From IMG/VR virus record IMGVR_UViG_3300007539_000009, positions 62,001 to 126,000 of that record: a stretch of DNA of 64,000 bases. One strand, given 5' to 3'. The stretch's first letter is position 1. Each line of letters opens with the position of its first letter. The DNA is from a virus. Under the pieces are notes generated by a model. It searched no databases, was not told the origin of the DNA, and saw nothing but the letters and a program-made list of their open reading frames with translations. Position numbers and translations under genes: made by a program. Of this stretch, positions 1 to 64,000 are shown one piece after another.

Positions 1-435
1 GATGCCGCGCTGGTCTATTCGTCGGAAGCTGATCTGCTGACCTGTGCGGTTGAGGAGGTCACCTTCGAGGTTGGTTGCAGAGTCAGCAAGCTGCTCTTCG
101 ATGGTGTTGGCCTCTGTGCCTGTATTGGCAGAGATGACATCAAGCTCACCGATCACTACCCAATCAGCACCTACGAAGTGAGCAGTGATTACGCGCGTAC
201 CTTGCGAGTACGGCCGTTCTGCGCCTTGCCGCATAGCGGAGCAGAGACGATCCCCGATACGGTCGATCGTGACGTTGTAAACCCGTGTCTTCGGGTTGTA
301 GCCACGAATCACACCAGCAAACATCTGGTGCGACCGGTTCACCCCTCGCGTTTGGTAGGCGTACAGCTGCTGACCCGCTGTGCTCAACACAGCAGGCTTA
401 TTGCCTCCAAGTCCTGAAGGGTAGCCCGCGTCCAT
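1..435 (-). CDS. Hypothetical protein, N-terminal part; gene runs off the left edge
   Basis: An open frame of 145 codons starts at the ATG at 435-433 and stays open to base 1, so only the N-terminus is visible. The start overlaps the stop of the upstream 150-residue gene as TGATG, the usual coupling in this cluster. The protein begins MDAGYPSGLGGNKPAVL and then shows alternating hydrophobic strands (RVYNVTIDRIGDR, VITAHFVGADWVVIGELDV), which suggests a small beta-barrel fold. I do not recognise the family. Position downstream of the portal and RNA polymerase genes suggests a late or virion-associated role, but that is inference only. Confidence 0.75.
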   Translation of the reverse strand, partial: MDAGYPSGLGGNKPAVLSTAGQQLYAYQTRGVNRSHQMFAGVIRGYNPKTRVYNVTIDRIGDRLCSAMRQGAERPYSQGTRVITAHFVGADWVVIGELDVISANTGTEANTIEEQLADSATNLEGDLLNRTGQQISFRRIDQRGI

Positions 436-887
436 CAGATCTGCTTGACGCTCTCCTTCAGCGACTCAATGATCTTCTCGCGAATCTCAGGACGCCGCGT
501 CTCGATGATGCGAATCAGGCGCTGCACCCAGTCTTTGAGTGAGATCCTCAAGCCCTTTTGTTGAGGCAGGGCAATCGTCTTCTGCGCAAAGCGGCGAACG
601 ATTTCGCGCTCCTCACCAGTGGCCGGAGCACCTTTGTAGTCGCGGCGGAACTGCTGTGCTTCCAAGTCTTGCCGACGGCCTGCGCGGTCGATCTCAGTCG
701 TTGTGTACTGATGCTCAGCAATCTTGGCGAGCTCAGACACGTAGCTCTCCATAGCTCCTCGTTTCACAAATCCTCCTGGTATAGTTCGGCTCCCGGGCAG
801 CACCGCACGATTGAATCCAGTTCCGGCCGTCAACTTGACGTTTGCCAGCTTTTCAAGTTGAGCCAAGAGTGCTTCGTATGCGTTCAT
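435..887 (-). CDS. Hypothetical head-module protein, 150 aa, with N-terminal LEKLAN motif
   Basis: The ATG at 887 overlaps the stop of the RNA polymerase gene (ATGA), implying translational coupling. The protein is mostly charged helix: residues 60-110 are rich in R, E and Q, and the C-terminus (KDWVQRLIRIIETRRPEIRE) looks amphipathic. Its N-terminus, with LEKLANVKL at residues 11-19, closely resembles LAKLANIEL at residues 14-22 of the 210-residue protein at 12051-12683, although the rest of the two proteins differs. No enzymatic motif is visible. A small structural or assembly protein is plausible; I cannot name it. Confidence 0.8.
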   Translation of the reverse strand: MNAYEALLAQLEKLANVKLTAGTGFNRAVLPGSRTIPGGFVKRGAMESYVSELAKIAEHQYTTTEIDRAGRRQDLEAQQFRRDYKGAPATGEEREIVRRFAQKTIALPQQKGLRISLKDWVQRLIRIIETRRPEIREKIIESLKESVKQI

Positions 888-3800
888 ATCTTGACAGGGC
901 GCTTGACAGAGTCGATGGAGCGCAGATTAGTCAGCGCCAGTTGAGAGATGGGATGACCTTTTTGCAGATCAGTCTTCAACCCCATGGTGGGGGCTCGCTC
1001 GAGCGTCTTCTGGAGCTTTTCGTGGATTAGCGATCCGACAAAGTCGGTGCTGTAGCTAGGCGCGGCCTTGATGCCTGCGACCAGCGGCTCGTATTCGATC
1101 TCTTTGCCCCGCATCTTGCGAATCTTGGCGTTGTACTCTTCGATCTGATTAGTAAGCACAAAGTCGCCGGACACGACACCGAACTTGGACCCATCGTTGG
1201 CTTCAGTGACCTTCGCCCGGTTGGTCAAAGGCGTGATCGCAGTCTCATAGATCTTGCGGCGAATCTTACTGCCTGACGCGCTGTAGTTCTTATCCAGCTC
1301 ATCAATCAGGTAGTTCTGCACGCGCGGCAGATCTCCTGTGAGGTCCAGCAGCTCTTTCGGCTCGACGATGCCGTGGCGGCTGAGTTGATCGCCTGCTTTG
1401 ACCCGCTGGCCTCGCGTCACCTTGGTTGCGAGCTCTTGCGGGATGAAATGTCTAGTGCCCGACACGAAGACATAGTCGCCCCCGGTAGGACCGGGCTCGA
1501 TCTTGTTAACTACACCGTCGTTCTGAGCCAGAACTGCTTTACCTCTAATGGTTTGCGGCATTTCCAGGATCTGCTTGATCCGGTCAAAGCCAAGGTTCGA
1601 CTCTGAGCCAACCGCACCACCTGTGTGGAACGCGCGCAACGTCACCTGCGTAGCACGCTCGCCAATAGTCTGCCCAGCAAGCGCACCAATGTGGAAACCA
1701 ATGCGAGGTGACTTACCACTCTCGTCGAGGCCAAAGCATTTCTGGCAGATGCCGCCAACTGCCTTACACGTCATAGGCGAACGCACCTTGATGCGCTTCT
1801 CGCCCTTCTGCCGCAAGCGGCGTGCAAGCTCTTGCGTGATGATTTGATTGCGGTACGCACCCTCAGCACCGTAGCGGTCGGAGATCTCCTTGTCGTCAAG
1901 AGACATCTCGATACCCTGCATCGTTCCGCAGTCATCCGCTTTGATGGTCATCTCGACGTTCGAGTTGACCAGCAGGCGGCTTAAGTAGCCTGTATCAGCA
2001 ACAGACAGACCTTTGTCGATCAGACCCTTACGTGCACCAGGCGTTGTGCTGAGGTAGGCGCCAAGGTCGTGGCCTTCTGCGTAGGACTTGCCGACGATGA
2101 TCGGTACGACCTGGTTTTTGTGGTCACGGGTGCCTACGGGGCTAAGCACCATCTGCTGGATCTGGCCTTTCTTGCCCAGCGCGCCAGACAGCGGACCAGC
2201 CTCGACGAACCGGTTGTTGATTGCAGCGTCTAGCAACAAGCTGAGCTCCGCCACGGCCTCGTTAGCCGCTACGTCGTACCCGACGGTCTTGCTGCGGCGC
2301 TTAGCCTTCCTAATCACCGCATCCCGCTTCTTCGTGTCGATTTCCAGGTCGCGGAGACTGACGCTGAAGCCGACTTCGGTGACGTAGTGGTTGCCGAGGT
2401 TCTTGACCTCTGTGATTACACGCGCTGCTTCGCCGGACGAGAGCTCGCGCCCCGCACGCTCCAGATCGGCGTCCATGAGCTTACGTGTCGTTGAGCGGTA
2501 CGCAGGCCGCACAGCTTGCGGGAAAGTCTGCGCGTAGATCCACTGGCCGATGCAGTGCACCTGCCCGCCCACGCGTGCCGCCTGGTTCGCCTTGACCTTC
2601 TTGTCGCGGTAGAGCTGGAACAGGCTTTCCCAGTTACTCACTGACGGCGTGTTGCCTCTGACCTTTGGGGTGGTCATCAGGTACACACCCAGCGCAGTCT
2701 CCTTGGTCGGCGAATGTACGAGACTGTGGTCCTGCGGGCTGAACAGGTTTTTGCTAGGCAGCAGCCGGTCAAACGCCTCTTTGCGCGCCTCTTCCGACAC
2801 CGGCACATGGATACCCGCCGTGTCGCCGTCGAAGTCCATGTTGAAGCCACCCACAATCAGCGGGTTGACCTCAACGGCCTTGCCTTGGATCAGTCGCGGC
2901 TTAAACGCTTGGATCGAGAACTTGTGCAGCGACGGGGCGCGGTTCATCAGCACAGGCCGATGCTCCATCTCAATCTCGAGCGCCTTGACGGCCAGCGGAT
3001 CGTTCTCTTCGATCGCTTTGCGTGCTTCGATAGGTGTCTTGCCCATCGACTGCAGCCGCTTGACCACAAACGGCTTGTACACCCGAGCTGCCATCTCTTG
3101 AGGCACACCGACCTCATCGAGATGCATCTTCGGGTTCGGAATTACGGTTGACCGCCCCGTAAGATCCTGCGCCCTACCGGACACTTTCGATTGGAAGAAC
3201 CCATACTTCGGAGCTGTCTTCCCTTTGATCTGTGAGACGAAACCTTGAAAGTTGCGTGCGCGAGTAAGTGGGTCACTCGTTCCGACCACACCTCCCACGG
3301 CTCCCGTGAGTGCTTGGTAGAGCGGACGTAGGTTCTCCTCATCAACCCCGAGACGGCGCAGCTCGCGAATCTGGTTGTTGACGAGCATGACTTCCCGGTA
3401 TCCGTGCACTGCGTCAGCAACACTCAGCGTCCCATCAGGCTGCACCGCAATCTGACGGAACTTGGGCGGAATCACGGGGAGCTGTTTGTTTACATAGGCG
3501 TCGGCAGGCTTGATGCCTGACACTTTCAACGCCTTCAAGTACCGCAGCCGCTTGTGCGCCTTATCCAGCCCAGTGCCGCGCTTACCAGCAGCGGCTTTCT
3601 CGGTGATCTGAATCTCTTTCTCTACGTCAACGTTATCCAGGATGCGGCGGACACCGTCAGCCCCAGTGATGTTGCCCTCGGCTTCTTCAGTGATCTGACC
3701 GTCGGGCGTCACGAACAGCTGACGATCGATGATCTGCTGCAGCTGCTTCTTAGTCTTGAAGGCGCCGACTGCTGCGACAGCATCGATCATCAACGGGTGG

Positions 3801-6800
3801 ACAACCGGAGTTTCGAGGGTGATGTGGTTCCAGCGGTTTCCACCAATGCCGCCTGTCAGGCCAGGATCAAACAGCCCGCCCTTCTCAGGGTTCAGGTTCT
3901 TCGCGTTGACTACCAGCGGCTTCTTCAGCTCGCCGCTCGACATCGACAGGATCTCGTTGTCAGTCATAGGTGTAGCTTTGATAGTGCTACCTGACTGCTC
4001 GAGATTGATGCCAGCTGCGAGCAACATGGCAATGAACTTCTCTTCTACAAACGGCGTCTGCGGAGGAGGGGTCGGCTGCCCGGTTTGTACCGCGCGCCAG
4101 TACTCGTCGTTGCGCTGACTCTTGAGCCCGAACGCGTCGTGCAAGAACGCGGTGGCATCGCCGGACAGCAACGAGAACGTGTCTAGCGCGCCAATACGCT
4201 GCGCACTGGCGTCACCGCCTTTGGTCGGCTGTTGGTCAACGGAGTAACGCTCACCAGTAGCGGCGCGTGCAGAGATCTTCTTCGATACCTGGTGCTTCAG
4301 CTTGAACCAGGTCATGTTCCCGACGAGCACGTCATCGAGCTGGTCGCCCGTGGTGGGATCAACGATCGTCTCCTCGTCGCTGATTCCAGCGTCTGCGAGC
4401 TCCTTCTTGAGCTTCTGCAGTGTGCCGGCAGTGCCCTTCTCGTTGAAGTTGTCTGCGTAGTAGACCTTGCCCGTCTTCTCTGCGAGCTTGCCAGCTGCTG
4501 CTTCAAACAGCTGACCAGTATTGACACGCCCCGGCACGCCAGCCGGGTTCATTAGCAGGTCAATGGTCTGGTCATCCTGACCTTTGGGCATTTCGTTGTC
4601 CGGAAGGATGCAGTTTCCCGACCAATGACATTTACCGTTTCGTCGGACATATACCAAACCACCAGGGACTGTCACGCAGAACACCTCACCGCTGTACTCA
4701 GTGGTGTATCGATCTTTGTTCTGGAACCCCTGCTCAACGCGATCACGGTACAGAGATAAGCACCACTGATCGCGATACTCGTTGCGACCAGCAACAAATC
4801 GAATGACCCCGCTACCTCCTGTGAGAACCCAGGCGCGGTGCAAGTCTACTGCAAGCTGTTCTGAGGTTATCGAAATACACATAGCTTGGTGCTTCGGCCG
4901 TTTCGCGCCGTCGCCCAAGTTGAACGCGTCTACAAGTCGTGTGAGCGCTGCCTGAGACGTATGAAACCAATGCTCAGGTATGTACTTCTCCCACGCATTA
5001 CCCAGGCTGTGCAGATACTCGTACACAGCTTTGTTGGCGAACCGGAAATAGCCGTGCCCTCGAGATTTATCGGTGTAGTGGTACTTCCAGGTGATCCCTA
5101 ACTTGGTGAGCAAGGCCCCGATACGTTTACAGTTGTCGGGATTAGCTACCTGGCTTTGGGCGATATGAATGCGATACTGACGCACTTGTGCGACGCCGTA
5201 CCGACCACCGGCTAAGCAGCCTTCAGCCAGATACCATCCCAGCAGCTCGGCGAAGTCTTCAGTATTGAACTTACGAAGACAGTCACGCCCTTTAGCTCTT
5301 GCTGCTTTTGGTAGTACAAACACTGCGGCAGTGTGTTCAGGAAGCGAAGATTTAGCTGCGTACTGCAGGTACCGACGTCCCTTGACTTCATCAGCTCGCT
5401 GGAACTTGTATTCAGCGGTCTGACCGCGATAGTGCTCGATGCGGCTCCACACCCGATGGTCTGGCGTTACCAGATAGTCGAGGTGGTCGTTGGCCACTCC
5501 GTACATCGGCCCAGAGTAATCGAACCGATGAAGTGCTTCTGGTGTGACGAACTCAAGACGGCCGCCTATTTGCGCGCTAATCTTATCTGATAGCGTCAGC
5601 TCTGAAAACGGCTTCCAGCCATTGGCAGTGAGAATATCTGTCTGATCGTCAAAGCAGGTCACGATGCCCTTAGATCCGTGGCGAGATGACAGCTTGTCAC
5701 CGACCTGCATCTGCTCTTTGGTGTGGATGTAGACCTTGACAAATCCACGTGACTCCACAACGTCAACAACAGTGCCCTCATATGCACTGTCCCAGACTTC
5801 TGAGATGTCTACGAACTTCAAGCCCGCACTGCGGTGCAGCTTGCTGTAGTCGTACTCCGGGTGGTACTCCGCTTCCTGGATAGCGGGGATCAGCACAGTA
5901 CCCGGAGGCACTGTTGCACCCTTTTTGACTATGCCGGACTCGGTGTAGAGGTCAGCAGGACAGTTGGCGACTTCAGTAGGGAAGGCAGCCAGGTATTTCT
6001 TACGCCCGACATGTACCTTCTTCTTGATCTGTACGCGGAACTCATACTTGTGCGTAGAGGTCAGCTTCTTGGCGCACGACTCAGAAATGACGATACCGTC
6101 CTCGAAGTTGTACCCCTTCCAGGCGGTGTACGCGACTTTGAGGTTCTTCCCCATAGCCAGCGAACCGTCTTTGGTGAAGTTGTTTCGCGCTACGTCCTGG
6201 CCAGCTTTGACACGGTCTCCTACTTTGACGATCGGCTCGTCGTGCAAGTAGGTGTTTGAGTTCAGCGGATAGTTATGCCTAAGCGGCACTTTGTAGACGC
6301 GACCACGACTAGGTCGGATCTTGATGTAGTCGTCAGTGACCTCAGTCACCACACCGCCACGAGCCTCGCCAGTGCGGATGTCGACAGCCTTAGGCGTTAG
6401 CGCTGACCCAAACAGCTCCTCGTAGCCACCTCCTGCAAGCCGGTGCTGCACTAGAGGCTTGTCGGGGTCTACAAGCCCTACCGACTGTTCAACGTGCTTG
6501 TCCCCCATCAACACACGGTTCGCGTGGTTGTTGTTGAGGAATGGCACCATTGCCGTGGTGCTCGAGAAGAACGCGTCAGGCGACACGAAGATGTAGTCAA
6601 CCTCGCTAGCCTTAACGTCAGCGATCTGGTTGCGCCGACGTGCGCGGACCGACTCGGGGTCTTTCGGCTTAGGTTTGCCATCAAAGCCCTTCTTGGGGTC
6701 CTCCGGCATGTTGCTGTACTGGTCAGGGAACGCAACGGTCGTACCGTCGAGGTCCTGAACAGACACCTCGGTGCGCTTACCTGTCGCTGCAACGTAGACA

Positions 6801-8050
6801 GGCACAAAGAGCGTCTGCCCTTTCTTGATAGCACCAAGCGAGAGGTGGTTGGTCACACCGACCTTATCGCCCTCAGGTGTATGCAGCGGGTCGAGCAGGC
6901 TGAAGTGCGACGGGTGTACGGTGCGCACGTCGTCAGTAATGGCGTGCGAGCTCGAGATGCCGCCGTCTCCGATGGTTGTGACCAAGGCATTGACCGAGGC
7001 CATGTCCAGCGGGTTGTTCTGGTCGCTGTAGCGCGTGAACTCCGACGTGGTGAAGAACTGGGTGACCGGCTCAGAGAACGTCATCGGCGGGATGACAGAG
7101 TCGATCGTCGGGTTCCGCATCAGCTCGAACTTGAGCTTGCGCTGAATGGCAGGAGCAGCGTTCTGGATCTTCTCAGGTACGAAGTCCTCGACTGAGTGGA
7201 TCGATTTGAACGCCAGAGACTCTTTGTCGTCTGCCTGCGCTTCCTTGCGCGAAACAGCCAGCGCTTTCTTGACGCCTTCGTAGAACGCCGAGCGATCAAT
7301 CTTGCTGACCGGCCGGCCTACCGTCAGCTTGTTGACAGCAGGGTCCAGCGGCTTTGATTCCATGAACTCCCTGACGAGCCTCATCTGCTCGTCGAGTTCG
7401 TTGCTCTGCGCGTAGGGCCGCAGCTTCGACAACATACGCTCTACGTCTCTGCGCAGATCCGCAGCCTCGAAGTTAGTCGGGTAGAGCTCGTTCGTCAGCA
7501 ACTGCCGGATCTCAGCATCGCGCATCCCCATGCAGCGCAGCACAGAGTAGATCGGCACATGGAAGCCGGAGCCGATACGCAGCCGGATTAGACCCGTATC
7601 CCGGTTAAGCAGGATTTTGAGCGTTCTCGACGCTGTGGTGTTGAGGAACACCTCAACCTGGTTGTCGTTAGCATCTGACGTGTAGATACCAGGACGCAGA
7701 CGAAACTGGCTGACGACTTGGACTTCCTTGCCCTTTACCAGGTAGCTGCCGTTGGCCGTAAGGTGCGGTATTAGCAAGATCGGATGCCGGTTTTTCTCGT
7801 CCAGCACCTTGCCACTCTCGTTCTTGATCTTGACGTCAGCTACCAGGACAGCATTGAGCGTGCCCTCTTTGAGCTTCACGTCTCGCTGTCGCTTGACGTC
7901 TAGCAGTACGTCAGCACCCACTTTGCGCCAACGGAAGTTGGACGCAGTAAGCGTGCTCTTGTCCCCGATCACCGGGAACTGAGCTTTGACGATGTCCTCG
8001 CTTTTAGCCAGGAGCTCCGTGAAGCGCTCTAAGTGCGCGGACTCAATCAT
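884..8050 (-). CDS. Single-chain DNA-directed RNA polymerase, beta and beta-prime fused, interrupted by an intein
   Basis: This 2,388-residue protein carries the catalytic parts of both large multisubunit RNA polymerase chains. The beta half has the fork/rifampicin-region block (residues 332-405, with DQNNPL and HPSHFSLLDPLHTPEG), GYNFEDGIVISE (646-657) and the active-site motif GDKLSSRHGSKG (784-795) with lysines K786 and K794. After the intein (799-1146) come NPAGVPGRVNTGQ and VDQQPTKGGDASAQRIG. Beta-prime begins near residue 1390 and contains the metal-binding NMDFDGD (1737-1743), the bridge-helix block from GARKGLIDKGL (2005 on), zinc site C2041/C2095/C2102/C2105 and the trigger loop with R2139 and H2142. 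The N-terminal beta-prime zinc ribbon is missing. The start ATG overlaps the previous gene by 8 bases. No alpha, omega or sigma gene is seen. Spliced length would be about 2,040 residues, well short of E. coli beta plus beta-prime. Confidence 0.96.
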   Translation of the reverse strand: MIESAHLERFTELLAKSEDIVKAQFPVIGDKSTLTASNFRWRKVGADVLLDVKRQRDVKLKEGTLNAVLVADVKIKNESGKVLDEKNRHPILLIPHLTANGSYLVKGKEVQVVSQFRLRPGIYTSDANDNQVEVFLNTTASRTLKILLNRDTGLIRLRIGSGFHVPIYSVLRCMGMRDAEIRQLLTNELYPTNFEAADLRRDVERMLSKLRPYAQSNELDEQMRLVREFMESKPLDPAVNKLTVGRPVSKIDRSAFYEGVKKALAVSRKEAQADDKESLAFKSIHSVEDFVPEKIQNAAPAIQRKLKFELMRNPTIDSVIPPMTFSEPVTQFFTTSEFTRYSDQNNPLDMASVNALVTTIGDGGISSSHAITDDVRTVHPSHFSLLDPLHTPEGDKVGVTNHLSLGAIKKGQTLFVPVYVAATGKRTEVSVQDLDGTTVAFPDQYSNMPEDPKKGFDGKPKPKDPESVRARRRNQIADVKASEVDYIFVSPDAFFSSTTAMVPFLNNNHANRVLMGDKHVEQSVGLVDPDKPLVQHRLAGGGYEELFGSALTPKAVDIRTGEARGGVVTEVTDDYIKIRPSRGRVYKVPLRHNYPLNSNTYLHDEPIVKVGDRVKAGQDVARNNFTKDGSLAMGKNLKVAYTAWKGYNFEDGIVISESCAKKLTSTHKYEFRVQIKKKVHVGRKKYLAAFPTEVANCPADLYTESGIVKKGATVPPGTVLIPAIQEAEYHPEYDYSKLHRSAGLKFVDISEVWDSAYEGTVVDVVESRGFVKVYIHTKEQMQVGDKLSSRHGSKGIVTCFDDQTDILTANGWKPFSELTLSDKISAQIGGRLEFVTPEALHRFDYSGPMYGVANDHLDYLVTPDHRVWSRIEHYRGQTAEYKFQRADEVKGRRYLQYAAKSSLPEHTAAVFVLPKAARAKGRDCLRKFNTEDFAELLGWYLAEGCLAGGRYGVAQVRQYRIHIAQSQVANPDNCKRIGALLTKLGITWKYHYTDKSRGHGYFRFANKAVYEYLHSLGNAWEKYIPEHWFHTSQAALTRLVDAFNLGDGAKRPKHQAMCISITSEQLAVDLHRAWVLTGGSGVIRFVAGRNEYRDQWCLSLYRDRVEQGFQNKDRYTTEYSGEVFCVTVPGGLVYVRRNGKCHWSGNCILPDNEMPKGQDDQTIDLLMNPAGVPGRVNTGQLFEAAAGKLAEKTGKVYYADNFNEKGTAGTLQKLKKELADAGISDEETIVDPTTGDQLDDVLVGNMTWFKLKHQVSKKISARAATGERYSVDQQPTKGGDASAQRIGALDTFSLLSGDATAFLHDAFGLKSQRNDEYWRAVQTGQPTPPPQTPFVEEKFIAMLLAAGINLEQSGSTIKATPMTDNEILSMSSGELKKPLVVNAKNLNPEKGGLFDPGLTGGIGGNRWNHITLETPVVHPLMIDAVAAVGAFKTKKQLQQIIDRQLFVTPDGQITEEAEGNITGADGVRRILDNVDVEKEIQITEKAAAGKRGTGLDKAHKRLRYLKALKVSGIKPADAYVNKQLPVIPPKFRQIAVQPDGTLSVADAVHGYREVMLVNNQIRELRRLGVDEENLRPLYQALTGAVGGVVGTSDPLTRARNFQGFVSQIKGKTAPKYGFFQSKVSGRAQDLTGRSTVIPNPKMHLDEVGVPQEMAARVYKPFVVKRLQSMGKTPIEARKAIEENDPLAVKALEIEMEHRPVLMNRAPSLHKFSIQAFKPRLIQGKAVEVNPLIVGGFNMDFDGDTAGIHVPVSEEARKEAFDRLLPSKNLFSPQDHSLVHSPTKETALGVYLMTTPKVRGNTPSVSNWESLFQLYRDKKVKANQAARVGGQVHCIGQWIYAQTFPQAVRPAYRSTTRKLMDADLERAGRELSSGEAARVITEVKNLGNHYVTEVGFSVSLRDLEIDTKKRDAVIRKAKRRSKTVGYDVAANEAVAELSLLLDAAINNRFVEAGPLSGALGKKGQIQQMVLSPVGTRDHKNQVVPIIVGKSYAEGHDLGAYLSTTPGARKGLIDKGLSVADTGYLSRLLVNSNVEMTIKADDCGTMQGIEMSLDDKEISDRYGAEGAYRNQIITQELARRLRQKGEKRIKVRSPMTCKAVGGICQKCFGLDESGKSPRIGFHIGALAGQTIGERATQVTLRAFHTGGAVGSESNLGFDRIKQILEMPQTIRGKAVLAQNDGVVNKIEPGPTGGDYVFVSGTRHFIPQELATKVTRGQRVKAGDQLSRHGIVEPKELLDLTGDLPRVQNYLIDELDKNYSASGSKIRRKIYETAITPLTNRAKVTEANDGSKFGVVSGDFVLTNQIEEYNAKIRKMRGKEIEYEPLVAGIKAAPSYSTDFVGSLIHEKLQKTLERAPTMGLKTDLQKGHPISQLALTNLRSIDSVKRPVKI
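4613..5656 (-). mobile_element. Intein with LAGLIDADG homing endonuclease inside RNA polymerase beta
   Basis: The beta motif RHGSKGIVT should run straight into ILPDNEMP, but 348 residues (C799 to N1146) separate them. The insert has intein hallmarks. It begins with Cys (CFDDQTDILTANGWKPF). A block-B-like TPDH lies near residues 862-865. Two LAGLIDADG dodecapeptide-like motifs are visible, LLGWYLAEGC (936-945) and LVDAFNLGDGAK (1039-1050). The C-terminal blocks read GEVFCVTVPGGLVYVRRNG and CHWSGN, followed by extein Cys 1147. The penultimate residue is Gly rather than the usual His, which occurs in some functional inteins. Removal would rejoin GSKGIVT-C-ILPDNEMP. The endonuclease probably allows homing into intein-free alleles; activity is not proven by sequence. 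Confidence 0.95.
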
Positions 8051-8474
8051 CAGCGTCGTCCGACAACCCAGCGAAAAGCTCGTTCAGCTCTTCGTCATCT
8101 TCGCTGTTCAGGACGCGCCGTGCTTCTGCCTGGTCATCTCCTTCGCGCAGCTCTTGCTGGGACTTGTAGAGCGGAAGGTTATCGCCCTTCTCGAAGTAGA
8201 TGACGCGGATGAAGTAGTCACCGGCAGCTGAGGTCTTCTCAGTAGCGCTGATGACTTCGTAGCGCGCCGTATCGTTGTACAGCACCTGCCATCGACGGCA
8301 GTCAATGTCCTTGTTCATGTCGAGCAGCTCGATACGTCGAGCACGCGACACGTCCATCTCCTCAGAGTCAATACGCAGGAGCGCAGCAGTGAGCTTGGGC
8401 ATAGCTCCTTGCTGCTTCAGTCGTTGTGCAACGCCTTGCTGCACTCGGTCTGTGAGGGTCCTGCGTCGGGTCAT
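8043..8474 (-). CDS. Hypothetical protein, 143 aa, acidic C-terminus, between portal and RNA polymerase
   Basis: The ATG at 8474 overlaps the portal stop by four bases, and its own stop overlaps the RNA polymerase start by eight (ATGATTGA). The N-terminus is basic (MTRRRTLTDRVQQGVAQRL). A middle segment (RWQVLYNDTARYEVISATEKT) suggests a small beta sheet, and the end is strongly acidic (NSEDDEELNELFAGLSDDADD). I do not recognise the family. Tight coupling to both neighbours suggests co-expression with the portal and the polymerase, for example as a polymerase-associated or head-completion protein; this is speculative. Confidence 0.8.
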   Translation of the reverse strand: MTRRRTLTDRVQQGVAQRLKQQGAMPKLTAALLRIDSEEMDVSRARRIELLDMNKDIDCRRWQVLYNDTARYEVISATEKTSAAGDYFIRVIYFEKGDNLPLYKSQQELREGDDQAEARRVLNSEDDEELNELFAGLSDDADD

Positions 8475-10432
8475 ACCGGACTGTTCTCTCTGCGCGGCGG
8501 CTTCTGCTCAGGCAGCGGCTTGATGTCGTTCACCTGATCTTGGATCAGCCTCTGACGCCGCCTGATGGCAGCAGCTAGCGCCGGGTTGGTCTGCTGTAGG
8601 ACGGCAATCTCATGCTCGATCATGTTCGGCGGGATCGTTTTGAGCATGTTGTCCGACATAGTGTCGAGCATCTGAGGATCAGCCTGCCAAGACGTGTCCC
8701 CAGGCTGCTGACCTTGTTGCGGAGCGCCAGCCGCAGCGGACTGATCAGGAGCACCACTAGGTGCTCCATTAGGCGTCCCGCCTTGGTAGGGGTCTCCACC
8801 TCCAGTTTGGGCGTTCGGATCCCCTTTTGGTGCGTACTCAGCGATGTAGCCTTGCTCCCGAGCTTCGCGGATATCCGCCTCGAGTGCCTTCTGTTGGGCC
8901 ACTTGAGCCTTTGCAGCGTACTCAGCCTGGATCACGCTGGCCTGTCCTTGGACCTTGGCAGCCTGCAGCTGCTGACGCTCCATGACTGCCAAGCGCTCGA
9001 TCTCTTCCTTCTGCTTGCGCGTGTTCTCGCGCTCGAAGTCGAAGCCGAGCTCTTCGATCGTGGTCTGATCGGACAGCGTGTTCGTTTGCCGCAGCGACAG
9101 CGCGATCTGCTTCTGCTGCGCGTCGTCCGCCATCTTGAAGTCACGGTGACGCAGGTGAATCGGCGGCATGCCGCACCAGCGCGTCAAGCGCGGGATGACG
9201 AAGTCCTTGAGGAAGTTATCGAGCTGCTCAATCTTGTTCAGGAAGATGTTCTCCAGAACACGCAGCGAGATTGACGAGCCAGTCCAATTGAGTCCGCCGT
9301 ACACAAACTCCTGGGGCGTGTCCAGACCACCAGTGATCTGCTCCCGCACCATCGTCATGTCGTTGTGGACATTGAGCGCCTGCGCGTCACCACGGATGTT
9401 CAGCATCTGCGCAGGGAACGGCATGGTGTAGATACCGTTCTGATCACGACGCCACTTCTGGATGATGTTCATCATCTTGTCTGACCAGTCCCCGAGGTCC
9501 GCAGCCATGTGCGGGCTGGGGCCGCCAGCGGGTGCTGAGGGCGTGAGGACAGTCAGCGGCAAAACGTGATCAAGCGCAATCGCTTCTTGTGCCCGGCGGT
9601 ACGTCTGGAAGAGCCAAGCGTCTTTGAAGACCGGGAGAAGCGGCGGGAGCCCGAAAGCGTCGTCCTCCATAGAGACGCTCGGGTTCTTGAAGTGGTAGAT
9701 GTTGTCGGGATCTAGCTTGACGTTCTTCTTCTCCTTCGTCGCCTTGAGGATCGACATCGGAGTTTCAAGGATTAGATCGCGGTTGGAGTTGGCGTCCTGA
9801 ACACGCTTACGCAGCCACTGAGGGATGCGGTAGATGTACGTCGAGCTGTCGCTGAACGGGTTGTACCGGACGTCGATGTACTTCGGGTTCCAGCGAATGA
9901 TCTTGGTTCGCTTCCGGTTCTTGACCGGCCGATCGTAGACCTCGAAGTCTTTGTTCTGCGTCTTGCACTCAGGGCAGTGACCCTCGAATCGGTTGTCGCG
10001 GTACTTCCAGTCCTTGTGCGTCCGCGCCATGAACTTGTGCCCGCAGTGCTTACAAATCAGGTGCCGGTCGAACGGTCGGTAGATGGACGCAAAGGCGTTG
10101 CCGTAAACCTCGTTGTCCAGCAGCAGCTTGTACTCCGCCTCGCGCAGCTTGATGTTGCGCTCGAGCAGCTCACGCCACGCTCTAGTTGAGTACGAGCTCT
10201 CAGACTCGTAGATCAGCGGTGTGATGACATACGAGCACTTCTTGTTGATCGTCGGAGCGATCTCGGAGTGCGTCGTGTAGAGGTACAAGCACCACCGAAA
10301 CATCTCCTTGACGGAGTTCGGGATGTAGCTGGTGCTCGGGTCGAAGAACGGGTGAGCGTAGTTGCCTAGCCCGCGTCCTCTGCTGCCAGAGCCTGACCGG
10401 TTGCCAAGTGAGTTACTGGATTCGAGGCTCAT
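8471..10432 (-). CDS. Probable portal vertex protein with inserted zinc finger, 653 aa
   Basis: The N-terminal region has portal-like features: EVYGNAFASIYRPFDR (residues 108-123) resembles the conserved 'YGN' strand of phage portals, and a middle block (LDTPQEFVYGGLNWTGSSIS) matches the region before the long portal helix. A four-cysteine element with C127, C130 (CKHCGHKF) and C153, C156 (CPECKTQ) looks like a zinc ribbon inserted in the wing/clip region. From about residue 470 the chain becomes a long helical, Gln/Ala-rich segment, followed by a Gly/Pro/Gln-rich tail. Length fits large-phage portals. The portal is the head-tail connector through which DNA is packaged and ejected. The assignment rests on pattern and context, not on a database match. 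Confidence 0.65.
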   Translation of the reverse strand: MSLESSNSLGNRSGSGSRGRGLGNYAHPFFDPSTSYIPNSVKEMFRWCLYLYTTHSEIAPTINKKCSYVITPLIYESESSYSTRAWRELLERNIKLREAEYKLLLDNEVYGNAFASIYRPFDRHLICKHCGHKFMARTHKDWKYRDNRFEGHCPECKTQNKDFEVYDRPVKNRKRTKIIRWNPKYIDVRYNPFSDSSTYIYRIPQWLRKRVQDANSNRDLILETPMSILKATKEKKNVKLDPDNIYHFKNPSVSMEDDAFGLPPLLPVFKDAWLFQTYRRAQEAIALDHVLPLTVLTPSAPAGGPSPHMAADLGDWSDKMMNIIQKWRRDQNGIYTMPFPAQMLNIRGDAQALNVHNDMTMVREQITGGLDTPQEFVYGGLNWTGSSISLRVLENIFLNKIEQLDNFLKDFVIPRLTRWCGMPPIHLRHRDFKMADDAQQKQIALSLRQTNTLSDQTTIEELGFDFERENTRKQKEEIERLAVMERQQLQAAKVQGQASVIQAEYAAKAQVAQQKALEADIREAREQGYIAEYAPKGDPNAQTGGGDPYQGGTPNGAPSGAPDQSAAAGAPQQGQQPGDTSWQADPQMLDTMSDNMLKTIPPNMIEHEIAVLQQTNPALAAAIRRRQRLIQDQVNDIKPLPEQKPPRRENSPV

Positions 10433-10435
10433 AGA

Positions 10436-11032
10436 TCACTTAGGCACGGCCATTTGGCCAATCTTGTTGGCTACGTACAGATCGATGTTGTAGAGGCGAT
10501 TCGACTGTACCTGAACGACATCCTCTAGATCAGGGTTGTCATTCCGCTTGGGCTGAATCGCGCGAATAAGGTCTTTGTACTCAGCGTCTGGTTCAGGCTG
10601 AGCAAAGGCAAGCATAGCTGGGTACTTGATCAGCCCGTCGCGTCGGCAGCACGCCTGCACGTACCCCTGCACTTCACGGCTGAACGTGCGCTTCTTGAGC
10701 GGCAGCAAAGCTCGAAGAGCATACTCAAGCTCCTCGACCGCGACCGGCTCGAACAAGTCAATGTCGTAAGGCAGATCGTTCATCGCCAGGCACGTGTTCT
10801 CGAACACGTGGGCATCCGTGAAGAATCGATCTGTGAGCTTGAATGCCCGAAGAGCCATGATCTTGCTCTTCACAATGTCCGAGCACTGAGCGTGGAACTC
10901 GCGCTCAATCTCGGACCACAGCGTCTCCGGCTCCCATTCCAACCAGGCGCCACCAAACTGCTTACTCAGCAGCTCTTGGTAGACGCCTGGAAGTATGTGG
11001 TGGGCGCGAAATACGCCCGCAAGCTCTTTCAT
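10436..11032 (-). CDS. Conserved-looking hypothetical phage protein upstream of the portal, 198 aa
   Basis: This mainly helical protein begins MKELAGVFRAHHILPG and includes WLEWEPETLWSEIEREF, ALRAFKLTDRFFTDAHVFENTCLAMN and SREVQGYVQACCRRDG. The overall arrangement resembles uncharacterised proteins that I associate with portal neighbourhoods of large phages, but I know no function. The ATG at 11032 overlaps the stop of the 339-residue gene (TGATG), and the portal starts only three bases after its stop, so the three are probably co-translated. An adaptor, head-completion or packaging role is possible. No catalytic motif is visible. Confidence 0.8.
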   Translation of the reverse strand: MKELAGVFRAHHILPGVYQELLSKQFGGAWLEWEPETLWSEIEREFHAQCSDIVKSKIMALRAFKLTDRFFTDAHVFENTCLAMNDLPYDIDLFEPVAVEELEYALRALLPLKKRTFSREVQGYVQACCRRDGLIKYPAMLAFAQPEPDAEYKDLIRAIQPKRNDNPDLEDVVQVQSNRLYNIDLYVANKIGQMAVPK

Positions 11033-12051
11033 CAGCCAAAGTACTCGTCGAGGGCTTCGCGGTACGGCCCATCGAACTCAGACTTCAGATCTCGAGCAAC
11101 GCTGGCCGTCTTGACGTACGAAGTATCCCATCGCGGGAACCTGTTCTCAAGATCAACCAGGAACTGATCCTTGGTTGTCAGACCCTCCGCAGGAGCCAGC
11201 TTGTGCTGTGCCTCCATGCGCCGAAGCTCGTTGGCTGTCTTGCGCAGGTCCATACCACCGAAGCAGGCAAGGTACGGGTCGCGCATCTCCGGGCCGTATT
11301 TGGGACGAAGGCCAGCTGCACGATCGAGCGTTTCGATCTCTTGGGCGAGCTTGATGCCGTCCTGTGGGTCGTCTAGCACCGGCTGGTGGTTAGCCAGCTT
11401 GGTGTAGATGTCCGAGAACTCAGTGCCCTCTGTCAGGGTGCTTCGGTCTCTGAGCTCGCCCTCGAACCACGGGCCCAGAATCGGCTTCGGCACGTAGTCC
11501 CAGACTCGATCGTCAGTGATGGCAGCAGTTCCAGCCTGCTTGAGCAGGCCGTCCGCAAACTCACAACGATCACGCGGAGTCATCTTGGAGTAGTTGCGAA
11601 CGAACTGATCCTGCAGCACTTCGGCGACCTTCTCGAGGCTGCCAACGCACTGCTGCTCCGGGGCCTGCTCTACCACCACTTGAATGACGGTCGGGTCCGC
11701 ATCGCTCGCTGCTTCTGCCAGCTTCTGCAGTCCAGAGCTGGGCCGGAGGCCGTAGTGCTCGAACGCTGCATTGATCCGCGAAGCAGCCGTCTTCACCACA
11801 TCCTCGGGCAGCGACTCAGCGTTGCTCTCGAGATACGCTGCTGAGAAGAACGCAGCTGCGCGGGTGTGGATCGGGTATCGGCGTTGATTGACACTACCGT
11901 CAGCGATCTTCACGGCGAAGGCGCGGTCGGGAAGCGAGTCAATCTCGTGAGGGTGGGGGAGCTCCTTACCGAAGAGCTGTTGGGCGTCGATGCTGTTGAC
12001 GAACGAAGGATCGTCATACGCATCGATCACCATCCCGGCGAGTTTGAACAT
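11032..12051 (-). CDS. Conserved-looking hypothetical head-module protein, 339 aa
   Basis: The start MFKLAGMVIDAYDDP carries the short KLAG motif shared by several neighbours. The next block, LPDRAFAVKIADG followed by RRYPIHTRAAAFFSAAYLES and an AASRINAAFEHYGL helix, resembles a recurrent uncharacterised family in large phages. Further KLA-containing helices follow (LQKLAEAASD, YTKLANHQPVLDD, IKLAQEIETLDRA). The C-terminal half contains WDYVPKPILGPWFEGELRDRS. I see no protease triad or known fold. Position between a scaffold-like protein and the portal suggests a head structural or assembly role. Start and stop both overlap neighbouring genes by one base. Confidence 0.8.
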   Translation of the reverse strand: MFKLAGMVIDAYDDPSFVNSIDAQQLFGKELPHPHEIDSLPDRAFAVKIADGSVNQRRYPIHTRAAAFFSAAYLESNAESLPEDVVKTAASRINAAFEHYGLRPSSGLQKLAEAASDADPTVIQVVVEQAPEQQCVGSLEKVAEVLQDQFVRNYSKMTPRDRCEFADGLLKQAGTAAITDDRVWDYVPKPILGPWFEGELRDRSTLTEGTEFSDIYTKLANHQPVLDDPQDGIKLAQEIETLDRAAGLRPKYGPEMRDPYLACFGGMDLRKTANELRRMEAQHKLAPAEGLTTKDQFLVDLENRFPRWDTSYVKTASVARDLKSEFDGPYREALDEYFG

Positions 12052-12683
12052 CAGTTCTTGGCCTCCTGGCCGTCCTTGGTCTTGGCAGCAGGCTTTTTGT
12101 CCTGCTTAGCGTCCTTGTCGTCCGCTTTGCCCTTACTCGGCTTAACCGTGGCCTTGGCCGCCGCACCAGCCACATCAGGCTTCTTACCTGACGCCTTCGG
12201 CTCAGCCTTTTCGGACTTTGCCTTATCTGCTGCTTTGGCCTCAGCCTTCGGTTCGGCCGAACCCTTAGACCCAGATGCCCGGGTCTTAACAGCCGCAGCT
12301 GCACCGGCTGTAGCCGGATTCTTAGCTTCTGCGATCTGCTGTTCGAGTTGCGTGTATTGGAGTCTGAGTTTTGCGTTCTCTACCAGCGTCTGGAGTCGCT
12401 GGTTCTCTGCCTGCACGGGATCGATCATCATCCCGGGCGGAGGCGCTGCACCGACAGCGGCGTCTGCAGGCTGCTCGGGAGCGGCAGGACCGGTTTGCGT
12501 AACCTCGTCCGGCACTGCAGGGGCCTGCTGAGCGGCAGGATCACCCTGCGGCTTGGGGGCTTTGGCTGACGGCATCTGCTGCCCAGGAAGGCTGCGCTGC
12601 TGTGTAGCGTCCCACTTGAGCTCGATGTTGGCGAGCTTAGCCAGGCCGTCTACGTAGCCGCGGTAGAGGGTTCGGACGTTCAT
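12051..12683 (-). CDS. Low-complexity scaffold-like protein with Lys/Ala-rich tail, 210 aa
   Basis: Three parts are visible: an N-terminal helix (MNVRTLYRGYVDGLAKLANIELK), a Pro/Gln/Ala-rich linker (about 25-95), a short coiled coil (QAENQRLQTLVENAKLRLQY, about 95-125), and a long Lys/Ala/Glu-rich disordered tail (about 140-210) like a histone H1 C-terminal domain. The LAKLANIEL segment matches the 150-residue protein at 435-887. A coiled coil flanked by disordered segments, encoded next to head genes, fits a scaffolding, internal head or DNA-associated protein. The tail has many Lys but also Glu and Asp, so net charge is only moderately positive. Function is unproven. Confidence 0.75.
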   Translation of the reverse strand: MNVRTLYRGYVDGLAKLANIELKWDATQQRSLPGQQMPSAKAPKPQGDPAAQQAPAVPDEVTQTGPAAPEQPADAAVGAAPPPGMMIDPVQAENQRLQTLVENAKLRLQYTQLEQQIAEAKNPATAGAAAAVKTRASGSKGSAEPKAEAKAADKAKSEKAEPKASGKKPDVAGAAAKATVKPSKGKADDKDAKQDKKPAAKTKDGQEAKN

Positions 12684-12709
12684 TTCGTTAGTCCTTGGAC
12701 TACTTCAGC

Positions 12710-15700
12710 TTAGGAGTATGCGATGAACGAACCGGTGTCGCCCCAATCGTTCGCGCCCAGCGTAGCACCTGCGATGATGCTGCCGTTTGCGAACTGAAGT
12801 GCGCAAACAACTGGTGTCGCTGTGGTGAACGAAGCATCGGGGTACGTGTTGTTCACGCCCGGCTCGGGAACATTCATCGTGATCTGGATCTCGAACGGAG
12901 ACACCAGCTTAGTTACTGCAATGTTCTCGAACTTGACCCCGTAGAGGTCAGAGGCCACCGCAGTCACGGCAGGGGCCTCAGTGGTGGCAACTGCTTCGCG
13001 CAACCGCACGGTCAGCGTCACGAAACCACCTTCAGTGCCCGGGCCCACTTGCGACTGCAGCGAGCGCGCTACATCGAGCTGTGTGGCGCCTTGGGTCGGA
13101 TCGACATTCACCTTAGGACCACGAGCGTGTTGCCCGTAGCGAACAGTGGTGCCGATAGAGGTCAGTCCTCGCGCATTCCCCGCACCAGTTGCGTCCACAG
13201 CAGCCAAGTCCCACTCGCCAGCACCGTCAGGGTGCGTAGCAGGCCGGTTGAGCCATACCCGCGCTCGGAGGTTGCTGTAGGGGATTGATGCCGGAACACG
13301 CGCGATGATCTCGTCTGTGCTCTGCGTGACAATTTCTACCACCTCAATCCGATCCTCGGACAGTGCGGCGCTCAAACCAGGACCAGGCGGCGTCTCTTTG
13401 ATGTCAGAGCTGACCGAGTCATCCTCTTCACCGACGATCTCTAAGTACACACCAGGGTCGCTAGCCGGATCGCCCAGACCGCCAGGATCGACGTTGGCGC
13501 TACCCAGGTTGGTGCCCTGTATGCGTAGCAGTGCTGTCTTGTCCGTGTTCGGAACCGGCGCAACAACCGTAGCTGCGTCAGGATCAGCGAACTCGTTATA
13601 CAGCGTCAAGCCTGTGATCGTCGGATCGCCAGCCGGCTGCGAAAGGATGAACCCAAGGTTTCCTGCACGCAGCGTGTTGCCGCCAAGGTAGTTGATCGCA
13701 ACACCGAAGCTGCGGCCCGCTGTAGAGGCTGCGATGTCTACCGAGTACACCAGCTGCGTGCTGCTTGACGAGGTCAAGGTAGCACTCGAGAACGCCGTGT
13801 CGTCGCCGCTATCAAACAGCGAGTACGAGTAGTTCAGCGCACTGGCTCCTGACGGTACTGAGCCGGGAACAAGCCCGGTTCCGTAGATAGTCAGCGTTGC
13901 GCCAGTTGTGCCTTCGTACGCAGGTGTCAGCACAGCGCTGCGAACACGCGGAGCAGCGGGCTGGACGATGCGGGCTGACGTACCAGCCGTCACAGTCTGC
14001 GACAGCGTCGAGTCTGTGATCTTGGTGGTCACCAGCTTGCCTGCTTTGTTATCTGCCCAACGAACAAAGCCGCTGATACTTGACGTCGTTGCCGCTGTGA
14101 TCGTTGTTGACGCAGCCACGGTAGTACCAGTTGAGTCAACGAAGTCAACTGTCAAGTTACTGCCTGTGCCGTCTTCAGGTGCAAACCGACCAGCGATCGT
14201 GAACTCGCTGTACAACCCTTCAGCAGGTGCACCGCTGAAAGACGTCGGGTTAACCGAGCTGGTGAATGGGCCACCGCCAAATGTGGCGCCGAGCGTACCG
14301 GGGTTACTACCGCCGCCGCCAACACCTAAGGACTGGACAAACTCCAAAGCTGACAACGCCACAGTGGACGGGCCGGTACCTCCTGGCGCAGGCTGCTTGG
14401 TGATCACTAGGTCTGCCGTATCGCCGAGAGCGGCAGTGCCGTTAAGCTGAGCGGAGATTGTCCACACGTTGCCTACAGGGTTAGGCAGCACTACGAAGGA
14501 ACTGAAGTACCCGCCGCTTGTGGTGATCGTCGGAGGGCCGCCATCAAAGTTACTAGCGGCACCAATCAGGTCGATCTCAATATTGAACACCGCTCCTGGG
14601 GCAGCAGCATTCGACAGATCTAGCTCACCAGGTAAGTGGTCAGCAGCAGGCAGCACTTGAATGCTGTTGAACGTCGGATCCTGATCGAACGTGATCTGAC
14701 CGGCAGACGACACGTTAGAGTACTGGCCATCCGGGTTCCGAATGACGATGTCGAACGCACCTGTAGGAGTTACCGTTGCGAGCGTATCATCGGGGTCGAT
14801 CACATTGAGCGGAATGACCCAATCCCCTGCGCCGCCTGCGGGGATAGCCGGCGTAGCCCCGGCCACGCTGATGTACGTCGGATCCAGTCGTGTTGTTGCA
14901 GTAGTGATCGCACCTGACGTCACCACCAAGCCCGGAGCGTAGAACTCAACCGAAGCTCCGTCGACGATAGCTTCGACATTCAGCGTGATCTGGTTGTCCG
15001 CTGAGCTATCGTTCTCGATCACACCAGCTGACGCTGTGTTGATGATCGCAGGCTCTGCAGGCGTAGTGCCCGCAGCTACTTGACCAAAGTTGATTGTGAG
15101 CTCTTGGCCGGCTTGCCCTTGATCGAAGGCGAGTTTGTTTCGATACGTGACAACGATGTTCTCGCCTTCTGTCGCTGAAAGCTCTTGAAGCTCTAGGGCA
15201 AAGACCTTAGTAGCACCGGAACCATTAGCAGAGAAATCAGAGTCAGTGAGCGTTGTGCCGTTGTTAGCAAAGCCCGACACGAGATCAGCCTCAAACAACC
15301 CTGTCTGACCGGACTCCCAGTCGCTATGGGAAAGGCTCGCTAGGACTGTGACGATGTTGCCGGCTTGGGTGATCGGGTCGGTACCATCACTCGGATCGAT
15401 CAGGATGGCTCCGTTTGAACTTAGGGGCCGTGCGCTGATCTCGCTGACTAGAGCAATATCGAACGCACCGAACTCAACGTTGCTGGTCTGGTCGAAGACA
15501 CGAATGCGAAGGTCTGTTCCGCCAGTAAGAGCAGCGGTGAAGAAGTCATTGTTGATCTTCCACGTGCCCCAGAACCCGTTGTTCTCGAACCCGATAGAGT
15601 TGGGCCCTATAGCCGGGTTGAACTGAGTTGTGCCGATAGAGCCGTCAGGTAACGGCGCACCGCTAGGCACTGTGTTCGCCATCGCTGTATCCGGCATGTT

Positions 15701-18076
15701 GATTACAGCAAAGCTAGCCTGAACCTGCGCGTTAGGGTTAGCGAACACGTACGGAGCAGATACGTTAGGCGGTAGCCCGTCTGTCGGTAGAACGCTGTTT
15801 GCGTCACTGATGCTCCACACCGGTCCGTCGCCCGCTTGACTCCAGTACCCTTGGCCAACCGGCATGTCGATGCCGGAGAAACCAAACAGCACTACATCAC
15901 CTTCGGTAAGACCGTTGGTGATCGGCTCCCAGCTAGGATTAGTGGCGTAGGGGTCGTACTTGAACTTGGTCAGCGTGACCGGGTAGTCAAATGGGTTACC
16001 CTGCGCGATGCGCAAAGCTCCGGGGAACTCTGCTGACCAATCTGCAGTGTTCGTATTGAACTTGGGCGTCAGCCTAATGGTGAACGTTGCGCCTTTCGGC
16101 AGCACCGACAGCGCTGTTGTAGCTGCTGCTGAGATCAACTTTCGCTGGCTACCTGTATCGTCGATAGTGATCTCTTGATCACTGAACACGATCATGCCGC
16201 TCAGGAAGCCCAGCGCTCCCGGGCCGTTGTAGGTCGGATACAGCTGTGTGCCAGCCGGAATGAGCTGCGCGTTGGCAGAGTTCTGCATCCAGCCTTGACC
16301 GCCGCTGTAGTACAGGTCTTGATCGGTGAAGATACTGACCTGCACTAGCTGCTGGGAGTCAGCTACGTTGTTGTTAGCGTCCCACTGACCTTCGGGCAAG
16401 TTACTGCCTTCAAGTATGAGCTCGCTCAGTGCCGCAGCGCCTGCACCGATAACAGTGGCAGTTGGTACGTAAGGGATGCCTGACTGAGATGCAGCAGGCG
16501 CCGGCGGCTCGCAGAACACCGTGAATGATCGCGGCTCTGCTACGTTGGTCTCCACCACCAGGAAGCCAACATCGTTGCCGTTCTGCGCAATAACCTCAGA
16601 GTCAATGACCCACGTAGTGCCGAAGATGTTGGGGCCGTCGTAGTCAAAAGGATCGCCGACATCGAGGATGCCACCGTTGACGAACGGATCGCCTACGTCG
16701 ACGCCACCACCTGTGGTGCCAGGCGGGCAGCACGGCTCCCCACCACCTCCGGGATCAATGTCGGTCGTCGGTAGCTCGCCGGGGGTAGGCAAGAAGATGT
16801 CATCTTGCGAGGTGACCGTGACGCACCGCACGCGCATCTGGAGCGCGCTGCCTGTCCGGACGTCGTAGCCAACACCAAACCCGATGCGACCAAATTCCGG
16901 CTCAACCGGGTTGGACGTAGCGAACACCTGGTTGATGAGCTCGTCGACCTTCGAGTAGAAGCTCCGCTGCTGCGCCGTGGCGGTGCTGGCGGGGCTGCAG
17001 GTGAAGGTCGCGGCCAGTCGGTAGTTGTAGTAGTAGTGGAACGTGATCGCCGGAGTGTCGTTGTCGAGTTCCGACTCTACCTTGGCTCGTGACACCGAGA
17101 ACTCGTGACAGCCCTCGAGGAACTCTTGCGTCAAGTCACCTGAGTAGCCTGTGACCGGCGTGAACAGCGTGTCGATCGCCGTAGTCAAGTCAACAGTGAC
17201 TTGGGGCGACGGACCTGTGCTCGTGTCAACGCTGAGCTGGTAAGTTAACAGGTTGGAACCTGCGGCCTTGCTAATCAGCAGCGAAACGCCTCTTAGGGTA
17301 GGCCGGTTAACACCTCCCACCTGCGGAGTGCTCAGCAGGTCCAGGCTCAGCGTGACCGCATCACCTGTGGCCACCAGGTCCGTTGCGCCGTCACTGACGT
17401 CGTCGACTACGACAGTGACGCGCTGAACCAGGCCGTGAGGTACGTGACAATCAGCAAGCGATGTGACGGCGCCAGTAGTCGCCTCAGGCACAATCAGCTC
17501 AGCTCGAGTGCCTGCGCCGGACCCTGCGTTGTTTCGCACAGCAAACGACGGCCCGTCTGTCGTGACGTCAGTGGCCCAGCACTGGTCGCCAAGCAGCGTG
17601 CCTACGGGCCAGTTGAAGTTGTCGGTCCAAGCAACTGCCGCAGACGTGGTGGAGTTATTGAGCAGCTCCTCAGCCGCTGTTTGCGCCTGGGCGGTGACCA
17701 AGACCACGCCGCTGGACAGCTCCTGAATAGAGGTGTTCGCGAACTGGATCTCAGTGACGTTAGTGAACTCGTCACTGTTGTCGGCATTGGTGACCTTGCC
17801 CAGGGTCTCGTCGGTGAACGGACCGTGGATCGACGCATCCGCAATATGCGTATCGATCTCCGCGTGGGTGTTGGTCCCCGCGTCATTCAGATTGGCGTGG
17901 TCAATCTTCGGGCCCTGGCCGTTCACACCAGAGTGGCTGTGCCCGACCTCCCCTGCGCCAGAGAACTGATCATCAAGAATCTGGAAGTTCTCATTTACCG
18001 GGACATCCCACTCGTTTTTGTTCGAGCCTTTGTCCGGCAGGTTGAGGTTCAGGTTGTTCGACTTGGGATCAGCCAT
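12710..18076 (-). CDS. Giant tail fibre/adhesin with Ig-like and IPT/TIG-like repeats, 1,788 aa
   Basis: The N-terminus has a tail-fibre-style attachment region: NLPDKGSNKNEWDVPVNENF, then a His-rich stretch (GHSHSGVNGQGPKIDHANL, THAEIDTHIADASIHGPF). The rest is almost entirely beta-rich, Ser/Thr/Gly/Asn-rich sequence that reads as tandem Ig-like domains. Late repeats such as PRVRSAVLTPAYEGTTGATL and ITGLTLYNEF resemble IPT/TIG domains. A Gly/Pro-rich Cys segment (GGGGEPCCPPGTTGGG) lies near residues 445-460. No lyase or peptidase motif is evident. The start ATG at 18076 overlaps the stop of the 315-residue gene by one base. Most likely an extracellular virion protein for host-surface binding. 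Confidence 0.8.
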   Translation of the reverse strand: MADPKSNNLNLNLPDKGSNKNEWDVPVNENFQILDDQFSGAGEVGHSHSGVNGQGPKIDHANLNDAGTNTHAEIDTHIADASIHGPFTDETLGKVTNADNSDEFTNVTEIQFANTSIQELSSGVVLVTAQAQTAAEELLNNSTTSAAVAWTDNFNWPVGTLLGDQCWATDVTTDGPSFAVRNNAGSGAGTRAELIVPEATTGAVTSLADCHVPHGLVQRVTVVVDDVSDGATDLVATGDAVTLSLDLLSTPQVGGVNRPTLRGVSLLISKAAGSNLLTYQLSVDTSTGPSPQVTVDLTTAIDTLFTPVTGYSGDLTQEFLEGCHEFSVSRAKVESELDNDTPAITFHYYYNYRLAATFTCSPASTATAQQRSFYSKVDELINQVFATSNPVEPEFGRIGFGVGYDVRTGSALQMRVRCVTVTSQDDIFLPTPGELPTTDIDPGGGGEPCCPPGTTGGGVDVGDPFVNGGILDVGDPFDYDGPNIFGTTWVIDSEVIAQNGNDVGFLVVETNVAEPRSFTVFCEPPAPAASQSGIPYVPTATVIGAGAAALSELILEGSNLPEGQWDANNNVADSQQLVQVSIFTDQDLYYSGGQGWMQNSANAQLIPAGTQLYPTYNGPGALGFLSGMIVFSDQEITIDDTGSQRKLISAAATTALSVLPKGATFTIRLTPKFNTNTADWSAEFPGALRIAQGNPFDYPVTLTKFKYDPYATNPSWEPITNGLTEGDVVLFGFSGIDMPVGQGYWSQAGDGPVWSISDANSVLPTDGLPPNVSAPYVFANPNAQVQASFAVINMPDTAMANTVPSGAPLPDGSIGTTQFNPAIGPNSIGFENNGFWGTWKINNDFFTAALTGGTDLRIRVFDQTSNVEFGAFDIALVSEISARPLSSNGAILIDPSDGTDPITQAGNIVTVLASLSHSDWESGQTGLFEADLVSGFANNGTTLTDSDFSANGSGATKVFALELQELSATEGENIVVTYRNKLAFDQGQAGQELTINFGQVAAGTTPAEPAIINTASAGVIENDSSADNQITLNVEAIVDGASVEFYAPGLVVTSGAITTATTRLDPTYISVAGATPAIPAGGAGDWVIPLNVIDPDDTLATVTPTGAFDIVIRNPDGQYSNVSSAGQITFDQDPTFNSIQVLPAADHLPGELDLSNAAAPGAVFNIEIDLIGAASNFDGGPPTITTSGGYFSSFVVLPNPVGNVWTISAQLNGTAALGDTADLVITKQPAPGGTGPSTVALSALEFVQSLGVGGGGSNPGTLGATFGGGPFTSSVNPTSFSGAPAEGLYSEFTIAGRFAPEDGTGSNLTVDFVDSTGTTVAASTTITAATTSSISGFVRWADNKAGKLVTTKITDSTLSQTVTAGTSARIVQPAAPRVRSAVLTPAYEGTTGATLTIYGTGLVPGSVPSGASALNYSYSLFDSGDDTAFSSATLTSSSSTQLVYSVDIAASTAGRSFGVAINYLGGNTLRAGNLGFILSQPAGDPTITGLTLYNEFADPDAATVVAPVPNTDKTALLRIQGTNLGSANVDPGGLGDPASDPGVYLEIVGEEDDSVSSDIKETPPGPGLSAALSEDRIEVVEIVTQSTDEIIARVPASIPYSNLRARVWLNRPATHPDGAGEWDLAAVDATGAGNARGLTSIGTTVRYGQHARGPKVNVDPTQGATQLDVARSLQSQVGPGTEGGFVTLTVRLREAVATTEAPAVTAVASDLYGVKFENIAVTKLVSPFEIQITMNVPEPGVNNTYPDASFTTATPVVCALQFANGSIIAGATLGANDWGDTGSFIAYS

Positions 18077-19023
18077 TATTCAGCCCGGCGCATGTTCTGC
18101 TGGGTTCCAGAGATACTCGAGATGTCCGCGTGCGCTGCGTCGGGCACGACGAACTTCAACGCGTAGCCAGCGGCGGCGATCTCCAGTGTGACCAACGCAC
18201 CACGGACAAGAGGAGCCGCAAAGACCCCATTCTCGTCTACCGTGGTGACGAAGGCGCGATGTTCCTTGAACAAGGATTGCCGTACCAACAGCGGAGTGTC
18301 CTTGTCGTGCACGTAAAAAAGAGGCCGTGCGATTCCATCAGACTGGCCGGTGACATCGACCAGCCGGCCGCTCACAACGCAGATAGGCTCCTCAGTGCGG
18401 TAGGCCGCGACTGTGCTGGTGAGCACCTGCGTGTCGAACTCCGCTGAGCTCGGGCTAGACAGGTCTTGCTCCAGCCGCGAGATCCGGTACTCCACGTTTT
18501 GAGCCGCGCCAGCAGTGCCGTAGTCCGTGACGTCTACGAAGACCGGCCAAACAGAGAAGCCGATGATCGTGTAGTCGGTGACCCCAGGGGCTCTGGATTC
18601 GATCTGGTAACCCGTGATGGGCACGGTGGCTGGCTCCCAGGTCACCACCGTCGATGTGGCCGGGCGTGCCTGGAGCGGGTAGAACGAGTAGGCGTTCCAG
18701 CTCGAGCCATCGGCTAAGGTCGCGTCCTGCCACGTCCAGCGAATGCTGAGCAGCGCGCCAGGGAACAGATCAGAGTCGGAGAGCTCGAGCCCTGTGACCT
18801 CGTAATACGTCCCCTCAGCGTCTGAGAGCTCCGATATCGAGGGATACGGGCTCGTGGGGCTCGAGGGAATAGGCGAGAGACCGGGCGAGTACGTACCGAA
18901 CGTAGGGGCGTACACCAGCTCGCTGAGCTGGTTGTAAACCTCTGCTTCTAAGCCATCTACGGCCTGTCCGACGCCTGCGTCGTCACGGATGCGGAGCGTA
19001 AAGCTCGGCGTAAAATCAACCAC
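18076..19023 (-). CDS. Virion-associated protein with fibronectin-III-like regions, 315 aa
   Basis: The most upstream usable start is GTG at 19023, with GAGG nine bases away; an 18-pair hairpin ends directly before that ribosome binding site. The protein begins MVDFTPSFTLRIRDDAGVGQ and contains a Ser/Pro-rich segment (GTYSPGLSPIPSSPTSPYPS). A fibronectin-III-like section follows (TVVTWEPATVPITGYQIESR ... VEYRISRLEQDLS). The C-terminal part (CVVSGRLVDVTGQSDGIARP) resembles a carboxypeptidase-regulatory or prealbumin-like beta sandwich. It is coupled to the 1,788-residue adhesin downstream, which suggests a shared tail-fibre or baseplate complex. Exact role unknown. Confidence 0.75.
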   Translation of the reverse strand: MVDFTPSFTLRIRDDAGVGQAVDGLEAEVYNQLSELVYAPTFGTYSPGLSPIPSSPTSPYPSISELSDAEGTYYEVTGLELSDSDLFPGALLSIRWTWQDATLADGSSWNAYSFYPLQARPATSTVVTWEPATVPITGYQIESRAPGVTDYTIIGFSVWPVFVDVTDYGTAGAAQNVEYRISRLEQDLSSPSSAEFDTQVLTSTVAAYRTEEPICVVSGRLVDVTGQSDGIARPLFYVHDKDTPLLVRQSLFKEHRAFVTTVDENGVFAAPLVRGALVTLEIAAAGYALKFVVPDAAHADISSISGTQQNMRRAE

Positions 19024-19033
19024 TTGGTACCTC

Positions 19034-19073
19034 GGCGGGACTACACCTGAGTCTCCTCAAGTGTAGACCCGCC
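19034..19073 (-). promoter_or_regulatory. Long 5'-leader hairpin with GNRA loop before the 315-aa gene
   Basis: On the transcribed (minus) strand, GGCGGG, a mismatch, CTACACTTGAG, the loop GAGA, CTCAGGTGTAG, a mismatch and CCCGCC form 17 pairs with one internal mismatch and one wobble. The stem ends ten bases before the GTG start, just before the GAGG ribosome binding site. There is no U-tract after it, so it is not a classical intrinsic terminator. It may stabilise the message, be cut by RNase III or modulate initiation. Confidence 0.75.
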
Positions 19074-19086
19074 AAATGGCTGGCTG

Positions 19087-19332
19087 TCAATTACCGCCTA
19101 GTGGCCCCCGCACAGGAGGCATCACCAGTGCGAGCTTGACCGGCACGAACTCGATCAACGCGTGCTCGTCTTGGTAGTCGAGAGCCTCCTCTAAAGAGGC
19201 AAAGATCAGCGGTGCTGATGAACCTTCAGTGGTCACGCATTTCTCCGCGCCACGCCAGGAGATGTCTGGATAAGGCGAATGCAGTACCCAGCATTCGTAG
19301 TCAATCGTGAGCTTCTTCGTGGCGAACTTCAT
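19087..19332 (-). CDS. Hypothetical protein, 81 aa
   Basis: The frame starts with ATG at 19332 (MKFATKKLTIDYECWVLHSP) and overlaps the end of the SLOG-family gene by 32 bases. Predicted strands at the N-terminus and a short acidic helix (SLEEALDYQDEHALIEF) suggest a small alpha/beta protein. It is the last gene before the intergenic hairpin at 19034-19073. I do not recognise it; a small early or accessory phage protein is the simplest reading. Confidence 0.65.
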   Translation of the reverse strand: MKFATKKLTIDYECWVLHSPYPDISWRGAEKCVTTEGSSAPLIFASLEEALDYQDEHALIEFVPVKLALVMPPVRGPLGGN

Positions 19333-19669
19333 GCACTGTGAGTCCTGCTTGGAGTGCCTGCTTGACGCAGTTCTTGGTACCGGACCCGCCAGGGAACGCC
19401 ACGATTGTGCGCGCGATCCCTAGATCGATCATCTCCTTGTTGCGAATCGGTCCAGCCGCTCGGCCGTGCTTGTCCCAGTCCGCCGGAACGGTGAGGCAGC
19501 GCACAGCGCGATCAGCTGCCCAGACACGGGCAAGATGGTCTGCGCCTTCTGCTCCACCCTGGATAACCATGGTCGGTTTGAGGCGGTCTAGCACTTCGTA
19601 GACGCGGGTGGTGTCGCTGTAGGTGCTACCGCCAGTGACGATGACTGCGTTGTTTCCAGGGTCTTCCAT
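19301..19669 (-). CDS. DUF2493 / YspA-like SLOG-family protein, 122 aa
   Basis: The preferred start is ATG at 19669, just after the stop of the upstream gene; the frame is open for 17 more codons upstream but these overlap that gene. The sequence follows the DUF2493 pattern: VIVTGGSTYSDTTRVYEVLD at the N-terminus, VIQGGAEGADHLARVWA in the middle, then PADWDKHGRAAGPIRN and TIVAFPGGSGTKNCVKQA. The GG-x-EGAD and PGGSGT motifs form the nucleotide-ligand pocket of SLOG Rossmann-like folds. SLOG proteins are thought to bind or process nucleotide-derived ligands, and phage copies are common, but their exact role is unknown. Confidence 0.85.
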   Translation of the reverse strand: MEDPGNNAVIVTGGSTYSDTTRVYEVLDRLKPTMVIQGGAEGADHLARVWAADRAVRCLTVPADWDKHGRAAGPIRNKEMIDLGIARTIVAFPGGSGTKNCVKQALQAGLTVHEVRHEEAHD

Positions 19670-19670
19670 T

Positions 19671-20741
19671 TCAAGCCGGAACAAGGGACTGCTGCACGGT
19701 TTGGGGAGCGTCGAGAACAACTTCGTAGCGTTTGTTTTCGACAGTGGCGGATGAGGGTCCTACCCAGGTGTGCGCTACGAACACCTGGCGAGGCGTGCCG
19801 TCGTGGTTGCGACGATAGCGCTCATGACGAAGAGTCTTCCAGTGCGCTCTGCGCGCATGACCGTGAGTGAGCTGACGGCCAGCCTCACTCGACGCATCGA
19901 TCTTGAATGTCTCTCGGATCTGCTTTCTAGTCAAGAGGGTGTAGTTGGGGCGTTGCCACCCACGGCGGATAGCACCCTTCTTCGGCTTAGAGCCGGTAGT
20001 TGCTTGTGATTTCACCAACCACCGGTCGCCGCTGTTGAGCAGGCAAAGCTCTTCGACTGCTGTGGTAGGGTGGGTGATGAAGTCCTGCCGCGTAGGTGCC
20101 CACCTATCGTTGTCGTCCATCATCTGCTCTTCAGTCAGCGGACGATCAACAATCACGAGGTCCTTTGCGTACATCTGCATACCGAACGGGACGACGCCGA
20201 CTTTGTAGTCCGGCCCGGGGCCATCACCGTCACCTTCCGCCATGCGAAACACGCCGCTAAGGATGTAAGTAGCGCAGCCCCGCAAGTCCCTCCTGTCTGT
20301 GGTGACGCCGTACATGCGCCGAAAGTCTGCCAGGATGTCGGCATCGGCGTCTTTGTCCATGAACCCGTCACCTGTCACGGCCGGCATGAACACTGCGAAG
20401 CCGCGCACGCTGTCCGTGCCGAAGTCGCGCTTCTCTCCTTTCGCAGGAAGCATGTCACTGAGCTTGATACTGCCAGGATCCATCCCCTGACTTCGCGTAG
20501 AGATGTCAAACAGCACCACACACGATCGCCGATCCTCCACCGCTGTCACCGGAAACGGCAACGCGAACATGCTGAAGTCCTGACTGGCGAGCTCTGCCTT
20601 GTGCTTGCGCATCTCCTCGTTGGGGTCGAACTCGAAGTGAAACAGTGATGCTTTGCGCAGCAGCTGCCCGTACTGCTCATCGAGCCGAGAGTGCCATTCG
20701 CAAAGCCGACACGCCTGGTCAAAGATCGGTGTATTACTCAT
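19671..20741 (-). CDS. Hypothetical phage protein with HARRAHW...WVGPS C-terminal motif, about 356 aa
   Basis: The preferred start is ATG at 20741 (MSNTPIFDQACRLCEWHS), which overlaps the previous gene by eight bases (ATGAGTAA); an ATG at 20759 is possible. The N-terminus has two Cys (ACRLCEW). The central part includes RSCVVLFDIST and an acidic loop (MDKDADADILADF). The C-terminal part carries GHARRAHWKTLRHERYRRN and FVAHTWVGPS, an arrangement I have seen in uncharacterised proteins of phages and mobile elements. No catalytic residues can be assigned. It sits at the head of the SLOG gene. Confidence 0.7.
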   Translation of the reverse strand: MSNTPIFDQACRLCEWHSRLDEQYGQLLRKASLFHFEFDPNEEMRKHKAELASQDFSMFALPFPVTAVEDRRSCVVLFDISTRSQGMDPGSIKLSDMLPAKGEKRDFGTDSVRGFAVFMPAVTGDGFMDKDADADILADFRRMYGVTTDRRDLRGCATYILSGVFRMAEGDGDGPGPDYKVGVVPFGMQMYAKDLVIVDRPLTEEQMMDDNDRWAPTRQDFITHPTTAVEELCLLNSGDRWLVKSQATTGSKPKKGAIRRGWQRPNYTLLTRKQIRETFKIDASSEAGRQLTHGHARRAHWKTLRHERYRRNHDGTPRQVFVAHTWVGPSSATVENKRYEVVLDAPQTVQQSLVPA

Positions 20742-20925
20742 CGAGTGCCGCGCAGTCATCAAGTACTTCGGCGAACGCTAGAGCATCTGCGTACGATCCA
20801 TGTAGATTCTTTCCTTTCTGGAGCTTGGCCCAGAACTCTTGTAGTGAGTGCCGCTCGCTTTCTGTTTCGGCACAGAGGTGCAGCACCTCTTCTTCTTGCT
20901 GCTTTTGTGTGCGGATCAGCTTCAC
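20734..20925 (-). CDS. Small helical hypothetical protein, 63 aa
   Basis: The ATG at 20925 overlaps the stop of the Cys-rich gene upstream by four bases. The protein is mostly one long charged helix (MKLIRTQKQQEEEVLHLCAE ... HSLQEFWAKLQKGK) followed by DALAFAEVLDDCAALDE. Low complexity and the lack of motifs prevent a functional call. It is coupled to both neighbours. Confidence 0.6.
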   Translation of the reverse strand: MKLIRTQKQQEEEVLHLCAETESERHSLQEFWAKLQKGKNLHGSYADALAFAEVLDDCAALDE

Positions 20926-21125
20926 GCTAGGTCCTCTCCTCTCTCGATCTTGGTAGCGCAGCTATCGCAGTAGGCGTATTGCGGCAGCAGCTTGACTTTG
21001 CGCTGGCAGCCTTCGCAAGTCTTCTCGACTGACTCCTGAGCGACGCGGTCGTAGAACTCCTGCATGTCAGGATCGTCCATGTCAGCCCAGTGGCCGAAGT
21101 TGTCGTCGTAGTAAACGCCAGACAT
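20922..21125 (-). CDS. Small zinc-ribbon-like protein, 67 aa
   Basis: An acidic, aromatic N-terminus (MSGVYYDDNFGHWADMDDPD) is followed by two CxxC pairs, CEGCQRKVKLL and YCDSCATKIERG, spaced like a zinc ribbon. The ATG at 21125 has a good GGAGC ribosome binding site (AAGGAGCAACATG), and the gene is the first after the terminator at 21178-21205, so it probably heads its own translation unit. Small zinc-ribbon proteins in phages often bind nucleic acid or host proteins, but nothing here identifies the target. Confidence 0.75.
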   Translation of the reverse strand: MSGVYYDDNFGHWADMDDPDMQEFYDRVAQESVEKTCEGCQRKVKLLPQYAYCDSCATKIERGEDLA

Positions 21126-21177
21126 GTTGCTCCTTGGTTTGTAACGAACGCGGACAAACTACTCATGACACAAAAGA

Positions 21178-21205
21178 AGCCCGCACTACCGAAGCAGTAC
21201 GGGCT
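21178..21205 (-). terminator. Intrinsic-terminator-like hairpin with UUCG loop
   Basis: On the minus strand AGCCCGTACTGC pairs with GTAGTGCGGGCT around a TTCG loop (12 pairs, two of them G-U). It is followed by TCTTTTG. The C(UUCG)G loop and the U-rich tail are classical. It lies after the 94-residue gene and 52 bases before the next ATG. Confidence 0.85.
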
Positions 21206-21223
21206 CTTATCACAGCGTGGAAG

Positions 21224-21508
21224 TTACTCAGTGGGCGGCCAGGCGTCCGGGATCTCTACCGACTTCTGCTGCGCTTGCATCGCAGCCTGACAGTAGAGGC
21301 CGAGCGCGCGCATGATCGCAGCGCTGGTGCGCGCGTCCATCGAGATGTGAGAGCGTGTGCCTTCCGCGCTCTCGTAGACCAAGCAGATCTGCATCTCACC
21401 TTGGTCTCGATCCATGCCAACAAGCGTGTAGGCGAGATCCTCGCTCGTGATGGAATCCATGCAGAAGCCGGTGTCGATGTCGGCCTCGTCTTCAAAAGGG
21501 TATTGCAT
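21224..21508 (-). CDS. Hypothetical protein, 94 aa
   Basis: ATG at 21508 is preferred over the GTG two codons upstream, because GGAG lies five bases before it. The protein (MQYPFEDEADIDTGFCMDSI) has an acidic N-terminus, a strand-rich middle (YTLVGMDRDQGEMQICLVYE) and a C-terminal helix (SAAIMRALGLYCQAAMQAQQ). This is consistent with a small alpha/beta fold. I do not recognise it. The intrinsic terminator directly downstream suggests it ends a transcription unit. Confidence 0.7.
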   Translation of the reverse strand: MQYPFEDEADIDTGFCMDSITSEDLAYTLVGMDRDQGEMQICLVYESAEGTRSHISMDARTSAAIMRALGLYCQAAMQAQQKSVEIPDAWPPTE

Positions 21509-21545
21509 TGTCACTCCGTGGTAGACCCCTGACGGTGAGACTATG

Positions 21546-21830
21546 TTAGCGCTCGCGTTGCGCTACCGAGCCCTTCTCCTTGATAGGTTCTTCTACTCGC
21601 ACGTAAGTGTCGAGCGTCTCTCGTATTGCGCGAACAGCGCAGTCTCTGGATGACGAGAGCCGGAACGCTGTGGTCTGTAGGAAGTCCTTGGGCCGACGGA
21701 TGCGGAACGTGACGGTGTAGTCCACCTCTGCCTCATCCTCGAGCGCATCGATGCCGTTGTGCTTGATGTCCAGCACTTCACCGGAGATGATCGTCACTTG
21801 ATGCGGCCGGCTAGGAGTCTCTTCAGTCAT
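21546..21830 (-). CDS. Hypothetical protein, 94 aa
   Basis: The start overlaps the stop of the 304-residue virion-like gene (TGATG). The N-terminal half is strand-rich (HQVTIISGEVLDIKHNGIDA ... VDYTVTFRIRRPKDF), and the C-terminal half ends in a helix with several charges (CAVRAIRETLDTYVRVEEPI). No motif is recognised. It could be an accessory protein co-expressed with the upstream virion-like gene. Confidence 0.7.
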   Translation of the reverse strand: MTEETPSRPHQVTIISGEVLDIKHNGIDALEDEAEVDYTVTFRIRRPKDFLQTTAFRLSSSRDCAVRAIRETLDTYVRVEEPIKEKGSVAQRER

Positions 21831-22744
21831 CAGTTCGTCGGGTAGAGAAGCTGGATCTCGTCACCAGCCTCGAGAAGACGCCGGTCTTGCGTGAACGTGA
21901 TAGACAACCCATCACCGGCGATCGTGTAGTCAATCCCACTGACCAGGGCCGCACCGTTCTGGAAGACCAGCATGGTGGCAGCCACCGTCACAGCGGGGTT
22001 GATGTCTATGGCTACATCCTGCCCTGAGCTCCCCAGGCCAAGCAAGCTCCCAGGCACACATCCTTCGATCTTGTTCCAAACCTGCCCGCTGACTGAAGAT
22101 GCGTCCAGCCGCTGGCCCAGGCTCTGCCCGATGTAGAGGAAGCCGGTGAACCAGAAGTCAGAGCCCTCCGGCACACCTACCTCGTACGGGTCGTCCTTGG
22201 TGAACACCAGGATGCCGGTGCTCGGATCCCACAGCGGACCAGCCGGGTGGTCAGGTAGCAGCTCACCACCGAAGCGAGGCGACGGTGTGCCGTACCACAG
22301 CTGCGCAGCGTATGTCTGACCTTGGCTGTTCTCTTGTGGGTTATCACCGTCCACCCACGAGTCCAAGAAGCCTACGCCTGGATCTTGTGTAGCAAGAGGC
22401 GGAGTAAGGACAGACGCGCCTGTGACAGCGATCCAGCCCCGGTTGTCGGGGACACTAGGGATCTGTACGAGCTTGAGCCCGCTGTTCGGCGGATCTGAAG
22501 TGTCGCCATAGCGCCGTACAAGCGAAGTCGTTCCTCCATTGATCAAAGCTGGCGCAGGGATCTCCAACTCCTCACCAACAGTTTGATACGCACTGACAGT
22601 TACGTGGCTAGGTAACGACGTGGTGCCACCAGCCGGCGCAGGATCCTCACCAGGGAAGAAAACCTCAGAGAGGTGCGCCTTGTTTAGCAGTCGTTTAACT
22701 GCCCATGACAGCCACGCCTCTTGCTGATTAGTAAACGTCGCCAT
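21830..22744 (-). CDS. Virion-like protein, paralogue of the gene at 41042-41941, 304 aa
   Basis: ATG at 22744 (MATFTNQQEAWLSWAVKRLL) is chosen because the paralogue starts with the same MATFT. Shared blocks in order include PGEDPA, LPSH, VPSVPDNR-WI, PGVGFLDSWVDG, NGQTY/SQGQTY, HPAGPLWDPSTGIL and the end Y-IAGDGLSIT-TQDRRLLEAGD. The beta-rich, Pro/Gly-rich sequence looks like a virion structural protein. The C-terminal block (VFQNGAALVSGIDYTIAGDG) resembles beta-sandwich repeats in phage fibre proteins that describe a value then an offset. Exact location in the particle is unknown. Confidence 0.75.
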   Translation of the reverse strand: MATFTNQQEAWLSWAVKRLLNKAHLSEVFFPGEDPAPAGGTTSLPSHVTVSAYQTVGEELEIPAPALINGGTTSLVRRYGDTSDPPNSGLKLVQIPSVPDNRGWIAVTGASVLTPPLATQDPGVGFLDSWVDGDNPQENSQGQTYAAQLWYGTPSPRFGGELLPDHPAGPLWDPSTGILVFTKDDPYEVGVPEGSDFWFTGFLYIGQSLGQRLDASSVSGQVWNKIEGCVPGSLLGLGSSGQDVAIDINPAVTVAATMLVFQNGAALVSGIDYTIAGDGLSITFTQDRRLLEAGDEIQLLYPTN

Positions 22745-22768
22745 CACAAGCAATCAAATAGAGATAGC

Positions 22769-23998
22769 TCAGCAGTTCCACTTGTCGAGCGCAAGCTTCT
22801 TCCGCGTCGGTTTGCCGCTCTTGTCGTGCATCGGCCCCGGCATCCCGCCCATCCGTGCACAGAAGCTCTTGCGCCTCTTGTCCTCGCTTGAGCCCGGCTT
22901 GATCTTGCTCGGGTCCTTGGTAACCGCCATCTTAAGCTTGCTGCCTGGATTAGCTTCTCGATACGACTGAACACCTTTGCGGTTCAGCCCGCCCGTCTTG
23001 CTCTTGCCTTCGCTGCGAGTCCATGCAGGTGTCTCCGACGCTTGTTTCTTGAGCTTGCGCTTACGCTCTTTCGCCTCTTCGCCGCCTGCGTGGCCGTCTA
23101 TGAGCGACTTGGAGGCGTAGATGTCGGTGCGGCGTGCGGCGATCTTCTGCAGCTCGTCCTCGAAGCCACGAAGCATCGCTGTCTTGGCCACGTGCGCGTT
23201 GTCGATCCAGTTGGGGTAGGGCCGACCGTTAGCTGCAGCGCGTGCTTTTGCTCGAGACTTCTGCTCGGGCGTCAGCGTCTTGCTCTTACCTTTGGCTTCC
23301 TTCGGGTTCTTCTTGTCCCAGGGAGCCTCCTCAGCCGCTTTGAGCATCCCGCCGCCAGTGAGAGAGCCGGCAGCTCGGCTGGTGATGTTGTTGCTGCTCA
23401 ACGTGTTACGTAGGTGGTTCGGGGCACTGACTTGACCCATCATCGGCTTCGGCGGCTTGTTCATCTGCATCGACCTTATCGGCTTGAGCGAAGGCGGCTT
23501 CGGCAGCGCCTTGAGCATACTGAGAACTGCAGCTGCTTTCACCAGCCGACCGTCAGCTGCGACGCCCGGGGGTCGGGCAGTAGTGTCTTTCTTCACGCGA
23601 CTTGCGTACCTGCCTGCGGCGTAGATCAGCCCGGCAACAGCAGCACCTTTGATGGCGTTGTTGCGAGCGCTGTTGCGAATAATTTTGAGCCCAGCTTTCC
23701 CCAAGTCTTGTGCACCTTGGTTGTAGCTAGATGAGATTCGGGCGCGAGTACTAGGGGAACCGGCTAAGTACTGCGAGCGCATTGCGGGGTCAGTCTTGAT
23801 TGCCTTAGCAACAGCCCGTGACGCTCCCGACCAGCGAGCTGATTGGCCCGCTTGACGCGCCACCTTGCTGTCAAGACCTTGCAGGCCCTTGGTGATGTTG
23901 TCGGCCGCACGACGGAGACCCTTGTAGTAGCCTCTTACTGCGCCGAGGGCCGCACCGGTGATTACGACCTCGCCATATCGCTTAGCTCGATCACTCAC
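22769..23998 (-). CDS. Basic protein with DUF6321-like C-terminus, 409 aa
   Basis: The N-terminal half has a possible hydrophobic helix (NAIKGAAVAGLIYAAGRYAS, about 113-132) within Arg/Lys-rich sequence. Residues near 245-275 read KSRAKARAAANGRPYPNWID, a motif common in phage DNA-associated proteins, followed by FEDELQKIAARRTD. The last ~90 residues (TGGLNRKGVQSYREANPGSK ... KRRKSFCARMGGM ... LDKWNC) closely match the DUF6321 pattern. Net charge is strongly positive. A DNA-binding or packaged virion protein is plausible. It is coupled by ATGA to the 1,538-residue adhesin upstream. Confidence 0.75.
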   Translation of the reverse strand: MSDRAKRYGEVVITGAALGAVRGYYKGLRRAADNITKGLQGLDSKVARQAGQSARWSGASRAVAKAIKTDPAMRSQYLAGSPSTRARISSSYNQGAQDLGKAGLKIIRNSARNNAIKGAAVAGLIYAAGRYASRVKKDTTARPPGVAADGRLVKAAAVLSMLKALPKPPSLKPIRSMQMNKPPKPMMGQVSAPNHLRNTLSSNNITSRAAGSLTGGGMLKAAEEAPWDKKNPKEAKGKSKTLTPEQKSRAKARAAANGRPYPNWIDNAHVAKTAMLRGFEDELQKIAARRTDIYASKSLIDGHAGGEEAKERKRKLKKQASETPAWTRSEGKSKTGGLNRKGVQSYREANPGSKLKMAVTKDPSKIKPGSSEDKRRKSFCARMGGMPGPMHDKSGKPTRKKLALDKWNC

Positions 23999-26900
23999 GC
24001 GCCGCTACTCCAGGGGGTGTCAGTGGATTGGTTGAGCATCTGCAGTTGGGTGATAACAGTGCGCAGGCCGATGCTGCCGTGAAGTGCGATGCGGACTACT
24101 GCCTGGTTGCTGGTGTTGCCGGTAGTGAAGGCACCGGCCCGCCAGTAGATGTCAACGTAACCAGCGCCAATCGTGATGCCTCCTGTGTCTGCCGCACCGT
24201 AGCCGTCCTCTCCAGACTCGTACAGGCTGGAAGCACCTGTTGTGAGCATGTCGAGCCAGCCGGTCTTGCCGGGGTTACCCAGCGGCGTATCAGCGTGCAC
24301 CGAGCTCTGGTCGCCAACGAACTTGATCTCCGCGCTGATACCACTCAGGGTCGGGACCGGAGAAGCGCTGGGGCCGACGTTGTACCAGCTGCCAACGAAG
24401 TCAGGGCTACTGAGCGGAGAGCTGTAGCTCTCGTATGAAGTTAGCGCCGGAGAGGCGGAGGCATCCCGCAAGTAGCCGTACACCCGCAGACGACCCTGGT
24501 TGGCCGCTGTGCCGCTGGTGAACAGTCGGTAGTAGACCACTGAGCTCTGAGCCGAGTAGTCGGTGTAGTAGTCGTAGGACGGGCTACCGTAGCTGCCGTA
24601 GACGTTGAACGGGCTGCTCAGCGCAGGCATCTGCGTGCGTGCATCGTACTCCGTAGCTGTGTTGTAGCCGGGGTGTACGAGGCCGAGGTCGCTGACCTGC
24701 GCCGGGCGCGACGTGCGTGTGCCCGGATTGACCGCAAACGTCTTGCCCGAGCGGGCCTCAGCTGACGGCGAGCCGTCAGTCACATTCCAGGTGCTTTCCG
24801 TGCCTAGCGCCGTGAGCTCCGCACCACTCGGCCAACCGTACGTGCCAGATTCGAGCACGTCCCCTGCCACGGGCTGGGTAGTGAACGAAGTGAAGATGGG
24901 GCTGGTAACGGGGCTAACGAGGTCGGTCCCACCCCATGTGTCGGGGTAGATTCGATACTTCTCACTGGCGAAGGTTTCGACAGTAGTCGTACCGACAGAG
25001 GCGCCGGCCCGTCCGAGGTGTAGTAATCGCCCATACGGAGAGCCATACGGGTCGGAGAAGTTCAGCACCACATCCGTGTCGCTGACGAACACATCGTTGA
25101 AGTTGATCGTCAGGTCACGGCTGGTGTAGCCGTCCGACGCCACCAGCGCGGTCATCGGCTGAACCGTGTCGTACGGATCAGTCGGTGTACCGAGCAGGAA
25201 CACCGTTTCCGGGCTAGGGATCCACGTAGCGTCTTGCGGGCTGGCATACGTGGTCAGGTAGTACTGCAGGTCGAACGAGTACGTACCGTCGCTCGCATCC
25301 GCTACGGTCAGCAGGTTCTGCTGGTACGTGATGTTGTAGAGGTTGTCCGCATCGACGTAGAGGCCCCAGTTCTCCGAGGCAGTGACGTGCGGGATGCCCG
25401 ACACGTAGCGGATAGCCACACCGTTGTCGATGCTCAGCTCCGCCGTGTTGATCACCGGATCGGCCGCGCCTGTGTACTGATCCTTGAAGATCTCAATGCT
25501 GTTGGTGCGGTTGACTCCCGAACCGGTGTCATGGGAGATACGTACCCGGTTGAAGCCAAGGGGCGCCGGGAAGTCCGTGAATACCGGATTACCTGAAACG
25601 CGTAGCTCGAACACAGGCGCTGATGTGTTATCCAGACCGAGATAGTCAACCGCTTGGAAAGCGATCTTGGTCGTGGGGCTGCCACCGGGCTGCACAGGGT
25701 TGCTACCCATGTGGGTCGCCACGTCGCTGTAGTTAGGAGGAGATCCTCCGATAGCTGTAAGCGCGTTGCCGTAAGTCAGCGATATGTCAAGCTGCTCCAG
25801 CACTGTCCAAGTGCTCGGTGACGGGCTAGCTGTGCCCAGCTCGAGCGAAAGCGTGCCTGCGTTGCCCGGATCGCCGAACGGAGTAGTCACAACACTGAAC
25901 GTCGTGCCTGCCGTGCCGGCTACCAAGTTGGTGACCAGATCACCCGGCTTGTACCCCGGTGACGCGTAGACGATGGTCGGGCTGCTGTCAGACAGGTAGC
26001 TCTGCTGGAACGCAGGGATGTAGGTCTCGTTAAGCGTCGACAGCGCACCTGATTCGCTGGCCGTGGTGAACTGCGAGGCCAGCGCAGTGTTGATCGAAAA
26101 CAGTGCATCTTCAATCGTCATGCCTGACGTCAGCGTCAAGTACCCGGAGATGTCTTGATCCAGCGTGAGGAAACGCGCTGTGTGCGAGTGACCACCTGAT
26201 ACTCCGCCGGTCGTACTAGTGCTGACTGCTGCAGCACCAGAGAACAGCGCGTTGATGCGCTCCTTGTCTGTAGTGCTGTGCAGTCCTGCTTGCGACGTAG
26301 TGGCATCCGGGATGTTGGTACCAACAACAACCTCATTGGTCCCGGTCGAGAAGGTGACGAAGGTCTGGCCCGCGTGAGCAGCATCTTCGCCAGCCGTCAG
26401 CTGAATGTTCTGCGAACCATCAGGTGCAACACTGTTGATGGTCGCAACGCCCGGATCAGCGTCTAGGCGAATCTGATTGGCCGTAGGCGTGACAGTCAGG
26501 TAATCACCGGCCAGCAGCGTCAATGCACCCAGCGAATCGAACTGCACTGAAGTGCTCGAGCCGCCCAGCTGCTCAGCAACAAGTGTCGCAAGGAACGACA
26601 GCTGAACAGTAGAGGAAGCTGAGAACTTGTTGATGCCCAGCGCGCCGCTAGCAACCGTCAGCCCAACGTTGCCTGCGGCATCCGGCTCGATCTGAGCCAG
26701 TGACAGCAGCGGGTTGGACGGAATGGCATCAGACAGCTGCGCTAGGATCGCAGCGTCAGTCGACCCAGTCTTGTTAGCCGTACGGATGAGGGCATCCGCA
26801 TCGAGGTTCCCGAGGGTACGGCGACGACCGGCCACAACCTTGAACGGTGCCGGAGGTACAGCACCACGACTGTTGGGCGTCCACGCAACTCGGAGCGTGA

Positions 26901-28611
26901 TGCCTCCCGTGCTGAGGAAGCCGTCCGCATCGACTTGACCACCGCCCGACGGATTGACTTCCGCTCCGCCAACGATATTGACCTGGGTGATCTGGGCCTG
27001 GTTTCCGTAGGCATCTACAACCTCATCCCAATTGGTGAGATCCTCAACAGGGCCTGCGCCGCTGCGATCGTACCCGTCGATCAGTGAGAACGCCTGCTGA
27101 CGTACCTGCGCTGCTGTGGTCGTGGAACCGCCAACCCAGTACTTGTCTGCCGTGGGGCTGTTGAACGGATCAGTTGACTGGATGGTGACAACACCAACAG
27201 TCGCTGAGTTCCACAGTACGTCCAGCGCGTAAGCAACTGCCGTGACTGTCTGAGCCGGGCTCGCTGCCTCGTTCGTGGCGTACAGCGGGCTGACCAACGC
27301 GCCGCCTGTAGTGACGACCGAGGCCGTGCTACCAGGAATGACGTTGGTGACTGTGGAGTCAACCGTAGCGGCCAGTCGCAGGTAGTTCGCGGGGCTCGAG
27401 GGCGACAGGAAGTAGTCGCTCTGGAACACCAGGTAGTAGTCCGTGCTGCCGCTCAGAATGATCGGCGACGCAGCGACACCGGGGCTGGCCGGGCTGACTG
27501 CGTTAGGCACAGTCAGCGGGACGCTGATTGCGAACGTCTCGTCCCAAGCAGCTCGGCTTGCGTCAGTCTTGAACTGGCTAGGCGAGATGTAGCCGACTGC
27601 CACAACCTTAGGCGAGCTACCTAAGGGCGAGGCATAGACCCCTGTGTTGATCGCAACAGTATCAGCCGGTGAGCCTGCGATCTCAGAGATCGAGACGGTC
27701 ACCCCGCCTACCTGGCCGGTAGCGGGGCGGCTGCCGTACACCGTAAGGGCGTCTACCTTGGCGTCAGCAGGCAGTGTGATAGACTGAGCTAATGCCGGAT
27801 AGCCGATTGAGAAGTCCGGCGAATCGTACGCCGATCCGCTGGTGTACTCCGTCAGGACAACATCGAGGTTGTCACCGAGGTAGACGTCAGAGGCTGTGAA
27901 GCCAATTGCCTGGACCGGTGTGGTCGGTGACTCCAGCGAGTCGTAGGCCGTGACCGTGAGCACTACCGGCTCAGCTAGGACCTTGGCGTTGTCCTGCAGG
28001 TCCCTGACTACGTCGTACAGGCTGATGACCGCCGGACCGACCGACACACCTGCGCTGGGCGAGGGGCTAGCCGGGGTCGGGCTCGAGGGAGATGCGCTCG
28101 GCGACTCAGGGATGGTTGCGTCTGATGCGCCACTAGCAAAGCCGATCTGCCCTGCCCAGTGCGAGAACACGTCAGCCTCAAAGGCACCACCAGGGCCGAG
28201 GCGGACGTTTCGACGGGGTCCTTCTGCGAAGTGGCCAGTGACCTCTTCTCGAGTCACGCTGTCTGCCGGGAACCGCTCCACCTGCGCCTGCAGCGTGGGG
28301 TCCAGCATTAGCGTTGTGCGGCGCCGGTAGTTAGCCGGGCGAACAGTCAGTGAGGGCGTGAGCTGGGCGGTAGCTCCAACGGCGTCAGTGACTGTGATTG
28401 TCGGCGTGTAGACACCAACTTGGGGGGCGAGGATACCGGCAGTCGTCTCTGCGAGCGTACCGGTATCGAGGTCAATGGTCATGCCCTCAGGCAGACCAGT
28501 GGCGGTCCAGCGGTAGGGGAGGGTGCCGCGCCGCGCTTGAACCCGGACTCGGTAGCTTTCACCTACGAACGCGTTGGGGAGCGCCGTAGTGATGATTGTC
28601 AGATCAGCCAT
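23995..28611 (-). CDS. Giant Ser-Pro-rich tail adhesin, 1,538 aa
   Basis: Residues 1-95 resemble a putative-Ig (He_PIG) domain (ALPNAFVGESYRVRV ... YRWTATGLPEGMTIDLDTG ... GVYTPTITVTDAVG). A linker rich in Ser-Pro (about 165-190) follows, then long beta-rich regions. These include a fibre-like His segment (GGVSGGHSHTARFLTLDQDI) and a C-terminal half full of Tyr, Ser and Gly. Ser-Pro dipeptides are unusually frequent throughout (about 37 by hand count). No enzymatic motif is clear. The start ATG overlaps the thioredoxin-like gene by eight bases (ATGGCTGA). Likely an exposed tail or fibre protein. Confidence 0.8.
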   Translation of the reverse strand: MADLTIITTALPNAFVGESYRVRVQARRGTLPYRWTATGLPEGMTIDLDTGTLAETTAGILAPQVGVYTPTITVTDAVGATAQLTPSLTVRPANYRRRTTLMLDPTLQAQVERFPADSVTREEVTGHFAEGPRRNVRLGPGGAFEADVFSHWAGQIGFASGASDATIPESPSASPSSPTPASPSPSAGVSVGPAVISLYDVVRDLQDNAKVLAEPVVLTVTAYDSLESPTTPVQAIGFTASDVYLGDNLDVVLTEYTSGSAYDSPDFSIGYPALAQSITLPADAKVDALTVYGSRPATGQVGGVTVSISEIAGSPADTVAINTGVYASPLGSSPKVVAVGYISPSQFKTDASRAAWDETFAISVPLTVPNAVSPASPGVAASPIILSGSTDYYLVFQSDYFLSPSSPANYLRLAATVDSTVTNVIPGSTASVVTTGGALVSPLYATNEAASPAQTVTAVAYALDVLWNSATVGVVTIQSTDPFNSPTADKYWVGGSTTTAAQVRQQAFSLIDGYDRSGAGPVEDLTNWDEVVDAYGNQAQITQVNIVGGAEVNPSGGGQVDADGFLSTGGITLRVAWTPNSRGAVPPAPFKVVAGRRRTLGNLDADALIRTANKTGSTDAAILAQLSDAIPSNPLLSLAQIEPDAAGNVGLTVASGALGINKFSASSTVQLSFLATLVAEQLGGSSTSVQFDSLGALTLLAGDYLTVTPTANQIRLDADPGVATINSVAPDGSQNIQLTAGEDAAHAGQTFVTFSTGTNEVVVGTNIPDATTSQAGLHSTTDKERINALFSGAAAVSTSTTGGVSGGHSHTARFLTLDQDISGYLTLTSGMTIEDALFSINTALASQFTTASESGALSTLNETYIPAFQQSYLSDSSPTIVYASPGYKPGDLVTNLVAGTAGTTFSVVTTPFGDPGNAGTLSLELGTASPSPSTWTVLEQLDISLTYGNALTAIGGSPPNYSDVATHMGSNPVQPGGSPTTKIAFQAVDYLGLDNTSAPVFELRVSGNPVFTDFPAPLGFNRVRISHDTGSGVNRTNSIEIFKDQYTGAADPVINTAELSIDNGVAIRYVSGIPHVTASENWGLYVDADNLYNITYQQNLLTVADASDGTYSFDLQYYLTTYASPQDATWIPSPETVFLLGTPTDPYDTVQPMTALVASDGYTSRDLTINFNDVFVSDTDVVLNFSDPYGSPYGRLLHLGRAGASVGTTTVETFASEKYRIYPDTWGGTDLVSPVTSPIFTSFTTQPVAGDVLESGTYGWPSGAELTALGTESTWNVTDGSPSAEARSGKTFAVNPGTRTSRPAQVSDLGLVHPGYNTATEYDARTQMPALSSPFNVYGSYGSPSYDYYTDYSAQSSVVYYRLFTSGTAANQGRLRVYGYLRDASASPALTSYESYSSPLSSPDFVGSWYNVGPSASPVPTLSGISAEIKFVGDQSSVHADTPLGNPGKTGWLDMLTTGASSLYESGEDGYGAADTGGITIGAGYVDIYWRAGAFTTGNTSNQAVVRIALHGSIGLRTVITQLQMLNQSTDTPWSSGA

Positions 28612-28891
28612 TGGTGGTGGTCGGGGTCTGGTGCAGCGATTCCAGCCATTCGGGGATCTTGCTACCGATCATGAGAACCGGCTGCTCTTGCCCCATCACC
28701 CCCTTGGGTATCAGTAGGGCAGGCACAGCCGGTAGCTGGTGTTTCTCCGCAAGGTTAGGCATGCGGGCTATGACCATCGTACGAGCTCGCTGGACCTCCT
28801 CTACAACTCGGGGCAGCACCTCCTCGCATGCGCGGCAAAACGGCGAGTAGAAGAAGGTGACGTAGGGGACGTCGTAGTAGATGGAGCTCAT
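28604..28891 (-). CDS. Thioredoxin/glutaredoxin-like protein with CRAC active site, 95 aa
   Basis: The N-terminal strand VPYVTFFYSPFCRACEEVL carries a CxxC motif (C19-R-A-C22) at the start of a helix, exactly as in thioredoxin-fold oxidoreductases. A later VPALLIP (residues 56-62) supplies the conserved cis-proline after a helix. The length is close to glutaredoxins. It could reduce or form disulphides in virion proteins or donate electrons for nucleotide metabolism. Its place between two fibre genes, overlapping both (ATGA and ATGGCTGA), favours an assembly or folding role, but that is inference. Confidence 0.8.
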   Translation of the reverse strand: MSSIYYDVPYVTFFYSPFCRACEEVLPRVVEEVQRARTMVIARMPNLAEKHQLPAVPALLIPKGVMGQEQPVLMIGSKIPEWLESLHQTPTTTNG

Positions 28892-30003
28892 AGCTTGATG
28901 CAGGCGCGCACAGGGAATGACGGAGGCACTGAGGTCATCTTGGTCGTGAGCTTGTGCGTGTGGCGCGTGCCTAGCACCTCAGCCGGCTGCTCTCCTGGGA
29001 ACTGAGGCAAGGTCCCGAATAGCGGGGTGCGTACAAAGGCTTGAGACCCGAATGGGATAGGAATTGGCGTCTCATGCAGAACTGACGACGCATCACCAAA
29101 AGCGTCGGGCGGCCCCTCCGGGTTGTGGTCATGCTCGTCGTTACCGACCAGCACCTGTGCCTGGCCGTCGGCATCAGGGATGGCGTGCTCACCGTTGACG
29201 CCGAGCAGCATCGCCTCTGCCCCGTTCATGGCATCCCTGAACCCCGGCGGGCACGCATCGCCCTCGAACAGGATCACCAGGCCACTAGGTACAGTGACAT
29301 CGCAGATGCTGGGCACGAACGGGAGCGTGTTGCCCGTAGGTCCTAGCACCGATGTGATGCTGGAGATCGAACAACGGGAACCTACGGTACCTACGAGCTC
29401 GAGCTGGAACTTCAGTGACGCTGCTGTAGCCGGGATGTCTACCTGGCGGACGATGCGGCGGTTCTGCCCAAAGGTAGAGGACTCGTCGCGTGTGCTGAAG
29501 ACCTCCTCCTCGCCATCCAGCAAGCGCATGTTGATGGTGACGTTATTCTTACCGGCAGCACCGCTGTACGCCAGCATGATCGGCTGGCCGCGCAGCTTGG
29601 CTAAGTCGCTGAAGTCTTGCTCGAAGTAGATCGAGCCAGCTGCGCTAAATGTGACACGAGCAAAGTTGCCACCATCTCGAGCGAAGACAGAGAAGCCGGT
29701 AGACGCGTCAGTGGGCGCTACCTCAACACTGCCTTTCACCCCGTAGACGTCCCACGACCCTACGCGGTTCTCGAGCCCTGCTTCCTCAGCCGGAGCGAAC
29801 GAGAAGCTGGTGAACCGGTACTGCTTCTGGTCGATGAACGTGCGCTTCGGTGTTGTGGTGCCGCCGCTGAATGCTGGGTTGACGTTCTCAACTAGCGCGG
29901 TGGTGCCGGGGAACGAGTCAAACCCACCGTTATTCAGCAGGTTGTACCGCGCAAAGTCATTGGCGGTTGCCTCGTACTTGTCCGGGATGTCGGCAATGCC
30001 CAT
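28888..30003 (-). CDS. Tail fibre protein with CPPGF/collar-type C-terminus, 371 aa
   Basis: One of three neighbouring paralogues. The N-terminus has YNLLNNGGFDSFPG, comparable to LIRNGNF and LLRNGHF in the other two, followed by a beta-sandwich region like carbohydrate-binding modules. Near residue 250 comes VILFEGDACPPGFRDAMNG, and the C-terminus is His-rich (NDEHDHNPEGPP, TRHTHKL) and ends RACIKL. This order, a 'P-x-G-W/F' signature then HxH and a short hydrophobic end, is characteristic of phage tail-collar/short-fibre proteins that trimerise and bind host receptors. The stop lies just after the thioredoxin-like start. Confidence 0.8.
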   Translation of the reverse strand: MGIADIPDKYEATANDFARYNLLNNGGFDSFPGTTALVENVNPAFSGGTTTPKRTFIDQKQYRFTSFSFAPAEEAGLENRVGSWDVYGVKGSVEVAPTDASTGFSVFARDGGNFARVTFSAAGSIYFEQDFSDLAKLRGQPIMLAYSGAAGKNNVTINMRLLDGEEEVFSTRDESSTFGQNRRIVRQVDIPATAASLKFQLELVGTVGSRCSISSITSVLGPTGNTLPFVPSICDVTVPSGLVILFEGDACPPGFRDAMNGAEAMLLGVNGEHAIPDADGQAQVLVGNDEHDHNPEGPPDAFGDASSVLHETPIPIPFGSQAFVRTPLFGTLPQFPGEQPAEVLGTRHTHKLTTKMTSVPPSFPVRACIKL

Positions 30004-30004
30004 G

Positions 30005-33000
30005 TCAGAGCTTTTGGCAGAGGGTTACGAGTCGAGCAAGCGGCATCGGGAACCGGTAGGTGTCGAGGAACCCGTGGTCGTGCTCTGCAGCAACAGGAGT
30101 GAACGGGATGTCTTCCGTGTCAAACGCCCCACCACTGGTCGACCCCGTCTCCTTGACACGAGGCAGAGTGGGACCAGTAGGGCCGCCACTGCCGTTAAGG
30201 ATCTCGTGGCTGTGGCCGCCTGACCCGTAGTTCATTTGCGTATCAGGCTCGTCGTAGCGAACGTATCCACCAGCCTCGACACGCAAGGACACCACGTCCT
30301 CAGGCAGCTCTAGCTGCCCAGCCACCGTCAGCGTAGTGGATGACTCTAGTGCTCGAGTCGACCACACCTGCCCTATGTCTGTTTGAGCGTTGGTCTGCAC
30401 TACACCAGCGATGGCTACGTTGCCGTTGCCGTCAATCGTGTGTTGACCTACGCCATACAGCTTTGCTGGACGAACCGAGATGACTCCGATGTCCGAGATC
30501 TCCTCAGTGATCTCAGTGCCAAACAGCTGCTGGCCGTCGTAGCGCTTGAATATGTAGCGACGAGCTGGGTCACCGTTAGTAAGATTGAACTGGTTGATAG
30601 CTGTGCATCGGACGATAGTACCGACAGTTTTGTCGACAACCGACAACCAAAGCACATCACCTACTGACGGCTCGAAGACTGATGAACTCCCTGCGAGAGG
30701 CACCGGCGGCCCTCCCAGGAACTGGGTTTTACGCACACCGTAATAACCAACAGGCACGCCTCCTTCAAAGAGTAAGGACGTGCCGACGTTAATATCGAAC
30801 GGCAGCCCGTCGCTAAACGTCTCTGTCTGCTCCTCGGCACTAGGACCTACGGGCGGAGTCGGCTGTTGACCTTGGTTCTGACTGACGAGGCCACCAAGAC
30901 CAACGAAGTTGGGATAACCAACCACTCCTTGTCCTTGACCGCCAGTATTGCCACTAGGGTCAGTAGGAACAGCGGAAACCAAAGACCCGACGAGTTGCGA
31001 AGTTCTATTGTTTACATCCGTGATCAAGAACGCAGGGTCCTGGTCTTCCGCAGCAGCACGGAAGCTATCTAAGGTGATACCAACGTTCGGTAGTACGGCT
31101 TTGACGTGTCCTGGTACAGACGCCAGATCGAAGAACGAGGCAGCGGTCAAAGCAGAGGATGCACCAGTAGGGCCAACTTGGTTCGTAACCACACCGAATG
31201 AGGGAGTATCGAACCGGTAGTCACCGTAGAGGGTGTACTCTGCGAGAATCGTGCTAGGCAGGACCGGGGTACCCTTTGCGTTATTCCAGGTGGCTTGAGC
31301 GTAAGTAGTCAGATCTTCATTAGGTGCTCCGATGCGCAGGTGGTCGATAGTGACGTCAGCAGTAGAAATCGGGTTACCGCTGAGCACTTCAGCTGCACCA
31401 ACCTGGAGGAACACAGAGTCATCGTTGATCGGAATACCTGTGCCCGTAACTTGGTTCGCGAAAGGCACGCGTGTGGTCGACTGCACGTTGTACGCCGCGC
31501 CGCTGACGACCATGGTTGCGCCGTAGTTAGCACCCGACCCCGGGTTAGCTGCAAAGTCAAAAGACGATCCCGCCTTGAACAATGCAGCAACGTGGAACCA
31601 TCCGCCTACTGTAGAGCCTGATGCTGTGGGGTTGGCCCAATCGATCACGTCATCTGTGGTCGCTGTACTCGTGAGGTACGTCGAGTTAGCCCGGATGTAC
31701 ATGACGGCCTGGAGGCGCCCGTCGGTAAGGATCTTGATGCCCCACCCGACGCGCTTAGCCGTATTGTTGTCGTCGATGTTGACTGTGTTTGCGATCCAGT
31801 GCTCTTGGCTGTTGTCGAACGCTCCAGGGTTGTACTTGAACCACAGATCAACGATTGCTTCGTTGGTCGGCACAAGTGATTGAGCGCTACCCAGGCCGCC
31901 TCGGTAGAAGCCTTGATCTCCGCCACCCAGCTGAATCGCGTTGCCGGGCTCGTCACTGACGCTCAGCTCGGCAAGCTCTGCAGGAGGAATTGTCGCGCCG
32001 TTGAAGCGCACCTGCATTCCAGGCTGCATGAGCTGCTGGAAGCTCGGAAACTCGATGGTCTCGAAGTTCACGTTTCCAGTGCCGACCTCTAGCGACTCGA
32101 CGTTGGTAGCACCTATCAGCTCGATAGGTGCACCGGCCTCGTCAAGTAGTGAGAACTCCTCATTATTCCACACCAGTGTCGTGCGATCAGTAATCGAATC
32201 ATAGGTAGTACTGCTAGGCAGGGGTAGCGTCACTACAGGTGCAGTGCCTGAGTTAGCAAAGCCTTGCAGCCGTTTGAACCCGGGAGGACAGATGCCGCCC
32301 CCTGCGTACATAACCACAGTGCCAGGCGAAATGACGTTGTCCAGTAGGTCCACTCGGTGCACTAGCGGGTCTACCGAGACCGTGTCATTGAGCGTGGTGC
32401 CCGGAGGCAGCGCGTTGTCGTCAGAGATAGCCACGCGCTGCGTAATGTCGCCCTTGCATGCGTACACGTCTGACACCTGGCAACGCACCGCGCCTTCCGC
32501 GATAGAGCTCATGATCGGCACTTCATTGACAGTACCGGCTGGCCAAGGCTGGTTCTGCGCAAAAAAGAAGTTACCGAAGGACGGAAGGTACGAACTTGTC
32601 ACCGTCACAACGCTCGTAGCGCCCGATGTGTCGATTGATGACGTCAGCACGCGGATCTGCGGCTGAACGTCCAGCAGAGTGTTGATCCACGGCTGGTCAG
32701 CGAACACACCTGGAGTACTGGTGAGCAGCGCCACCTTACCTACGGCAAGCCAGTCAGGTATGAGTATTGTCGGGACGCCCAGGTCTATCGCCACCGACAC
32801 GACCTCGACAGGTGAGCCACCGATGGTCTCCGTAGTAGCTTCGATGCTCTTAACAAGACCGCTGAACTCGCCGGCGTCGCCTGACTGCGGCGGCTGGATG
32901 CGCAAGGCAGCGCGGCCATCCTGAGGCACGGTGAATTCGCGGATGATGCGATTCACGTAGCGACGGTAGGTCAAATCCTCGTTACCGTTAGGCAGCTCAA

Positions 33001-34240
33001 ACCGTACATCCAATGATTCCGCCGATTCAGCGACAATACGCTCGGACAGTCGACCAAACCCGTCTATGTTGCCGTCAGCCTCTAATTGGCGAAACTCGAG
33101 GATAGGTAGGGCGGGGCGCAGGAACTCACCGGCTGCTTTGTACGTCATCGCTACTGTCATGTCGTAGCGATACACCGGCAAAGTGCGCGTGACGTTAGCT
33201 ACCGACTTAGGGAAGATCGCCCACGACATCGGCTCTTGGTCTTGCGCTGCAGGAGGCTGAGCAAACAGCACGTTAGCCGACTGGTTAATTACCAGAGCTA
33301 GCGTGAAAGTAGTTTGCGTAGCTCCGACGTTGAGGTTGCTGATCGTGCCGACGCCCGGTAGCGGCGCTTCAACGACAAAAATGTCTCCATCGCGCAGACC
33401 TGTGACACCTACGACTTGAAATCGTGGCAATGCGTTGATCACCGCTGCAGATGCGTCAATCGTCACCGTCCAGGTGTCTACGCCAAACTCAGACGTAGCC
33501 GCAATACTGATGCCTGAGATGCCGTCAGTCAGCTGGTTGGCTACGTGCTGAATACTGACATCAGCAGGAGGAACTACGGTCAGGCCATGATATGTGAAGC
33601 GATCTAGCTGAGGATTGCCAGCATTAACGGTGTCGCCTGGAATAAACGCAATGCCGCTATAGTTCAGCAGCAACTGCCCTACTCGATACACCCCGGAGTT
33701 TGTGTCGTTGAACGTGTCCGTCAGCGGCAGTGCATCACCCGGCTTCTGACGCACCTCGTACTGCTCGCGAGCGAACGACGGACCATCCTTGAGCTGCACC
33801 GTGCCTGTGTGCACGAACGGATGCTGGAAGATCAGATCAGAGGTGTAATTCTCTAGCGGCAGCTCCAGCGGTACGGCAAACAGATCGTCCAACACCTTGC
33901 CATCAATCGTGCTGAACTGCTTGAGCACCCGCAGTCCCGCCTTCTTGTAACCAAGCGGGATGAACTCAAGTCCGGTGACTAGGCGAGAGCTAGGGAACTG
34001 GACCAGGTCCGGACGGTCCAGGTACTGCCACATGCCCGGCTCTTGCGTGCTGAGATACGCACCTTCGGCTGGGCGCGTGATCTCCATCGCGTAGCGCGTG
34101 CGAACACTGGACGAGCTGGCGCTCGTCTGTAGCTGCCGCAGGTACGAGCCATGCCAGTACGCAGAGCCGTGGGCGAAGTTGCCGTTGCGGATGAGGCCAG
34201 GCGCAGAGCGCTGGCTCATGATTTCTAGGTTGCCGGTCAT
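30005..34240 (-). CDS. Giant tail fibre with LamG-like and CPPGF/collar-type regions, 1,411 aa
   Basis: Starts MTGNLEIMSQRSAPGLIRNGNFAHG..., with the NGNF-type N-terminus of its paralogues; ATG overlaps the upstream stop by four bases. Most of residues 60-640 is beta-rich. A CPPGF element occurs near residue 655 (YAGGGICPPGFKRLQG). About residues 780-1010 resemble a LamG/concanavalin-like domain (VDLWFKYNPG ... GWGIKILTDGRLQAVMYIR), which may bind glycans. The end repeats the collar theme (GGHSHEILNGSGGP, HDHGFLDTYRFPM) and finishes TLCQKL. A host-binding fibre is likely. Confidence 0.8.
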   Translation of the reverse strand: MTGNLEIMSQRSAPGLIRNGNFAHGSAYWHGSYLRQLQTSASSSSVRTRYAMEITRPAEGAYLSTQEPGMWQYLDRPDLVQFPSSRLVTGLEFIPLGYKKAGLRVLKQFSTIDGKVLDDLFAVPLELPLENYTSDLIFQHPFVHTGTVQLKDGPSFAREQYEVRQKPGDALPLTDTFNDTNSGVYRVGQLLLNYSGIAFIPGDTVNAGNPQLDRFTYHGLTVVPPADVSIQHVANQLTDGISGISIAATSEFGVDTWTVTIDASAAVINALPRFQVVGVTGLRDGDIFVVEAPLPGVGTISNLNVGATQTTFTLALVINQSANVLFAQPPAAQDQEPMSWAIFPKSVANVTRTLPVYRYDMTVAMTYKAAGEFLRPALPILEFRQLEADGNIDGFGRLSERIVAESAESLDVRFELPNGNEDLTYRRYVNRIIREFTVPQDGRAALRIQPPQSGDAGEFSGLVKSIEATTETIGGSPVEVVSVAIDLGVPTILIPDWLAVGKVALLTSTPGVFADQPWINTLLDVQPQIRVLTSSIDTSGATSVVTVTSSYLPSFGNFFFAQNQPWPAGTVNEVPIMSSIAEGAVRCQVSDVYACKGDITQRVAISDDNALPPGTTLNDTVSVDPLVHRVDLLDNVISPGTVVMYAGGGICPPGFKRLQGFANSGTAPVVTLPLPSSTTYDSITDRTTLVWNNEEFSLLDEAGAPIELIGATNVESLEVGTGNVNFETIEFPSFQQLMQPGMQVRFNGATIPPAELAELSVSDEPGNAIQLGGGDQGFYRGGLGSAQSLVPTNEAIVDLWFKYNPGAFDNSQEHWIANTVNIDDNNTAKRVGWGIKILTDGRLQAVMYIRANSTYLTSTATTDDVIDWANPTASGSTVGGWFHVAALFKAGSSFDFAANPGSGANYGATMVVSGAAYNVQSTTRVPFANQVTGTGIPINDDSVFLQVGAAEVLSGNPISTADVTIDHLRIGAPNEDLTTYAQATWNNAKGTPVLPSTILAEYTLYGDYRFDTPSFGVVTNQVGPTGASSALTAASFFDLASVPGHVKAVLPNVGITLDSFRAAAEDQDPAFLITDVNNRTSQLVGSLVSAVPTDPSGNTGGQGQGVVGYPNFVGLGGLVSQNQGQQPTPPVGPSAEEQTETFSDGLPFDINVGTSLLFEGGVPVGYYGVRKTQFLGGPPVPLAGSSSVFEPSVGDVLWLSVVDKTVGTIVRCTAINQFNLTNGDPARRYIFKRYDGQQLFGTEITEEISDIGVISVRPAKLYGVGQHTIDGNGNVAIAGVVQTNAQTDIGQVWSTRALESSTTLTVAGQLELPEDVVSLRVEAGGYVRYDEPDTQMNYGSGGHSHEILNGSGGPTGPTLPRVKETGSTSGGAFDTEDIPFTPVAAEHDHGFLDTYRFPMPLARLVTLCQKL

Positions 34241-35334
34241 AGACGCTTACAGAGGCGGAAGCCGCGTGAGACAGGACGTGTGGCTGCCTGCTCGAAGGTG
34301 TGAGGGTGATCCGGGATGCCGTTGTTACCGCCCGGTGCGTCTACAGAAGGGTTGGTTCCTGCGTAGTCGAGCTCCGCACCAGTCTGCCCGGCATCCTCCA
34401 CGACCGTTTTTGAGTTCTCAGACACGAAGTTCACGTTGTCGGGTGTGCCCGGGGTGATCTTGGTGACCTCGGAACCGTGCAGCTCAGTACCGGTGAGCCC
34501 TGATGATGTGCGCGGGAAGTTGCCAATGCGCGTTTGCACGTCAGAGTCGGCCGCAACCCACTCGTCCAGCGGCTGCTCATCACCGTTACCGAGCTCCTCG
34601 AACCCGGGAGGGCAGCCGCCACCCATGGACATGATGATCGCACCTTGCGGGAAGCACTCAAGCAGAGGGTCACCGAGGTACGGCAGCGCCGAGTACGCCC
34701 CGAGCGTGAACGAGAACAAACTGACGTCAACTGTGGCCAGATCGCTGTCAGCCTGACGGCTAGTGCGCAGCCCCATCTTGCTCACGGGCTGGGGCACTTG
34801 AACGATGGCACTGAACCGACGCCACAACCCCTCGCTCTGAGCGCGACGGTCAAGCTGCTGACCCTCGAGAGGCGTCAGAGTGAGCTCGGTACCGTCAAGC
34901 CCGTACGCCACTGGCGTAAAAACATAGCCTCCCTGAGTACCTCGGTAGCTCCACGAGAAGGTGTAGACCTCCTCCTCGATCAGCGAGCTCACTTCACCGA
35001 TATAGCCAGCTTGTACCGATGCTACCTTCTCCGGCTGGAGCGGTACTTGGAAGTCAAACACCTGCGAGTTGGGGTCGGGCAGGAATGACTGCAGCAACTC
35101 AATGTTGTTGGTGCTCTGCAGCGTCAACTGCAGCCCGCGTTCAGGCCCTGCAGATAGATCCTGGTCAGTCAAGACAGCGAAGTTGTTGCTCGAGACCGCC
35201 TCAGGCAGCGACGACTCAACTGCACCAGCGATTTCCCACACCGCAGGGCGACCATCTGACTGCACCAGGTCAAAGTGGCCGTTGCGCAGCAGGTTGACGG
35301 CCTGGTACGTGCTGGTGAACCTGAGCGCACTCAT
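34237..35334 (-). CDS. Tail fibre protein with CPPGF/collar-type C-terminus, 365 aa
   Basis: First of the three paralogues in transcription order. The N-terminal part has VNLLRNGHFDLVQSDGRPAV, followed by a beta-sandwich region and a cysteine element IIMSMGGGCPPGFEELGNGD. The C-terminus has IPDHPHTFEQAATRP and ends GFRLCKRL. All three share this layout, so they probably arose by duplication and may form parts of one fibre or alternative fibres. The start ATG overlaps the stop of the membrane-anchored protein (TGATG). No enzymatic residues are visible. Confidence 0.8.
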   Translation of the reverse strand: MSALRFTSTYQAVNLLRNGHFDLVQSDGRPAVWEIAGAVESSLPEAVSSNNFAVLTDQDLSAGPERGLQLTLQSTNNIELLQSFLPDPNSQVFDFQVPLQPEKVASVQAGYIGEVSSLIEEEVYTFSWSYRGTQGGYVFTPVAYGLDGTELTLTPLEGQQLDRRAQSEGLWRRFSAIVQVPQPVSKMGLRTSRQADSDLATVDVSLFSFTLGAYSALPYLGDPLLECFPQGAIIMSMGGGCPPGFEELGNGDEQPLDEWVAADSDVQTRIGNFPRTSSGLTGTELHGSEVTKITPGTPDNVNFVSENSKTVVEDAGQTGAELDYAGTNPSVDAPGGNNGIPDHPHTFEQAATRPVSRGFRLCKRL

Positions 35335-35759
35335 CAGTTCTTGCCTTTGGCGGCCGGTTCGATCCCCCGCATTCTCAGCCGGCCTTCCAGGCTGCGCTGA
35401 ATGTCATCAAACGGGGGCACCGGCATCAGCACCGGCTCCACCACAGGCTCCTCCTCGATCTCAGACTCAGGAGGGGGACCACCAGGACCAGCAGGGCCGG
35501 CTGAGCCCGGTATGCCAGGCGCAGGCAGCATTACCGGCTCCTCGCTGACCATCATGTCTGACACCATCGGGGGCGGCAGCTGCAGGAACAGGACGGTCAG
35601 GTCCTGGATGGTGGCGCGCAGCTCCCTGATGTCGTCGTCCTGCCGACCATTGATCACGTTGCCGCTGCTGAAGTCATGGATGGACAGGCTGACCCATCCG
35701 ATCCAAGCGAGTGCACCACCCGCTACGGTGCCCAGGAGTATCTTCGTACCTTCGTGCAT
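35334..35759 (-). CDS. Membrane-anchored protein with collagen-like segment, 141 aa
   Basis: ATG at 35759 is preferred because AGGA lies nine bases upstream and because the terminator hairpin falls within any longer version. An N-terminal hydrophobic segment (ILLGTVAGGALAWIGWVSLS) is a likely membrane anchor or signal, followed by a charged helix (RQDDDIRELRATIQDLTVLF). A Pro/Gly-rich stretch with PGIPGSAGPAGPGGPPP resembles short collagen-like repeats. The end is acidic then basic. It may be a spanin-like or tail-associated protein; the fibre genes directly downstream favour the latter. Function unproven. Confidence 0.75.
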   Translation of the reverse strand: MHEGTKILLGTVAGGALAWIGWVSLSIHDFSSGNVINGRQDDDIRELRATIQDLTVLFLQLPPPMVSDMMVSEEPVMLPAPGIPGSAGPAGPGGPPPESEIEEEPVVEPVLMPVPPFDDIQRSLEGRLRMRGIEPAAKGKN

Positions 35760-35791
35760 AGCCAATCGTCCTGAACATACCGTAAAAGAAA

Positions 35792-35821
35792 AGCGCCCGA
35801 CCATTGCGGTGGCCGGGCGCT
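35792..35821 (-). terminator. Intrinsic-terminator-like hairpin with U-tract
   Basis: On the minus strand AGCGCCCG pairs perfectly with CGGGCGCT. A small inner CCA/TGG pairing lies in the 14-base loop, and TTTCTTTTAC follows directly. It sits between the 53-residue gene and the ATG at 35759, 32 bases before that start. Confidence 0.85.
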
Positions 35822-35831
35822 GATCCAGTCT

Positions 35832-35993
35832 TCAAACGAGGCGCTTCACAACTTCGTCCTGTTTCTCAGGGTCAGCCGCGTCCCGTCGGAGCTTTCCAGC
35901 CTCGATCATGGACGCTACCAGCTGATCCCTGAACGCTAGGGCCTGGGACCATTGTGCCGATTCAGACCACATCCCGGCATGGGGACTACTCAT
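35832..35993 (-). CDS. Small helical hypothetical protein, 53 aa
   Basis: The start ATG at 35993 overlaps the stop of the coiled-coil gene by eight bases (ATGAGTAG), which decides the start; a longer version would extend deep into that gene. The protein is a single helix-rich chain (SAQWSQALAFRDQLVASMIE, then DPEKQDEVVKRLV). It ends shortly before an intrinsic terminator, so it closes this transcription unit. Not recognised. Confidence 0.6.
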   Translation of the reverse strand: MSSPHAGMWSESAQWSQALAFRDQLVASMIEAGKLRRDAADPEKQDEVVKRLV

Positions 35994-36276
35994 CGGACTT
36001 GTAGTGCTTGAGGGTCTCTTCGATCTGCTGAATGCCGGCCTGCATGTCAGCGACGACAGCATCAATGGCTGCCAGTTGATCTGCCTTGGTGATGGTCTGC
36101 TGTCCCGCCACGATCAGCGAGTCCCGGCCACTCGCCGCGATCGTCTTGCGGGCTTCGCCTAGTGCAAGTACACGACGCTTGAGATCGGTGGCCACAACCT
36201 CCATCTCACGCATGCGCTGCTTGACGTGTTTTTCGGAGTGGGCCTGTGCTTGCTGAAACTGGTGCTCTGAGTTCAT
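35986..36276 (-). CDS. Coiled-coil hypothetical protein, 96 aa
   Basis: Almost the whole chain can form a charged alpha-helix (QFQQAQAHSEKHVKQRMREM, then DLKRRVLALGEARKTIA and AVVADMQAGIQQIEETLKHY), so it probably oligomerises as a coiled coil. Start overlaps the upstream stop as ATGA. No known family is recognised. It lies in a run of tightly coupled small genes. Confidence 0.7.
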   Translation of the reverse strand: MNSEHQFQQAQAHSEKHVKQRMREMEVVATDLKRRVLALGEARKTIAASGRDSLIVAGQQTITKADQLAAIDAVVADMQAGIQQIEETLKHYKSDE

Positions 36277-36629
36277 TCGGTATCCCTAAGGTTGGTATGT
36301 TTTGCCACTAGCTGCTGAGCGGCGTTCATGAACAACTGATTGGTGCGTTCAAAGATGACGTCGTATGCCGGGTTGAGCTCAATCTCAGCGTCGGTCCGCT
36401 CGTCATACAACGGTTTGCTGAGTCCGCGTTTGTACGCCTTGACTGTCCGCATTCGGACATAAGAGGCACGGGGGATACTGGACCTCCAGAACTGCCACCA
36501 GCGTCGTCGCGCGAGTGGCCCTACACGCACCTGGTCCAGCACGTAGAAAACGATGATGCCATCGTTGCGCATCTCACTGCCCGCGCAGGCAACTTGATAT
36601 GTGATCCAGTCCGAGTCGGTGTACTGCAT
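36273..36629 (-). CDS. Hypothetical protein, 118 aa
   Basis: ATG at 36629 is chosen because AGGAG lies five bases upstream (AGGAGCAACTATG). The N-terminus (MQYTDSDWITYQVACAGSEM) is followed by VDQ-type strands and a Trp/Arg-rich segment (ARRRWWQFWRSSIPRAS) that could lie at a membrane surface. The C-terminal part (IFERTNQLFMNAAQQLVAKH) is helical. It is the first gene after the hairpin at 36660-36693. Not recognised. Confidence 0.75.
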   Translation of the reverse strand: MQYTDSDWITYQVACAGSEMRNDGIIVFYVLDQVRVGPLARRRWWQFWRSSIPRASYVRMRTVKAYKRGLSKPLYDERTDAEIELNPAYDVIFERTNQLFMNAAQQLVAKHTNLRDTE

Positions 36630-36659
36630 AGTTGCTCCTAAAAGCAAAGGAGTAAGAGA

Positions 36660-36693
36660 GAGGGGATACAGGACTCATGCCCCATATCCCCTC
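36660..36693 (-). terminator. Terminator-like hairpin before the 118-aa gene
   Basis: Minus-strand GAGGGGATA pairs perfectly with TATCCCCTC across a 16-base loop. Pyrimidine-rich sequence (TCTCTTACTCCTTTGCTTTT) follows and runs into the AGGAG ribosome binding site of the next gene, 30 bases from its ATG. The loop is long, so termination may be partial. Confidence 0.7.
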
Positions 36694-36697
36694 ACGT

Positions 36698-37033
36698 TTA
36701 GACGTCGATGCGCGGGTGTGGCGCGTCTTCTGGAGCAAACCACTCGAAGTGGCCGCAGACGTGACAACGCCAAAGCTGCTCCATGCCCCGGCTTACTTGC
36801 TTCTCATCGTGCTTCCATAGATGACCACCTGAGTGGCCGCAGCGCATGCGCCGATGATAGATGCGACGCACTTCGCGCCACGCTCTGATCTCATCGACAA
36901 TTGCATCTCGCCAGATGCCTACCCAGATGTTGCTGAGTAGACGCCACAGTGAAGCAGGACGAGCCGGCCAGTTCTTCTGATGCCCTACTGGCAGCTGGCG
37001 TTTACGACCTGCGTACCACTCATACTCCGTCAT
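36698..37033 (-). CDS. Zinc-ribbon-like hypothetical protein, 111 aa
   Basis: ATG at 37033 (MTEYEWYAGRKRQLPVGHQK) is favoured because it overlaps the upstream gene by only 14 bases. The chain is basic and Trp/Arg-rich, with MRCGHSGGHLWKH and WRCHVCGHFEWFAPED. Together these give Cys/His spacing compatible with one zinc site. A nucleic-acid-binding accessory role is possible. It is the last gene before the hairpin at 36660-36693. Family not recognised. Confidence 0.7.
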   Translation of the reverse strand: MTEYEWYAGRKRQLPVGHQKNWPARPASLWRLLSNIWVGIWRDAIVDEIRAWREVRRIYHRRMRCGHSGGHLWKHDEKQVSRGMEQLWRCHVCGHFEWFAPEDAPHPRIDV

Positions 37034-37448
37034 CACCCTCACCTTCAGGGGTCAGGTCGAGCTCCACACCCCAATCAGGGGCGTTGATGTCAGCAATGGC
37101 CGCGCCCTTGTCCGTGATCATGAGGCCCGAGCCATCAGGACCATCTACCGTGGTTACCCAGTCACGGTCGATCAGTGCGTTGAGGATCTGCGTGGGCAGC
37201 TGCACGGGGAACTTGTAGTACTCACGCTCCTCGACTGACTGGGCTACGGCGAACTGGAAGCTGACGAACACCAGCCAGCCGATCACGCGCTGGTCGGTGA
37301 GCTCATCTTTCATTTGGAGATAGCGCTCGTGAATCCGCTCTGCCATGCCGATCGGGTTGTTCACGTCAATGGCCATGTCAGGGACAATGCCGGTGAGGAA
37401 CCCAAGGGCTTGGATGTATTGCGAGTTCAGGCTCTCTTCTTCAGTCAT
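37020..37448 (-). CDS. Hypothetical protein, 142 aa
   Basis: ATG at 37448 overlaps the GroES-like stop by eight bases (ATGACTGA), which fixes the start. Helical segments include LNSQYIQALGFLTGIVPD and RVIGWLVFVSFQFAVAQSVE. The C-terminal part (LPTQILNALIDRDWVTTVDG) looks like a small winged-helix or tail-tube-like module with a 'D-GSGLMITDKG' turn. No motif identifies it. Its place directly after GroES suggests a shared operon. Confidence 0.7.
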   Translation of the reverse strand: MTEEESLNSQYIQALGFLTGIVPDMAIDVNNPIGMAERIHERYLQMKDELTDQRVIGWLVFVSFQFAVAQSVEEREYYKFPVQLPTQILNALIDRDWVTTVDGPDGSGLMITDKGAAIADINAPDWGVELDLTPEGEGDDGV

Positions 37449-37734
37449 TGGTGTACGCCAGGATGTCGTTTTCACGCAGGACGAGGTAGGTATCTCCGTC
37501 TAGGTCAACTTCTAATCCAGCGTACGAGCTGATGATCACGCGGTCTCCCGCCTTCGTTGATGTAGGCAGGAAGTCGCCTGACTCCTCAGTGATTCCAGGA
37601 CCGACAGCCAGCACTGTGCCCTCTCGAGCCGGCTCCTGCAGTTGATCCGGGATCACGATGCCACAGTCCCACTCGGTGATCTTGTTGTCGAGCTTGAGGA
37701 GGATGTTGTCTCTGAGGGGCTTGAAGTCGATCAT
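37441..37734 (-). CDS. groES: GroES-like co-chaperonin, 97 aa
   Basis: Length and sequence match the Cpn10/GroES family. FKPLRDNILLKLDN opens the beta-barrel, followed by the mobile loop with GIVIP (residues 25-29) that contacts the chaperonin, then REGTVLAVGPG, KAGDRVIISSYAGLEV and YLVLRENDILA. GroES caps the GroEL cage. Phage-encoded versions such as T4 gp31 let host GroEL fold large virion proteins, which fits this phage with its giant adhesins and 2,040-residue polymerase. The start overlaps the upstream stop as ATGA. No GroEL gene is in the window, so host GroEL would be needed. Confidence 0.93.
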   Translation of the reverse strand: MIDFKPLRDNILLKLDNKITEWDCGIVIPDQLQEPAREGTVLAVGPGITEESGDFLPTSTKAGDRVIISSYAGLEVDLDGDTYLVLRENDILAYTND

Positions 37735-38087
37735 GCGAAGGGATCCTGGTTTGTCGAGAAGCCGGATGCCGCACTACTGCGCAGCTGGAAGAATCGAGCG
37801 TGCTGCGGATACTCCGCAATGAACATGCGCGCGTACACAGAGTGGTGGTTGTTGTTGAGCTTGTAGGGCTCTCCTCTGGTCTCGATCATCGTGTACCACC
37901 TAAGGCGCTCCCAGATCATCTTTGCACCGAAATAGTCTCGCCCGCTAGCTACCGCCTCTAGCGCAAACCGCCGGAACAGTTTGTACACCTCGGGGTTGTC
38001 GCGATGAAAGACTATAGCGGCGTCAAACATAGAGCTGTCTTGACGCACAGATTGGGCAGGGGTCCACGGATCATCTGCTTTGACCAT
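37731..38087 (-). CDS. Conserved-looking hypothetical phage protein, 118 aa
   Basis: The core FHRDNPEVYKLFRRFALEAV, then RDYFGAKMIWERLRWYTMIE, ETRGEPYKLNNNHHSVYAR and MFIAEYPQHARFFQLR resembles a recurrent family of uncharacterised proteins from phages and mobile elements. It is compact and helical, with aromatic residues positioned like a small DNA- or protein-binding domain. No catalytic site is apparent. It overlaps the upstream dATP/dGTP-diphosphohydrolase-like gene by 17 bases and GroES by four. Confidence 0.75.
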   Translation of the reverse strand: MVKADDPWTPAQSVRQDSSMFDAAIVFHRDNPEVYKLFRRFALEAVASGRDYFGAKMIWERLRWYTMIETRGEPYKLNNNHHSVYARMFIAEYPQHARFFQLRSSAASGFSTNQDPFA

Positions 38088-38475
38088 CGAAACGCTCCCT
38101 CAGTTGCTGCACCTGCTTATTGATGTCTTGCTGCCAACCGTCCTTGGTCTTGGGCGGGCGGTCATCAACGAGGACCATACCCTGCACTTCTGCATCTCGG
38201 ATCACCACCATGCAGGCCATTGCTTTCACGAGGTGTGAGACGCCTGACTCGAGATCAGTGTCTTCGCCTTCCCACCACGCATCGAGGTGACGGCGCGCTG
38301 CATCGTAGTACGTAGATGTCACGAGCCCAGCAGTGCGCCAGTTGTACGCGCCATACTTAAGCGCGCCTTCTAGCATTGCGAGACCGAGCTCGTGCATCAC
38401 AACAGGCGGCACGACATGCGTGACTGACTTGGCTGAGCCAGCTTCGTGCTTCGGGTTATCACCAGGGATTGTCAC
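38071..38475 (-). CDS. dATP/dGTP diphosphohydrolase-like (DUF5664-type) protein, 134 aa
   Basis: The helical core VVMHELGLAMLEGALKYGAY, NWR, YYDAARRHLDAWWEGED, DLESGVSHLVKAMACMVVIR matches the pattern of the dATP/dGTP diphosphohydrolase N-terminal family (Pfam dGTP_diPhyd_N, formerly DUF5664), an all-alpha NTP-pyrophosphatase relative of MazG/MazZ. Conserved acidic residues in ALKYG, EGED and ESG would bind metal. In phages such enzymes adjust dNTP pools, in some cases for modified (2-aminoadenine) DNA. No PurZ-like gene is in the window. Gene starts and ends in ATGA overlaps. Confidence 0.65.
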   Translation of the reverse strand: MTIPGDNPKHEAGSAKSVTHVVPPVVMHELGLAMLEGALKYGAYNWRTAGLVTSTYYDAARRHLDAWWEGEDTDLESGVSHLVKAMACMVVIRDAEVQGMVLVDDRPPKTKDGWQQDINKQVQQLRERFDGQSR

Positions 38476-38687
38476 ACGCTCAGCTCCTTAATCATGGACT
38501 CTGCTTCGTTAGCGACATCAAGTTGACCGATATTGCCGTGAATGAACTCGAATGCCTCTTTCGCCCTAGCCAGCTTGGTGCGTAGTGCTTCGTACTCTTC
38601 CCACTCGACATACTCACCATCATCAGAGGTCTCAAGAACGTAGCCGGTAGCCCGGTCAATGTTGAGTGTCCAACGCTCTACAGTCAT
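38472..38687 (-). CDS. Hypothetical protein, 71 aa
   Basis: A strand-turn-strand start (MTVERWTLNIDRATGYVLET) is followed by an acidic turn and a helix (YEALRTKLARAKEAFEFIHG). Coupled to both neighbours by ATGA overlaps. The beginning resembles small uncharacterised phage proteins that carry a beta hairpin then a helix, but no family can be named. Confidence 0.7.
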   Translation of the reverse strand: MTVERWTLNIDRATGYVLETSDDGEYVEWEEYEALRTKLARAKEAFEFIHGNIGQLDVANEAESMIKELSV

Positions 38688-39085
38688 GCCTTGTCTGCCT
38701 CTGCTTCGTAATCGATGGGCTTGCCGTCTAGAGCTCTACGGGCGAGCCGCATGTCCTGCTCGGTGATGACAAACGCCTCTGCCATAGGATCGAGGATACT
38801 GAAGGTGCTGCGCGGCTTACTGTGGAACTCGAAGAACAGCACGAAAGGCCGCAGTAACTCGGTGCGTTGTTTGATCTCCCTGCAGGCCGCAGCCATCGCA
38901 TCGTCGATTGCACCTTCCCACTTGACCGGGTACGTGTTCTGCAGCTCCATCCAGTGATCAGCTGCACGGCTAACCAGATCCGACATGCGCTGAACTGCTT
39001 GCCTGCAGTCAACGGCAACAAAAGTCATCTTCTCGAGCTGAGCCTCAAGCTGCTTGATGCGCTCCTTGTCACTGAGCTCGCTCAT
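38684..39085 (-). CDS. Hypothetical protein, 133 aa
   Basis: The N-terminal region is a charged coiled coil (SDKERIKQLEAQLEKMTFVA). It is followed by helices with conserved-looking aromatic residues (SRAADHWMELQNTYPVKWEG) and a C-terminal part rich in F and R. Both ends overlap neighbours by four bases. Not recognised; a small multimeric accessory protein is plausible. Confidence 0.7.
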   Translation of the reverse strand: MSELSDKERIKQLEAQLEKMTFVAVDCRQAVQRMSDLVSRAADHWMELQNTYPVKWEGAIDDAMAAACREIKQRTELLRPFVLFFEFHSKPRSTFSILDPMAEAFVITEQDMRLARRALDGKPIDYEAEADKA

Positions 39086-39345
39086 TGGGTCTCTTCCAGG
39101 TGCTTAGCCGCTTTGATCAGCAGCTCACCGATTTGTCGCGCGTGCTTGGAGCCGCTGATGACCAGCTCACTGCTGGGCTTGGTCTGGAGCATCGTAGTGC
39201 TGCCTTCGAGATCGCGACCACGGACCTGGATGGTGACGCAGTAGTCGTTAGGCACGGTAGTGATGGTGAACGCGAAGTCACCGGCACTATCCCACAGCAC
39301 GTATTCAACGTCCACGTGATCGTCTGACTCTTTGTTGTCGTTCAT
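39082..39345 (-). CDS. Hypothetical protein, 87 aa
   Basis: ATG at 39345 is preferred because the longer reading frame would include the stem of the hairpin at 39374-39407. The sequence (MNDNKESDDHVDVEYVLWDS) has strands in the middle (FAFTITTVPNDYCVTIQVRG) and a C-terminal helix (KHARQIGELLIKAAKHLEET). It starts the next coupled run after that hairpin. Family not recognised. Confidence 0.7.
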   Translation of the reverse strand: MNDNKESDDHVDVEYVLWDSAGDFAFTITTVPNDYCVTIQVRGRDLEGSTTMLQTKPSSELVISGSKHARQIGELLIKAAKHLEETQ

Positions 39346-39373
39346 TGCAGTAAAGAAGAAAGGGGTAAAGGGT

Positions 39374-39407
39374 GCGGGTACGTGTGACTTATGCCACATG
39401 CACCCGC
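39374..39407 (-). terminator. Terminator-like hairpin before the 87-aa gene
   Basis: On the minus strand GCGGGTGCATGTG pairs with CACACGTACCCGC (13 positions, one mismatch and one wobble) around the loop GCATAAGT. A pyrimidine-rich stretch (ACCCTTTACCCCTTTCTTCTTTAC) follows, and the next ATG is 28 bases beyond the stem. Confidence 0.75.
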
Positions 39408-39444
39408 GCGGGTTGTCAGACCTTTTGGGTCTTGTGGTACTCAG

Positions 39445-39669
39445 TCATTCGGGTAACCGTGCTTTCTCTGCTAGGCGAGCCGCCTCGCTGATGCGCTTGG
39501 CGATCTCAGGGGCTAGTTCGATGGGGAACCTCACCACGTCTTTCATGACGAGCTTATCGTCTTCCCGCTCGTGATAAGAAACAACGATCCTAATCGCGTC
39601 CTCATCAGCCACGTTCCAGTGGTACTCAGAATTGTTGGTGACCAGAAACTCGGTCCAGGGCTTGCTCAT
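39445..39669 (-). CDS. Hypothetical protein, 74 aa
   Basis: ATG at 39669 overlaps the upstream stop as ATGA, fixing the start (MSKPWTEFLVTNNSEYHWNV). The N-terminal half is strand-rich, and the C-terminal half is a helix ending EIAKRISEAARLAEKARLPE. The last gene before the hairpin at 39374-39407. Not recognised. Confidence 0.7.
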   Translation of the reverse strand: MSKPWTEFLVTNNSEYHWNVADEDAIRIVVSYHEREDDKLVMKDVVRFPIELAPEIAKRISEAARLAEKARLPE

Positions 39670-39917
39670 GTGATGTCGTGTGTAACTTTGACGAGGATGG
39701 GCTCCTGCGCCGCGGGGCATGTGGCGTAGTGCGTGAACTCGCGATCACCCACGACCAACGGCTTGGTGAACTCTGAGAACGGCATCTGGCCGTGATGCTG
39801 CTTACAGCGGGGGCAGTTGTTCGCTCGCAGCATGATGGTACCCGGCTTCACTCCGGCCTGCTGCAAAGTTCGGAACGCTTCCTGCGGGTCGAAGGGTGTA
39901 CGCATGGTGTGGGGCAT
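39666..39917 (-). CDS. Small Cys-containing hypothetical protein, 83 aa
   Basis: Starts at ATG 39917 or, less likely, 39905. Contains NNCPRCKQHHGQMPF and, further on, HYATCPAAQEP. The C-x-x-C plus a later His/Cys pair resembles a zinc knuckle with a poorly formed second half. The protein's end is hydrophobic (EPILVKVTHDIT). Possibly a small metal-binding or nucleic-acid-binding protein. First gene after the hairpin at 39970-39991; no clear ribosome binding site for either start. Confidence 0.65.
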   Translation of the reverse strand: MPHTMRTPFDPQEAFRTLQQAGVKPGTIMLRANNCPRCKQHHGQMPFSEFTKPLVVGDREFTHYATCPAAQEPILVKVTHDIT

Positions 39918-39969
39918 AAGGGGTGTAGAAAAGCCATCACCAGTTGAAAGAACATACGCAAGGCGGAAA

Positions 39970-39991
39970 GAGAGCCACGTGTGTGGCCCTC
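39970..39991 (-). terminator. Short intrinsic-terminator-like hairpin
   Basis: Minus-strand GAGGGCCAC pairs with GTGGCTCTC (nine pairs, one wobble) around ACAC, then TTTCC. The U-run is short, so efficiency may be low. It ends the unit containing the 84-residue gene and lies 52 bases before the next start. Confidence 0.7.
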
Positions 39992-40005
39992 GGGGTTGCG
40001 ACGGA

Positions 40006-40260
40006 TTAGCGCTGCTGCGCCTCCGCCATTGACATGAACTTGCTCACGGGCCCGACATACAGCATCTCGGGCTCCTCACGCGTGGCGTCCCACACGCGGA
40101 TCTCGTCGTCATCGGCACGAGCACGCAGGCGCAGGTAGACCGTGCCGTTGCACTTCATGGTGTACTCGTGAGACACCATGCTGTCAGCCAGGGCCACGTG
40201 GTACAGCCACTGGCGTACCGCCGAACGCTTGAGTACTTGCGAGATCATTTGAGTGGTCAC
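40006..40260 (-). CDS. Hypothetical protein with GTG start, 84 aa
   Basis: GTG at 40260 is chosen because AGAGGA lies six bases upstream (AGAGGAACATTGTG). A longer frame would start inside the hairpin at 40286-40329. The protein has a helix (MISQVLKRSAVRQWLYHVAL), a strand pair (HEYTMKCNGTVYLRLRARAD) and an acidic turn. Not recognised. It is a single-gene unit bounded by hairpins on both sides. Confidence 0.7.
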   Translation of the reverse strand: MTTQMISQVLKRSAVRQWLYHVALADSMVSHEYTMKCNGTVYLRLRARADDDEIRVWDATREEPEMLYVGPVSKFMSMAEAQQR

Positions 40261-40285
40261 AATGTTCCTCTGCTGGGGGAAGCGG

Positions 40286-40329
40286 AAAGTGCCGGCTGCA
40301 TACCACGTTGGTACACAGGCCGGCACTTT
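40286..40329 (-). terminator. Perfect 11-bp nested hairpin before the GTG-start gene
   Basis: AAAGTGCCGGC and GCCGGCACTTT are perfect inverted repeats, with a 22-base loop that contains a second small stem (TACCA/TGGTA). On the minus strand only TTT is available as a tail, ending in CCGCTTCC, so it is not a strong classical terminator. It lies 25 bases before the GTG start. Confidence 0.75.
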
Positions 40330-40405
40330 ACTCTTGCCATAAACAGCGACGATTTAAGCAGGCATCATGCTGCATTCGGACCCAGGATACTGCGCACTAC
40401 TGGTG

Positions 40406-40774
40406 TCAGGTGCTCTGCTCTGCCTCCAGCACCCGGTTGGTGATAGCGGTTACCACCAACGCAGCGTTGTTCATGGCTGCCAGCGCAGCGGCTACACGAG
40501 CGGTCTTGGTGTACTCGGTGTCGTTCTCGTCGATGTAGTCGATCAGCTGAACCTCGCGTTGCCCATTCATGAACATGTTCTGGACCTGCACGAAGGTCTC
40601 CTGCATTGCCCGCATCTGGAGCTCCTGCGCCATCTCACGCGTCAGCGGCTTCGGCAGGTCATCGAGCTTCTTGTCCACCTCAGCTAGCGCGGCTTCGAAG
40701 ATGGCTTGGGCTTCGGGGTTGGAGTACTCGTTCTCTTTCACGGGGTCTCTTCTGTCGTTGTTCTCGGGGGCCAT
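40406..40774 (-). CDS. Helical hypothetical protein, 122 aa
   Basis: Mostly helical with acidic N-terminus (MAPENNDRRDPVKENEYSNP), a charged middle (LAEVDKKLDDLPKPLTREMA) and a hydrophobic Ala-rich helix near the end (TARVAAALAAMNNAALVVTA). That end could contact a membrane or pack as a helical bundle. The gene lies one base after the 88-residue gene's stop and ends just before a 145-base interval. Not recognised. Confidence 0.7.
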   Translation of the reverse strand: MAPENNDRRDPVKENEYSNPEAQAIFEAALAEVDKKLDDLPKPLTREMAQELQMRAMQETFVQVQNMFMNGQREVQLIDYIDENDTEYTKTARVAAALAAMNNAALVVTAITNRVLEAEQST

Positions 40775-40775
40775 T

Positions 40776-41042
40776 TCAGTTGCCTTTCAGTCTCTCGTCG
40801 TACTCAGCGGCCAGTCGGCACGCTTGCTTCTCCAGGTACTTGGCGGCTTCGATCAGCCGGGGGATGTAGGTGTCAGTGATGATCTCAGCAGCTTCTTTGT
40901 ATCCATTGGCTGCGAGGAAGCCCGCGCCTTGGTCGAGTACCTGCCGGCGACGATCGGCCTCCGCAGCTTTATCGAACAGCGCGCCGACCACCTCCTCCTT
41001 CTCCTTCTGGAGCGCTGCGCGGTTGGGGTGTAGTAGTGACAT
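40776..41042 (-). CDS. Helical hypothetical protein, 88 aa
   Basis: The whole chain is helical (PNRAALQKEKEEVVGALFDK, AAEADRRRQVLDQGAGFLAA, YIPRLIEAAKYLEKQACRLA). It starts in a TGATG overlap with the stop of the virion-like paralogue. No recognised family. Possibly a small partner of the upstream virion-like protein, since the two are translationally coupled. Confidence 0.7.
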   Translation of the reverse strand: MSLLHPNRAALQKEKEEVVGALFDKAAEADRRRQVLDQGAGFLAANGYKEAAEIITDTYIPRLIEAAKYLEKQACRLAAEYDERLKGN

Positions 41043-41941
41043 CAGCTGTAGGTCCTGTAGAACACTTGGAGGTAGTCACCCGCACGGACAACAGCGCGGG
41101 ACTGGGTGAGGACGAGGGCAGCGCCGTTGGCTGCCACGGTGTAGTCGAAAGGGCGCATCAGCGCCAAGTTGTTGTGAAGTACGATCAGCCTGTCATTGAC
41201 TGATCGTGGTGCTAACCGGAACCGCAGTGATTGGTTGAGCTGATCAAGCCCACTGCGAGGTGTCACGCAGATGCGTGTGTAGGCCCACTTGGTGTTGATC
41301 CGGGCTACACGCTCAGCGACTGTCTCCCCTTCATACAACCAACCAGTAAAGAAGAACTGGTCATTGGAGGGGATGCCGAAGTCGTAGGGGTTGCCGCTCG
41401 CGAAGAACAGCACCCCTGTCGACGGATCAAACAACGGCCCAGAAGGGTGGTTCTCCTGGAGCTCAGTGGTTGGAGCAGACGTACCATGCCACAGGCGAGC
41501 ACTGTACGTCTGTCCGTTCGCATTGGGTGTCTGGTTAGGACCATCTACCCAGCCATCTAAGAAGCCGATGCCAGGTGGCTTGGTTGCCCAAGGCTGGTCA
41601 TCAGCGCTGTCACCATCAACCAAGATCCAAGCACGGTTGTCAGGCACTGAGGGGACCTGTGAAAACCCCAAACTATCAATCGGAGGTATCTGATCATCTC
41701 CGAAGCGCCTAACAAGACCATTAGAGACACCATCATCCAGTGTGGGCGGTGGTACCTCGAGCTCTTGACCGATCATCAGCTCAGGAGCCGTGATGTAGTG
41801 AGAAGGCAGCGCGGAGCTTCTCCTCGTGACTACAGCCGGATCCTCACCAGGCAAGAACGTGCTACTGGTGTGCGATTGGTTGAGCAGCCGCTTTGTCAGC
41901 TGACTCAACCACTCCTGGTACTGATCGGTGAACGTGGCCAT
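41042..41941 (-). CDS. Virion-like protein, paralogue of the gene at 21830-22744, 299 aa
   Basis: Starts MATFTDQYQEWLSQLTKRLL. Shared blocks with the paralogue, in order: PGEDPA, LPSH, LVRRFGD/LVRRYGD, VPSVPDNRAWI, PGIGFLDGWVDG, NGQTYSARLWHGT, HPSGPLFDPSTGVLFF, a TGWLY/TGFLY strand and a C-terminal Y-VAANGAALVLTQSRAVV-AGDY. The ends differ most in the stretch just before this last block. The protein looks like a beta-rich structural protein. The two copies sit about 20 kb apart, in an accessory-gene region here and next to the adhesin module there. Confidence 0.75.
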   Translation of the reverse strand: MATFTDQYQEWLSQLTKRLLNQSHTSSTFLPGEDPAVVTRRSSALPSHYITAPELMIGQELEVPPPTLDDGVSNGLVRRFGDDQIPPIDSLGFSQVPSVPDNRAWILVDGDSADDQPWATKPPGIGFLDGWVDGPNQTPNANGQTYSARLWHGTSAPTTELQENHPSGPLFDPSTGVLFFASGNPYDFGIPSNDQFFFTGWLYEGETVAERVARINTKWAYTRICVTPRSGLDQLNQSLRFRLAPRSVNDRLIVLHNNLALMRPFDYTVAANGAALVLTQSRAVVRAGDYLQVFYRTYS

Positions 41942-41958
41942 ACCCTCAGTGTCTTGGC

Positions 41959-42096
41959 TCAGCGCAAGCCGAGCGCTTCCTCGGCCGCGAGTTCTGCCTC
42001 TTCATAGCCAGACGCTGTCATCTGCGCGGCTAGCACAGCTGCTTCTAGTCGCTTGACTTGAGCATCAGTCGTCGCGGGTTTCTCGGGTTGTAGCAT
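41959..42096 (-). CDS. Small helical protein, 45 aa
   Basis: An ATG at 42096 opens a frame of 45 codons ending at TGA 41961-41959, just upstream of the virion-like gene. The sequence (MLQPEKPATTDAQVKRLEAA, then MTASGYEEAELAAEEALGLR) forms an amphipathic helix. The gene overlaps the Cys-rich 69-residue gene by 32 bases and has no strong ribosome binding site, so its reality is uncertain, but the interval is otherwise unexplained. Confidence 0.5.
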   Translation of the reverse strand: MLQPEKPATTDAQVKRLEAAVLAAQMTASGYEEAELAAEEALGLR

Positions 42097-42274
42097 CGTC
42101 GTTGGCTTGTACAGAAACGCGACGGCCACAACGGCCATCGCTTGATGTCACTTGGTTACCGCACCGTGCGCAGCGGTAGCGCGGCCCGCAGGCAGCGCCT
42201 CCGCACATGGTGAACACTTCGGGCTGGTTGAACTCGAACTCGAGCTGTGTGTAGCTGTTGGATGAGTAGCTCAT
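42065..42274 (-). CDS. Small Cys-rich zinc-ribbon-like protein, 69 aa
   Basis: Begins MSYSSNSYTQLEFEFNQPEV and contains MCGGAACGPRYRCARCGNQV then GRCGRR. The CxxC plus a preceding Cys and following Cys could form one zinc site. Start overlaps the stop of the 26-residue membrane peptide by four bases. The tail is charged and disordered (DDATTRETRDD). Family not recognised; a zinc-ribbon of a nucleic-acid-binding protein is the closest pattern. Confidence 0.7.
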   Translation of the reverse strand: MSYSSNSYTQLEFEFNQPEVFTMCGGAACGPRYRCARCGNQVTSSDGRCGRRVSVQANDDATTRETRDD

Positions 42275-42351
42275 TCGACGATGTCCAGAAGGTCAAGGAG
42301 CAGGTAGGTCACTACAAGAATGGCCGCTGCCCAGAGGATCGCACAGACCAT
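42271..42351 (-). CDS. Candidate 26-aa single-pass membrane peptide
   Basis: ATG at 42351 opens 26 codons reading MVCAILWAAAILVVTYLLLD followed by LLDIVE and a stop that overlaps the next ATG as ATGA. The chain is almost entirely a hydrophobic helix. The tight coupling and the otherwise empty interval argue that it is real. Small hydrophobic peptides in phages can act as holins, antiholins or membrane modulators, but no motif identifies a role. Confidence 0.5.
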   Translation of the reverse strand: MVCAILWAAAILVVTYLLLDLLDIVE

Positions 42352-42380
42352 ACACCCAGTGTTGGCTAAAGAAAGAACAG

Positions 42381-42419
42381 AGGGCTCTCCCACTCGCGAC
42401 GAGCGAGTGAAAGAACCCT
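42381..42419 (-). terminator. 17-bp hairpin with pyrimidine-rich tail
   Basis: On the minus strand AGGGTTCTTTCACTCGC pairs with GCGAGTGGGAGAGCCCT around a five-base loop; three G-U wobbles appear only in RNA of this strand. CTGTTCTTTCTTTAG follows. The stem ends 29 bases before the ATG of the 26-residue peptide. Confidence 0.75.
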
Positions 42420-42468
42420 CATAGATCTCATGCCAGGACGGTGACCCTTCCGAAACGGTACGACGACA

Positions 42469-42645
42469 TCAATCCCTCCATCCTTGGCCGTGGAACAGAT
42501 GGCGGCACCGATGGGCGAAGACACTCCACAGCAACCCCACCAAGGTATTTGCAGAGTAGCTTCCTTCCGCCACCACTAGGTGATAGCGGTACTCGCGGGT
42601 GTTGAACGGCTGCCTCTTGTACAGCTCCTGACTTACCTCATCCAT
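42469..42645 (-). CDS. Candidate small hypothetical protein, 58 aa
   Basis: ATG at 42645 overlaps the stop of the 137-residue gene by eight bases (ATGGATGA), a pattern repeated elsewhere in this cluster. The protein (MDEVSQELYKRQPFNTREYR, then YHLVVAEGSYSANTLVGLLW) has an aromatic N-terminus and a hydrophobic helix-like centre, and ends in a His/Arg-rich tail. It lies just upstream of the hairpin at 42381-42419. No family is recognised. Confidence 0.5.
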   Translation of the reverse strand: MDEVSQELYKRQPFNTREYRYHLVVAEGSYSANTLVGLLWSVFAHRCRHLFHGQGWRD

Positions 42646-43051
42646 TTGAGACTGCTTTCTGCTCGCAGAGCTTGGCGAGCTCTTGGTGTACGTCGATAGC
42701 GGTGTAGCCGTCCTTGGTGACGTGGAAGCCTACGCCGTAGGCGTCGAGGCCACGACTGTCCCAGCTAACCTCTTGGAAGCAGATGTTGCCCAGAATGTCG
42801 AACTCAAACATGTAGCGCTGCAGCCACTCAGCCGCATGCGCACCTTCCAGTCCCTCAGTGCTGGCGTGTGCGCCGATCAGCACCTCGTTTGGGTTGTTGA
42901 TTTGCACGTCGAAGCACAGCTCGTGCTCAGCGCGCACGTCGTACTCGAAGCTGTAGAGCTCAATCTTCTTGCGCACGTCGTCCCACCACTCTGTCTGCTC
43001 GTCTGTCAGGTTGATGAGGGACACGTTGAACTGCACATAGGTATCAGACAC
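42638..43051 (-). CDS. Hypothetical protein, 137 aa
   Basis: The N-terminal part (YVQFNVSLINLTDEQTEWWD) is followed by KIELYSFEYDVRAEHELCFD, a predicted sheet with FDVQINN-type turns, and WLQRYMFEFDILGNICFQEV. The pattern resembles a recurrent uncharacterised family in phages and plasmids. No catalytic residues are visible. The start overlaps the two-helix membrane gene by eight bases (ATGTCTGA). Confidence 0.75.
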   Translation of the reverse strand: MSDTYVQFNVSLINLTDEQTEWWDDVRKKIELYSFEYDVRAEHELCFDVQINNPNEVLIGAHASTEGLEGAHAAEWLQRYMFEFDILGNICFQEVSWDSRGLDAYGVGFHVTKDGYTAIDVHQELAKLCEQKAVSNG

Positions 43052-43331
43052 GTCTACGCTCCTGCTGCTGCTGCTTCAGTGCCCAGCCGATGATCTGCGT
43101 GCGGCCAGAGGGCCGGGACCGTAGCCACAGGCGTACACCCACTGCGTATGCCACCGCTATCAGCCCAACGAGGGCCCATCCGCCTGCAGCTCGAGTGAGC
43201 CAGCCGACGATCAGCGCAACTGCAGTAGCAAGCGCCAGCATCGACACAGTCAGGACAACGGTGGTATCGAAATCAGTCGCGCGCAGAGCAGTACTTCGCA
43301 CGCGCGGTGTAGAGCTTGTTGAGTATCTCAT
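43044..43331 (-). CDS. Two-helix membrane protein, holin-like candidate, 95 aa
   Basis: Two hydrophobic segments (VVLTVSMLALATAVALIVGW, residues about 25-44, and GWALVGLIAVAYAVGVRLWL, about 51-70) are separated by a short polar turn, and the C-terminus is basic (KQQQQERRRV). This layout fits small class-II-like holins, but also other membrane proteins. ATG at 43331 is the first start; a GTG at 43301 would avoid most of the 59-base overlap with the upstream gene. Function is not established. Confidence 0.55.
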   Translation of the reverse strand: MRYSTSSTPRVRSTALRATDFDTTVVLTVSMLALATAVALIVGWLTRAAGGWALVGLIAVAYAVGVRLWLRSRPSGRTQIIGWALKQQQQERRRV

Positions 43332-43500
43332 CGTCTTCCACGTTGGGGTCTAAGAAAAAGCAAGCGAGCCCATCGACGTCTGACTTAGCCGTCGTGAGCC
43401 CGCAGTTGATAATCAGTTGATTGAAGCGCCAGTCTGGGTTGGTAGCCCAGATGTCTTTAATGAGGCCGAGCACTTCATCGATGCGCTTGGGATCGCGCAT
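43273..43500 (-). CDS. Hypothetical protein of a recurrent phage family, 75 aa
   Basis: The sequence (RDPKRIDEVLGLIKDIWATN, then PDWRFNQLIINCG, FFLDPNVEDDEILNKLYTAR) follows a pattern common among small uncharacterised phage and bacterial proteins: a helix, 'NPDxRFxQLIxN', then an acidic 'VEDDE' helix. Start at ATG 43500 overlaps the preceding stop as TGATG. A small helical adaptor or nucleotide-pool accessory is possible; function is unknown. Confidence 0.75.
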   Translation of the reverse strand: MRDPKRIDEVLGLIKDIWATNPDWRFNQLIINCGLTTAKSDVDGLACFFLDPNVEDDEILNKLYTARAKYCSARD

Positions 43501-43658
43501 CAGTCTTTCAGCTTGTCGTAGACGCTGGTGATGTAGGCAGGGTCAGCTGCCTTGTGCGTGTCACGTCGACGACGACGTCCAGCGCTACCGCTCCTCTTCT
43601 TCAGCGGTACCAGCCTCCCATTCCGTCGCTTGTTGGAGGGCGTCTTTTTCGAGGGCAT
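43500..43658 (-). CDS. Candidate small basic protein overlapping the 127-aa gene, 52 aa
   Basis: ATG at 43658 opens a 52-codon frame that ends as TGATG on the next gene's start, which is the coupling typical of this cluster. Without it an 84-base gap would remain. The protein is very basic (MPSKKTPSNKRRNGRLVPLK, then RRRRRDTHKAADPAYITSVY). It overlaps the C-terminus of the 127-residue gene by 74 bases in another frame. If real, the shared stretch encodes two proteins at once. Its basic character suggests nucleic-acid binding. Confidence 0.5.
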   Translation of the reverse strand: MPSKKTPSNKRRNGRLVPLKKRSGSAGRRRRRDTHKAADPAYITSVYDKLKD

Positions 43659-43968
43659 CAGCTTTGTCTCGTAGAGCAGTAACTATGAGCTCGAGATCCT
43701 GCTCGTTGATCTCTCGAGTTCCGGGAATAAGTAGATGCGATGCTAGCGCGCGCAAACCTGATGGGTCAACGCCCACCATGGCGCGACGAGCGAACATGCG
43801 ACGCTGGCGTTCTCGATAGAGAGCGAACGACTTGCGGTGCTCATTGATTAGGTACTCGATTGCGATGTCAGGCGAATCGAGCCGCGCCTCCGTCACCCTA
43901 TCGTTATCACCGATCGGGTGCGGGTTGAACTTAGCCTCTATCTCTTGAAGGATGGATTCAAGGATCAT
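43585..43968 (-). CDS. Hypothetical protein, 127 aa
   Basis: Helical sequence (MILESILQEIEAKFNPHPIG, then LINEHRKSFALYRERQRRMF) with a conserved-looking loop (ARRAMVGVDPSGLRALASHL). An acidic tail follows (EWEAGTAEEEER). ATG at 43968 overlaps the spanin-like gene's stop as ATGA. No recognised family. The region at its end is shared with the 52-residue candidate in a different frame. Confidence 0.75.
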   Translation of the reverse strand: MILESILQEIEAKFNPHPIGDNDRVTEARLDSPDIAIEYLINEHRKSFALYRERQRRMFARRAMVGVDPSGLRALASHLLIPGTREINEQDLELIVTALRDKADALEKDALQQATEWEAGTAEEEER

Positions 43969-44204
43969 TGTTCTGATTGCGGTGGTCGAACTGCTGGCCG
44001 CTTAGGTGCACCTAACGTTGCATCCGCAGCATCCTGAGCTTTTCGTAGCGTAGAGAGCGCATGCTCCAGTTCGACCACACGCCTTAGCAGTCGTACGCTT
44101 GCTGAGATCGTGCGCACCTGTCGCCTGATCACGTGGTTATCCACGATCAGCCACACAGCAAGCAGCACAAGCACAACCAGCACCCATACCTGAGGATCAT
44201 CCAT
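43965..44204 (-). CDS. Membrane protein with TM and coiled coil, i-spanin-like candidate, 79 aa
   Basis: A hydrophobic N-terminal helix (WVLVVLVLLAVWLIVDNHVI) is followed by a basic coiled-coil segment (VRTISASVRLLRRVVELEHA, then ALSTLRKAQDAADATLG) and a Pro-rich tail. This order, N-terminal signal-anchor then periplasmic coiled coil, is the layout of the inner-membrane spanins of double-membrane hosts. No o-spanin lipobox protein is evident next to it, so the assignment is tentative. Coupled to its neighbours by TGATG and ATGA overlaps. Confidence 0.6.
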   Translation of the reverse strand: MDDPQVWVLVVLVLLAVWLIVDNHVIRRQVRTISASVRLLRRVVELEHALSTLRKAQDAADATLGAPKRPAVRPPQSEQ

Positions 44205-44449
44205 CAGCTCACAGCCTCAGCAGGTTCGATGAGCTGCAGCAGGACCTTGATGTCCTTGCCCTCTTTGATGGCTGTCTTGAGTGCGTACAGCTCATCAGCC
44301 AAGGCATCGCGCTCCTTTTCAGCGTCGATGCAGCGCTGCTTGAGGTGTTCGAAGTTCTTCATGCCCAATGCCAGATTCTGCTGTGCTTCAGTAAGCGACA
44401 GAAGGACTTGGCGGTGGTGCTGGGCAGCGGTGGCGGGATATTGCTTCAT
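44204..44449 (-). CDS. Coiled-coil hypothetical protein, 81 aa
   Basis: Nearly the entire chain can form a coiled coil (HHRQVLLSLTEAQQNLALGM, then EHLKQRCIDAEKERDALADE, LYALKTAIKEGKDIKVLLQL). It has no membrane segment or known motif. The stop overlaps the following spanin-like start by one base. It may oligomerise with a partner. Confidence 0.7.
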   Translation of the reverse strand: MKQYPATAAQHHRQVLLSLTEAQQNLALGMKNFEHLKQRCIDAEKERDALADELYALKTAIKEGKDIKVLLQLIEPAEAVS

Positions 44450-44455
44450 GGATGG

Positions 44456-44917
44456 TTACTGTTCGGGTTCGTCTACACCGAGGACAGGCTGCCGTCCGAA
44501 CCAGTCAAGCTGCGGTGTCTTGTACGTGCTTGCGACGTCACGACGTTCCAAGCTGTCGAGCATGCCGTACGCCGCAGCGCGCACTCGCATGCTATCCTCG
44601 GTCTCGTAAACTCCGCGACAATGCGTGACCACTTGCTGCACCGCGTCACGAAGATTGGACTCAGTGCTGTGCGTGATCACGTAATCGTCTTGATCGATCA
44701 GGATCCGACCTTCACCGGTGATCCTGTACTTGCCGTGCTTGTTGCGCTCGGCGAGCCACAGGTCTTCAAGCCTGCGGCACCACGGTTGAGCCCAGGATCC
44801 GGGCGAACGCACTGAGCACATGTGCTCGAGCTTCCTGCCTATCTCTGTCGGCGACATGAACACTTCCTCTTTGGCGAGCAAGTGCAGAATCTGGTGCATG
44901 GGGAGAGTTAGCCGCAT
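44456..44917 (-). CDS. Winged-helix-like DNA-binding protein, 153 aa
   Basis: The N-terminal ~65 residues form a helix-turn-helix with wing: MHQILHLLAKEEVFMSPTEI, GRKLEHMCSVRS as the likely recognition helix, then RRLEDLWLAERNKHGKYRIT, which reads as the wing strands. The C-terminal part is a charged helical domain (STESNLRDAVQQVVTHCRGV). It follows the terminator at 44937-44959 by 19 bases, and AGGTATACAACATG supplies a weak ribosome binding site. Likely a transcriptional regulator; its targets are unknown. Confidence 0.65.
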   Translation of the reverse strand: MRLTLPMHQILHLLAKEEVFMSPTEIGRKLEHMCSVRSPGSWAQPWCRRLEDLWLAERNKHGKYRITGEGRILIDQDDYVITHSTESNLRDAVQQVVTHCRGVYETEDSMRVRAAAYGMLDSLERRDVASTYKTPQLDWFGRQPVLGVDEPEQ

Positions 44918-44936
44918 GTTGTATACCTAAAGAAAT

Positions 44937-44959
44937 GGCCGAGGCGTGAGGCCCCGGCC
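44937..44959 (-). terminator. Intrinsic-terminator-like hairpin with U-tract
   Basis: On the minus strand GGCCGGGG pairs with CCTCGGCC (eight pairs, one G-U) around CCTCACG, followed by ATTTCTTTAG. It lies between the acidic-tail gene and the winged-helix gene, 19 bases before the latter's ATG. Confidence 0.8.
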
Positions 44960-44964
44960 GCGTA

Positions 44965-45399
44965 TCAAAGATCGTCGAGCTCGTCCACGAGGTCATCTAC
45001 TGCCGCGCTGATCACAGCGGCAAGCTCCTCGTCTTCCTCATCCTCCTCATCCTCGATCTCGATGTCCTCGCGTGCAGGGATGCGTGTGGCGTGGCCGTGC
45101 TCTTCGAGCTGCACGTTCACCAGGTCAATGGTCTTGTCCCAGAGCTGCAAGAAGCGCTTGCCATCTTTGACAATGCTCTGCGGTTCCTGGTCTACGAGCC
45201 AACGCAGCTGCGTGTTGATGGCATTGGTGATCGCTGACTTCCAGTTGCTGTGGTACGCGTGATCACGCCACACCTCTTCACCTTCGTTGGTGAGTGCGCT
45301 GCGTGTGATCACGATTTGGTGCTTATCACACTTGAACCCGACCTTGAACACGTAGTCGTCGGGGTAGTCAACTCTCTTCGGTCGTCGTCCCTTGGGCAT
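44965..45399 (-). CDS. Hypothetical protein with hyperacidic C-terminal tail, 144 aa
   Basis: The N-terminus is basic (MPKGRRPKRVDYPDDYVFKV), followed by a strand-rich region (CDKHQIVITRSALTNEG) and a helix (AITNAINTQLRWLVDQEPQS). The last ~35 residues are hyperacidic (EDIEIEDEEDEEDEELAAV ... DDLVDELDDL). Such tails occur in DNA mimics and histone-like partners, but also as solubility tails. Overlaps the 83-residue gene by 32 bases. Not recognised. Confidence 0.7.
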   Translation of the reverse strand: MPKGRRPKRVDYPDDYVFKVGFKCDKHQIVITRSALTNEGEEVWRDHAYHSNWKSAITNAINTQLRWLVDQEPQSIVKDGKRFLQLWDKTIDLVNVQLEEHGHATRIPAREDIEIEDEEDEEDEELAAVISAAVDDLVDELDDL

Positions 45400-45619
45400 C
45401 CTGTACTTCTCCGATAATGGCAGGTTCTTTGAAACGATCAGCGATGGCCTGAGTGGGGACCATGACGTTGATCACACGAATGGGCTCTCGGTACTGCGCG
45501 CGCACCTCTTGCATGTAGATCTCGAAGGTACCCTCGCACTTAGAGATCAACGATTCGTCATACACACGCACAGGCTTGATGGTGCCGAACTCGGCGGCAA
45601 ACACGATACGTAGATTCAT
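45368..45619 (-). CDS. Hypothetical protein, 83 aa
   Basis: Strand-rich N-terminus (MNLRIVFAAEFGTIKPVRVY), a helix in the middle (TFEIYMQEVRAQYREPIRVI), then another strand (VINVMVPTQAIADRF). Its ATG overlaps the last codon of the exonuclease reading frame as ATGA, which supports the extended reading of that frame. Not recognised. Confidence 0.7.
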   Translation of the reverse strand: MNLRIVFAAEFGTIKPVRVYDESLISKCEGTFEIYMQEVRAQYREPIRVINVMVPTQAIADRFKEPAIIGEVQDAQGTTTEES

Positions 45620-45912
45620 GGCTTCGGGCCGTACAGGAAGTGATGAGCGCGTTGCGCCCAGCCTTCAGGTGGCTCAAACGGGCCGCGTCGAGCTTCGGCC
45701 CAGGCTTCTGGTTGTGTCTTTCACCACGTCATGGTTGCCTTGTCTTGTGTGGCACCAGACAGTGGCTGAAGGCGTGCGCAGTAGTTGGCGGTCTCCTCTA
45801 CCGCATCGGGGTAGATGCGCATCTCGACTAATGCGCACGAGAGCATCGAGTGATCACCCGGACGCGGGCCGTCGGACTCGATGTCAAGGAAGACCCACCG
45901 CTGGTCAAACAA
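45616..45912 (-). pseudogene. DEDD-family 3'-5' exonuclease remnant with in-frame UGA, 98 codons
   Basis: The N-terminus RWVFLDIESDGPRPGDHSML has the exonuclease D-x-E-x-DGP motif (motif I, DIESDGP), followed by CARLQPLSGATQDKATMTW. The frame then hits TGA at 45723-45721 and continues in frame with KTQPEAWAEARRGPFEPPEG to a stop that overlaps the next gene's ATG. Relatives have Trp-Trp at this place, so TGG has become TGA. The frame lacks an ATG (the first start is TTG at 45912) and lacks exonuclease motifs II and III, so it is probably degraded. Readthrough or sequencing error are alternatives. Confidence 0.65.
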
Positions 45913-45974
45913 CGAGTCGCTCGTGTTGTCGCCTAGTAGGTATAAAGAACGGTCAGCTTACTTATGCCACGTCC

Positions 45975-46328
45975 TCAAACAGCTCTGGCGTAGCCCCGCC
46001 ACGCAGCTGCCTTGAGAAAGTGATCTTGAGCATTTTCCACATTTCCGTCGTTGTCGACTTTTGAAAAATCGTGGTGCCCTTTGACGTGCTGGTTGAGGAA
46101 CTTGCCTTTGCTCTTCGCACCCATCATCTGTGTGTGCTTGTGCTTAGGCACGTTGTCGTACTCGTACACGCCGCCGCTGTTGAAGCGCACCGTCATGGCC
46201 CTGCGCTCGGGCTCGTACTTCACCGCCTCGATGTTCGAGGACTGCACGTTCTCGAACTCGCCTTTGGGGGCAGTGCTGCGGCGAAAGTAACCGCGAGCCC
46301 AGTCAATGATCCCTGCTTGTTTCTGCAC
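45975..46328 (-). CDS. KTSC-domain protein, 117 aa
   Basis: The middle matches the KTSC pattern: FENVQSSNIEAVKYEPERRA, MTVRFNSGGVYEYDNVPKHK, then KSKGKFLNQHVKGHHDFSKV. KTSC is a small beta-rich domain of unknown function, common in phages and named after its conserved residues. A short helix (IDWARGYFRRS) precedes it and a helical tail follows. The start is GTG at 46328 with no strong ribosome binding site. It opens the interval in front of the exonuclease remnant. Confidence 0.8.
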   Translation of the reverse strand: MQKQAGIIDWARGYFRRSTAPKGEFENVQSSNIEAVKYEPERRAMTVRFNSGGVYEYDNVPKHKHTQMMGAKSKGKFLNQHVKGHHDFSKVDNDGNVENAQDHFLKAAAWRGYARAV

Positions 46329-46331
46329 GGA

Positions 46332-46925
46332 TCAAAGGTAGCGCATCACCCAGTTGCGGCTGTCGTCGACCTGCGCTAACACCTTGCGGCCACCCACTGA
46401 GCGCAGCAGGATGCCGTCACCGTTGCCGAGGCCCTCGAAGGCGATGTTATCACCCTGGTCCTGCACCACAACCTTCTCGCGCAGCTCCGCAGGCACGGAT
46501 GTGTGCGGGATCTCGAACAGGAAGGAGAACAAGTTCTCTGAGAGGCTCGTGGAGTAGGTCACGATGCGCACCTGCGTGCTCGAGACCTCTTCGTAGTGCA
46601 GGTAAGACGGCACTGCCAAGAAGCTAGGATCCTGGATCGTGGTGTCCCTGTCCAGGATGCGCAGCCAGTGGTTGATGCCGCCCGTCACTTTTCGCAATGA
46701 CACCTGCAGCTGGTTGATACCGACTAAGTAGCTGAAGGTGTCGAGGGTGACCAGGTAGTTGCCTGACCCCTCATCGACGACGTTGGTCGCTGAGTCGAGC
46801 CGGATGATCTCCCGTTTGCCTGCTTCTGACCCTAAGAAGCGCGAGGCGTCAGCGTTGGTGCTGACCTTGTCGTAGAAGCCTGACAGCTCCTGTGTGCCGG
46901 CTCGTTGCGGTTGGATAATGCTCAT
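46332..46925 (-). CDS. Virion-associated hypothetical protein, 197 aa
   Basis: Starts MSIIQPQRAGTQELSGFYDK and is strand-rich throughout (NYLVTLDTFSYLVGINQLQV, QVRIVTYSTSLSENLFSFLF), with a C-terminal block (GDGILLRSVGGRKVLAQVDD) typical of phage structural beta-proteins. TGATG-coupled to the 779-residue fibre gene. The sequence suggests a fibre tip, chaperone or baseplate component, but I cannot place it. Confidence 0.75.
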   Translation of the reverse strand: MSIIQPQRAGTQELSGFYDKVSTNADASRFLGSEAGKREIIRLDSATNVVDEGSGNYLVTLDTFSYLVGINQLQVSLRKVTGGINHWLRILDRDTTIQDPSFLAVPSYLHYEEVSSTQVRIVTYSTSLSENLFSFLFEIPHTSVPAELREKVVVQDQGDNIAFEGLGNGDGILLRSVGGRKVLAQVDDSRNWVMRYL

Positions 46926-49264
46926 CAGATCAGCCCGCCGGTGTAGCGAACAAAGACTTCCCAGTCGACGTCGATCACTGCCAACCCAGAAGAGGCAGCA
47001 AACGCGGTAATCAGCACGCTGTCCGAATCAGCGACGTACGAGATGTCGCCCACGTTGGTGGACCGGTTGGCCTCGGCCACCTGCGCAGTGCGTGCTACCA
47101 GCTCTCCTAGCGTGGCTTCCTTGCGTGTGCCCAGCTGCTGGCCCAGACCGAGGGTTGCACCCTCAGTCGCGTTCTGCGTGGCGTACGCACGTCCACGCTC
47201 GGTGTACCCGCGCAGCGTTGCGATGCCCTCTGGCGCCTTGGTGAACGGGAGCACGGTGTACGAACCTACCGATGCTCGAGCGTTCCACACCGTGTGCGTG
47301 ACCGTGGCCGAAGCGCCGATCAGCACGTAGTACAGACCGATCTGATCCACGTCAGGACCGACAGTGACGTCTGTAGTGGTGTAGAGCTCGCCTGTTGTTT
47401 GCTGAGCAAACGACTCGACCTTGTTCTTGAGCGCTAGCTCACCGCCGACTCTGGTGTACTGCGCAATGCCGATACCCAAGGCAGCAGCCGCGCTGGTTTC
47501 AAAGTTGGTGGCAAACGTGATGGAACGCCCATTGAGCTCGAACGCCGCAGGTATGCGGTACTCAAAGATCAGTCGCTGACCATCGCCTTCAACCGTGGTG
47601 AGCTTTAGCGCAGTGCTCGCGTCGTTGTCTGTCGTAGCTCGCGTGATGCGCTTGACCGTGTCGCCTGAGACGCCAGGGCCAAACTCAGTCACCTGCCAAC
47701 CATCAGCGAGGTTGGGCTCGTCCTGCACCTCACTGACTACAAACGACAGGTCGTTTTGGGTGGCGAGGTCAGGCAGTGAACCACCTGACGTGTAACGCGA
47801 CCAGTAGTAGAAATTGCCGTTGGCGATCAGGTTGCGCGTGGCGCTGTTGCGCAGCGACTCGATACCAAGCTCACCCACCGTGGCAGCGTTGAGCACGTTG
47901 CCGTCCAGGTTGATCAGCACGCCAAGGCTAAAGAGCTTGGCCACCTTGTTGATGAACCCACCCGTAGGTACACGCAGACGCAGGTAGAGCTTCTTCGCGC
48001 CGCTGTCAGGGACGCGCACGATCTCACCAGGCCGGTACGTCTGAGACGTGAACCCGGCTGTAGGGCTACTCGTGGAGTACTGGAAGCGCAAACCGCTGAA
48101 TGCAGTGTCTGCGCTCACGCAGAAGTGCTGAACCTTGGTGATAGTTGACCCGGACAGCAGATCAGCCGTGGTGATAGCGACTGTCTCAGTAGGTAGCGAA
48201 CCACCGCCTGTCCACGTGATCTTGAGCGACGTGTCCGTTGAGTCGATCGTGGCGGTGAGGTCAGAGCTGTCTTCAGCCTCAGCAAGCTCGACTGTGTTGA
48301 GCTCGATCAGCTCGTCGTCCTTGAACTGAATAACGTGCAGGCTCGAGAACACAGAGTCAGCCAGCCAGTCCTTGTAGTCGTCTACCTCAACGCGGCTGGC
48401 CAGTCGGCGAGCAAACGGCACGCGGATGTCCTCGAGTTCCACAAGGCGGACTGAGGCGTCTGTCTTGCGTGCTAGGACAATCGCTACGGGCAGCACGTCC
48501 ACAGAGAGGTCCGGCAGGTCTGCTTTGGTAGCTGCTTCACCTACGAACGACACCAGGCCCTCATCAGTCACACCAACGAGGTAGTAGCGCTCTTCGTTAG
48601 CTGTGAACGAGTTGGCGTCCAAGATGTCGGTGTAGCCGCCGTCAAACCGGATGATCTCGGTGCCATCGACGTTCGCCATGACGCCTGCGTACACGAACAG
48701 GCGGCGGTTGTCGTTGGGGTCGATCTCAGGCTTGAGTGCTGCAACGTCTACAGGTGAGCTGAGCCACCTAGCCTTGGGCACATGCAGCACGTCAGTGGCG
48801 AGCACCTGCGCAGAAGCAGAGCCAGCGAACGCGGACTGCGGCCGGATCGTGACGTAGGCCAGAGGGATCTGGAAGTCGCTCTGCGTCGTAGGCGCAACCG
48901 CTGCAGTGGAGAGGTTTGTCTGGTTCCTGCCCTTGATGACGCGATAAGTCTGCTTGACATCAGATGAGGCGGAGAACTGATACTCAGCCACCACCAGGTC
49001 AATGCGCGTCAGTGCAGCGTCAGCCGGCTCAACAGCCACGGCTGCCAAGATGTCCGTTGACTCCTTAATGACCACGCCCTCTGTCGTGGCCAAGATGCTC
49101 ACCCCATCACCCCCGCGCGTGATGTCAAGCAGGTTGGTCTGCCCTGGGTTCGGGCGAACGCGATAGCCTGCGTACACGCCGGGGTCGATGATGCCCACAA
49201 AGCGCTGGTTCTGCAGCGCTGAGGTATCGAGGGCGTGGAACGCAGTTGTGATCGTCTGGGTCAT
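46925..49264 (-). CDS. Large tail fibre protein, 779 aa
   Basis: The N-terminal domain (FVGIIDPGVYAGYRVRPNPG, then DITRGGDGVSILATTEGVVI and IDLVVAEYQFSASSDVKQTY) is the type seen at the start of phage fibre proteins, with an 'AL-RIDLVV' strand. The central part is beta-rich. Near residue 480 LIANGNFYYWSRYTSGG resembles the N-termini of the CPPGF paralogues, and the stretch after it is like a carbohydrate-binding sandwich. A helical C-terminus (TLGELVARTAQVAEANRSTN) may trimerise. Likely a host-recognition fibre. Confidence 0.8.
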   Translation of the reverse strand: MTQTITTAFHALDTSALQNQRFVGIIDPGVYAGYRVRPNPGQTNLLDITRGGDGVSILATTEGVVIKESTDILAAVAVEPADAALTRIDLVVAEYQFSASSDVKQTYRVIKGRNQTNLSTAAVAPTTQSDFQIPLAYVTIRPQSAFAGSASAQVLATDVLHVPKARWLSSPVDVAALKPEIDPNDNRRLFVYAGVMANVDGTEIIRFDGGYTDILDANSFTANEERYYLVGVTDEGLVSFVGEAATKADLPDLSVDVLPVAIVLARKTDASVRLVELEDIRVPFARRLASRVEVDDYKDWLADSVFSSLHVIQFKDDELIELNTVELAEAEDSSDLTATIDSTDTSLKITWTGGGSLPTETVAITTADLLSGSTITKVQHFCVSADTAFSGLRFQYSTSSPTAGFTSQTYRPGEIVRVPDSGAKKLYLRLRVPTGGFINKVAKLFSLGVLINLDGNVLNAATVGELGIESLRNSATRNLIANGNFYYWSRYTSGGSLPDLATQNDLSFVVSEVQDEPNLADGWQVTEFGPGVSGDTVKRITRATTDNDASTALKLTTVEGDGQRLIFEYRIPAAFELNGRSITFATNFETSAAAALGIGIAQYTRVGGELALKNKVESFAQQTTGELYTTTDVTVGPDVDQIGLYYVLIGASATVTHTVWNARASVGSYTVLPFTKAPEGIATLRGYTERGRAYATQNATEGATLGLGQQLGTRKEATLGELVARTAQVAEANRSTNVGDISYVADSDSVLITAFAASSGLAVIDVDWEVFVRYTGGLI

Positions 49265-49618
49265 CTAATCTTCTACCAGGGCGGTCCACACGAGGTGCAT
49301 GAACATACCCCATTCTGGGCCGTGGGGGCGCAGTCTCCCTGATTCCGTGCCCCACCCAAGCGCGTGCGCCCACTCGTGCGCAATGACGTGCTGTAGGGCA
49401 TCTGTGTGGAGGTTGCGGTCAATGACCATCCTGAACTTCTTCGGATTGCCGTTCTCGTCAAATAGCAGATGGAGGTACGCCTGGTTGTCCTTTCCAGGAT
49501 TCCCAGTGCGTACCTCCACGGGCACGATCGGCGGTAGCTCTAAACGCAGGATGCGCAGGAACTCTCGCAGCTTCTTTCGCCCGTAAGGGCTACTAAGCAG
49601 CTTGTTCTCCGTCTCCAC
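49265..49618 (-). CDS. SprT-like zinc metalloprotease, 117 aa
   Basis: The helix ALQHVIAHEWAHALGWG holds the zinc-binding motif HEWAH (residues 81-85), and a later HGPEWG supplies the third ligand, His 99, as in SprT-like and related minimal metallopeptidases. The N-terminal part (RKKLREFLRILRLELPPIVP) leads into a strand (YLHLLFDENGNPKKFRMVID). A role in maturation or in degrading host proteins is possible; the substrate is unknown. Overlaps the phosphoesterase gene by 26 bases. Confidence 0.8.
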   Translation of the reverse strand: METENKLLSSPYGRKKLREFLRILRLELPPIVPVEVRTGNPGKDNQAYLHLLFDENGNPKKFRMVIDRNLHTDALQHVIAHEWAHALGWGTESGRLRPHGPEWGMFMHLVWTALVED

Positions 49619-50690
49619 CAGCGAGCCCGTAGGTGAGGAAGATGGGCATATCAGCGATCATGCCGTGCTTCGCATTGAAGAACTGAAGTCGCTGGCGCGG
49701 AGTGGTGGAGCTGGAGAGCCTCTCTAGTGCATAGTCGTTGTCCGACTCAGTAGTGCCGTTGCAGAACCACCAGCGTCCGTTGAGGTCGCCCTGCTTGTAG
49801 ACGTGGAAGTGGCCGAAGTAGAGGTTGTCCCACGGCTCTCGAATGGAGTCGCGCCAACCCATCATCTGACGAGCGAACGCCGGTCCGCCGATCATCCCTC
49901 GGATCTGATGTCCGTGGATCATCAGGTTGGTAGTGTTGAACACCGTGTCCAGCGCGTAGAAGCTCGGAGGGATGTTGAACGTGACGCGCTCCAACGTGTC
50001 AGCTCGCTGGTTGACTTCGGTGCCGTGCACCATCATCCGCACGATCTCATAGCAGACCGTGTCCCAGTTGGTCTCTGGGTGCGACCCTGAGTGCTTAGAG
50101 GCCGGGCGGCCGTGGTTGCCAGCCACGCAGACCACGTGGATCTTCTCGACCACTGACAGCAGCGAGACGATCACCTCTGTGATCGCGTACGGCACGTCAC
50201 GGACACTCTGCTTGATGACGCTGGTGTCGATCAAGTGTGGCTGGTGCGGGAAGATGACCTCACCTTCCACCATGTCACCACCCAGGTAGAGCCGAAGCTC
50301 TTTGATGGTGGCCATCGACTTCCGCAGCTCTATGATCTTCGCTGTCTTACTGGCCAGCTCTTTCAGCCGGCCGATCCCGATAGCGGTGTCGTATGTCTCA
50401 GTGATCTTACCCATCTGGGTGTCACTGATGTGCAGCACCGGGACCTCCTCGTCACCTTTCCCGTGCTTCTTGGGTTTAGGTACCGATATGCGCGGCAGAT
50501 CCTCGTCAAAGGCTTCCTGCACAGCACCCAGCACAATAGAAGCGCCCCGACCTGCGACTGTGAGTCGCTGCCGCAGGCTGGCATTCTCTTTCTTTAGGAC
50601 CCTGATCTCTTCGGTGTCATCGCGGTGCTGAGCAGAGGCCCACTGCTGTACGTCGAAGTCGTCAATCTCCTCCGGCTCACTACTGGCCAT
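49593..50690 (-). CDS. Calcineurin-like metallophosphoesterase, 365 aa
   Basis: Metal-binding motifs appear in the expected order: SDTQMG (D90, with Gln where His is usual), GGDMVEG (137-143), GNHGR (191-195), HGHQ (259-262) and GHFH (293-296). The N-terminus has DFDVQQWASAQ and a coiled coil (VLKKENASLRQRLTVAG). These enzymes hydrolyse phosphate esters of nucleic acids or nucleotides; phage copies often act in DNA processing. The substrate cannot be inferred. The N-terminal segment is matched by the next gene upstream. Confidence 0.88.
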   Translation of the reverse strand: MASSEPEEIDDFDVQQWASAQHRDDTEEIRVLKKENASLRQRLTVAGRGASIVLGAVQEAFDEDLPRISVPKPKKHGKGDEEVPVLHISDTQMGKITETYDTAIGIGRLKELASKTAKIIELRKSMATIKELRLYLGGDMVEGEVIFPHQPHLIDTSVIKQSVRDVPYAITEVIVSLLSVVEKIHVVCVAGNHGRPASKHSGSHPETNWDTVCYEIVRMMVHGTEVNQRADTLERVTFNIPPSFYALDTVFNTTNLMIHGHQIRGMIGGPAFARQMMGWRDSIREPWDNLYFGHFHVYKQGDLNGRWWFCNGTTESDNDYALERLSSSTTPRQRLQFFNAKHGMIADMPIFLTYGLAGGDGEQAA

Positions 50691-51012
50691 CGATCTGCTC
50701 CCACAGCTTCGGCTCGCACTGCTTCATGTGCCTCTTCAGGGTGCTGATGCTACGCTCGAAGTTGAACTGCCGCTTTAGCATCTGATACGTAGCTTCGATC
50801 CCTGCTTGAGATTCCCCGCTAGCACGCAGCTCCATGATCCGGCGAACGACCGGCACGATGTCAGGCCGATCGCAGACGCTGCAGCGGTGAGGGCGAGAGC
50901 GCGAGGAGGGCTGCTCTTTAGCCCACTGCTCTACGTCGAAGTCTTCTGTTGACTTCTTGGACCGACGCTTAGCCGCCGGTCGTGCTTTCTTGGCGCGCTT
51001 CTTAGTGACCAT
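50680..51012 (-). CDS. Cys-containing helix-turn-helix-like protein, 110 aa
   Basis: The N-terminus is very basic (MVTKKRAKKARPAAKRRSKK), followed by EDFDVEQWAKEQ, which resembles DFDVQQWASAQ in the phosphoesterase. Then comes HRCSVCDRPD and a likely helix-turn-helix (SQAGIEATYQMLKRQFNFER, ISTLKRHMKQCE). The Cys pair and the later Cys could form a zinc site. It might be a DNA-binding partner of the phosphoesterase, or a small terminase-like protein; neither is demonstrated. It overlaps that gene by 11 bases. Confidence 0.7.
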   Translation of the reverse strand: MVTKKRAKKARPAAKRRSKKSTEDFDVEQWAKEQPSSRSRPHRCSVCDRPDIVPVVRRIMELRASGESQAGIEATYQMLKRQFNFERSISTLKRHMKQCEPKLWEQIDGQ

Positions 51013-51016
51013 AGCT

Positions 51017-51067
51017 CTTTGGTAGTGTTAGAGACCCCGGACACTGCGAGTGTGCCCACTACCAAAG
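51017..51067 (-). promoter_or_regulatory. Perfect 11-bp nested hairpin directly before the 110-aa gene
   Basis: CTTTGGTAGTG and CACTACCAAAG are perfect inverted repeats enclosing 29 bases that hold a smaller ACACT/AGTGT stem. On the minus strand the outer stem ends only four bases before the ATG, so the weak AAGAG ribosome binding site is partly inside it. No U-tract follows. A translational switch or processing site is more likely than a terminator. Confidence 0.75.
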
Positions 51068-51116
51068 TGTATGTATCTGACCGCTAAGGTGCCGGTCAGG
51101 GTCACCGTCAGCTTGG

Positions 51117-51668
51117 CTACGACAGCGTCAGCGTCAGCGACCAGCGCACTACGAGGTACTCCAGCGTGCTTTTAGGGAACTTCTTAGCACGCGTTTCACC
51201 CGCAGCAGGCTCTGTCACGTAGTGCGAAATCAGCGTCTGGTTGGCCGACTCAAGCCCTAACTCGTTGAGTGAGCCGGTCGTTGCCTCTGATGGCTTAGCA
51301 ATCGCCACATACGTGAAGGTGTTGGGGTCCGCTGCCTCGTCGTAGACCACCTGTACGATGGGCAGGCGCGCGATGACTTGGCGCACCTCGGTGTCTGTGG
51401 CAGCCGGAGCGACCCGAGCACCGCTGTCCAGCTTGCTCACCTGCTCGAGGTCACCGCCTGTGCCGATCACCACGTTCTGCGGAATGTACGCCGCGATGTC
51501 TCGACGCATCAGCCCAACCAAGACGGTCTCGGCACTGTTGACCACCAAGTTATCTCCGGTGAAACCGCCAAGGTACGCATCAGTAGAGGCGTCATGGAGT
51601 GGGCCGGCGTACTTGGCTACGTGCACCCGTCCCTTGAGACTCACGCGTGTGTTGTCGTTGACGTACAT
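51117..51668 (-). CDS. Virion-associated hypothetical protein, 183 aa
   Basis: ATG at 51668 (MYVNDNTRVSLKGRVHVAKY) is chosen because it forms TGATG with the stop of the 470-residue gene; an in-frame upstream extension would only translate that gene out of frame into basic, Cys-rich sequence. The protein is beta-rich, with GFTGDNLVVNSAETVLVGLM and VVYDEAADPNTFTYVAIAKP typical of phage fibre-associated proteins. Exact role unknown. Confidence 0.8.
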   Translation of the reverse strand: MYVNDNTRVSLKGRVHVAKYAGPLHDASTDAYLGGFTGDNLVVNSAETVLVGLMRRDIAAYIPQNVVIGTGGDLEQVSKLDSGARVAPAATDTEVRQVIARLPIVQVVYDEAADPNTFTYVAIAKPSEATTGSLNELGLESANQTLISHYVTEPAAGETRAKKFPKSTLEYLVVRWSLTLTLS

Positions 51669-53080
51669 CAGCTCACCAGGTTGACGGCACCGGCACGGAT
51701 GGCGGTAGCCAGGATGATCAGCCGACCAGACTGCGCAAAGTCGCCTGCGTTGTACTGCGGGTTGGACAGGTCTTGAGCGAAGTCGAAGGCAGGTCCGGTC
51801 ACAAGACATGCTCCCAGCTGGCCAATCTCCAGGTCGAACACGTTGGTGCCACGAACATGGGCACGCGCGCCGAGTGTCTGGTTCTGCCCATCTTTGAAGT
51901 ACATGTGCCAACCTGTTTCGATGCCGTCGTTAGTGTTGCCGGTCACTAGATTCGGCGGCTGCCACAGCACGTTGACACTCAGGATCTTGGCCACAGTCAC
52001 CGGCGTACCACCTACCACCGGCGGAGTCAGCTCGTAGGCTACCGACGTGCTAAGCAGTGCAGGCGCGAGATCCAGCACGAACTGCTGAACGATGAGACCT
52101 GAGTCAGCCAGCGGGTGAATATGGTCTGAGCGTGCAGCGGTGTCTGCCGTGCCATTCTTTGCGCTTGCCTGCAAGAAGGCTACGCCGAGCTTCTCGATAC
52201 CGCCGTCATCTACGACTGTCAGCGAATCAAACCGATTGATGTCGATAGTCGCTGTGCGCCCATTGGTCTGGATCTGGGCCGGGACGTTAGACCCAGTCAC
52301 GGAGATCGATAAGTAGCCCGCAGTATCCGCTGCTTGCACATCGAGCACGGCTTCATCTATAGCCGTGAACGCTCCAGCAGGCATGAGACCAGGACGACTA
52401 CCACCTGGCTGCGCTGCGTCGAGCGCCGCCACCTGGATAGCGTCACCACCTCCAGGCAGGTGCGTAGCTGCGTGGTCGTCAACGGGCACCGACACTCCGC
52501 CAGGGAGGCTGTACACGTCTGTGCTGTTGCCCAGCACTGTCAACTCGCTTCCGGACGGCGCTGTGTTGTCGTACTGGACCGTTGCCAGCTTGACGAAGCC
52601 TACGTCTGTCGCCCCAAGCACCGGATCTGCGATAGTAACAACAAGCGAGCTGTTGGAGATATACGAGACTCGTGACGTCGGAAGCGTTTGGGTGACCGTC
52701 TCCGCATCCTGCTGAACAATGACCTGAGTCAGCGGGTCCGTAGACGTAAAGTTCCTGGTCTGCAAGACCTCTTGTCTACCCGCAACCAAGAACACGCCCA
52801 CCTGTGTCGGCTCTGCTGCTGAGACGGTGATCTGGCGAACGTCCTCACTGGTCTGGACGATCACACCGTTCACTGCAAAGTACTGCGCCGGAACAGTAAT
52901 AGTCAGCACTGTTCCTGCCAGCTCAGCAGTGGGGATGATGTTGTCGAACAACACCTTCCCTGTGCCTGATGAGGTGGTAGCGCGCAGCAGCCTGTCGACC
53001 TCTTCCTCCGTGAAGTTGTGGAGGTTGTTGAGGTCCTCAACCAGAGCTCGCTGGCCTTGTGCGAAGGTGATCTTCTTCAT
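51668..53080 (-). CDS. Tail fibre protein, 470 aa
   Basis: The N-terminus (MKKITFAQGQRALVEDLNNL) begins with a helix-strand motif seen at the start of many phage fibre proteins. Beta-rich segments follow, including DHAATHLPGGGDAIQVAALD and DTAARSDHIHPLADSGLIVQ, whose 'DHIHPLAD' element is common in fibres. A C-terminal carbohydrate-binding-like domain covers about residues 330-470 (WHMYFKDGQNQTLGARAHVR). Twelve bases separate it from the giant adhesin upstream. Confidence 0.8.
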   Translation of the reverse strand: MKKITFAQGQRALVEDLNNLHNFTEEEVDRLLRATTSSGTGKVLFDNIIPTAELAGTVLTITVPAQYFAVNGVIVQTSEDVRQITVSAAEPTQVGVFLVAGRQEVLQTRNFTSTDPLTQVIVQQDAETVTQTLPTSRVSYISNSSLVVTIADPVLGATDVGFVKLATVQYDNTAPSGSELTVLGNSTDVYSLPGGVSVPVDDHAATHLPGGGDAIQVAALDAAQPGGSRPGLMPAGAFTAIDEAVLDVQAADTAGYLSISVTGSNVPAQIQTNGRTATIDINRFDSLTVVDDGGIEKLGVAFLQASAKNGTADTAARSDHIHPLADSGLIVQQFVLDLAPALLSTSVAYELTPPVVGGTPVTVAKILSVNVLWQPPNLVTGNTNDGIETGWHMYFKDGQNQTLGARAHVRGTNVFDLEIGQLGACLVTGPAFDFAQDLSNPQYNAGDFAQSGRLIILATAIRAGAVNLVS

Positions 53081-53092
53081 GGAGTCTGGGCG

Positions 53093-56000
53093 TCAGCCAG
53101 CAACAGTAGCGACTACCTCAAAGGTAGCCTGGTTGTCAGAGTTCACAGGGATACCAGTCGGGTCGACCATAGCCATGAGCTCGACTACAGCCATCATCTC
53201 GCCATCAGGGTAGTAAGACACCGGCTCCCACTGCGTCGTGAGCGCCTCGCCGGTTACCGGATGTTTGATCTTCAGCGGCGACGTGTCAGAGTACTTGAGC
53301 CCTGCAGGCAGCGGGATCGTACCGCGTACTAAGATTGATCCGCTGTACGTCGCGGGCATGTTGATAATCAGTAGTCCGACTGTCGTATCGCCAGGACCAA
53401 TCGTGTTGAAGTTACTGTCCTGGAACGCAGCTGTGATCTCTAGTGACGTAAGTGTGTCGTCAGCACTAGGAACACCGTAATCAACAAGCCCACTCAGTAG
53501 GTTCGAGGTGTACGCACCGCTGGTAACAGCCTCGAATACGTTGTCGGCCGCGATCAAGAGGTAGATTCTGGAGCTGAGATACTCCTCTTTTGCTACGTCG
53601 CCTGAGCCGTTGATGTTGGCGTCCAGCCGCACCGGGTCGAGCTCCACTAACTGGCTGGACGAAGCCAGCGTGTTGCCGACAATCCTAGCTACACGGCAGC
53701 CGGCAACCATCAAAGCAGTCAAGCTAAATCTCGGGTCGATGAACGGCCAGGTGCTGCGATATCGGTACAAGAGATCCGCCCGAACACGGTCCCCGCTAGA
53801 GCCCACAGCTTCTCCGACGCCAGGGTTACTGACTGCGGCAAAGCTACGGTTACGCGCAGGCACATCGACTGACCAAGCACCAGTGCCGTTGGCTACACCA
53901 GACGTAGGAGCCAGATTTTCGATGTCGTTGATCCGAATGATGTTGCCCTCGATGTTGAGGTTGCCTACCTGCTGGTTGCCGCCACGGATATCAAACACGC
54001 CGTAGGCTGTGGAGCCTACCAGCTCAGGCGCGAACGTCCCGTCGAACACAGGCGGGTAGAACGTCTGACTCCCTCCAGTGACCGGGTGGACGTCGGAGCC
54101 GGGCAGCACTGGCCACGTGTTGATGAGGTTCTGGAACTCAGTAGGCAGCGGCGCACTAGGGTCGGTGGGGCCGAACGCCATGACACCCTCGACGATGTCT
54201 TGGTACGAGATCAGCGGTACCCCATCTCGATCTGTCAAGTAGACCGGCCAGTGCTCGTAGTACGCCGTGTTGTTGCGGAACGTGAACTGCGGCCCGTCGT
54301 TCACGTCAACACCGTTACCGCACATGTACCGTAGGTGACTCAGGTTCAGGTTGTAGCCAAGGCGGATGTTGTTGTTCTCGATCCGCACCTGGCCGTACTG
54401 ATGGCCTGATATGTCCACAGCCGACTCGGCGTGCGAGAGGCCCGTATCCCTGATCACGTTGTCTGTGATTAACAGCGTGCCCCACGACGGTCCGCCAGTA
54501 TCGGAAGAAATCGTTCCCGGAGCGGTCAACAGGTCCCGGTCTGGCGGTCCGAACTGGTTGCCAGTCAACCTGCTCAGTACGCGAACACCTGAACGACCAC
54601 ATAGACGGATAGTGCTGAACTCGACCAGCGTCTCATCGCCGCCTACGTTGCGCAGTTCAATGCCGTGGCGCTGAGCAATGTTGACAACGCTGCCACCGCT
54701 CCAAACGAAGTCCCAGACGTTACGGGCGGTCACGCCCCACAGAGACTCGCGGCCACCACCGTACACCAGGTTCGGGACGTTGCTCGGGTCCGGATACAGG
54801 TCGGCCACCGTCTCGTCATAGTTGGGATGGGACGGATCGCCAGGCCAACCAGGGAAGAACGGGCCACCTGGCTGATCGCCTGAGCCAACACGCAACGGCG
54901 GCCGGTTGTCATCGACCTCGAAGAAGTCTTCTCCGTCCTGCGTATTCCCTACTACCGCGTTCAGCACCGTGGCATGCGAGTAGTTGGGGTAATACACATC
55001 TGCTTCAGTCGCAGCCCCAGGGTAAATTCCGTCGTTGAACGACTGTGTTGGGAACGACTCAGGACCGCCGTATGCGTAGATGTAGAAAGGTACATCTACG
55101 GGATTGATAGCCGGGTTGCTGGGCGTGAACCGGAGTGTGATCGGTGCGCCAAACTTGCCGCTAAACGCCGAGGTCACGGCGGCGATGGAATCGGCCGTAA
55201 CTTCTAGGCGAAGCTGTGTAGCCAGCAGGCCCCCGCGCACAGTCCAAGCGGCCGGATCCTCGCCAGGCGTCGCTGCGATCACTTCCCACTGGTTGCCTGC
55301 GACAAGCGGCGTTGAATCAGCAACAGTGATACTCACCGTACCGATCGTCGAGCTGTCTAGATCAACTACGCCGTCATCATCAGTGAACTTGATGACGGTA
55401 GAGAACACCTCAGTACTCAGTCGATTAGCGCCGAACGCTGTGTTGTACGCGGCATCGCGCGGGAATACCCATACGTCACTGTGCTTGGCCACCAGCACAG
55501 CCTGCGTAGCGACCGGATACGTCACGCCGTCCCGGAACTCGAGGTTCAGTAGACGTCGAGCACGTCCATCCGGAAGCTGCGGATCATCAAACACTACGTC
55601 GAGGTTGTAGATAGCAGCCACGCTCGCACTTGTAATGCGAGCGAGCAGCATACCGCCACCTACGGGTAGCGTGATCGTATTGCCGAAGGTCAACTGCTGG
55701 TTACCAGCCGACGTAAGGAAGTTGATTACGCCTGTGCTGCCAAAGCCACCTCCGCCGATGTAACGCACAGTTGCAGTACGCCGCAGCGGATTACCCGGAG
55801 CGTTGTCGTATGTGTCGGGATCAGGGTCTCCGTAGCCAGACCAGAACACTTCGTCCGGCGCTGTGTACAGCGAGTTGTTGACGTAGTACTTCGGGTCGTT
55901 AACGTTGCTGACGCCTGCCGTGGCTGTCGGCGGGGCGAAGCCAAAGACGAAAGCATTAGGCCGTGTCCGCGACATAGGCAGCAGGCTGACGTCGAACGCA

Positions 56001-59000
56001 ACAGCGTCATCAACTTCATCCTTAGTCCAGGCAATCTTGTTTGCCGGAGCCACGGTGTTGCCTTGATCGTCGTACTGATCTTGCGCATCCTGATCAGCAC
56101 CAAGAGGGCCACGAATCCAACGGTTAGGCGCAAGGCGAACCAGCGCGTGATCCCACTCACCCAGCACAGCGCAACGATGGAACTCAAGGCCCTGCCACTT
56201 AGTAGATGACGTTCCCTGATCGATCTTGAGCGGGTTATCGTTCGTGTTGACGTTGGAGTCCTTGAGCTTGAGCACCGACACTTTGCCCGGTGTTTTGATA
56301 GCTGCAGACTCACCTGCACGGATCTTCAGGTCGTAGAAGTGAACGTGCTGGTTAGCCGTCTGATAGTCGAAGAAGATCGACGCGTCAGCGCCAGGGTCTA
56401 TGACCACGGGCTCAGGCTCTGTAGCACCCGGCGTAGCCCGAATGATCAGGGGCTCTGTCGCAGTAGGCGTATGCAGTAGCTGCACCTCCCCCGGACCATT
56501 AGAGTCCGTGAACGAGATAGCACCGTAAGCACCTGCGTCAATCTCAATGACGTCAAGCGCGCCCTTTGACCCTGACTCCTGCAAGAACACAGGCGTGCCG
56601 TCGGCCAACCCATCAGCACCATTGAGCACGCCTACTTGCCGCAACGCAGCAGCAAGCGGCTCTGTCGACGCAGTCTCCGTTGCGTCAGGTTCAGGAAGCA
56701 GGCGCTGCCACCCCGTCGGCGTCACCCGAATCGTGGCCGGGATGTCATCCTCTTCAGGGAAGGGGCCTTCCGGCACGCCGAACGGCACGACTGTCAGGTC
56801 TAGCTCGTTTGATGCGTACTGACCCGTGAACACTGCAATCTTGTAGTTAACAAGGTTCTGCAGCGCGAACGACGGCGCTACGAACGTGATAGTGCCCGGG
56901 TCGACGAACGTTGTGGGGAGCGGCACGCTACCGTTAGCAAACACAGCAACCTCGCCGTCGAAGAACGTCGTAGTCGACGCTGCGTTGATGCGAACAGTTG
57001 TATCTCCACTGAACTGCAGAATCTTGCTAGGCGACAACGACTCGATGGTCGGAGGCGGGTTCACCACCGACGCCTGTGTCGTAATCGTCACCGTCTCGTT
57101 AGGCGATAGCGACGGGCTACCTGCCCAAGTGGCTTCCAGCGTGTACAGCCCGGCGCGAGTGAACCCAACGTCTTGGGTGATAACACCGTTGGTGGTCGAC
57201 TTGAACACCTCGGACCCGCTCTCGAACGTGCCGCCGTTCGAGGTGGTACTGGCGATAGACAGCGTGATGCTGCCGGTCGCTTGAGAGTCAAGCACCGCCT
57301 GCCCCTCGAAGTCCGAATCGATGAGTTGCGACGTGATGCGGAATCCCTGGTTGTTACCTACTTCCGGCAACACGACGAGAGCGGTCAGATCAGACTCAAG
57401 CGTATCTGCGGCAAGCGGACTTGTTGCCGGGGACGGGGACGCCGATGATGGAGACACCGAGATGTACGCTACTCCACCGGACTGACCACCTCCCGGAGCA
57501 AAGTTGAGGATGCTGAACACATAAGTGCCAGCAGTGCTCAGCAATGCAGGGTCAGGGCTTGCGATAAATAGTGTCGGCGACTGGTACGTGCCCGGAATGG
57601 GGGTCGTACCGTTAACGATGACACGCGCAGACTCGTCAAACCCGGAGCCGAAGAGTGAGATCGATGACGGAGGGCTTGCGGTAGAACCAGTGCTAGGGGT
57701 GATGCTGAGCAGCGTCGGCACCGGGTTGTTCACTGTGATCGCCGCTGAGTCTTCAGTCAGCACTCCACTAGTGAACCTGACCTCATATGCTCCTCCCTCG
57801 TCGATGCGGAGATCATCGAAGATCGCAAGGCCACCGGTTGTTAGCTTTGAGGTTGTGCCGCTCAGTACGCCATCGAACGAGGTAGGCGCAAGCTGGGCAA
57901 CGATGGGGACGCCTGAGTCCTCATAGTCCGCATCGATGGTGCCTTCGTTTGTTTGCACCGATACCGCAACTGTGAACGTCTGGTTCTCGTTCAGCGACGA
58001 CTGCGGCTGTTGGTCTACAGACAACGAGATCGGCGGCGGATCAGGCGGATCGATAATCACTGACTCGCCTGTCACCAGCTGTGAGAAGGCAACGGCTACT
58101 TCCGCAAACGAGCCGACGCAGATGAAGCGCTCTACTGTGTAGCCTGCCGTGCTGACGCCGTCGGCCAGCAGCTCCTGCATCAGCAGCAGCGCGTTGAATT
58201 GACCGTACTTCTGCCCTACCGGGTTGAGCTGCCCTAAAGGAGGAAGAATCAGCGTCGACCGGACCGACGAGCTGATCACCTTATCGAGCGCGCAGATGCC
58301 TACAGCGCGCGTGCCTGTCTGGTTAGACAGGATCATGCCGCCGGGCAGGTCGCTCGGGAAGACCAGCTGATTCGCCGCAGAAAATCCTACTTCTGTAGGT
58401 CCGTCATCCCCGACAACCGGGAAGTATGTGTAGGCGCGTACAAACTCATCAGTCAGCGCCATGCTCAGCTGCGAGCGTGCCGAGCCGTCGCGGTTGGTGA
58501 GCTCGGGTGTGATGGTGCCGCGAACTCGAATGATTGACGGGTTGCCGAGGTAGTCGACTTCGACGTGCTTGTCGACACGGGCTGCACTGATAGTCAGCGA
58601 CGCACCCTGATACGAGAACGGCACGAGATACGGCATGTACACGTCCGTGCGAGCCGCCTTCTCGCCGAATTGAGAGAAGACTAGCGGTGTATCGCTGGGC
58701 TGCGTATACACCTGCAGCAGGTTGCCGCCCTCATTGACGAGGTAGCTGCCGGTGCGGTCAACGCCGCTAAACCCATACTGAGCCCCACGAGCTTTGGTCA
58801 GCGAGTTCAGTACGTTGACGCCATCCCAAGTGAGATCTGAGATAGCCCCACCAAACTCAGCCTCGAAAGTCAGCGTAGCCCGAGCGCCAACCAACGTCTG
58901 GTCACTGGCCAGCGTGCTGTGCGATACACCGTCAGGGTCAGGATCCGTCGGCTGGAGGAACCCGTCGTAGTGGTCTGAGTTGTCGAGATCGATCGACGCC

Positions 59001-62000
59001 TCTACTGCTTTCGCCCCACCGTTGAGCCGTTGCCAACCCTTCAGGCCGGAGTACGTCAGCCAGTAGTCAGGAGCAACGTAGGTGACAGCACCGGCAATGA
59101 ACTGGCCTGTGATCTCTGTCTCAGCACCGGGTCCTTCAATGTCGAAGTCCTCGTTGAAGACGACGGCATCGTTGATGTCACCAATCGCTACTTTCGCGCC
59201 TTGCAGCAGCACGATGCCTTCGCGGTCCACCGTGTGCACGTCGTACTCGCGAGGCCACAAGTCCTGCACGATGCCGTCGACGCGCCAGTCTTCTGTGAGC
59301 CCTGATCCGACCTTGGTAGCGGAGAAGCCGTTGCCTGAGTAGTCGGGGATCGTAAGGCCCCAGCCACGCCAGAAGTGGTAGACAGCCGTAAGACCGTCGG
59401 TCACTAGCGGAGATCCAGTGGTAGCCTCGACCCCGATGTTATGAATCGGCCGGGGAATGCTGAAGCTAGTCTCCAACGCTTCCGGGTTGAAAGCGTTGGT
59501 GAGCGTGATACTTGGCTGCTGAATAGCGCCGCCGACGCTGAACACGGGGCTGCCGGAAGCTACGCCGCCTATCCACAGGTCTTCGCCTGTGACATCGTTC
59601 ACCGTCAGGTCCGCTACAGGCGTATCAGGGCTAGGCGAACCGACGCCCCACAGCTCGCCATTGACGACGATCTCAGTGCGGTACCGATTGCCCAGGTCCC
59701 GATACTGGGCTGTGATCTCAAACCACTCGTTGACCGGCAGGGTGTACGTAGTAGACGCCGGCGTGATGATGGCGGTGCCATCACCGAACGGATCAGGCTC
59801 CTCGGGGGAATACTCCGGATCGTTAGGCGAGAAGAACGGGTTAGGGAAGACGTAGCTGCCGGGCGAGCCAGGATCCGGGCTAACGAACAGCCCTGACGCA
59901 CCTACCTCGAAGTACGGACGAACAACGCCTTCCTCGAGCACGTTTAGCCCGAGAGTAATCGGACCGTACGAGAAGATGACCGGCGTCTCTCCGCCAACGT
60001 AGCTGCCAGAGTTGATCTTCAGCCAAGTGCGGAACGCAAACTCCGACCCACTTGAGTAGTCAAGCGTGTTGGCGGCAGGCAATAGAGCATTAGTGACTCC
60101 TGTGTTCGCCACCTGCAGCCGGCGATCACCTGTGAGCTCAATAGCCTTACCCGTGCGGTACCCTTGGCCTGAGTCAGCGATCCAGTAGTTGCTGGGCGAC
60201 TCGTACCTAACCGCAAGGTTGCCAAGCCCGCGCTTCTCCGAGTAGCGACGAGCAAAGACTGACGACTGGTTGAGGAACTGATCGTCCCCAACGAGGTAGT
60301 GCACGCCCGGAGCGAGCGTAGCCGGAGGTTCAGTGAGCTGCGACGCTACCTCAGGGCCAAACGAATACAGGTACGGCGTGTACAACCAGCCATCACTGTC
60401 CGTCTGGTCGTTGAACTCGGCCTGAGCAATAAACGACTCACCTGCCAGCAGCGTGTTAGCCAGCGGGTTGTCGGATTGCAGCGATAAGCTCGGGCTGCCT
60501 TCGACGAGCGTAGCTGTGGTCGTATCGGCCAGCGCGCTGTTATCAGCAACCTCGTCCTCAAACGCCTCAGTGAAGACAATAGGCTGCGTCTCCGCCGGAC
60601 GGATTCGATCCAAGAACACAGCTACGTCTTCGAGCTGTGCCTGTTCCGTTGCCAGTCCCCATCGCAGCTTGACAGCGAAAACGTGATGCTTGAACACGTT
60701 CGCAAGCTGGGTGTTCAGCAGCTGGATGTTCTCGCCGACTGCTTGCGCCTGCGTCGGATCAAGCGCCTCATCTAAGTACAGGAACTGGTCGAGTGTGCGC
60801 GTCTGACGAGCCCAAACGGTGTACTCCGTTACCGAAGGTGCGAGAATACCACCGCCGTACCCGTACTGCCCGTACTGCCCGTCGCCATAGCCAATTGGGA
60901 AGGCACCGATAGTCTCAGAGTCAAACGTGACGCGTAGCGTGTGCGCATCTACGACCTCTACTACTCGTCCGTACTGCGTCGCTGCGGCTGACGACGGCAG
61001 CGTGAGGTAAGACTGCGCAGCCACCTCCTGAACCTGGACTGCTCCCACAACAGGGGACAGATCAGGCGAACTAGGAGCAGCCTTACCAGTAGGCCAGACG
61101 CAAGTGATGAGACTGCCCGAGCCAGTCGGGCTACTATTGTCGACAGCAAATGCCTCATCAAGCTCGTTCTGCCACGCAAGCGGCGCATTGACTAGCCCGA
61201 GTAGCGTGCTAAAGCCGCTCGGACTGTCGAGCAGGTTCTCGATAACAAACGGAGGCACGCTCGCAGTTGTGATGCTGAGCGAGCCGGCCGGGAACCCAGC
61301 TGTGACCGTAGAGTCGTACGACAGGTGCGTGACGTCGACGGCGCCTGTGTTAGTGGGCAGGAACGCACTCTGCTGCGCCTGCTCGAGCGTAGCAAAGCTG
61401 GTGATGCCCAGCTTGATGAGATCCCCAGCCCACACTTCTTGCTCAAAGAAGTTGACGCTGAAATCAGTCAACAGCCCAGTAGCGTTATTGAACGTAGCAA
61501 CCGTGCTCGTGAAGTTGGACGGCGTGCGCACGTCCAATCGCTTAGCGAACTGGTAATCGTCAGAGAACTGCTCAGCAAAGAACGCGAGCAGTCCAACGTC
61601 AGCAAGCTCGTCCCGATCGTACACCGTCACCAGGTCATTGACGGCGTAGAACTTAGACATCTCCTGCGGTGCGCGCAGCACACGCAGCGGCTGCTCCGGA
61701 AGCAGCGGCACTACGAAAGTAGCAGTACCGTCAGACGGTTGAACAGTCAGCCCCTGCCCTGTTGTGGTATCGACAATACCAGCGGCCGTACCTGCTTGAT
61801 CCAAGAAGGCGGATCCCAGCAGGATGCTTCCGTAGTTCTGGATCGCACTCTTAGTGGACGCACCACGGTACGCCGCGTACAGCGACGCAGTGAGCCCACG
61901 GTACTCCGCGCTCGAGTCGCGAACCAGGTCAATAGGCTCGCCCCACACCTGGGCGATGGTCTGCTCATCAACGTCCGTCTCGAAGAACCAACCTTCCTCG

Positions 62001-64000
62001 AGCCGCACGTCTGCGTACAGGAGAGTCTCATCTTCCTGCACTACCAGGTCAAAGTCACCCGCAGGTCCGTTGAGCTCGGTGTCCCACTGCGTGACGCCAT
62101 CACGGATGATGGCAACGTTGGTGATCTGTCCGCGGTAGCCGTAGTCGATGTCAACGCGCACCGGCAGGCTGTGCAGATACGCCTTTGAGTCGATGGCCGC
62201 GTTGATAGTGACCGTCAGGCCCGGAGTCAGCGCATTGTCAAACTGCACGAACTGGTCGGAGACGATCGTGAACTCTTCGGGGTCTGTGAAGACAAACCCG
62301 TCACGGAAGATCTGTACCGGATACTTGTCGCGGTCAAAGCTATCATCCAGCTTGACCGTGAACTGCTCCAGGATCGTCGGAGGGATTGTGATCTCACCGA
62401 AGATGTGCCGGTGGTTGTCTTGGGTCTCTTGGTCGACGTAGTAGATGTCGACGATGGCGCCAACCGGCAGCACTTCCGCGAACTGGATAGTGCGGCTGTC
62501 AGTGAACGTGTAACTAGCCGGCTCAACCAGCGTGGAGTCGTAGTCGAACTCTGTGTCGTCTACGAACACCTGGATGGGGAACTGCTCTTTGGGCTCGTCT
62601 GCTGCGTCGAGGGCAAAGGGCCGAGTGATCGGAACAGCCACTGTGTCGGTGGCCTCGTCAAGCACCTCACGATAGCTAGCATGGCTATGCGCTTCGACAA
62701 TCGGCGCGACCAGCTTGAACGTGACACCGTTGTTTGGGGCCCGATCGAACCCTAGAGTGGTGGCGGTCAGTGACGGGTTGAGGATGTTAGTGCCGAGATA
62801 CAGCACCTCTACCTGATCCGGGTCCACCGTCCGCTCGAGTTGAATCTTGCGGGTCGGCTTCGATACCTCAACTGTCTGAACGCCTCGTGCGTCCTTGATC
62901 CGTACTCGAGCGCCGCCGTGGAACGAATTCCCTCCGAGCAACGACAGCTCGGTAGCGGTGACGTTGACAAACTCAGCACCGAGGCGGAACCCTACGCGCA
63001 CGTCTGCTGCGACCACGGTGACGCCTGAAGTGACCGACAGCGTCAGTGTCTGACCGGCAGCCGGCAGCTCTTTGAACAGCAGCGTGTCGTCAGACAGTCG
63101 TAGCTGCAGCAGGTTGCCGGCACCGATACCGCCGAGCGGCTTCTGGGTGATGATAGGTGCCGTCGGGTCGCTGTAGTCAATGTCTAGCAGCGACAGCGCG
63201 TTGAACGACTCCAGAAACAGCTGAGCATCGACCGGGTCGTAGGTGATCGCGGTGCCATCAACTTGCGGTGTGTAGCTGGTCGTAGTGCCGTTGCTCAGCC
63301 CCTGAACGATCTGCTGATCACGGAACGCGTAAACAGAGATGCGCTCAATCTCAGCCGCAGGCGTCCACTCCTGCGACGTGTTCTCGGTCGATTGCTGGGG
63401 CTGCTCGCCCGGTGCACCCGCTCCGAGGTTACCGCTGTTGTTGACGTTGGAGCTCGCACTGCCAACAAACTCCCCGGCCAGGAACTTGGCGAACTTACCA
63501 ACAGGGTTGCCGTTTGCGTCCACTGACGCATCGAACACCAACGTCGTGCCTTGAACTAGCTCTCCGCTATCCACCCACGGCTCGAGCGAGCACGTGTACA
63601 CGTAAGTGGGCACCGCCCGTCCATCCAGCAGGACTTGTACCCGACCCTTGAGGGCGTGGTCAGGTATGCGAACGCGGTAGAGCTCGGTTACAGAGCTGTC
63701 CGCGTTGATGGTCTGATCAGCGACAGGCCAGTCCTGGAAAGTCTGCCAGTGAGCATGCGGTACCTGCAGAGACTGCCAGTTGCCAAGCTCCTGGAATACC
63801 AGAGGGTAAAACGTCTGGACAGGAACAGTCGACAGGTCACGCGCGGCATCAAGCTGAAACAGCTTCGCGTAGTCACTGTCTTGGGCGCGGATCCACGCCT
63901 CGTAAATCGCTGTGAGCTCGGGTCGATTCGCGTAGAAGTCGCGGTAGATCGACGGGAGGTAGTCGAACAGCGGGTTGGGATCGAAGGTCTTGTCGTCAGC
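53093..64000 (-). CDS. Giant multidomain tail adhesin (more than 3,635 aa); start outside the window
   Basis: The frame is open from its stop at 53093 to base 64000 with no interruption, and residues before the internal GTG at 63613 read naturally (DYLPSIYRDFYANRPELTA, LYRVRIPDHALKGRVQVLL). The true start is therefore outside, and at least 3,635 residues are encoded. Regions, by genome position: beta-rich N-terminus; a Gly/Tyr repeat (near 60850-60890); a LamG/concanavalin-like domain (about 60070-59590); Big/IPT/TIG Ig-like repeats (about 58060-56790); and right-handed beta-helix stretches near 56350-56200 and 54760-54230, with repeated N-x-I-type rungs (VRIENNNIRLGYNLNL). It is probably a tail or baseplate adhesin that binds or degrades surface polysaccharide. 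Confidence 0.88.
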   Translation of the reverse strand, partial: ADDKTFDPNPLFDYLPSIYRDFYANRPELTAIYEAWIRAQDSDYAKLFQLDAARDLSTVPVQTFYPLVFQELGNWQSLQVPHAHWQTFQDWPVADQTINADSSVTELYRVRIPDHALKGRVQVLLDGRAVPTYVYTCSLEPWVDSGELVQGTTLVFDASVDANGNPVGKFAKFLAGEFVGSASSNVNNSGNLGAGAPGEQPQQSTENTSQEWTPAAEIERISVYAFRDQQIVQGLSNGTTTSYTPQVDGTAITYDPVDAQLFLESFNALSLLDIDYSDPTAPIITQKPLGGIGAGNLLQLRLSDDTLLFKELPAAGQTLTLSVTSGVTVVAADVRVGFRLGAEFVNVTATELSLLGGNSFHGGARVRIKDARGVQTVEVSKPTRKIQLERTVDPDQVEVLYLGTNILNPSLTATTLGFDRAPNNGVTFKLVAPIVEAHSHASYREVLDEATDTVAVPITRPFALDAADEPKEQFPIQVFVDDTEFDYDSTLVEPASYTFTDSRTIQFAEVLPVGAIVDIYYVDQETQDNHRHIFGEITIPPTILEQFTVKLDDSFDRDKYPVQIFRDGFVFTDPEEFTIVSDQFVQFDNALTPGLTVTINAAIDSKAYLHSLPVRVDIDYGYRGQITNVAIIRDGVTQWDTELNGPAGDFDLVVQEDETLLYADVRLEEGWFFETDVDEQTIAQVWGEPIDLVRDSSAEYRGLTASLYAAYRGASTKSAIQNYGSILLGSAFLDQAGTAAGIVDTTTGQGLTVQPSDGTATFVVPLLPEQPLRVLRAPQEMSKFYAVNDLVTVYDRDELADVGLLAFFAEQFSDDYQFAKRLDVRTPSNFTSTVATFNNATGLLTDFSVNFFEQEVWAGDLIKLGITSFATLEQAQQSAFLPTNTGAVDVTHLSYDSTVTAGFPAGSLSITTASVPPFVIENLLDSPSGFSTLLGLVNAPLAWQNELDEAFAVDNSSPTGSGSLITCVWPTGKAAPSSPDLSPVVGAVQVQEVAAQSYLTLPSSAAATQYGRVVEVVDAHTLRVTFDSETIGAFPIGYGDGQYGQYGYGGGILAPSVTEYTVWARQTRTLDQFLYLDEALDPTQAQAVGENIQLLNTQLANVFKHHVFAVKLRWGLATEQAQLEDVAVFLDRIRPAETQPIVFTEAFEDEVADNSALADTTTATLVEGSPSLSLQSDNPLANTLLAGESFIAQAEFNDQTDSDGWLYTPYLYSFGPEVASQLTEPPATLAPGVHYLVGDDQFLNQSSVFARRYSEKRGLGNLAVRYESPSNYWIADSGQGYRTGKAIELTGDRRLQVANTGVTNALLPAANTLDYSSGSEFAFRTWLKINSGSYVGGETPVIFSYGPITLGLNVLEEGVVRPYFEVGASGLFVSPDPGSPGSYVFPNPFFSPNDPEYSPEEPDPFGDGTAIITPASTTYTLPVNEWFEITAQYRDLGNRYRTEIVVNGELWGVGSPSPDTPVADLTVNDVTGEDLWIGGVASGSPVFSVGGAIQQPSITLTNAFNPEALETSFSIPRPIHNIGVEATTGSPLVTDGLTAVYHFWRGWGLTIPDYSGNGFSATKVGSGLTEDWRVDGIVQDLWPREYDVHTVDREGIVLLQGAKVAIGDINDAVVFNEDFDIEGPGAETEITGQFIAGAVTYVAPDYWLTYSGLKGWQRLNGGAKAVEASIDLDNSDHYDGFLQPTDPDPDGVSHSTLASDQTLVGARATLTFEAEFGGAISDLTWDGVNVLNSLTKARGAQYGFSGVDRTGSYLVNEGGNLLQVYTQPSDTPLVFSQFGEKAARTDVYMPYLVPFSYQGASLTISAARVDKHVEVDYLGNPSIIRVRGTITPELTNRDGSARSQLSMALTDEFVRAYTYFPVVGDDGPTEVGFSAANQLVFPSDLPGGMILSNQTGTRAVGICALDKVISSSVRSTLILPPLGQLNPVGQKYGQFNALLLMQELLADGVSTAGYTVERFICVGSFAEVAVAFSQLVTGESVIIDPPDPPPISLSVDQQPQSSLNENQTFTVAVSVQTNEGTIDADYEDSGVPIVAQLAPTSFDGVLSGTTSKLTTGGLAIFDDLRIDEGGAYEVRFTSGVLTEDSAAITVNNPVPTLLSITPSTGSTASPPSSISLFGSGFDESARVIVNGTTPIPGTYQSPTLFIASPDPALLSTAGTYVFSILNFAPGGGQSGGVAYISVSPSSASPSPATSPLAADTLESDLTALVVLPEVGNNQGFRITSQLIDSDFEGQAVLDSQATGSITLSIASTTSNGGTFESGSEVFKSTTNGVITQDVGFTRAGLYTLEATWAGSPSLSPNETVTITTQASVVNPPPTIESLSPSKILQFSGDTTVRINAASTTTFFDGEVAVFANGSVPLPTTFVDPGTITFVAPSFALQNLVNYKIAVFTGQYASNELDLTVVPFGVPEGPFPEEDDIPATIRVTPTGWQRLLPEPDATETASTEPLAAALRQVGVLNGADGLADGTPVFLQESGSKGALDVIEIDAGAYGAISFTDSNGPGEVQLLHTPTATEPLIIRATPGATEPEPVVIDPGADASIFFDYQTANQHVHFYDLKIRAGESAAIKTPGKVSVLKLKDSNVNTNDNPLKIDQGTSSTKWQGLEFHRCAVLGEWDHALVRLAPNRWIRGPLGADQDAQDQYDDQGNTVAPANKIAWTKDEVDDAVAFDVSLLPMSRTRPNAFVFGFAPPTATAGVSNVNDPKYYVNNSLYTAPDEVFWSGYGDPDPDTYDNAPGNPLRRTATVRYIGGGGFGSTGVINFLTSAGNQQLTFGNTITLPVGGGMLLARITSASVAAIYNLDVVFDDPQLPDGRARRLLNLEFRDGVTYPVATQAVLVAKHSDVWVFPRDAAYNTAFGANRLSTEVFSTVIKFTDDDGVVDLDSSTIGTVSITVADSTPLVAGNQWEVIAATPGEDPAAWTVRGGLLATQLRLEVTADSIAAVTSAFSGKFGAPITLRFTPSNPAINPVDVPFYIYAYGGPESFPTQSFNDGIYPGAATEADVYYPNYSHATVLNAVVGNTQDGEDFFEVDDNRPPLRVGSGDQPGGPFFPGWPGDPSHPNYDETVADLYPDPSNVPNLVYGGGRESLWGVTARNVWDFVWSGGSVVNIAQRHGIELRNVGGDETLVEFSTIRLCGRSGVRVLSRLTGNQFGPPDRDLLTAPGTISSDTGGPSWGTLLITDNVIRDTGLSHAESAVDISGHQYGQVRIENNNIRLGYNLNLSHLRYMCGNGVDVNDGPQFTFRNNTAYYEHWPVYLTDRDGVPLISYQDIVEGVMAFGPTDPSAPLPTEFQNLINTWPVLPGSDVHPVTGGSQTFYPPVFDGTFAPELVGSTAYGVFDIRGGNQQVGNLNIEGNIIRINDIENLAPTSGVANGTGAWSVDVPARNRSFAAVSNPGVGEAVGSSGDRVRADLLYRYRSTWPFIDPRFSLTALMVAGCRVARIVGNTLASSSQLVELDPVRLDANINGSGDVAKEEYLSSRIYLLIAADNVFEAVTSGAYTSNLLSGLVDYGVPSADDTLTSLEITAAFQDSNFNTIGPGDTTVGLLIINMPATYSGSILVRGTIPLPAGLKYSDTSPLKIKHPVTGEALTTQWEPVSYYPDGEMMAVVELMAMVDPTGIPVNSDNQATFEVVATVAG
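60846..60889 (-). repeat. Short Gly/Tyr-coding tandem repeat inside the giant adhesin
   Basis: The 9-base unit ccgtactgc occurs twice in tandem within a stretch encoding GYGDGQYGQYGYGGG. It is a small low-complexity linker between folded domains. Such repeats can change length by slippage, but only two clean units are present. Confidence 0.6.

Follow-up and report, generated by a model that had tools for sequence, protein, structure and literature searches.

We infer that transcription stops at eight of ten hairpins that lie shortly ahead of start codons in an uncultivated phage (those at 21178, 35792, 36660, 39374, 39970, 40286, 42381 and 44937; Table 1), which are probably factor-independent terminators ending the preceding transcription units. 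The window analysed comprises 64,000 nucleotides (bases 62001-126000 of a 183,184-base IMG/VR virus record), and its minus strand carries all of its called genes. The curated gene set consists of 62 consecutive minus-strand genes between 435 and 51668, with the start of one small ORF near 35965 uncertain, and genome-wide checks covered the window plus four 20-kb flanking stretches of the same record (144 kb). The hairpins are most likely routine punctuation rather than a new kind of signal, since lambda, phiKZ, T4 and other phages share the arrangement. An earlier note on this DNA had offered attenuators, RNase III sites, stabilising 5' structures and signals for the phage polymerase as explanations, and omitted the plainest one, namely that the preceding unit has its 3' end there.

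The position of the hairpins relative to the genes carries much of the argument. Among the 61 junctions, a listed hairpin is present in 10 of the 13 intergenic gaps of at least 45 nt and in none of the 48 shorter or overlapping junctions; very short gaps are too small for any hairpin, and the per-gap shuffle test given below is the fairer test of significance. The hairpins mark the breaks between tightly coupled gene runs and are not scattered leaders, and their placement in nearly every break resembles that of operon-end terminators; by this gap distribution they stand where a gene or operon has its 3' end, as is expected of intrinsic terminators. The distance from the preceding stop codon has a median of 16 nt, which is typical of intrinsic terminators, as these mostly lie less than 50 bp from the stop (PMC4824070), and six hairpins, five of which belong to the eight with pyrimidine tails, begin 4-18 nt past the stop codon. 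This occupation of nearly all real gaps, in several cases so soon after the preceding stop, had been missed before. The three gaps of at least 45 nt that contain no listed hairpin are located at 20763-20921, 45620-45720 (within an interrupted exonuclease-like frame) and 45913-45974.

Two reading frames were observed in passing. The exonuclease-like frame (45600-45980, minus strand; FLDIESDGPRPGDHSMLSCALVEMR) has an in-frame TGA at 45721-45723, stays open for about 34 codons beyond it, has no ATG start (ACG or TTG) and gave no Pfam match for its first part. A 13-codon ORF at 42428-42470 (minus strand; MSSYRFGRVTVLA) with an SD-like GGAGGG lies just before the 42380 hairpin and, judged by eye, may encode a leader peptide.

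Table 1. Hairpins upstream of start codons, and the polymerase gene of the same window. Hairpins are named in the text by their first coordinate (42380-42420 also as 42381).
Feature	Coordinates	Strand	Stop to hairpin (nt)	Hairpin to start (nt)	Tail	Gap z	Remarks
Hairpin	19034-19073	-	13	10	none (3/10 pyrimidines)	-7.0	-32.4 kcal/mol on minus strand; follows stop of 19087-19332, precedes GTG start of 18076-19023; RBS-proximal class
Hairpin	21178-21205	-	18	52	TCTTTTGTGT	-2.9	terminator-like; UUCG loop; d-score +7.2
Hairpin	35792-35821	-	10	32	TTTCTTTTAC	-2.4	terminator-like; d-score +29.9
Hairpin	36660-36693	-	4	30	TCTCTTACTC	-4.8	terminator-like
Hairpin	39374-39407	-	37	28	ACCCTTTACCCCTTTCTTCTTTA	-3.6	long C-rich pyrimidine tail; low E. 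coli-type score
Hairpin	39970-39991	-	14	52	TTTCCGCCTT	-2.6	terminator-like
Hairpin	40286-40329	-	76	25	CCGCTTCCCC	-3.4	strong (-30.5); C-rich tail; GTG start; low E. coli-type score
Hairpin	42380-42420	-	49	29	TGTTCTTTCTTTA	-4.1	strongest terminator-like (-32.3); start of a 26-codon ORF
Hairpin	44937-44959	-	5	19	ATTTCTTTAG	-3.4	terminator-like
Hairpin	51017-51067	-	49	4	none (5/10 pyrimidines)	-1.4	long-range hairpin; RBS-proximal class
Gene	884-8050	-					fused beta-beta' multisubunit RNA polymerase, 2388 aa; Pfam; NMDFDGD motif

The coordinates of the ten hairpins and all ten start-codon distances given earlier were reproduced exactly. When the whole gaps were folded and compared with 200 dinucleotide shuffles each, nine of the ten folded better than nearly all shuffles, with z values between -2.4 and -7.0 that are near or beyond what chance allows. 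The exception is 51017-51067, whose gap (51013-51116) is within chance, with 16 of 200 shuffles folding equally well. Nine of the ten accordingly form a stable, GC-rich stem-loop in the RNA of the transcribed strand. In every case the RNA of the minus (coding) strand folds more stably than that of the plus strand (10/10, sign test p = 0.002; for example -25.6 on the minus and -16.8 on the plus strand at 36660, and -29.4 and -21.3 at 42381), because the asymmetric pairs are G-U pairs in the coding-direction RNA; this strand bias speaks for structure in the RNA rather than for a DNA hairpin or a palindrome bound by protein. A strict hairpin scan of the minus strand of the window returned 13 stems, eight of them listed hairpins, where shuffles averaged 5.0 and reached 9 at most; the eight lie within 1.2 kb of gaps of at least 45 nt, while a simple terminator scan of 33-53 kb gave 17 hits against 12.5 +/- 3.6 in shuffles, an overall excess that is not significant. 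The hairpins had no match in Rfam, and the search for a sequence common to them yielded GGCATRAGT in two hairpins and one gap, a count equalled in 6 of 100 shuffles. No homologous gaps in which to follow covariation were found: the viral contigs gave close relatives of the hairpin-region proteins from the same virus alone, and the closest relatives whose sequence was compared were without hairpin-region genes.

The statement that several hairpins have pyrimidine tails is borne out by eight of the ten, in which 7-9 of the 10 bases after the stem are pyrimidines (p about 1e-5 relative to coding composition). The hairpins thereby fall into two classes, the tailed eight at 19-52 nt from the start codon, and 19034 and 51017, which are untailed and lie over the ribosome site, at 10 and 4 nt. 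Truly T-rich tails are present in about five of the ten. The E. coli-type d-score is clearly above zero for 21178 and for 35792, the highest of the ten, and close to zero for 44937, 39970 and 36660. Elsewhere it is negative, as the T tract is broken up by C; the tails of 39374 and 40286 are C-rich with few T. Such scores often miss phage sites, as in Listeria phage CKA15, where 13 of 66 mapped termination sites were called intrinsic (PMC12282133).

At the tailed eight, the GC-rich stem would form in the nascent RNA and the polymerase would pause and be released at the pyrimidine-rich, partly U-rich stretch after the stem. In so compact a genome the following gene starts just 19-52 nt beyond the hairpin, and its transcripts would come from read-through, from short promoters within or close to the gap, or from both. 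Most of the eight are probably leaky, given their C-interrupted tails and the distance of 4-18 nt from the stop at five of them. In AR9, a phage with multisubunit RNA polymerases, strong termination was observed at predicted terminators (PMC5312081). The UUCG loop of the 21178 hairpin also occurs in terminator-like stems of the flanking stretches.

It had been argued that there is little room for a promoter between hairpin and gene, so that complete termination would silence the gene, a consequence that is not forced. In E. coli, translating ribosomes suppress intrinsic terminators near the stop codon; for tR2 placed 5 nt past the stop the efficiency drops from ~90% to <10%, and the repression is gone beyond about 27 nt (PMC4824070). 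The six hairpins that begin 4-18 nt past the stop are thus within the range of suppression. The late promoters of AR9 span about 12 nt (AACA-N6-TA/G; PMC5312081), and promoters of that length would fit into 19-52 nt. In a kayvirus, finally, a promoter directly follows a terminator that has hardly any effect in the late phase of infection and is then read through (PMC7698491). The same short stop distances, the tR2 repression and the kayvirus precedent speak for a possible if rather tentative refinement of the terminator reading, namely that the hairpins are conditional terminators or attenuators governed by the ribosome trailing on the upstream gene, with the downstream gene on only during upstream translation. 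However, four hairpins lie 37-76 nt from the stop, neither alternative antiterminator folds nor conserved leader peptides have been demonstrated, and compact genomes often have a short spacing between stop and hairpin without any regulation.

Of the ten hairpins, 19034 and 51017 are the main ones for which a regulatory or stabilising 5' role is plausible. These two are better read as possible leader structures that affect translation, as they are untailed, close to the start and pair much of the SD region (probability of being unpaired 0.24 and 0.18), with the putative SD (AAAG) of 51017 inside the 3' arm, 4 nt ahead of the ATG of 50680-51012; the latter hairpin, being within chance, may also be a chance structure. 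Initiation can be helped by pyrimidine tracts ahead of an SD, which would suit a more general role in which stabilising, standby or repressor hairpins govern the decay of the downstream mRNAs or the access of ribosomes to them. For the ten as a whole such a role is unlikely, since the other eight lie beyond most of the ribosome footprint and end in a terminator-like tail. RNase III processing between genes, as in T7, would fit the paired RNA within the intergenic gaps of polycistronic units, yet it is extremely unlikely and finds no support here: the stems are mostly 9-17 pairs long and only that of 40286 reaches about 20, whereas classical RNase III sites span roughly two helical turns (about 20 bp or more), and pyrimidine tails have no role in such processing.

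The hairpins may be read by the polymerase of the host or by the fused polymerase of the phage, which is a possible candidate for this role. The latter joins homologues of RpoB and RpoC in a single chain, and near its C terminus there is a weak Peptidase_M23 match (E 3.6e-6, just under the curated cut-off). Its nearest relatives among viral contigs, with the same virus excluded, are 44-48% identical, and megablast against phages and plasmids gave no match, so that no described phage is close in DNA. One sigma-like ORF is present in the record, outside the window. A 3506-aa ORF at 53093-63613 (minus strand) has no Pfam match; it was checked as a tape-measure-fused polymerase like that of P23-45 (PMC10770324) and rejected, as it has no DxDGD motif.

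With regard to signals specific to the phage polymerase, hexamer enrichment, a sense-versus-antisense test and an EM search revealed no polymerase-specific motif. The search of this genome for a promoter motif of the downstream genes returned just SD-like and pyrimidine words, nothing clearly above shuffles. No sigma70 promoter was recognised in the gaps: TATAAT is absent from the 144 kb, and promoter-like sites are below the shuffle expectation. One could still imagine that the tail motif (C/T)TTTA(C/G), placed just behind the hairpin, serves the phage polymerase as a short promoter element, which would make each gap a composite of terminator and promoter. CTTTTA occurs 11 times in the 144 kb, 6 times in gaps, and TTTTAC-like words recur in gaps of two viral relatives (G005 and L029), free of hairpins in L029. 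This idea is nevertheless quite improbable, being weakened by the same TTTA after the stem in phiKZ and lambda terminators; the tail motif, moreover, does not belong to the words that exceed the antisense control in this genome, did not emerge from the motif search above, and is missing at 21178, 39970 and 40286. Its extension, in which the gaps are composite marks for the fused beta-beta' polymerase and the tail doubles as the next promoter with a strength set by translation of the preceding gene, we regard as highly improbable.

Several short words were noted in the gaps of this and other viruses. TTTACTGC follows a T-rich run in gaps of three viruses with related polymerases (L029 at 6039 and 25625, L067 at 4598, and the window at 39351, minus strand); in L029 it stands without evident hairpins, and it is a possible promoter word. 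L072 has eight tRNA genes at 4181-5383 (plus strand), two of them tRNA-Asn (gtt), and CTTTTAC ends 1-2 nt before the first Asn gene. In the relatives L009 and L013, CTTATGCC/GGCATAAG are repeated in intergenic gaps far above their coding frequency, and in Salmonella phage Arash (L077) about half of the gapped genes are preceded by GGTATAAG, a possible late promoter whose frequency is a little higher than in shuffles.

A wider scan, which had been proposed as a check, found the same architecture elsewhere in this genome. Counting codirectional gaps of 35-160 nt with one simple gene caller throughout, a sense hairpin is present in 12 of 32 gaps over the five stretches, compared with 4/16 in the relative G005 (RNA polymerase 44% identical), 6/14 in lambda, 10/23 in a phiKZ stretch, 4/20 in T4, 4/13 in Arash and 3/10 in RHph_Y65, counts that are descriptive, as antisense hairpins are also frequent in some phages. 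In lambda (e.g. D/E and E/FI, 21-22 nt before the start) the stem likewise comes soon after the stop, has a T/C-rich tail and separates codirectional genes, with the following start about 20-30 nt from the stem; the stems of lambda are less stable (-11 to -18) and their T tails purer, whereas those described here reach -32 with C-interrupted tails. The terminators of phiKZ (UUCG loops, GGGCTTTAT tails) and the operon terminators of AR9 are alike as well and belong to phages with multisubunit RNA polymerases. In phiKZ the hairpin also dominates the region ahead of the next gene, where the strongest motif is the 3' arm plus tail of the terminator (GGGG.gcTtTAT), but its sequence is stereotyped and its median distance from the start is 62 nt, unlike the hairpins of the window, which share no common sequence. 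The kayvirus pair t97/p98 (PMC7698491) has a terminator directly before the next gene, the one read through late, and a known promoter, p98, while no promoter was found here and the terminators are recognised from sequence. The tR2 reporter (PMC4824070) shares the position a few nucleotides past the stop, and for the present hairpins repression is predicted from distance only.

If the terminator reading is correct, it would provide an operon map for an uncultivated phage with a single-chain multisubunit RNA polymerase. The gene block at 19-51 kb would be split into units by the hairpins, so that the transcription of such phages would become predictable from sequence, and the hairpins would offer terminators for testing whose distance from the stop codon varies in steps (4-76 nt).
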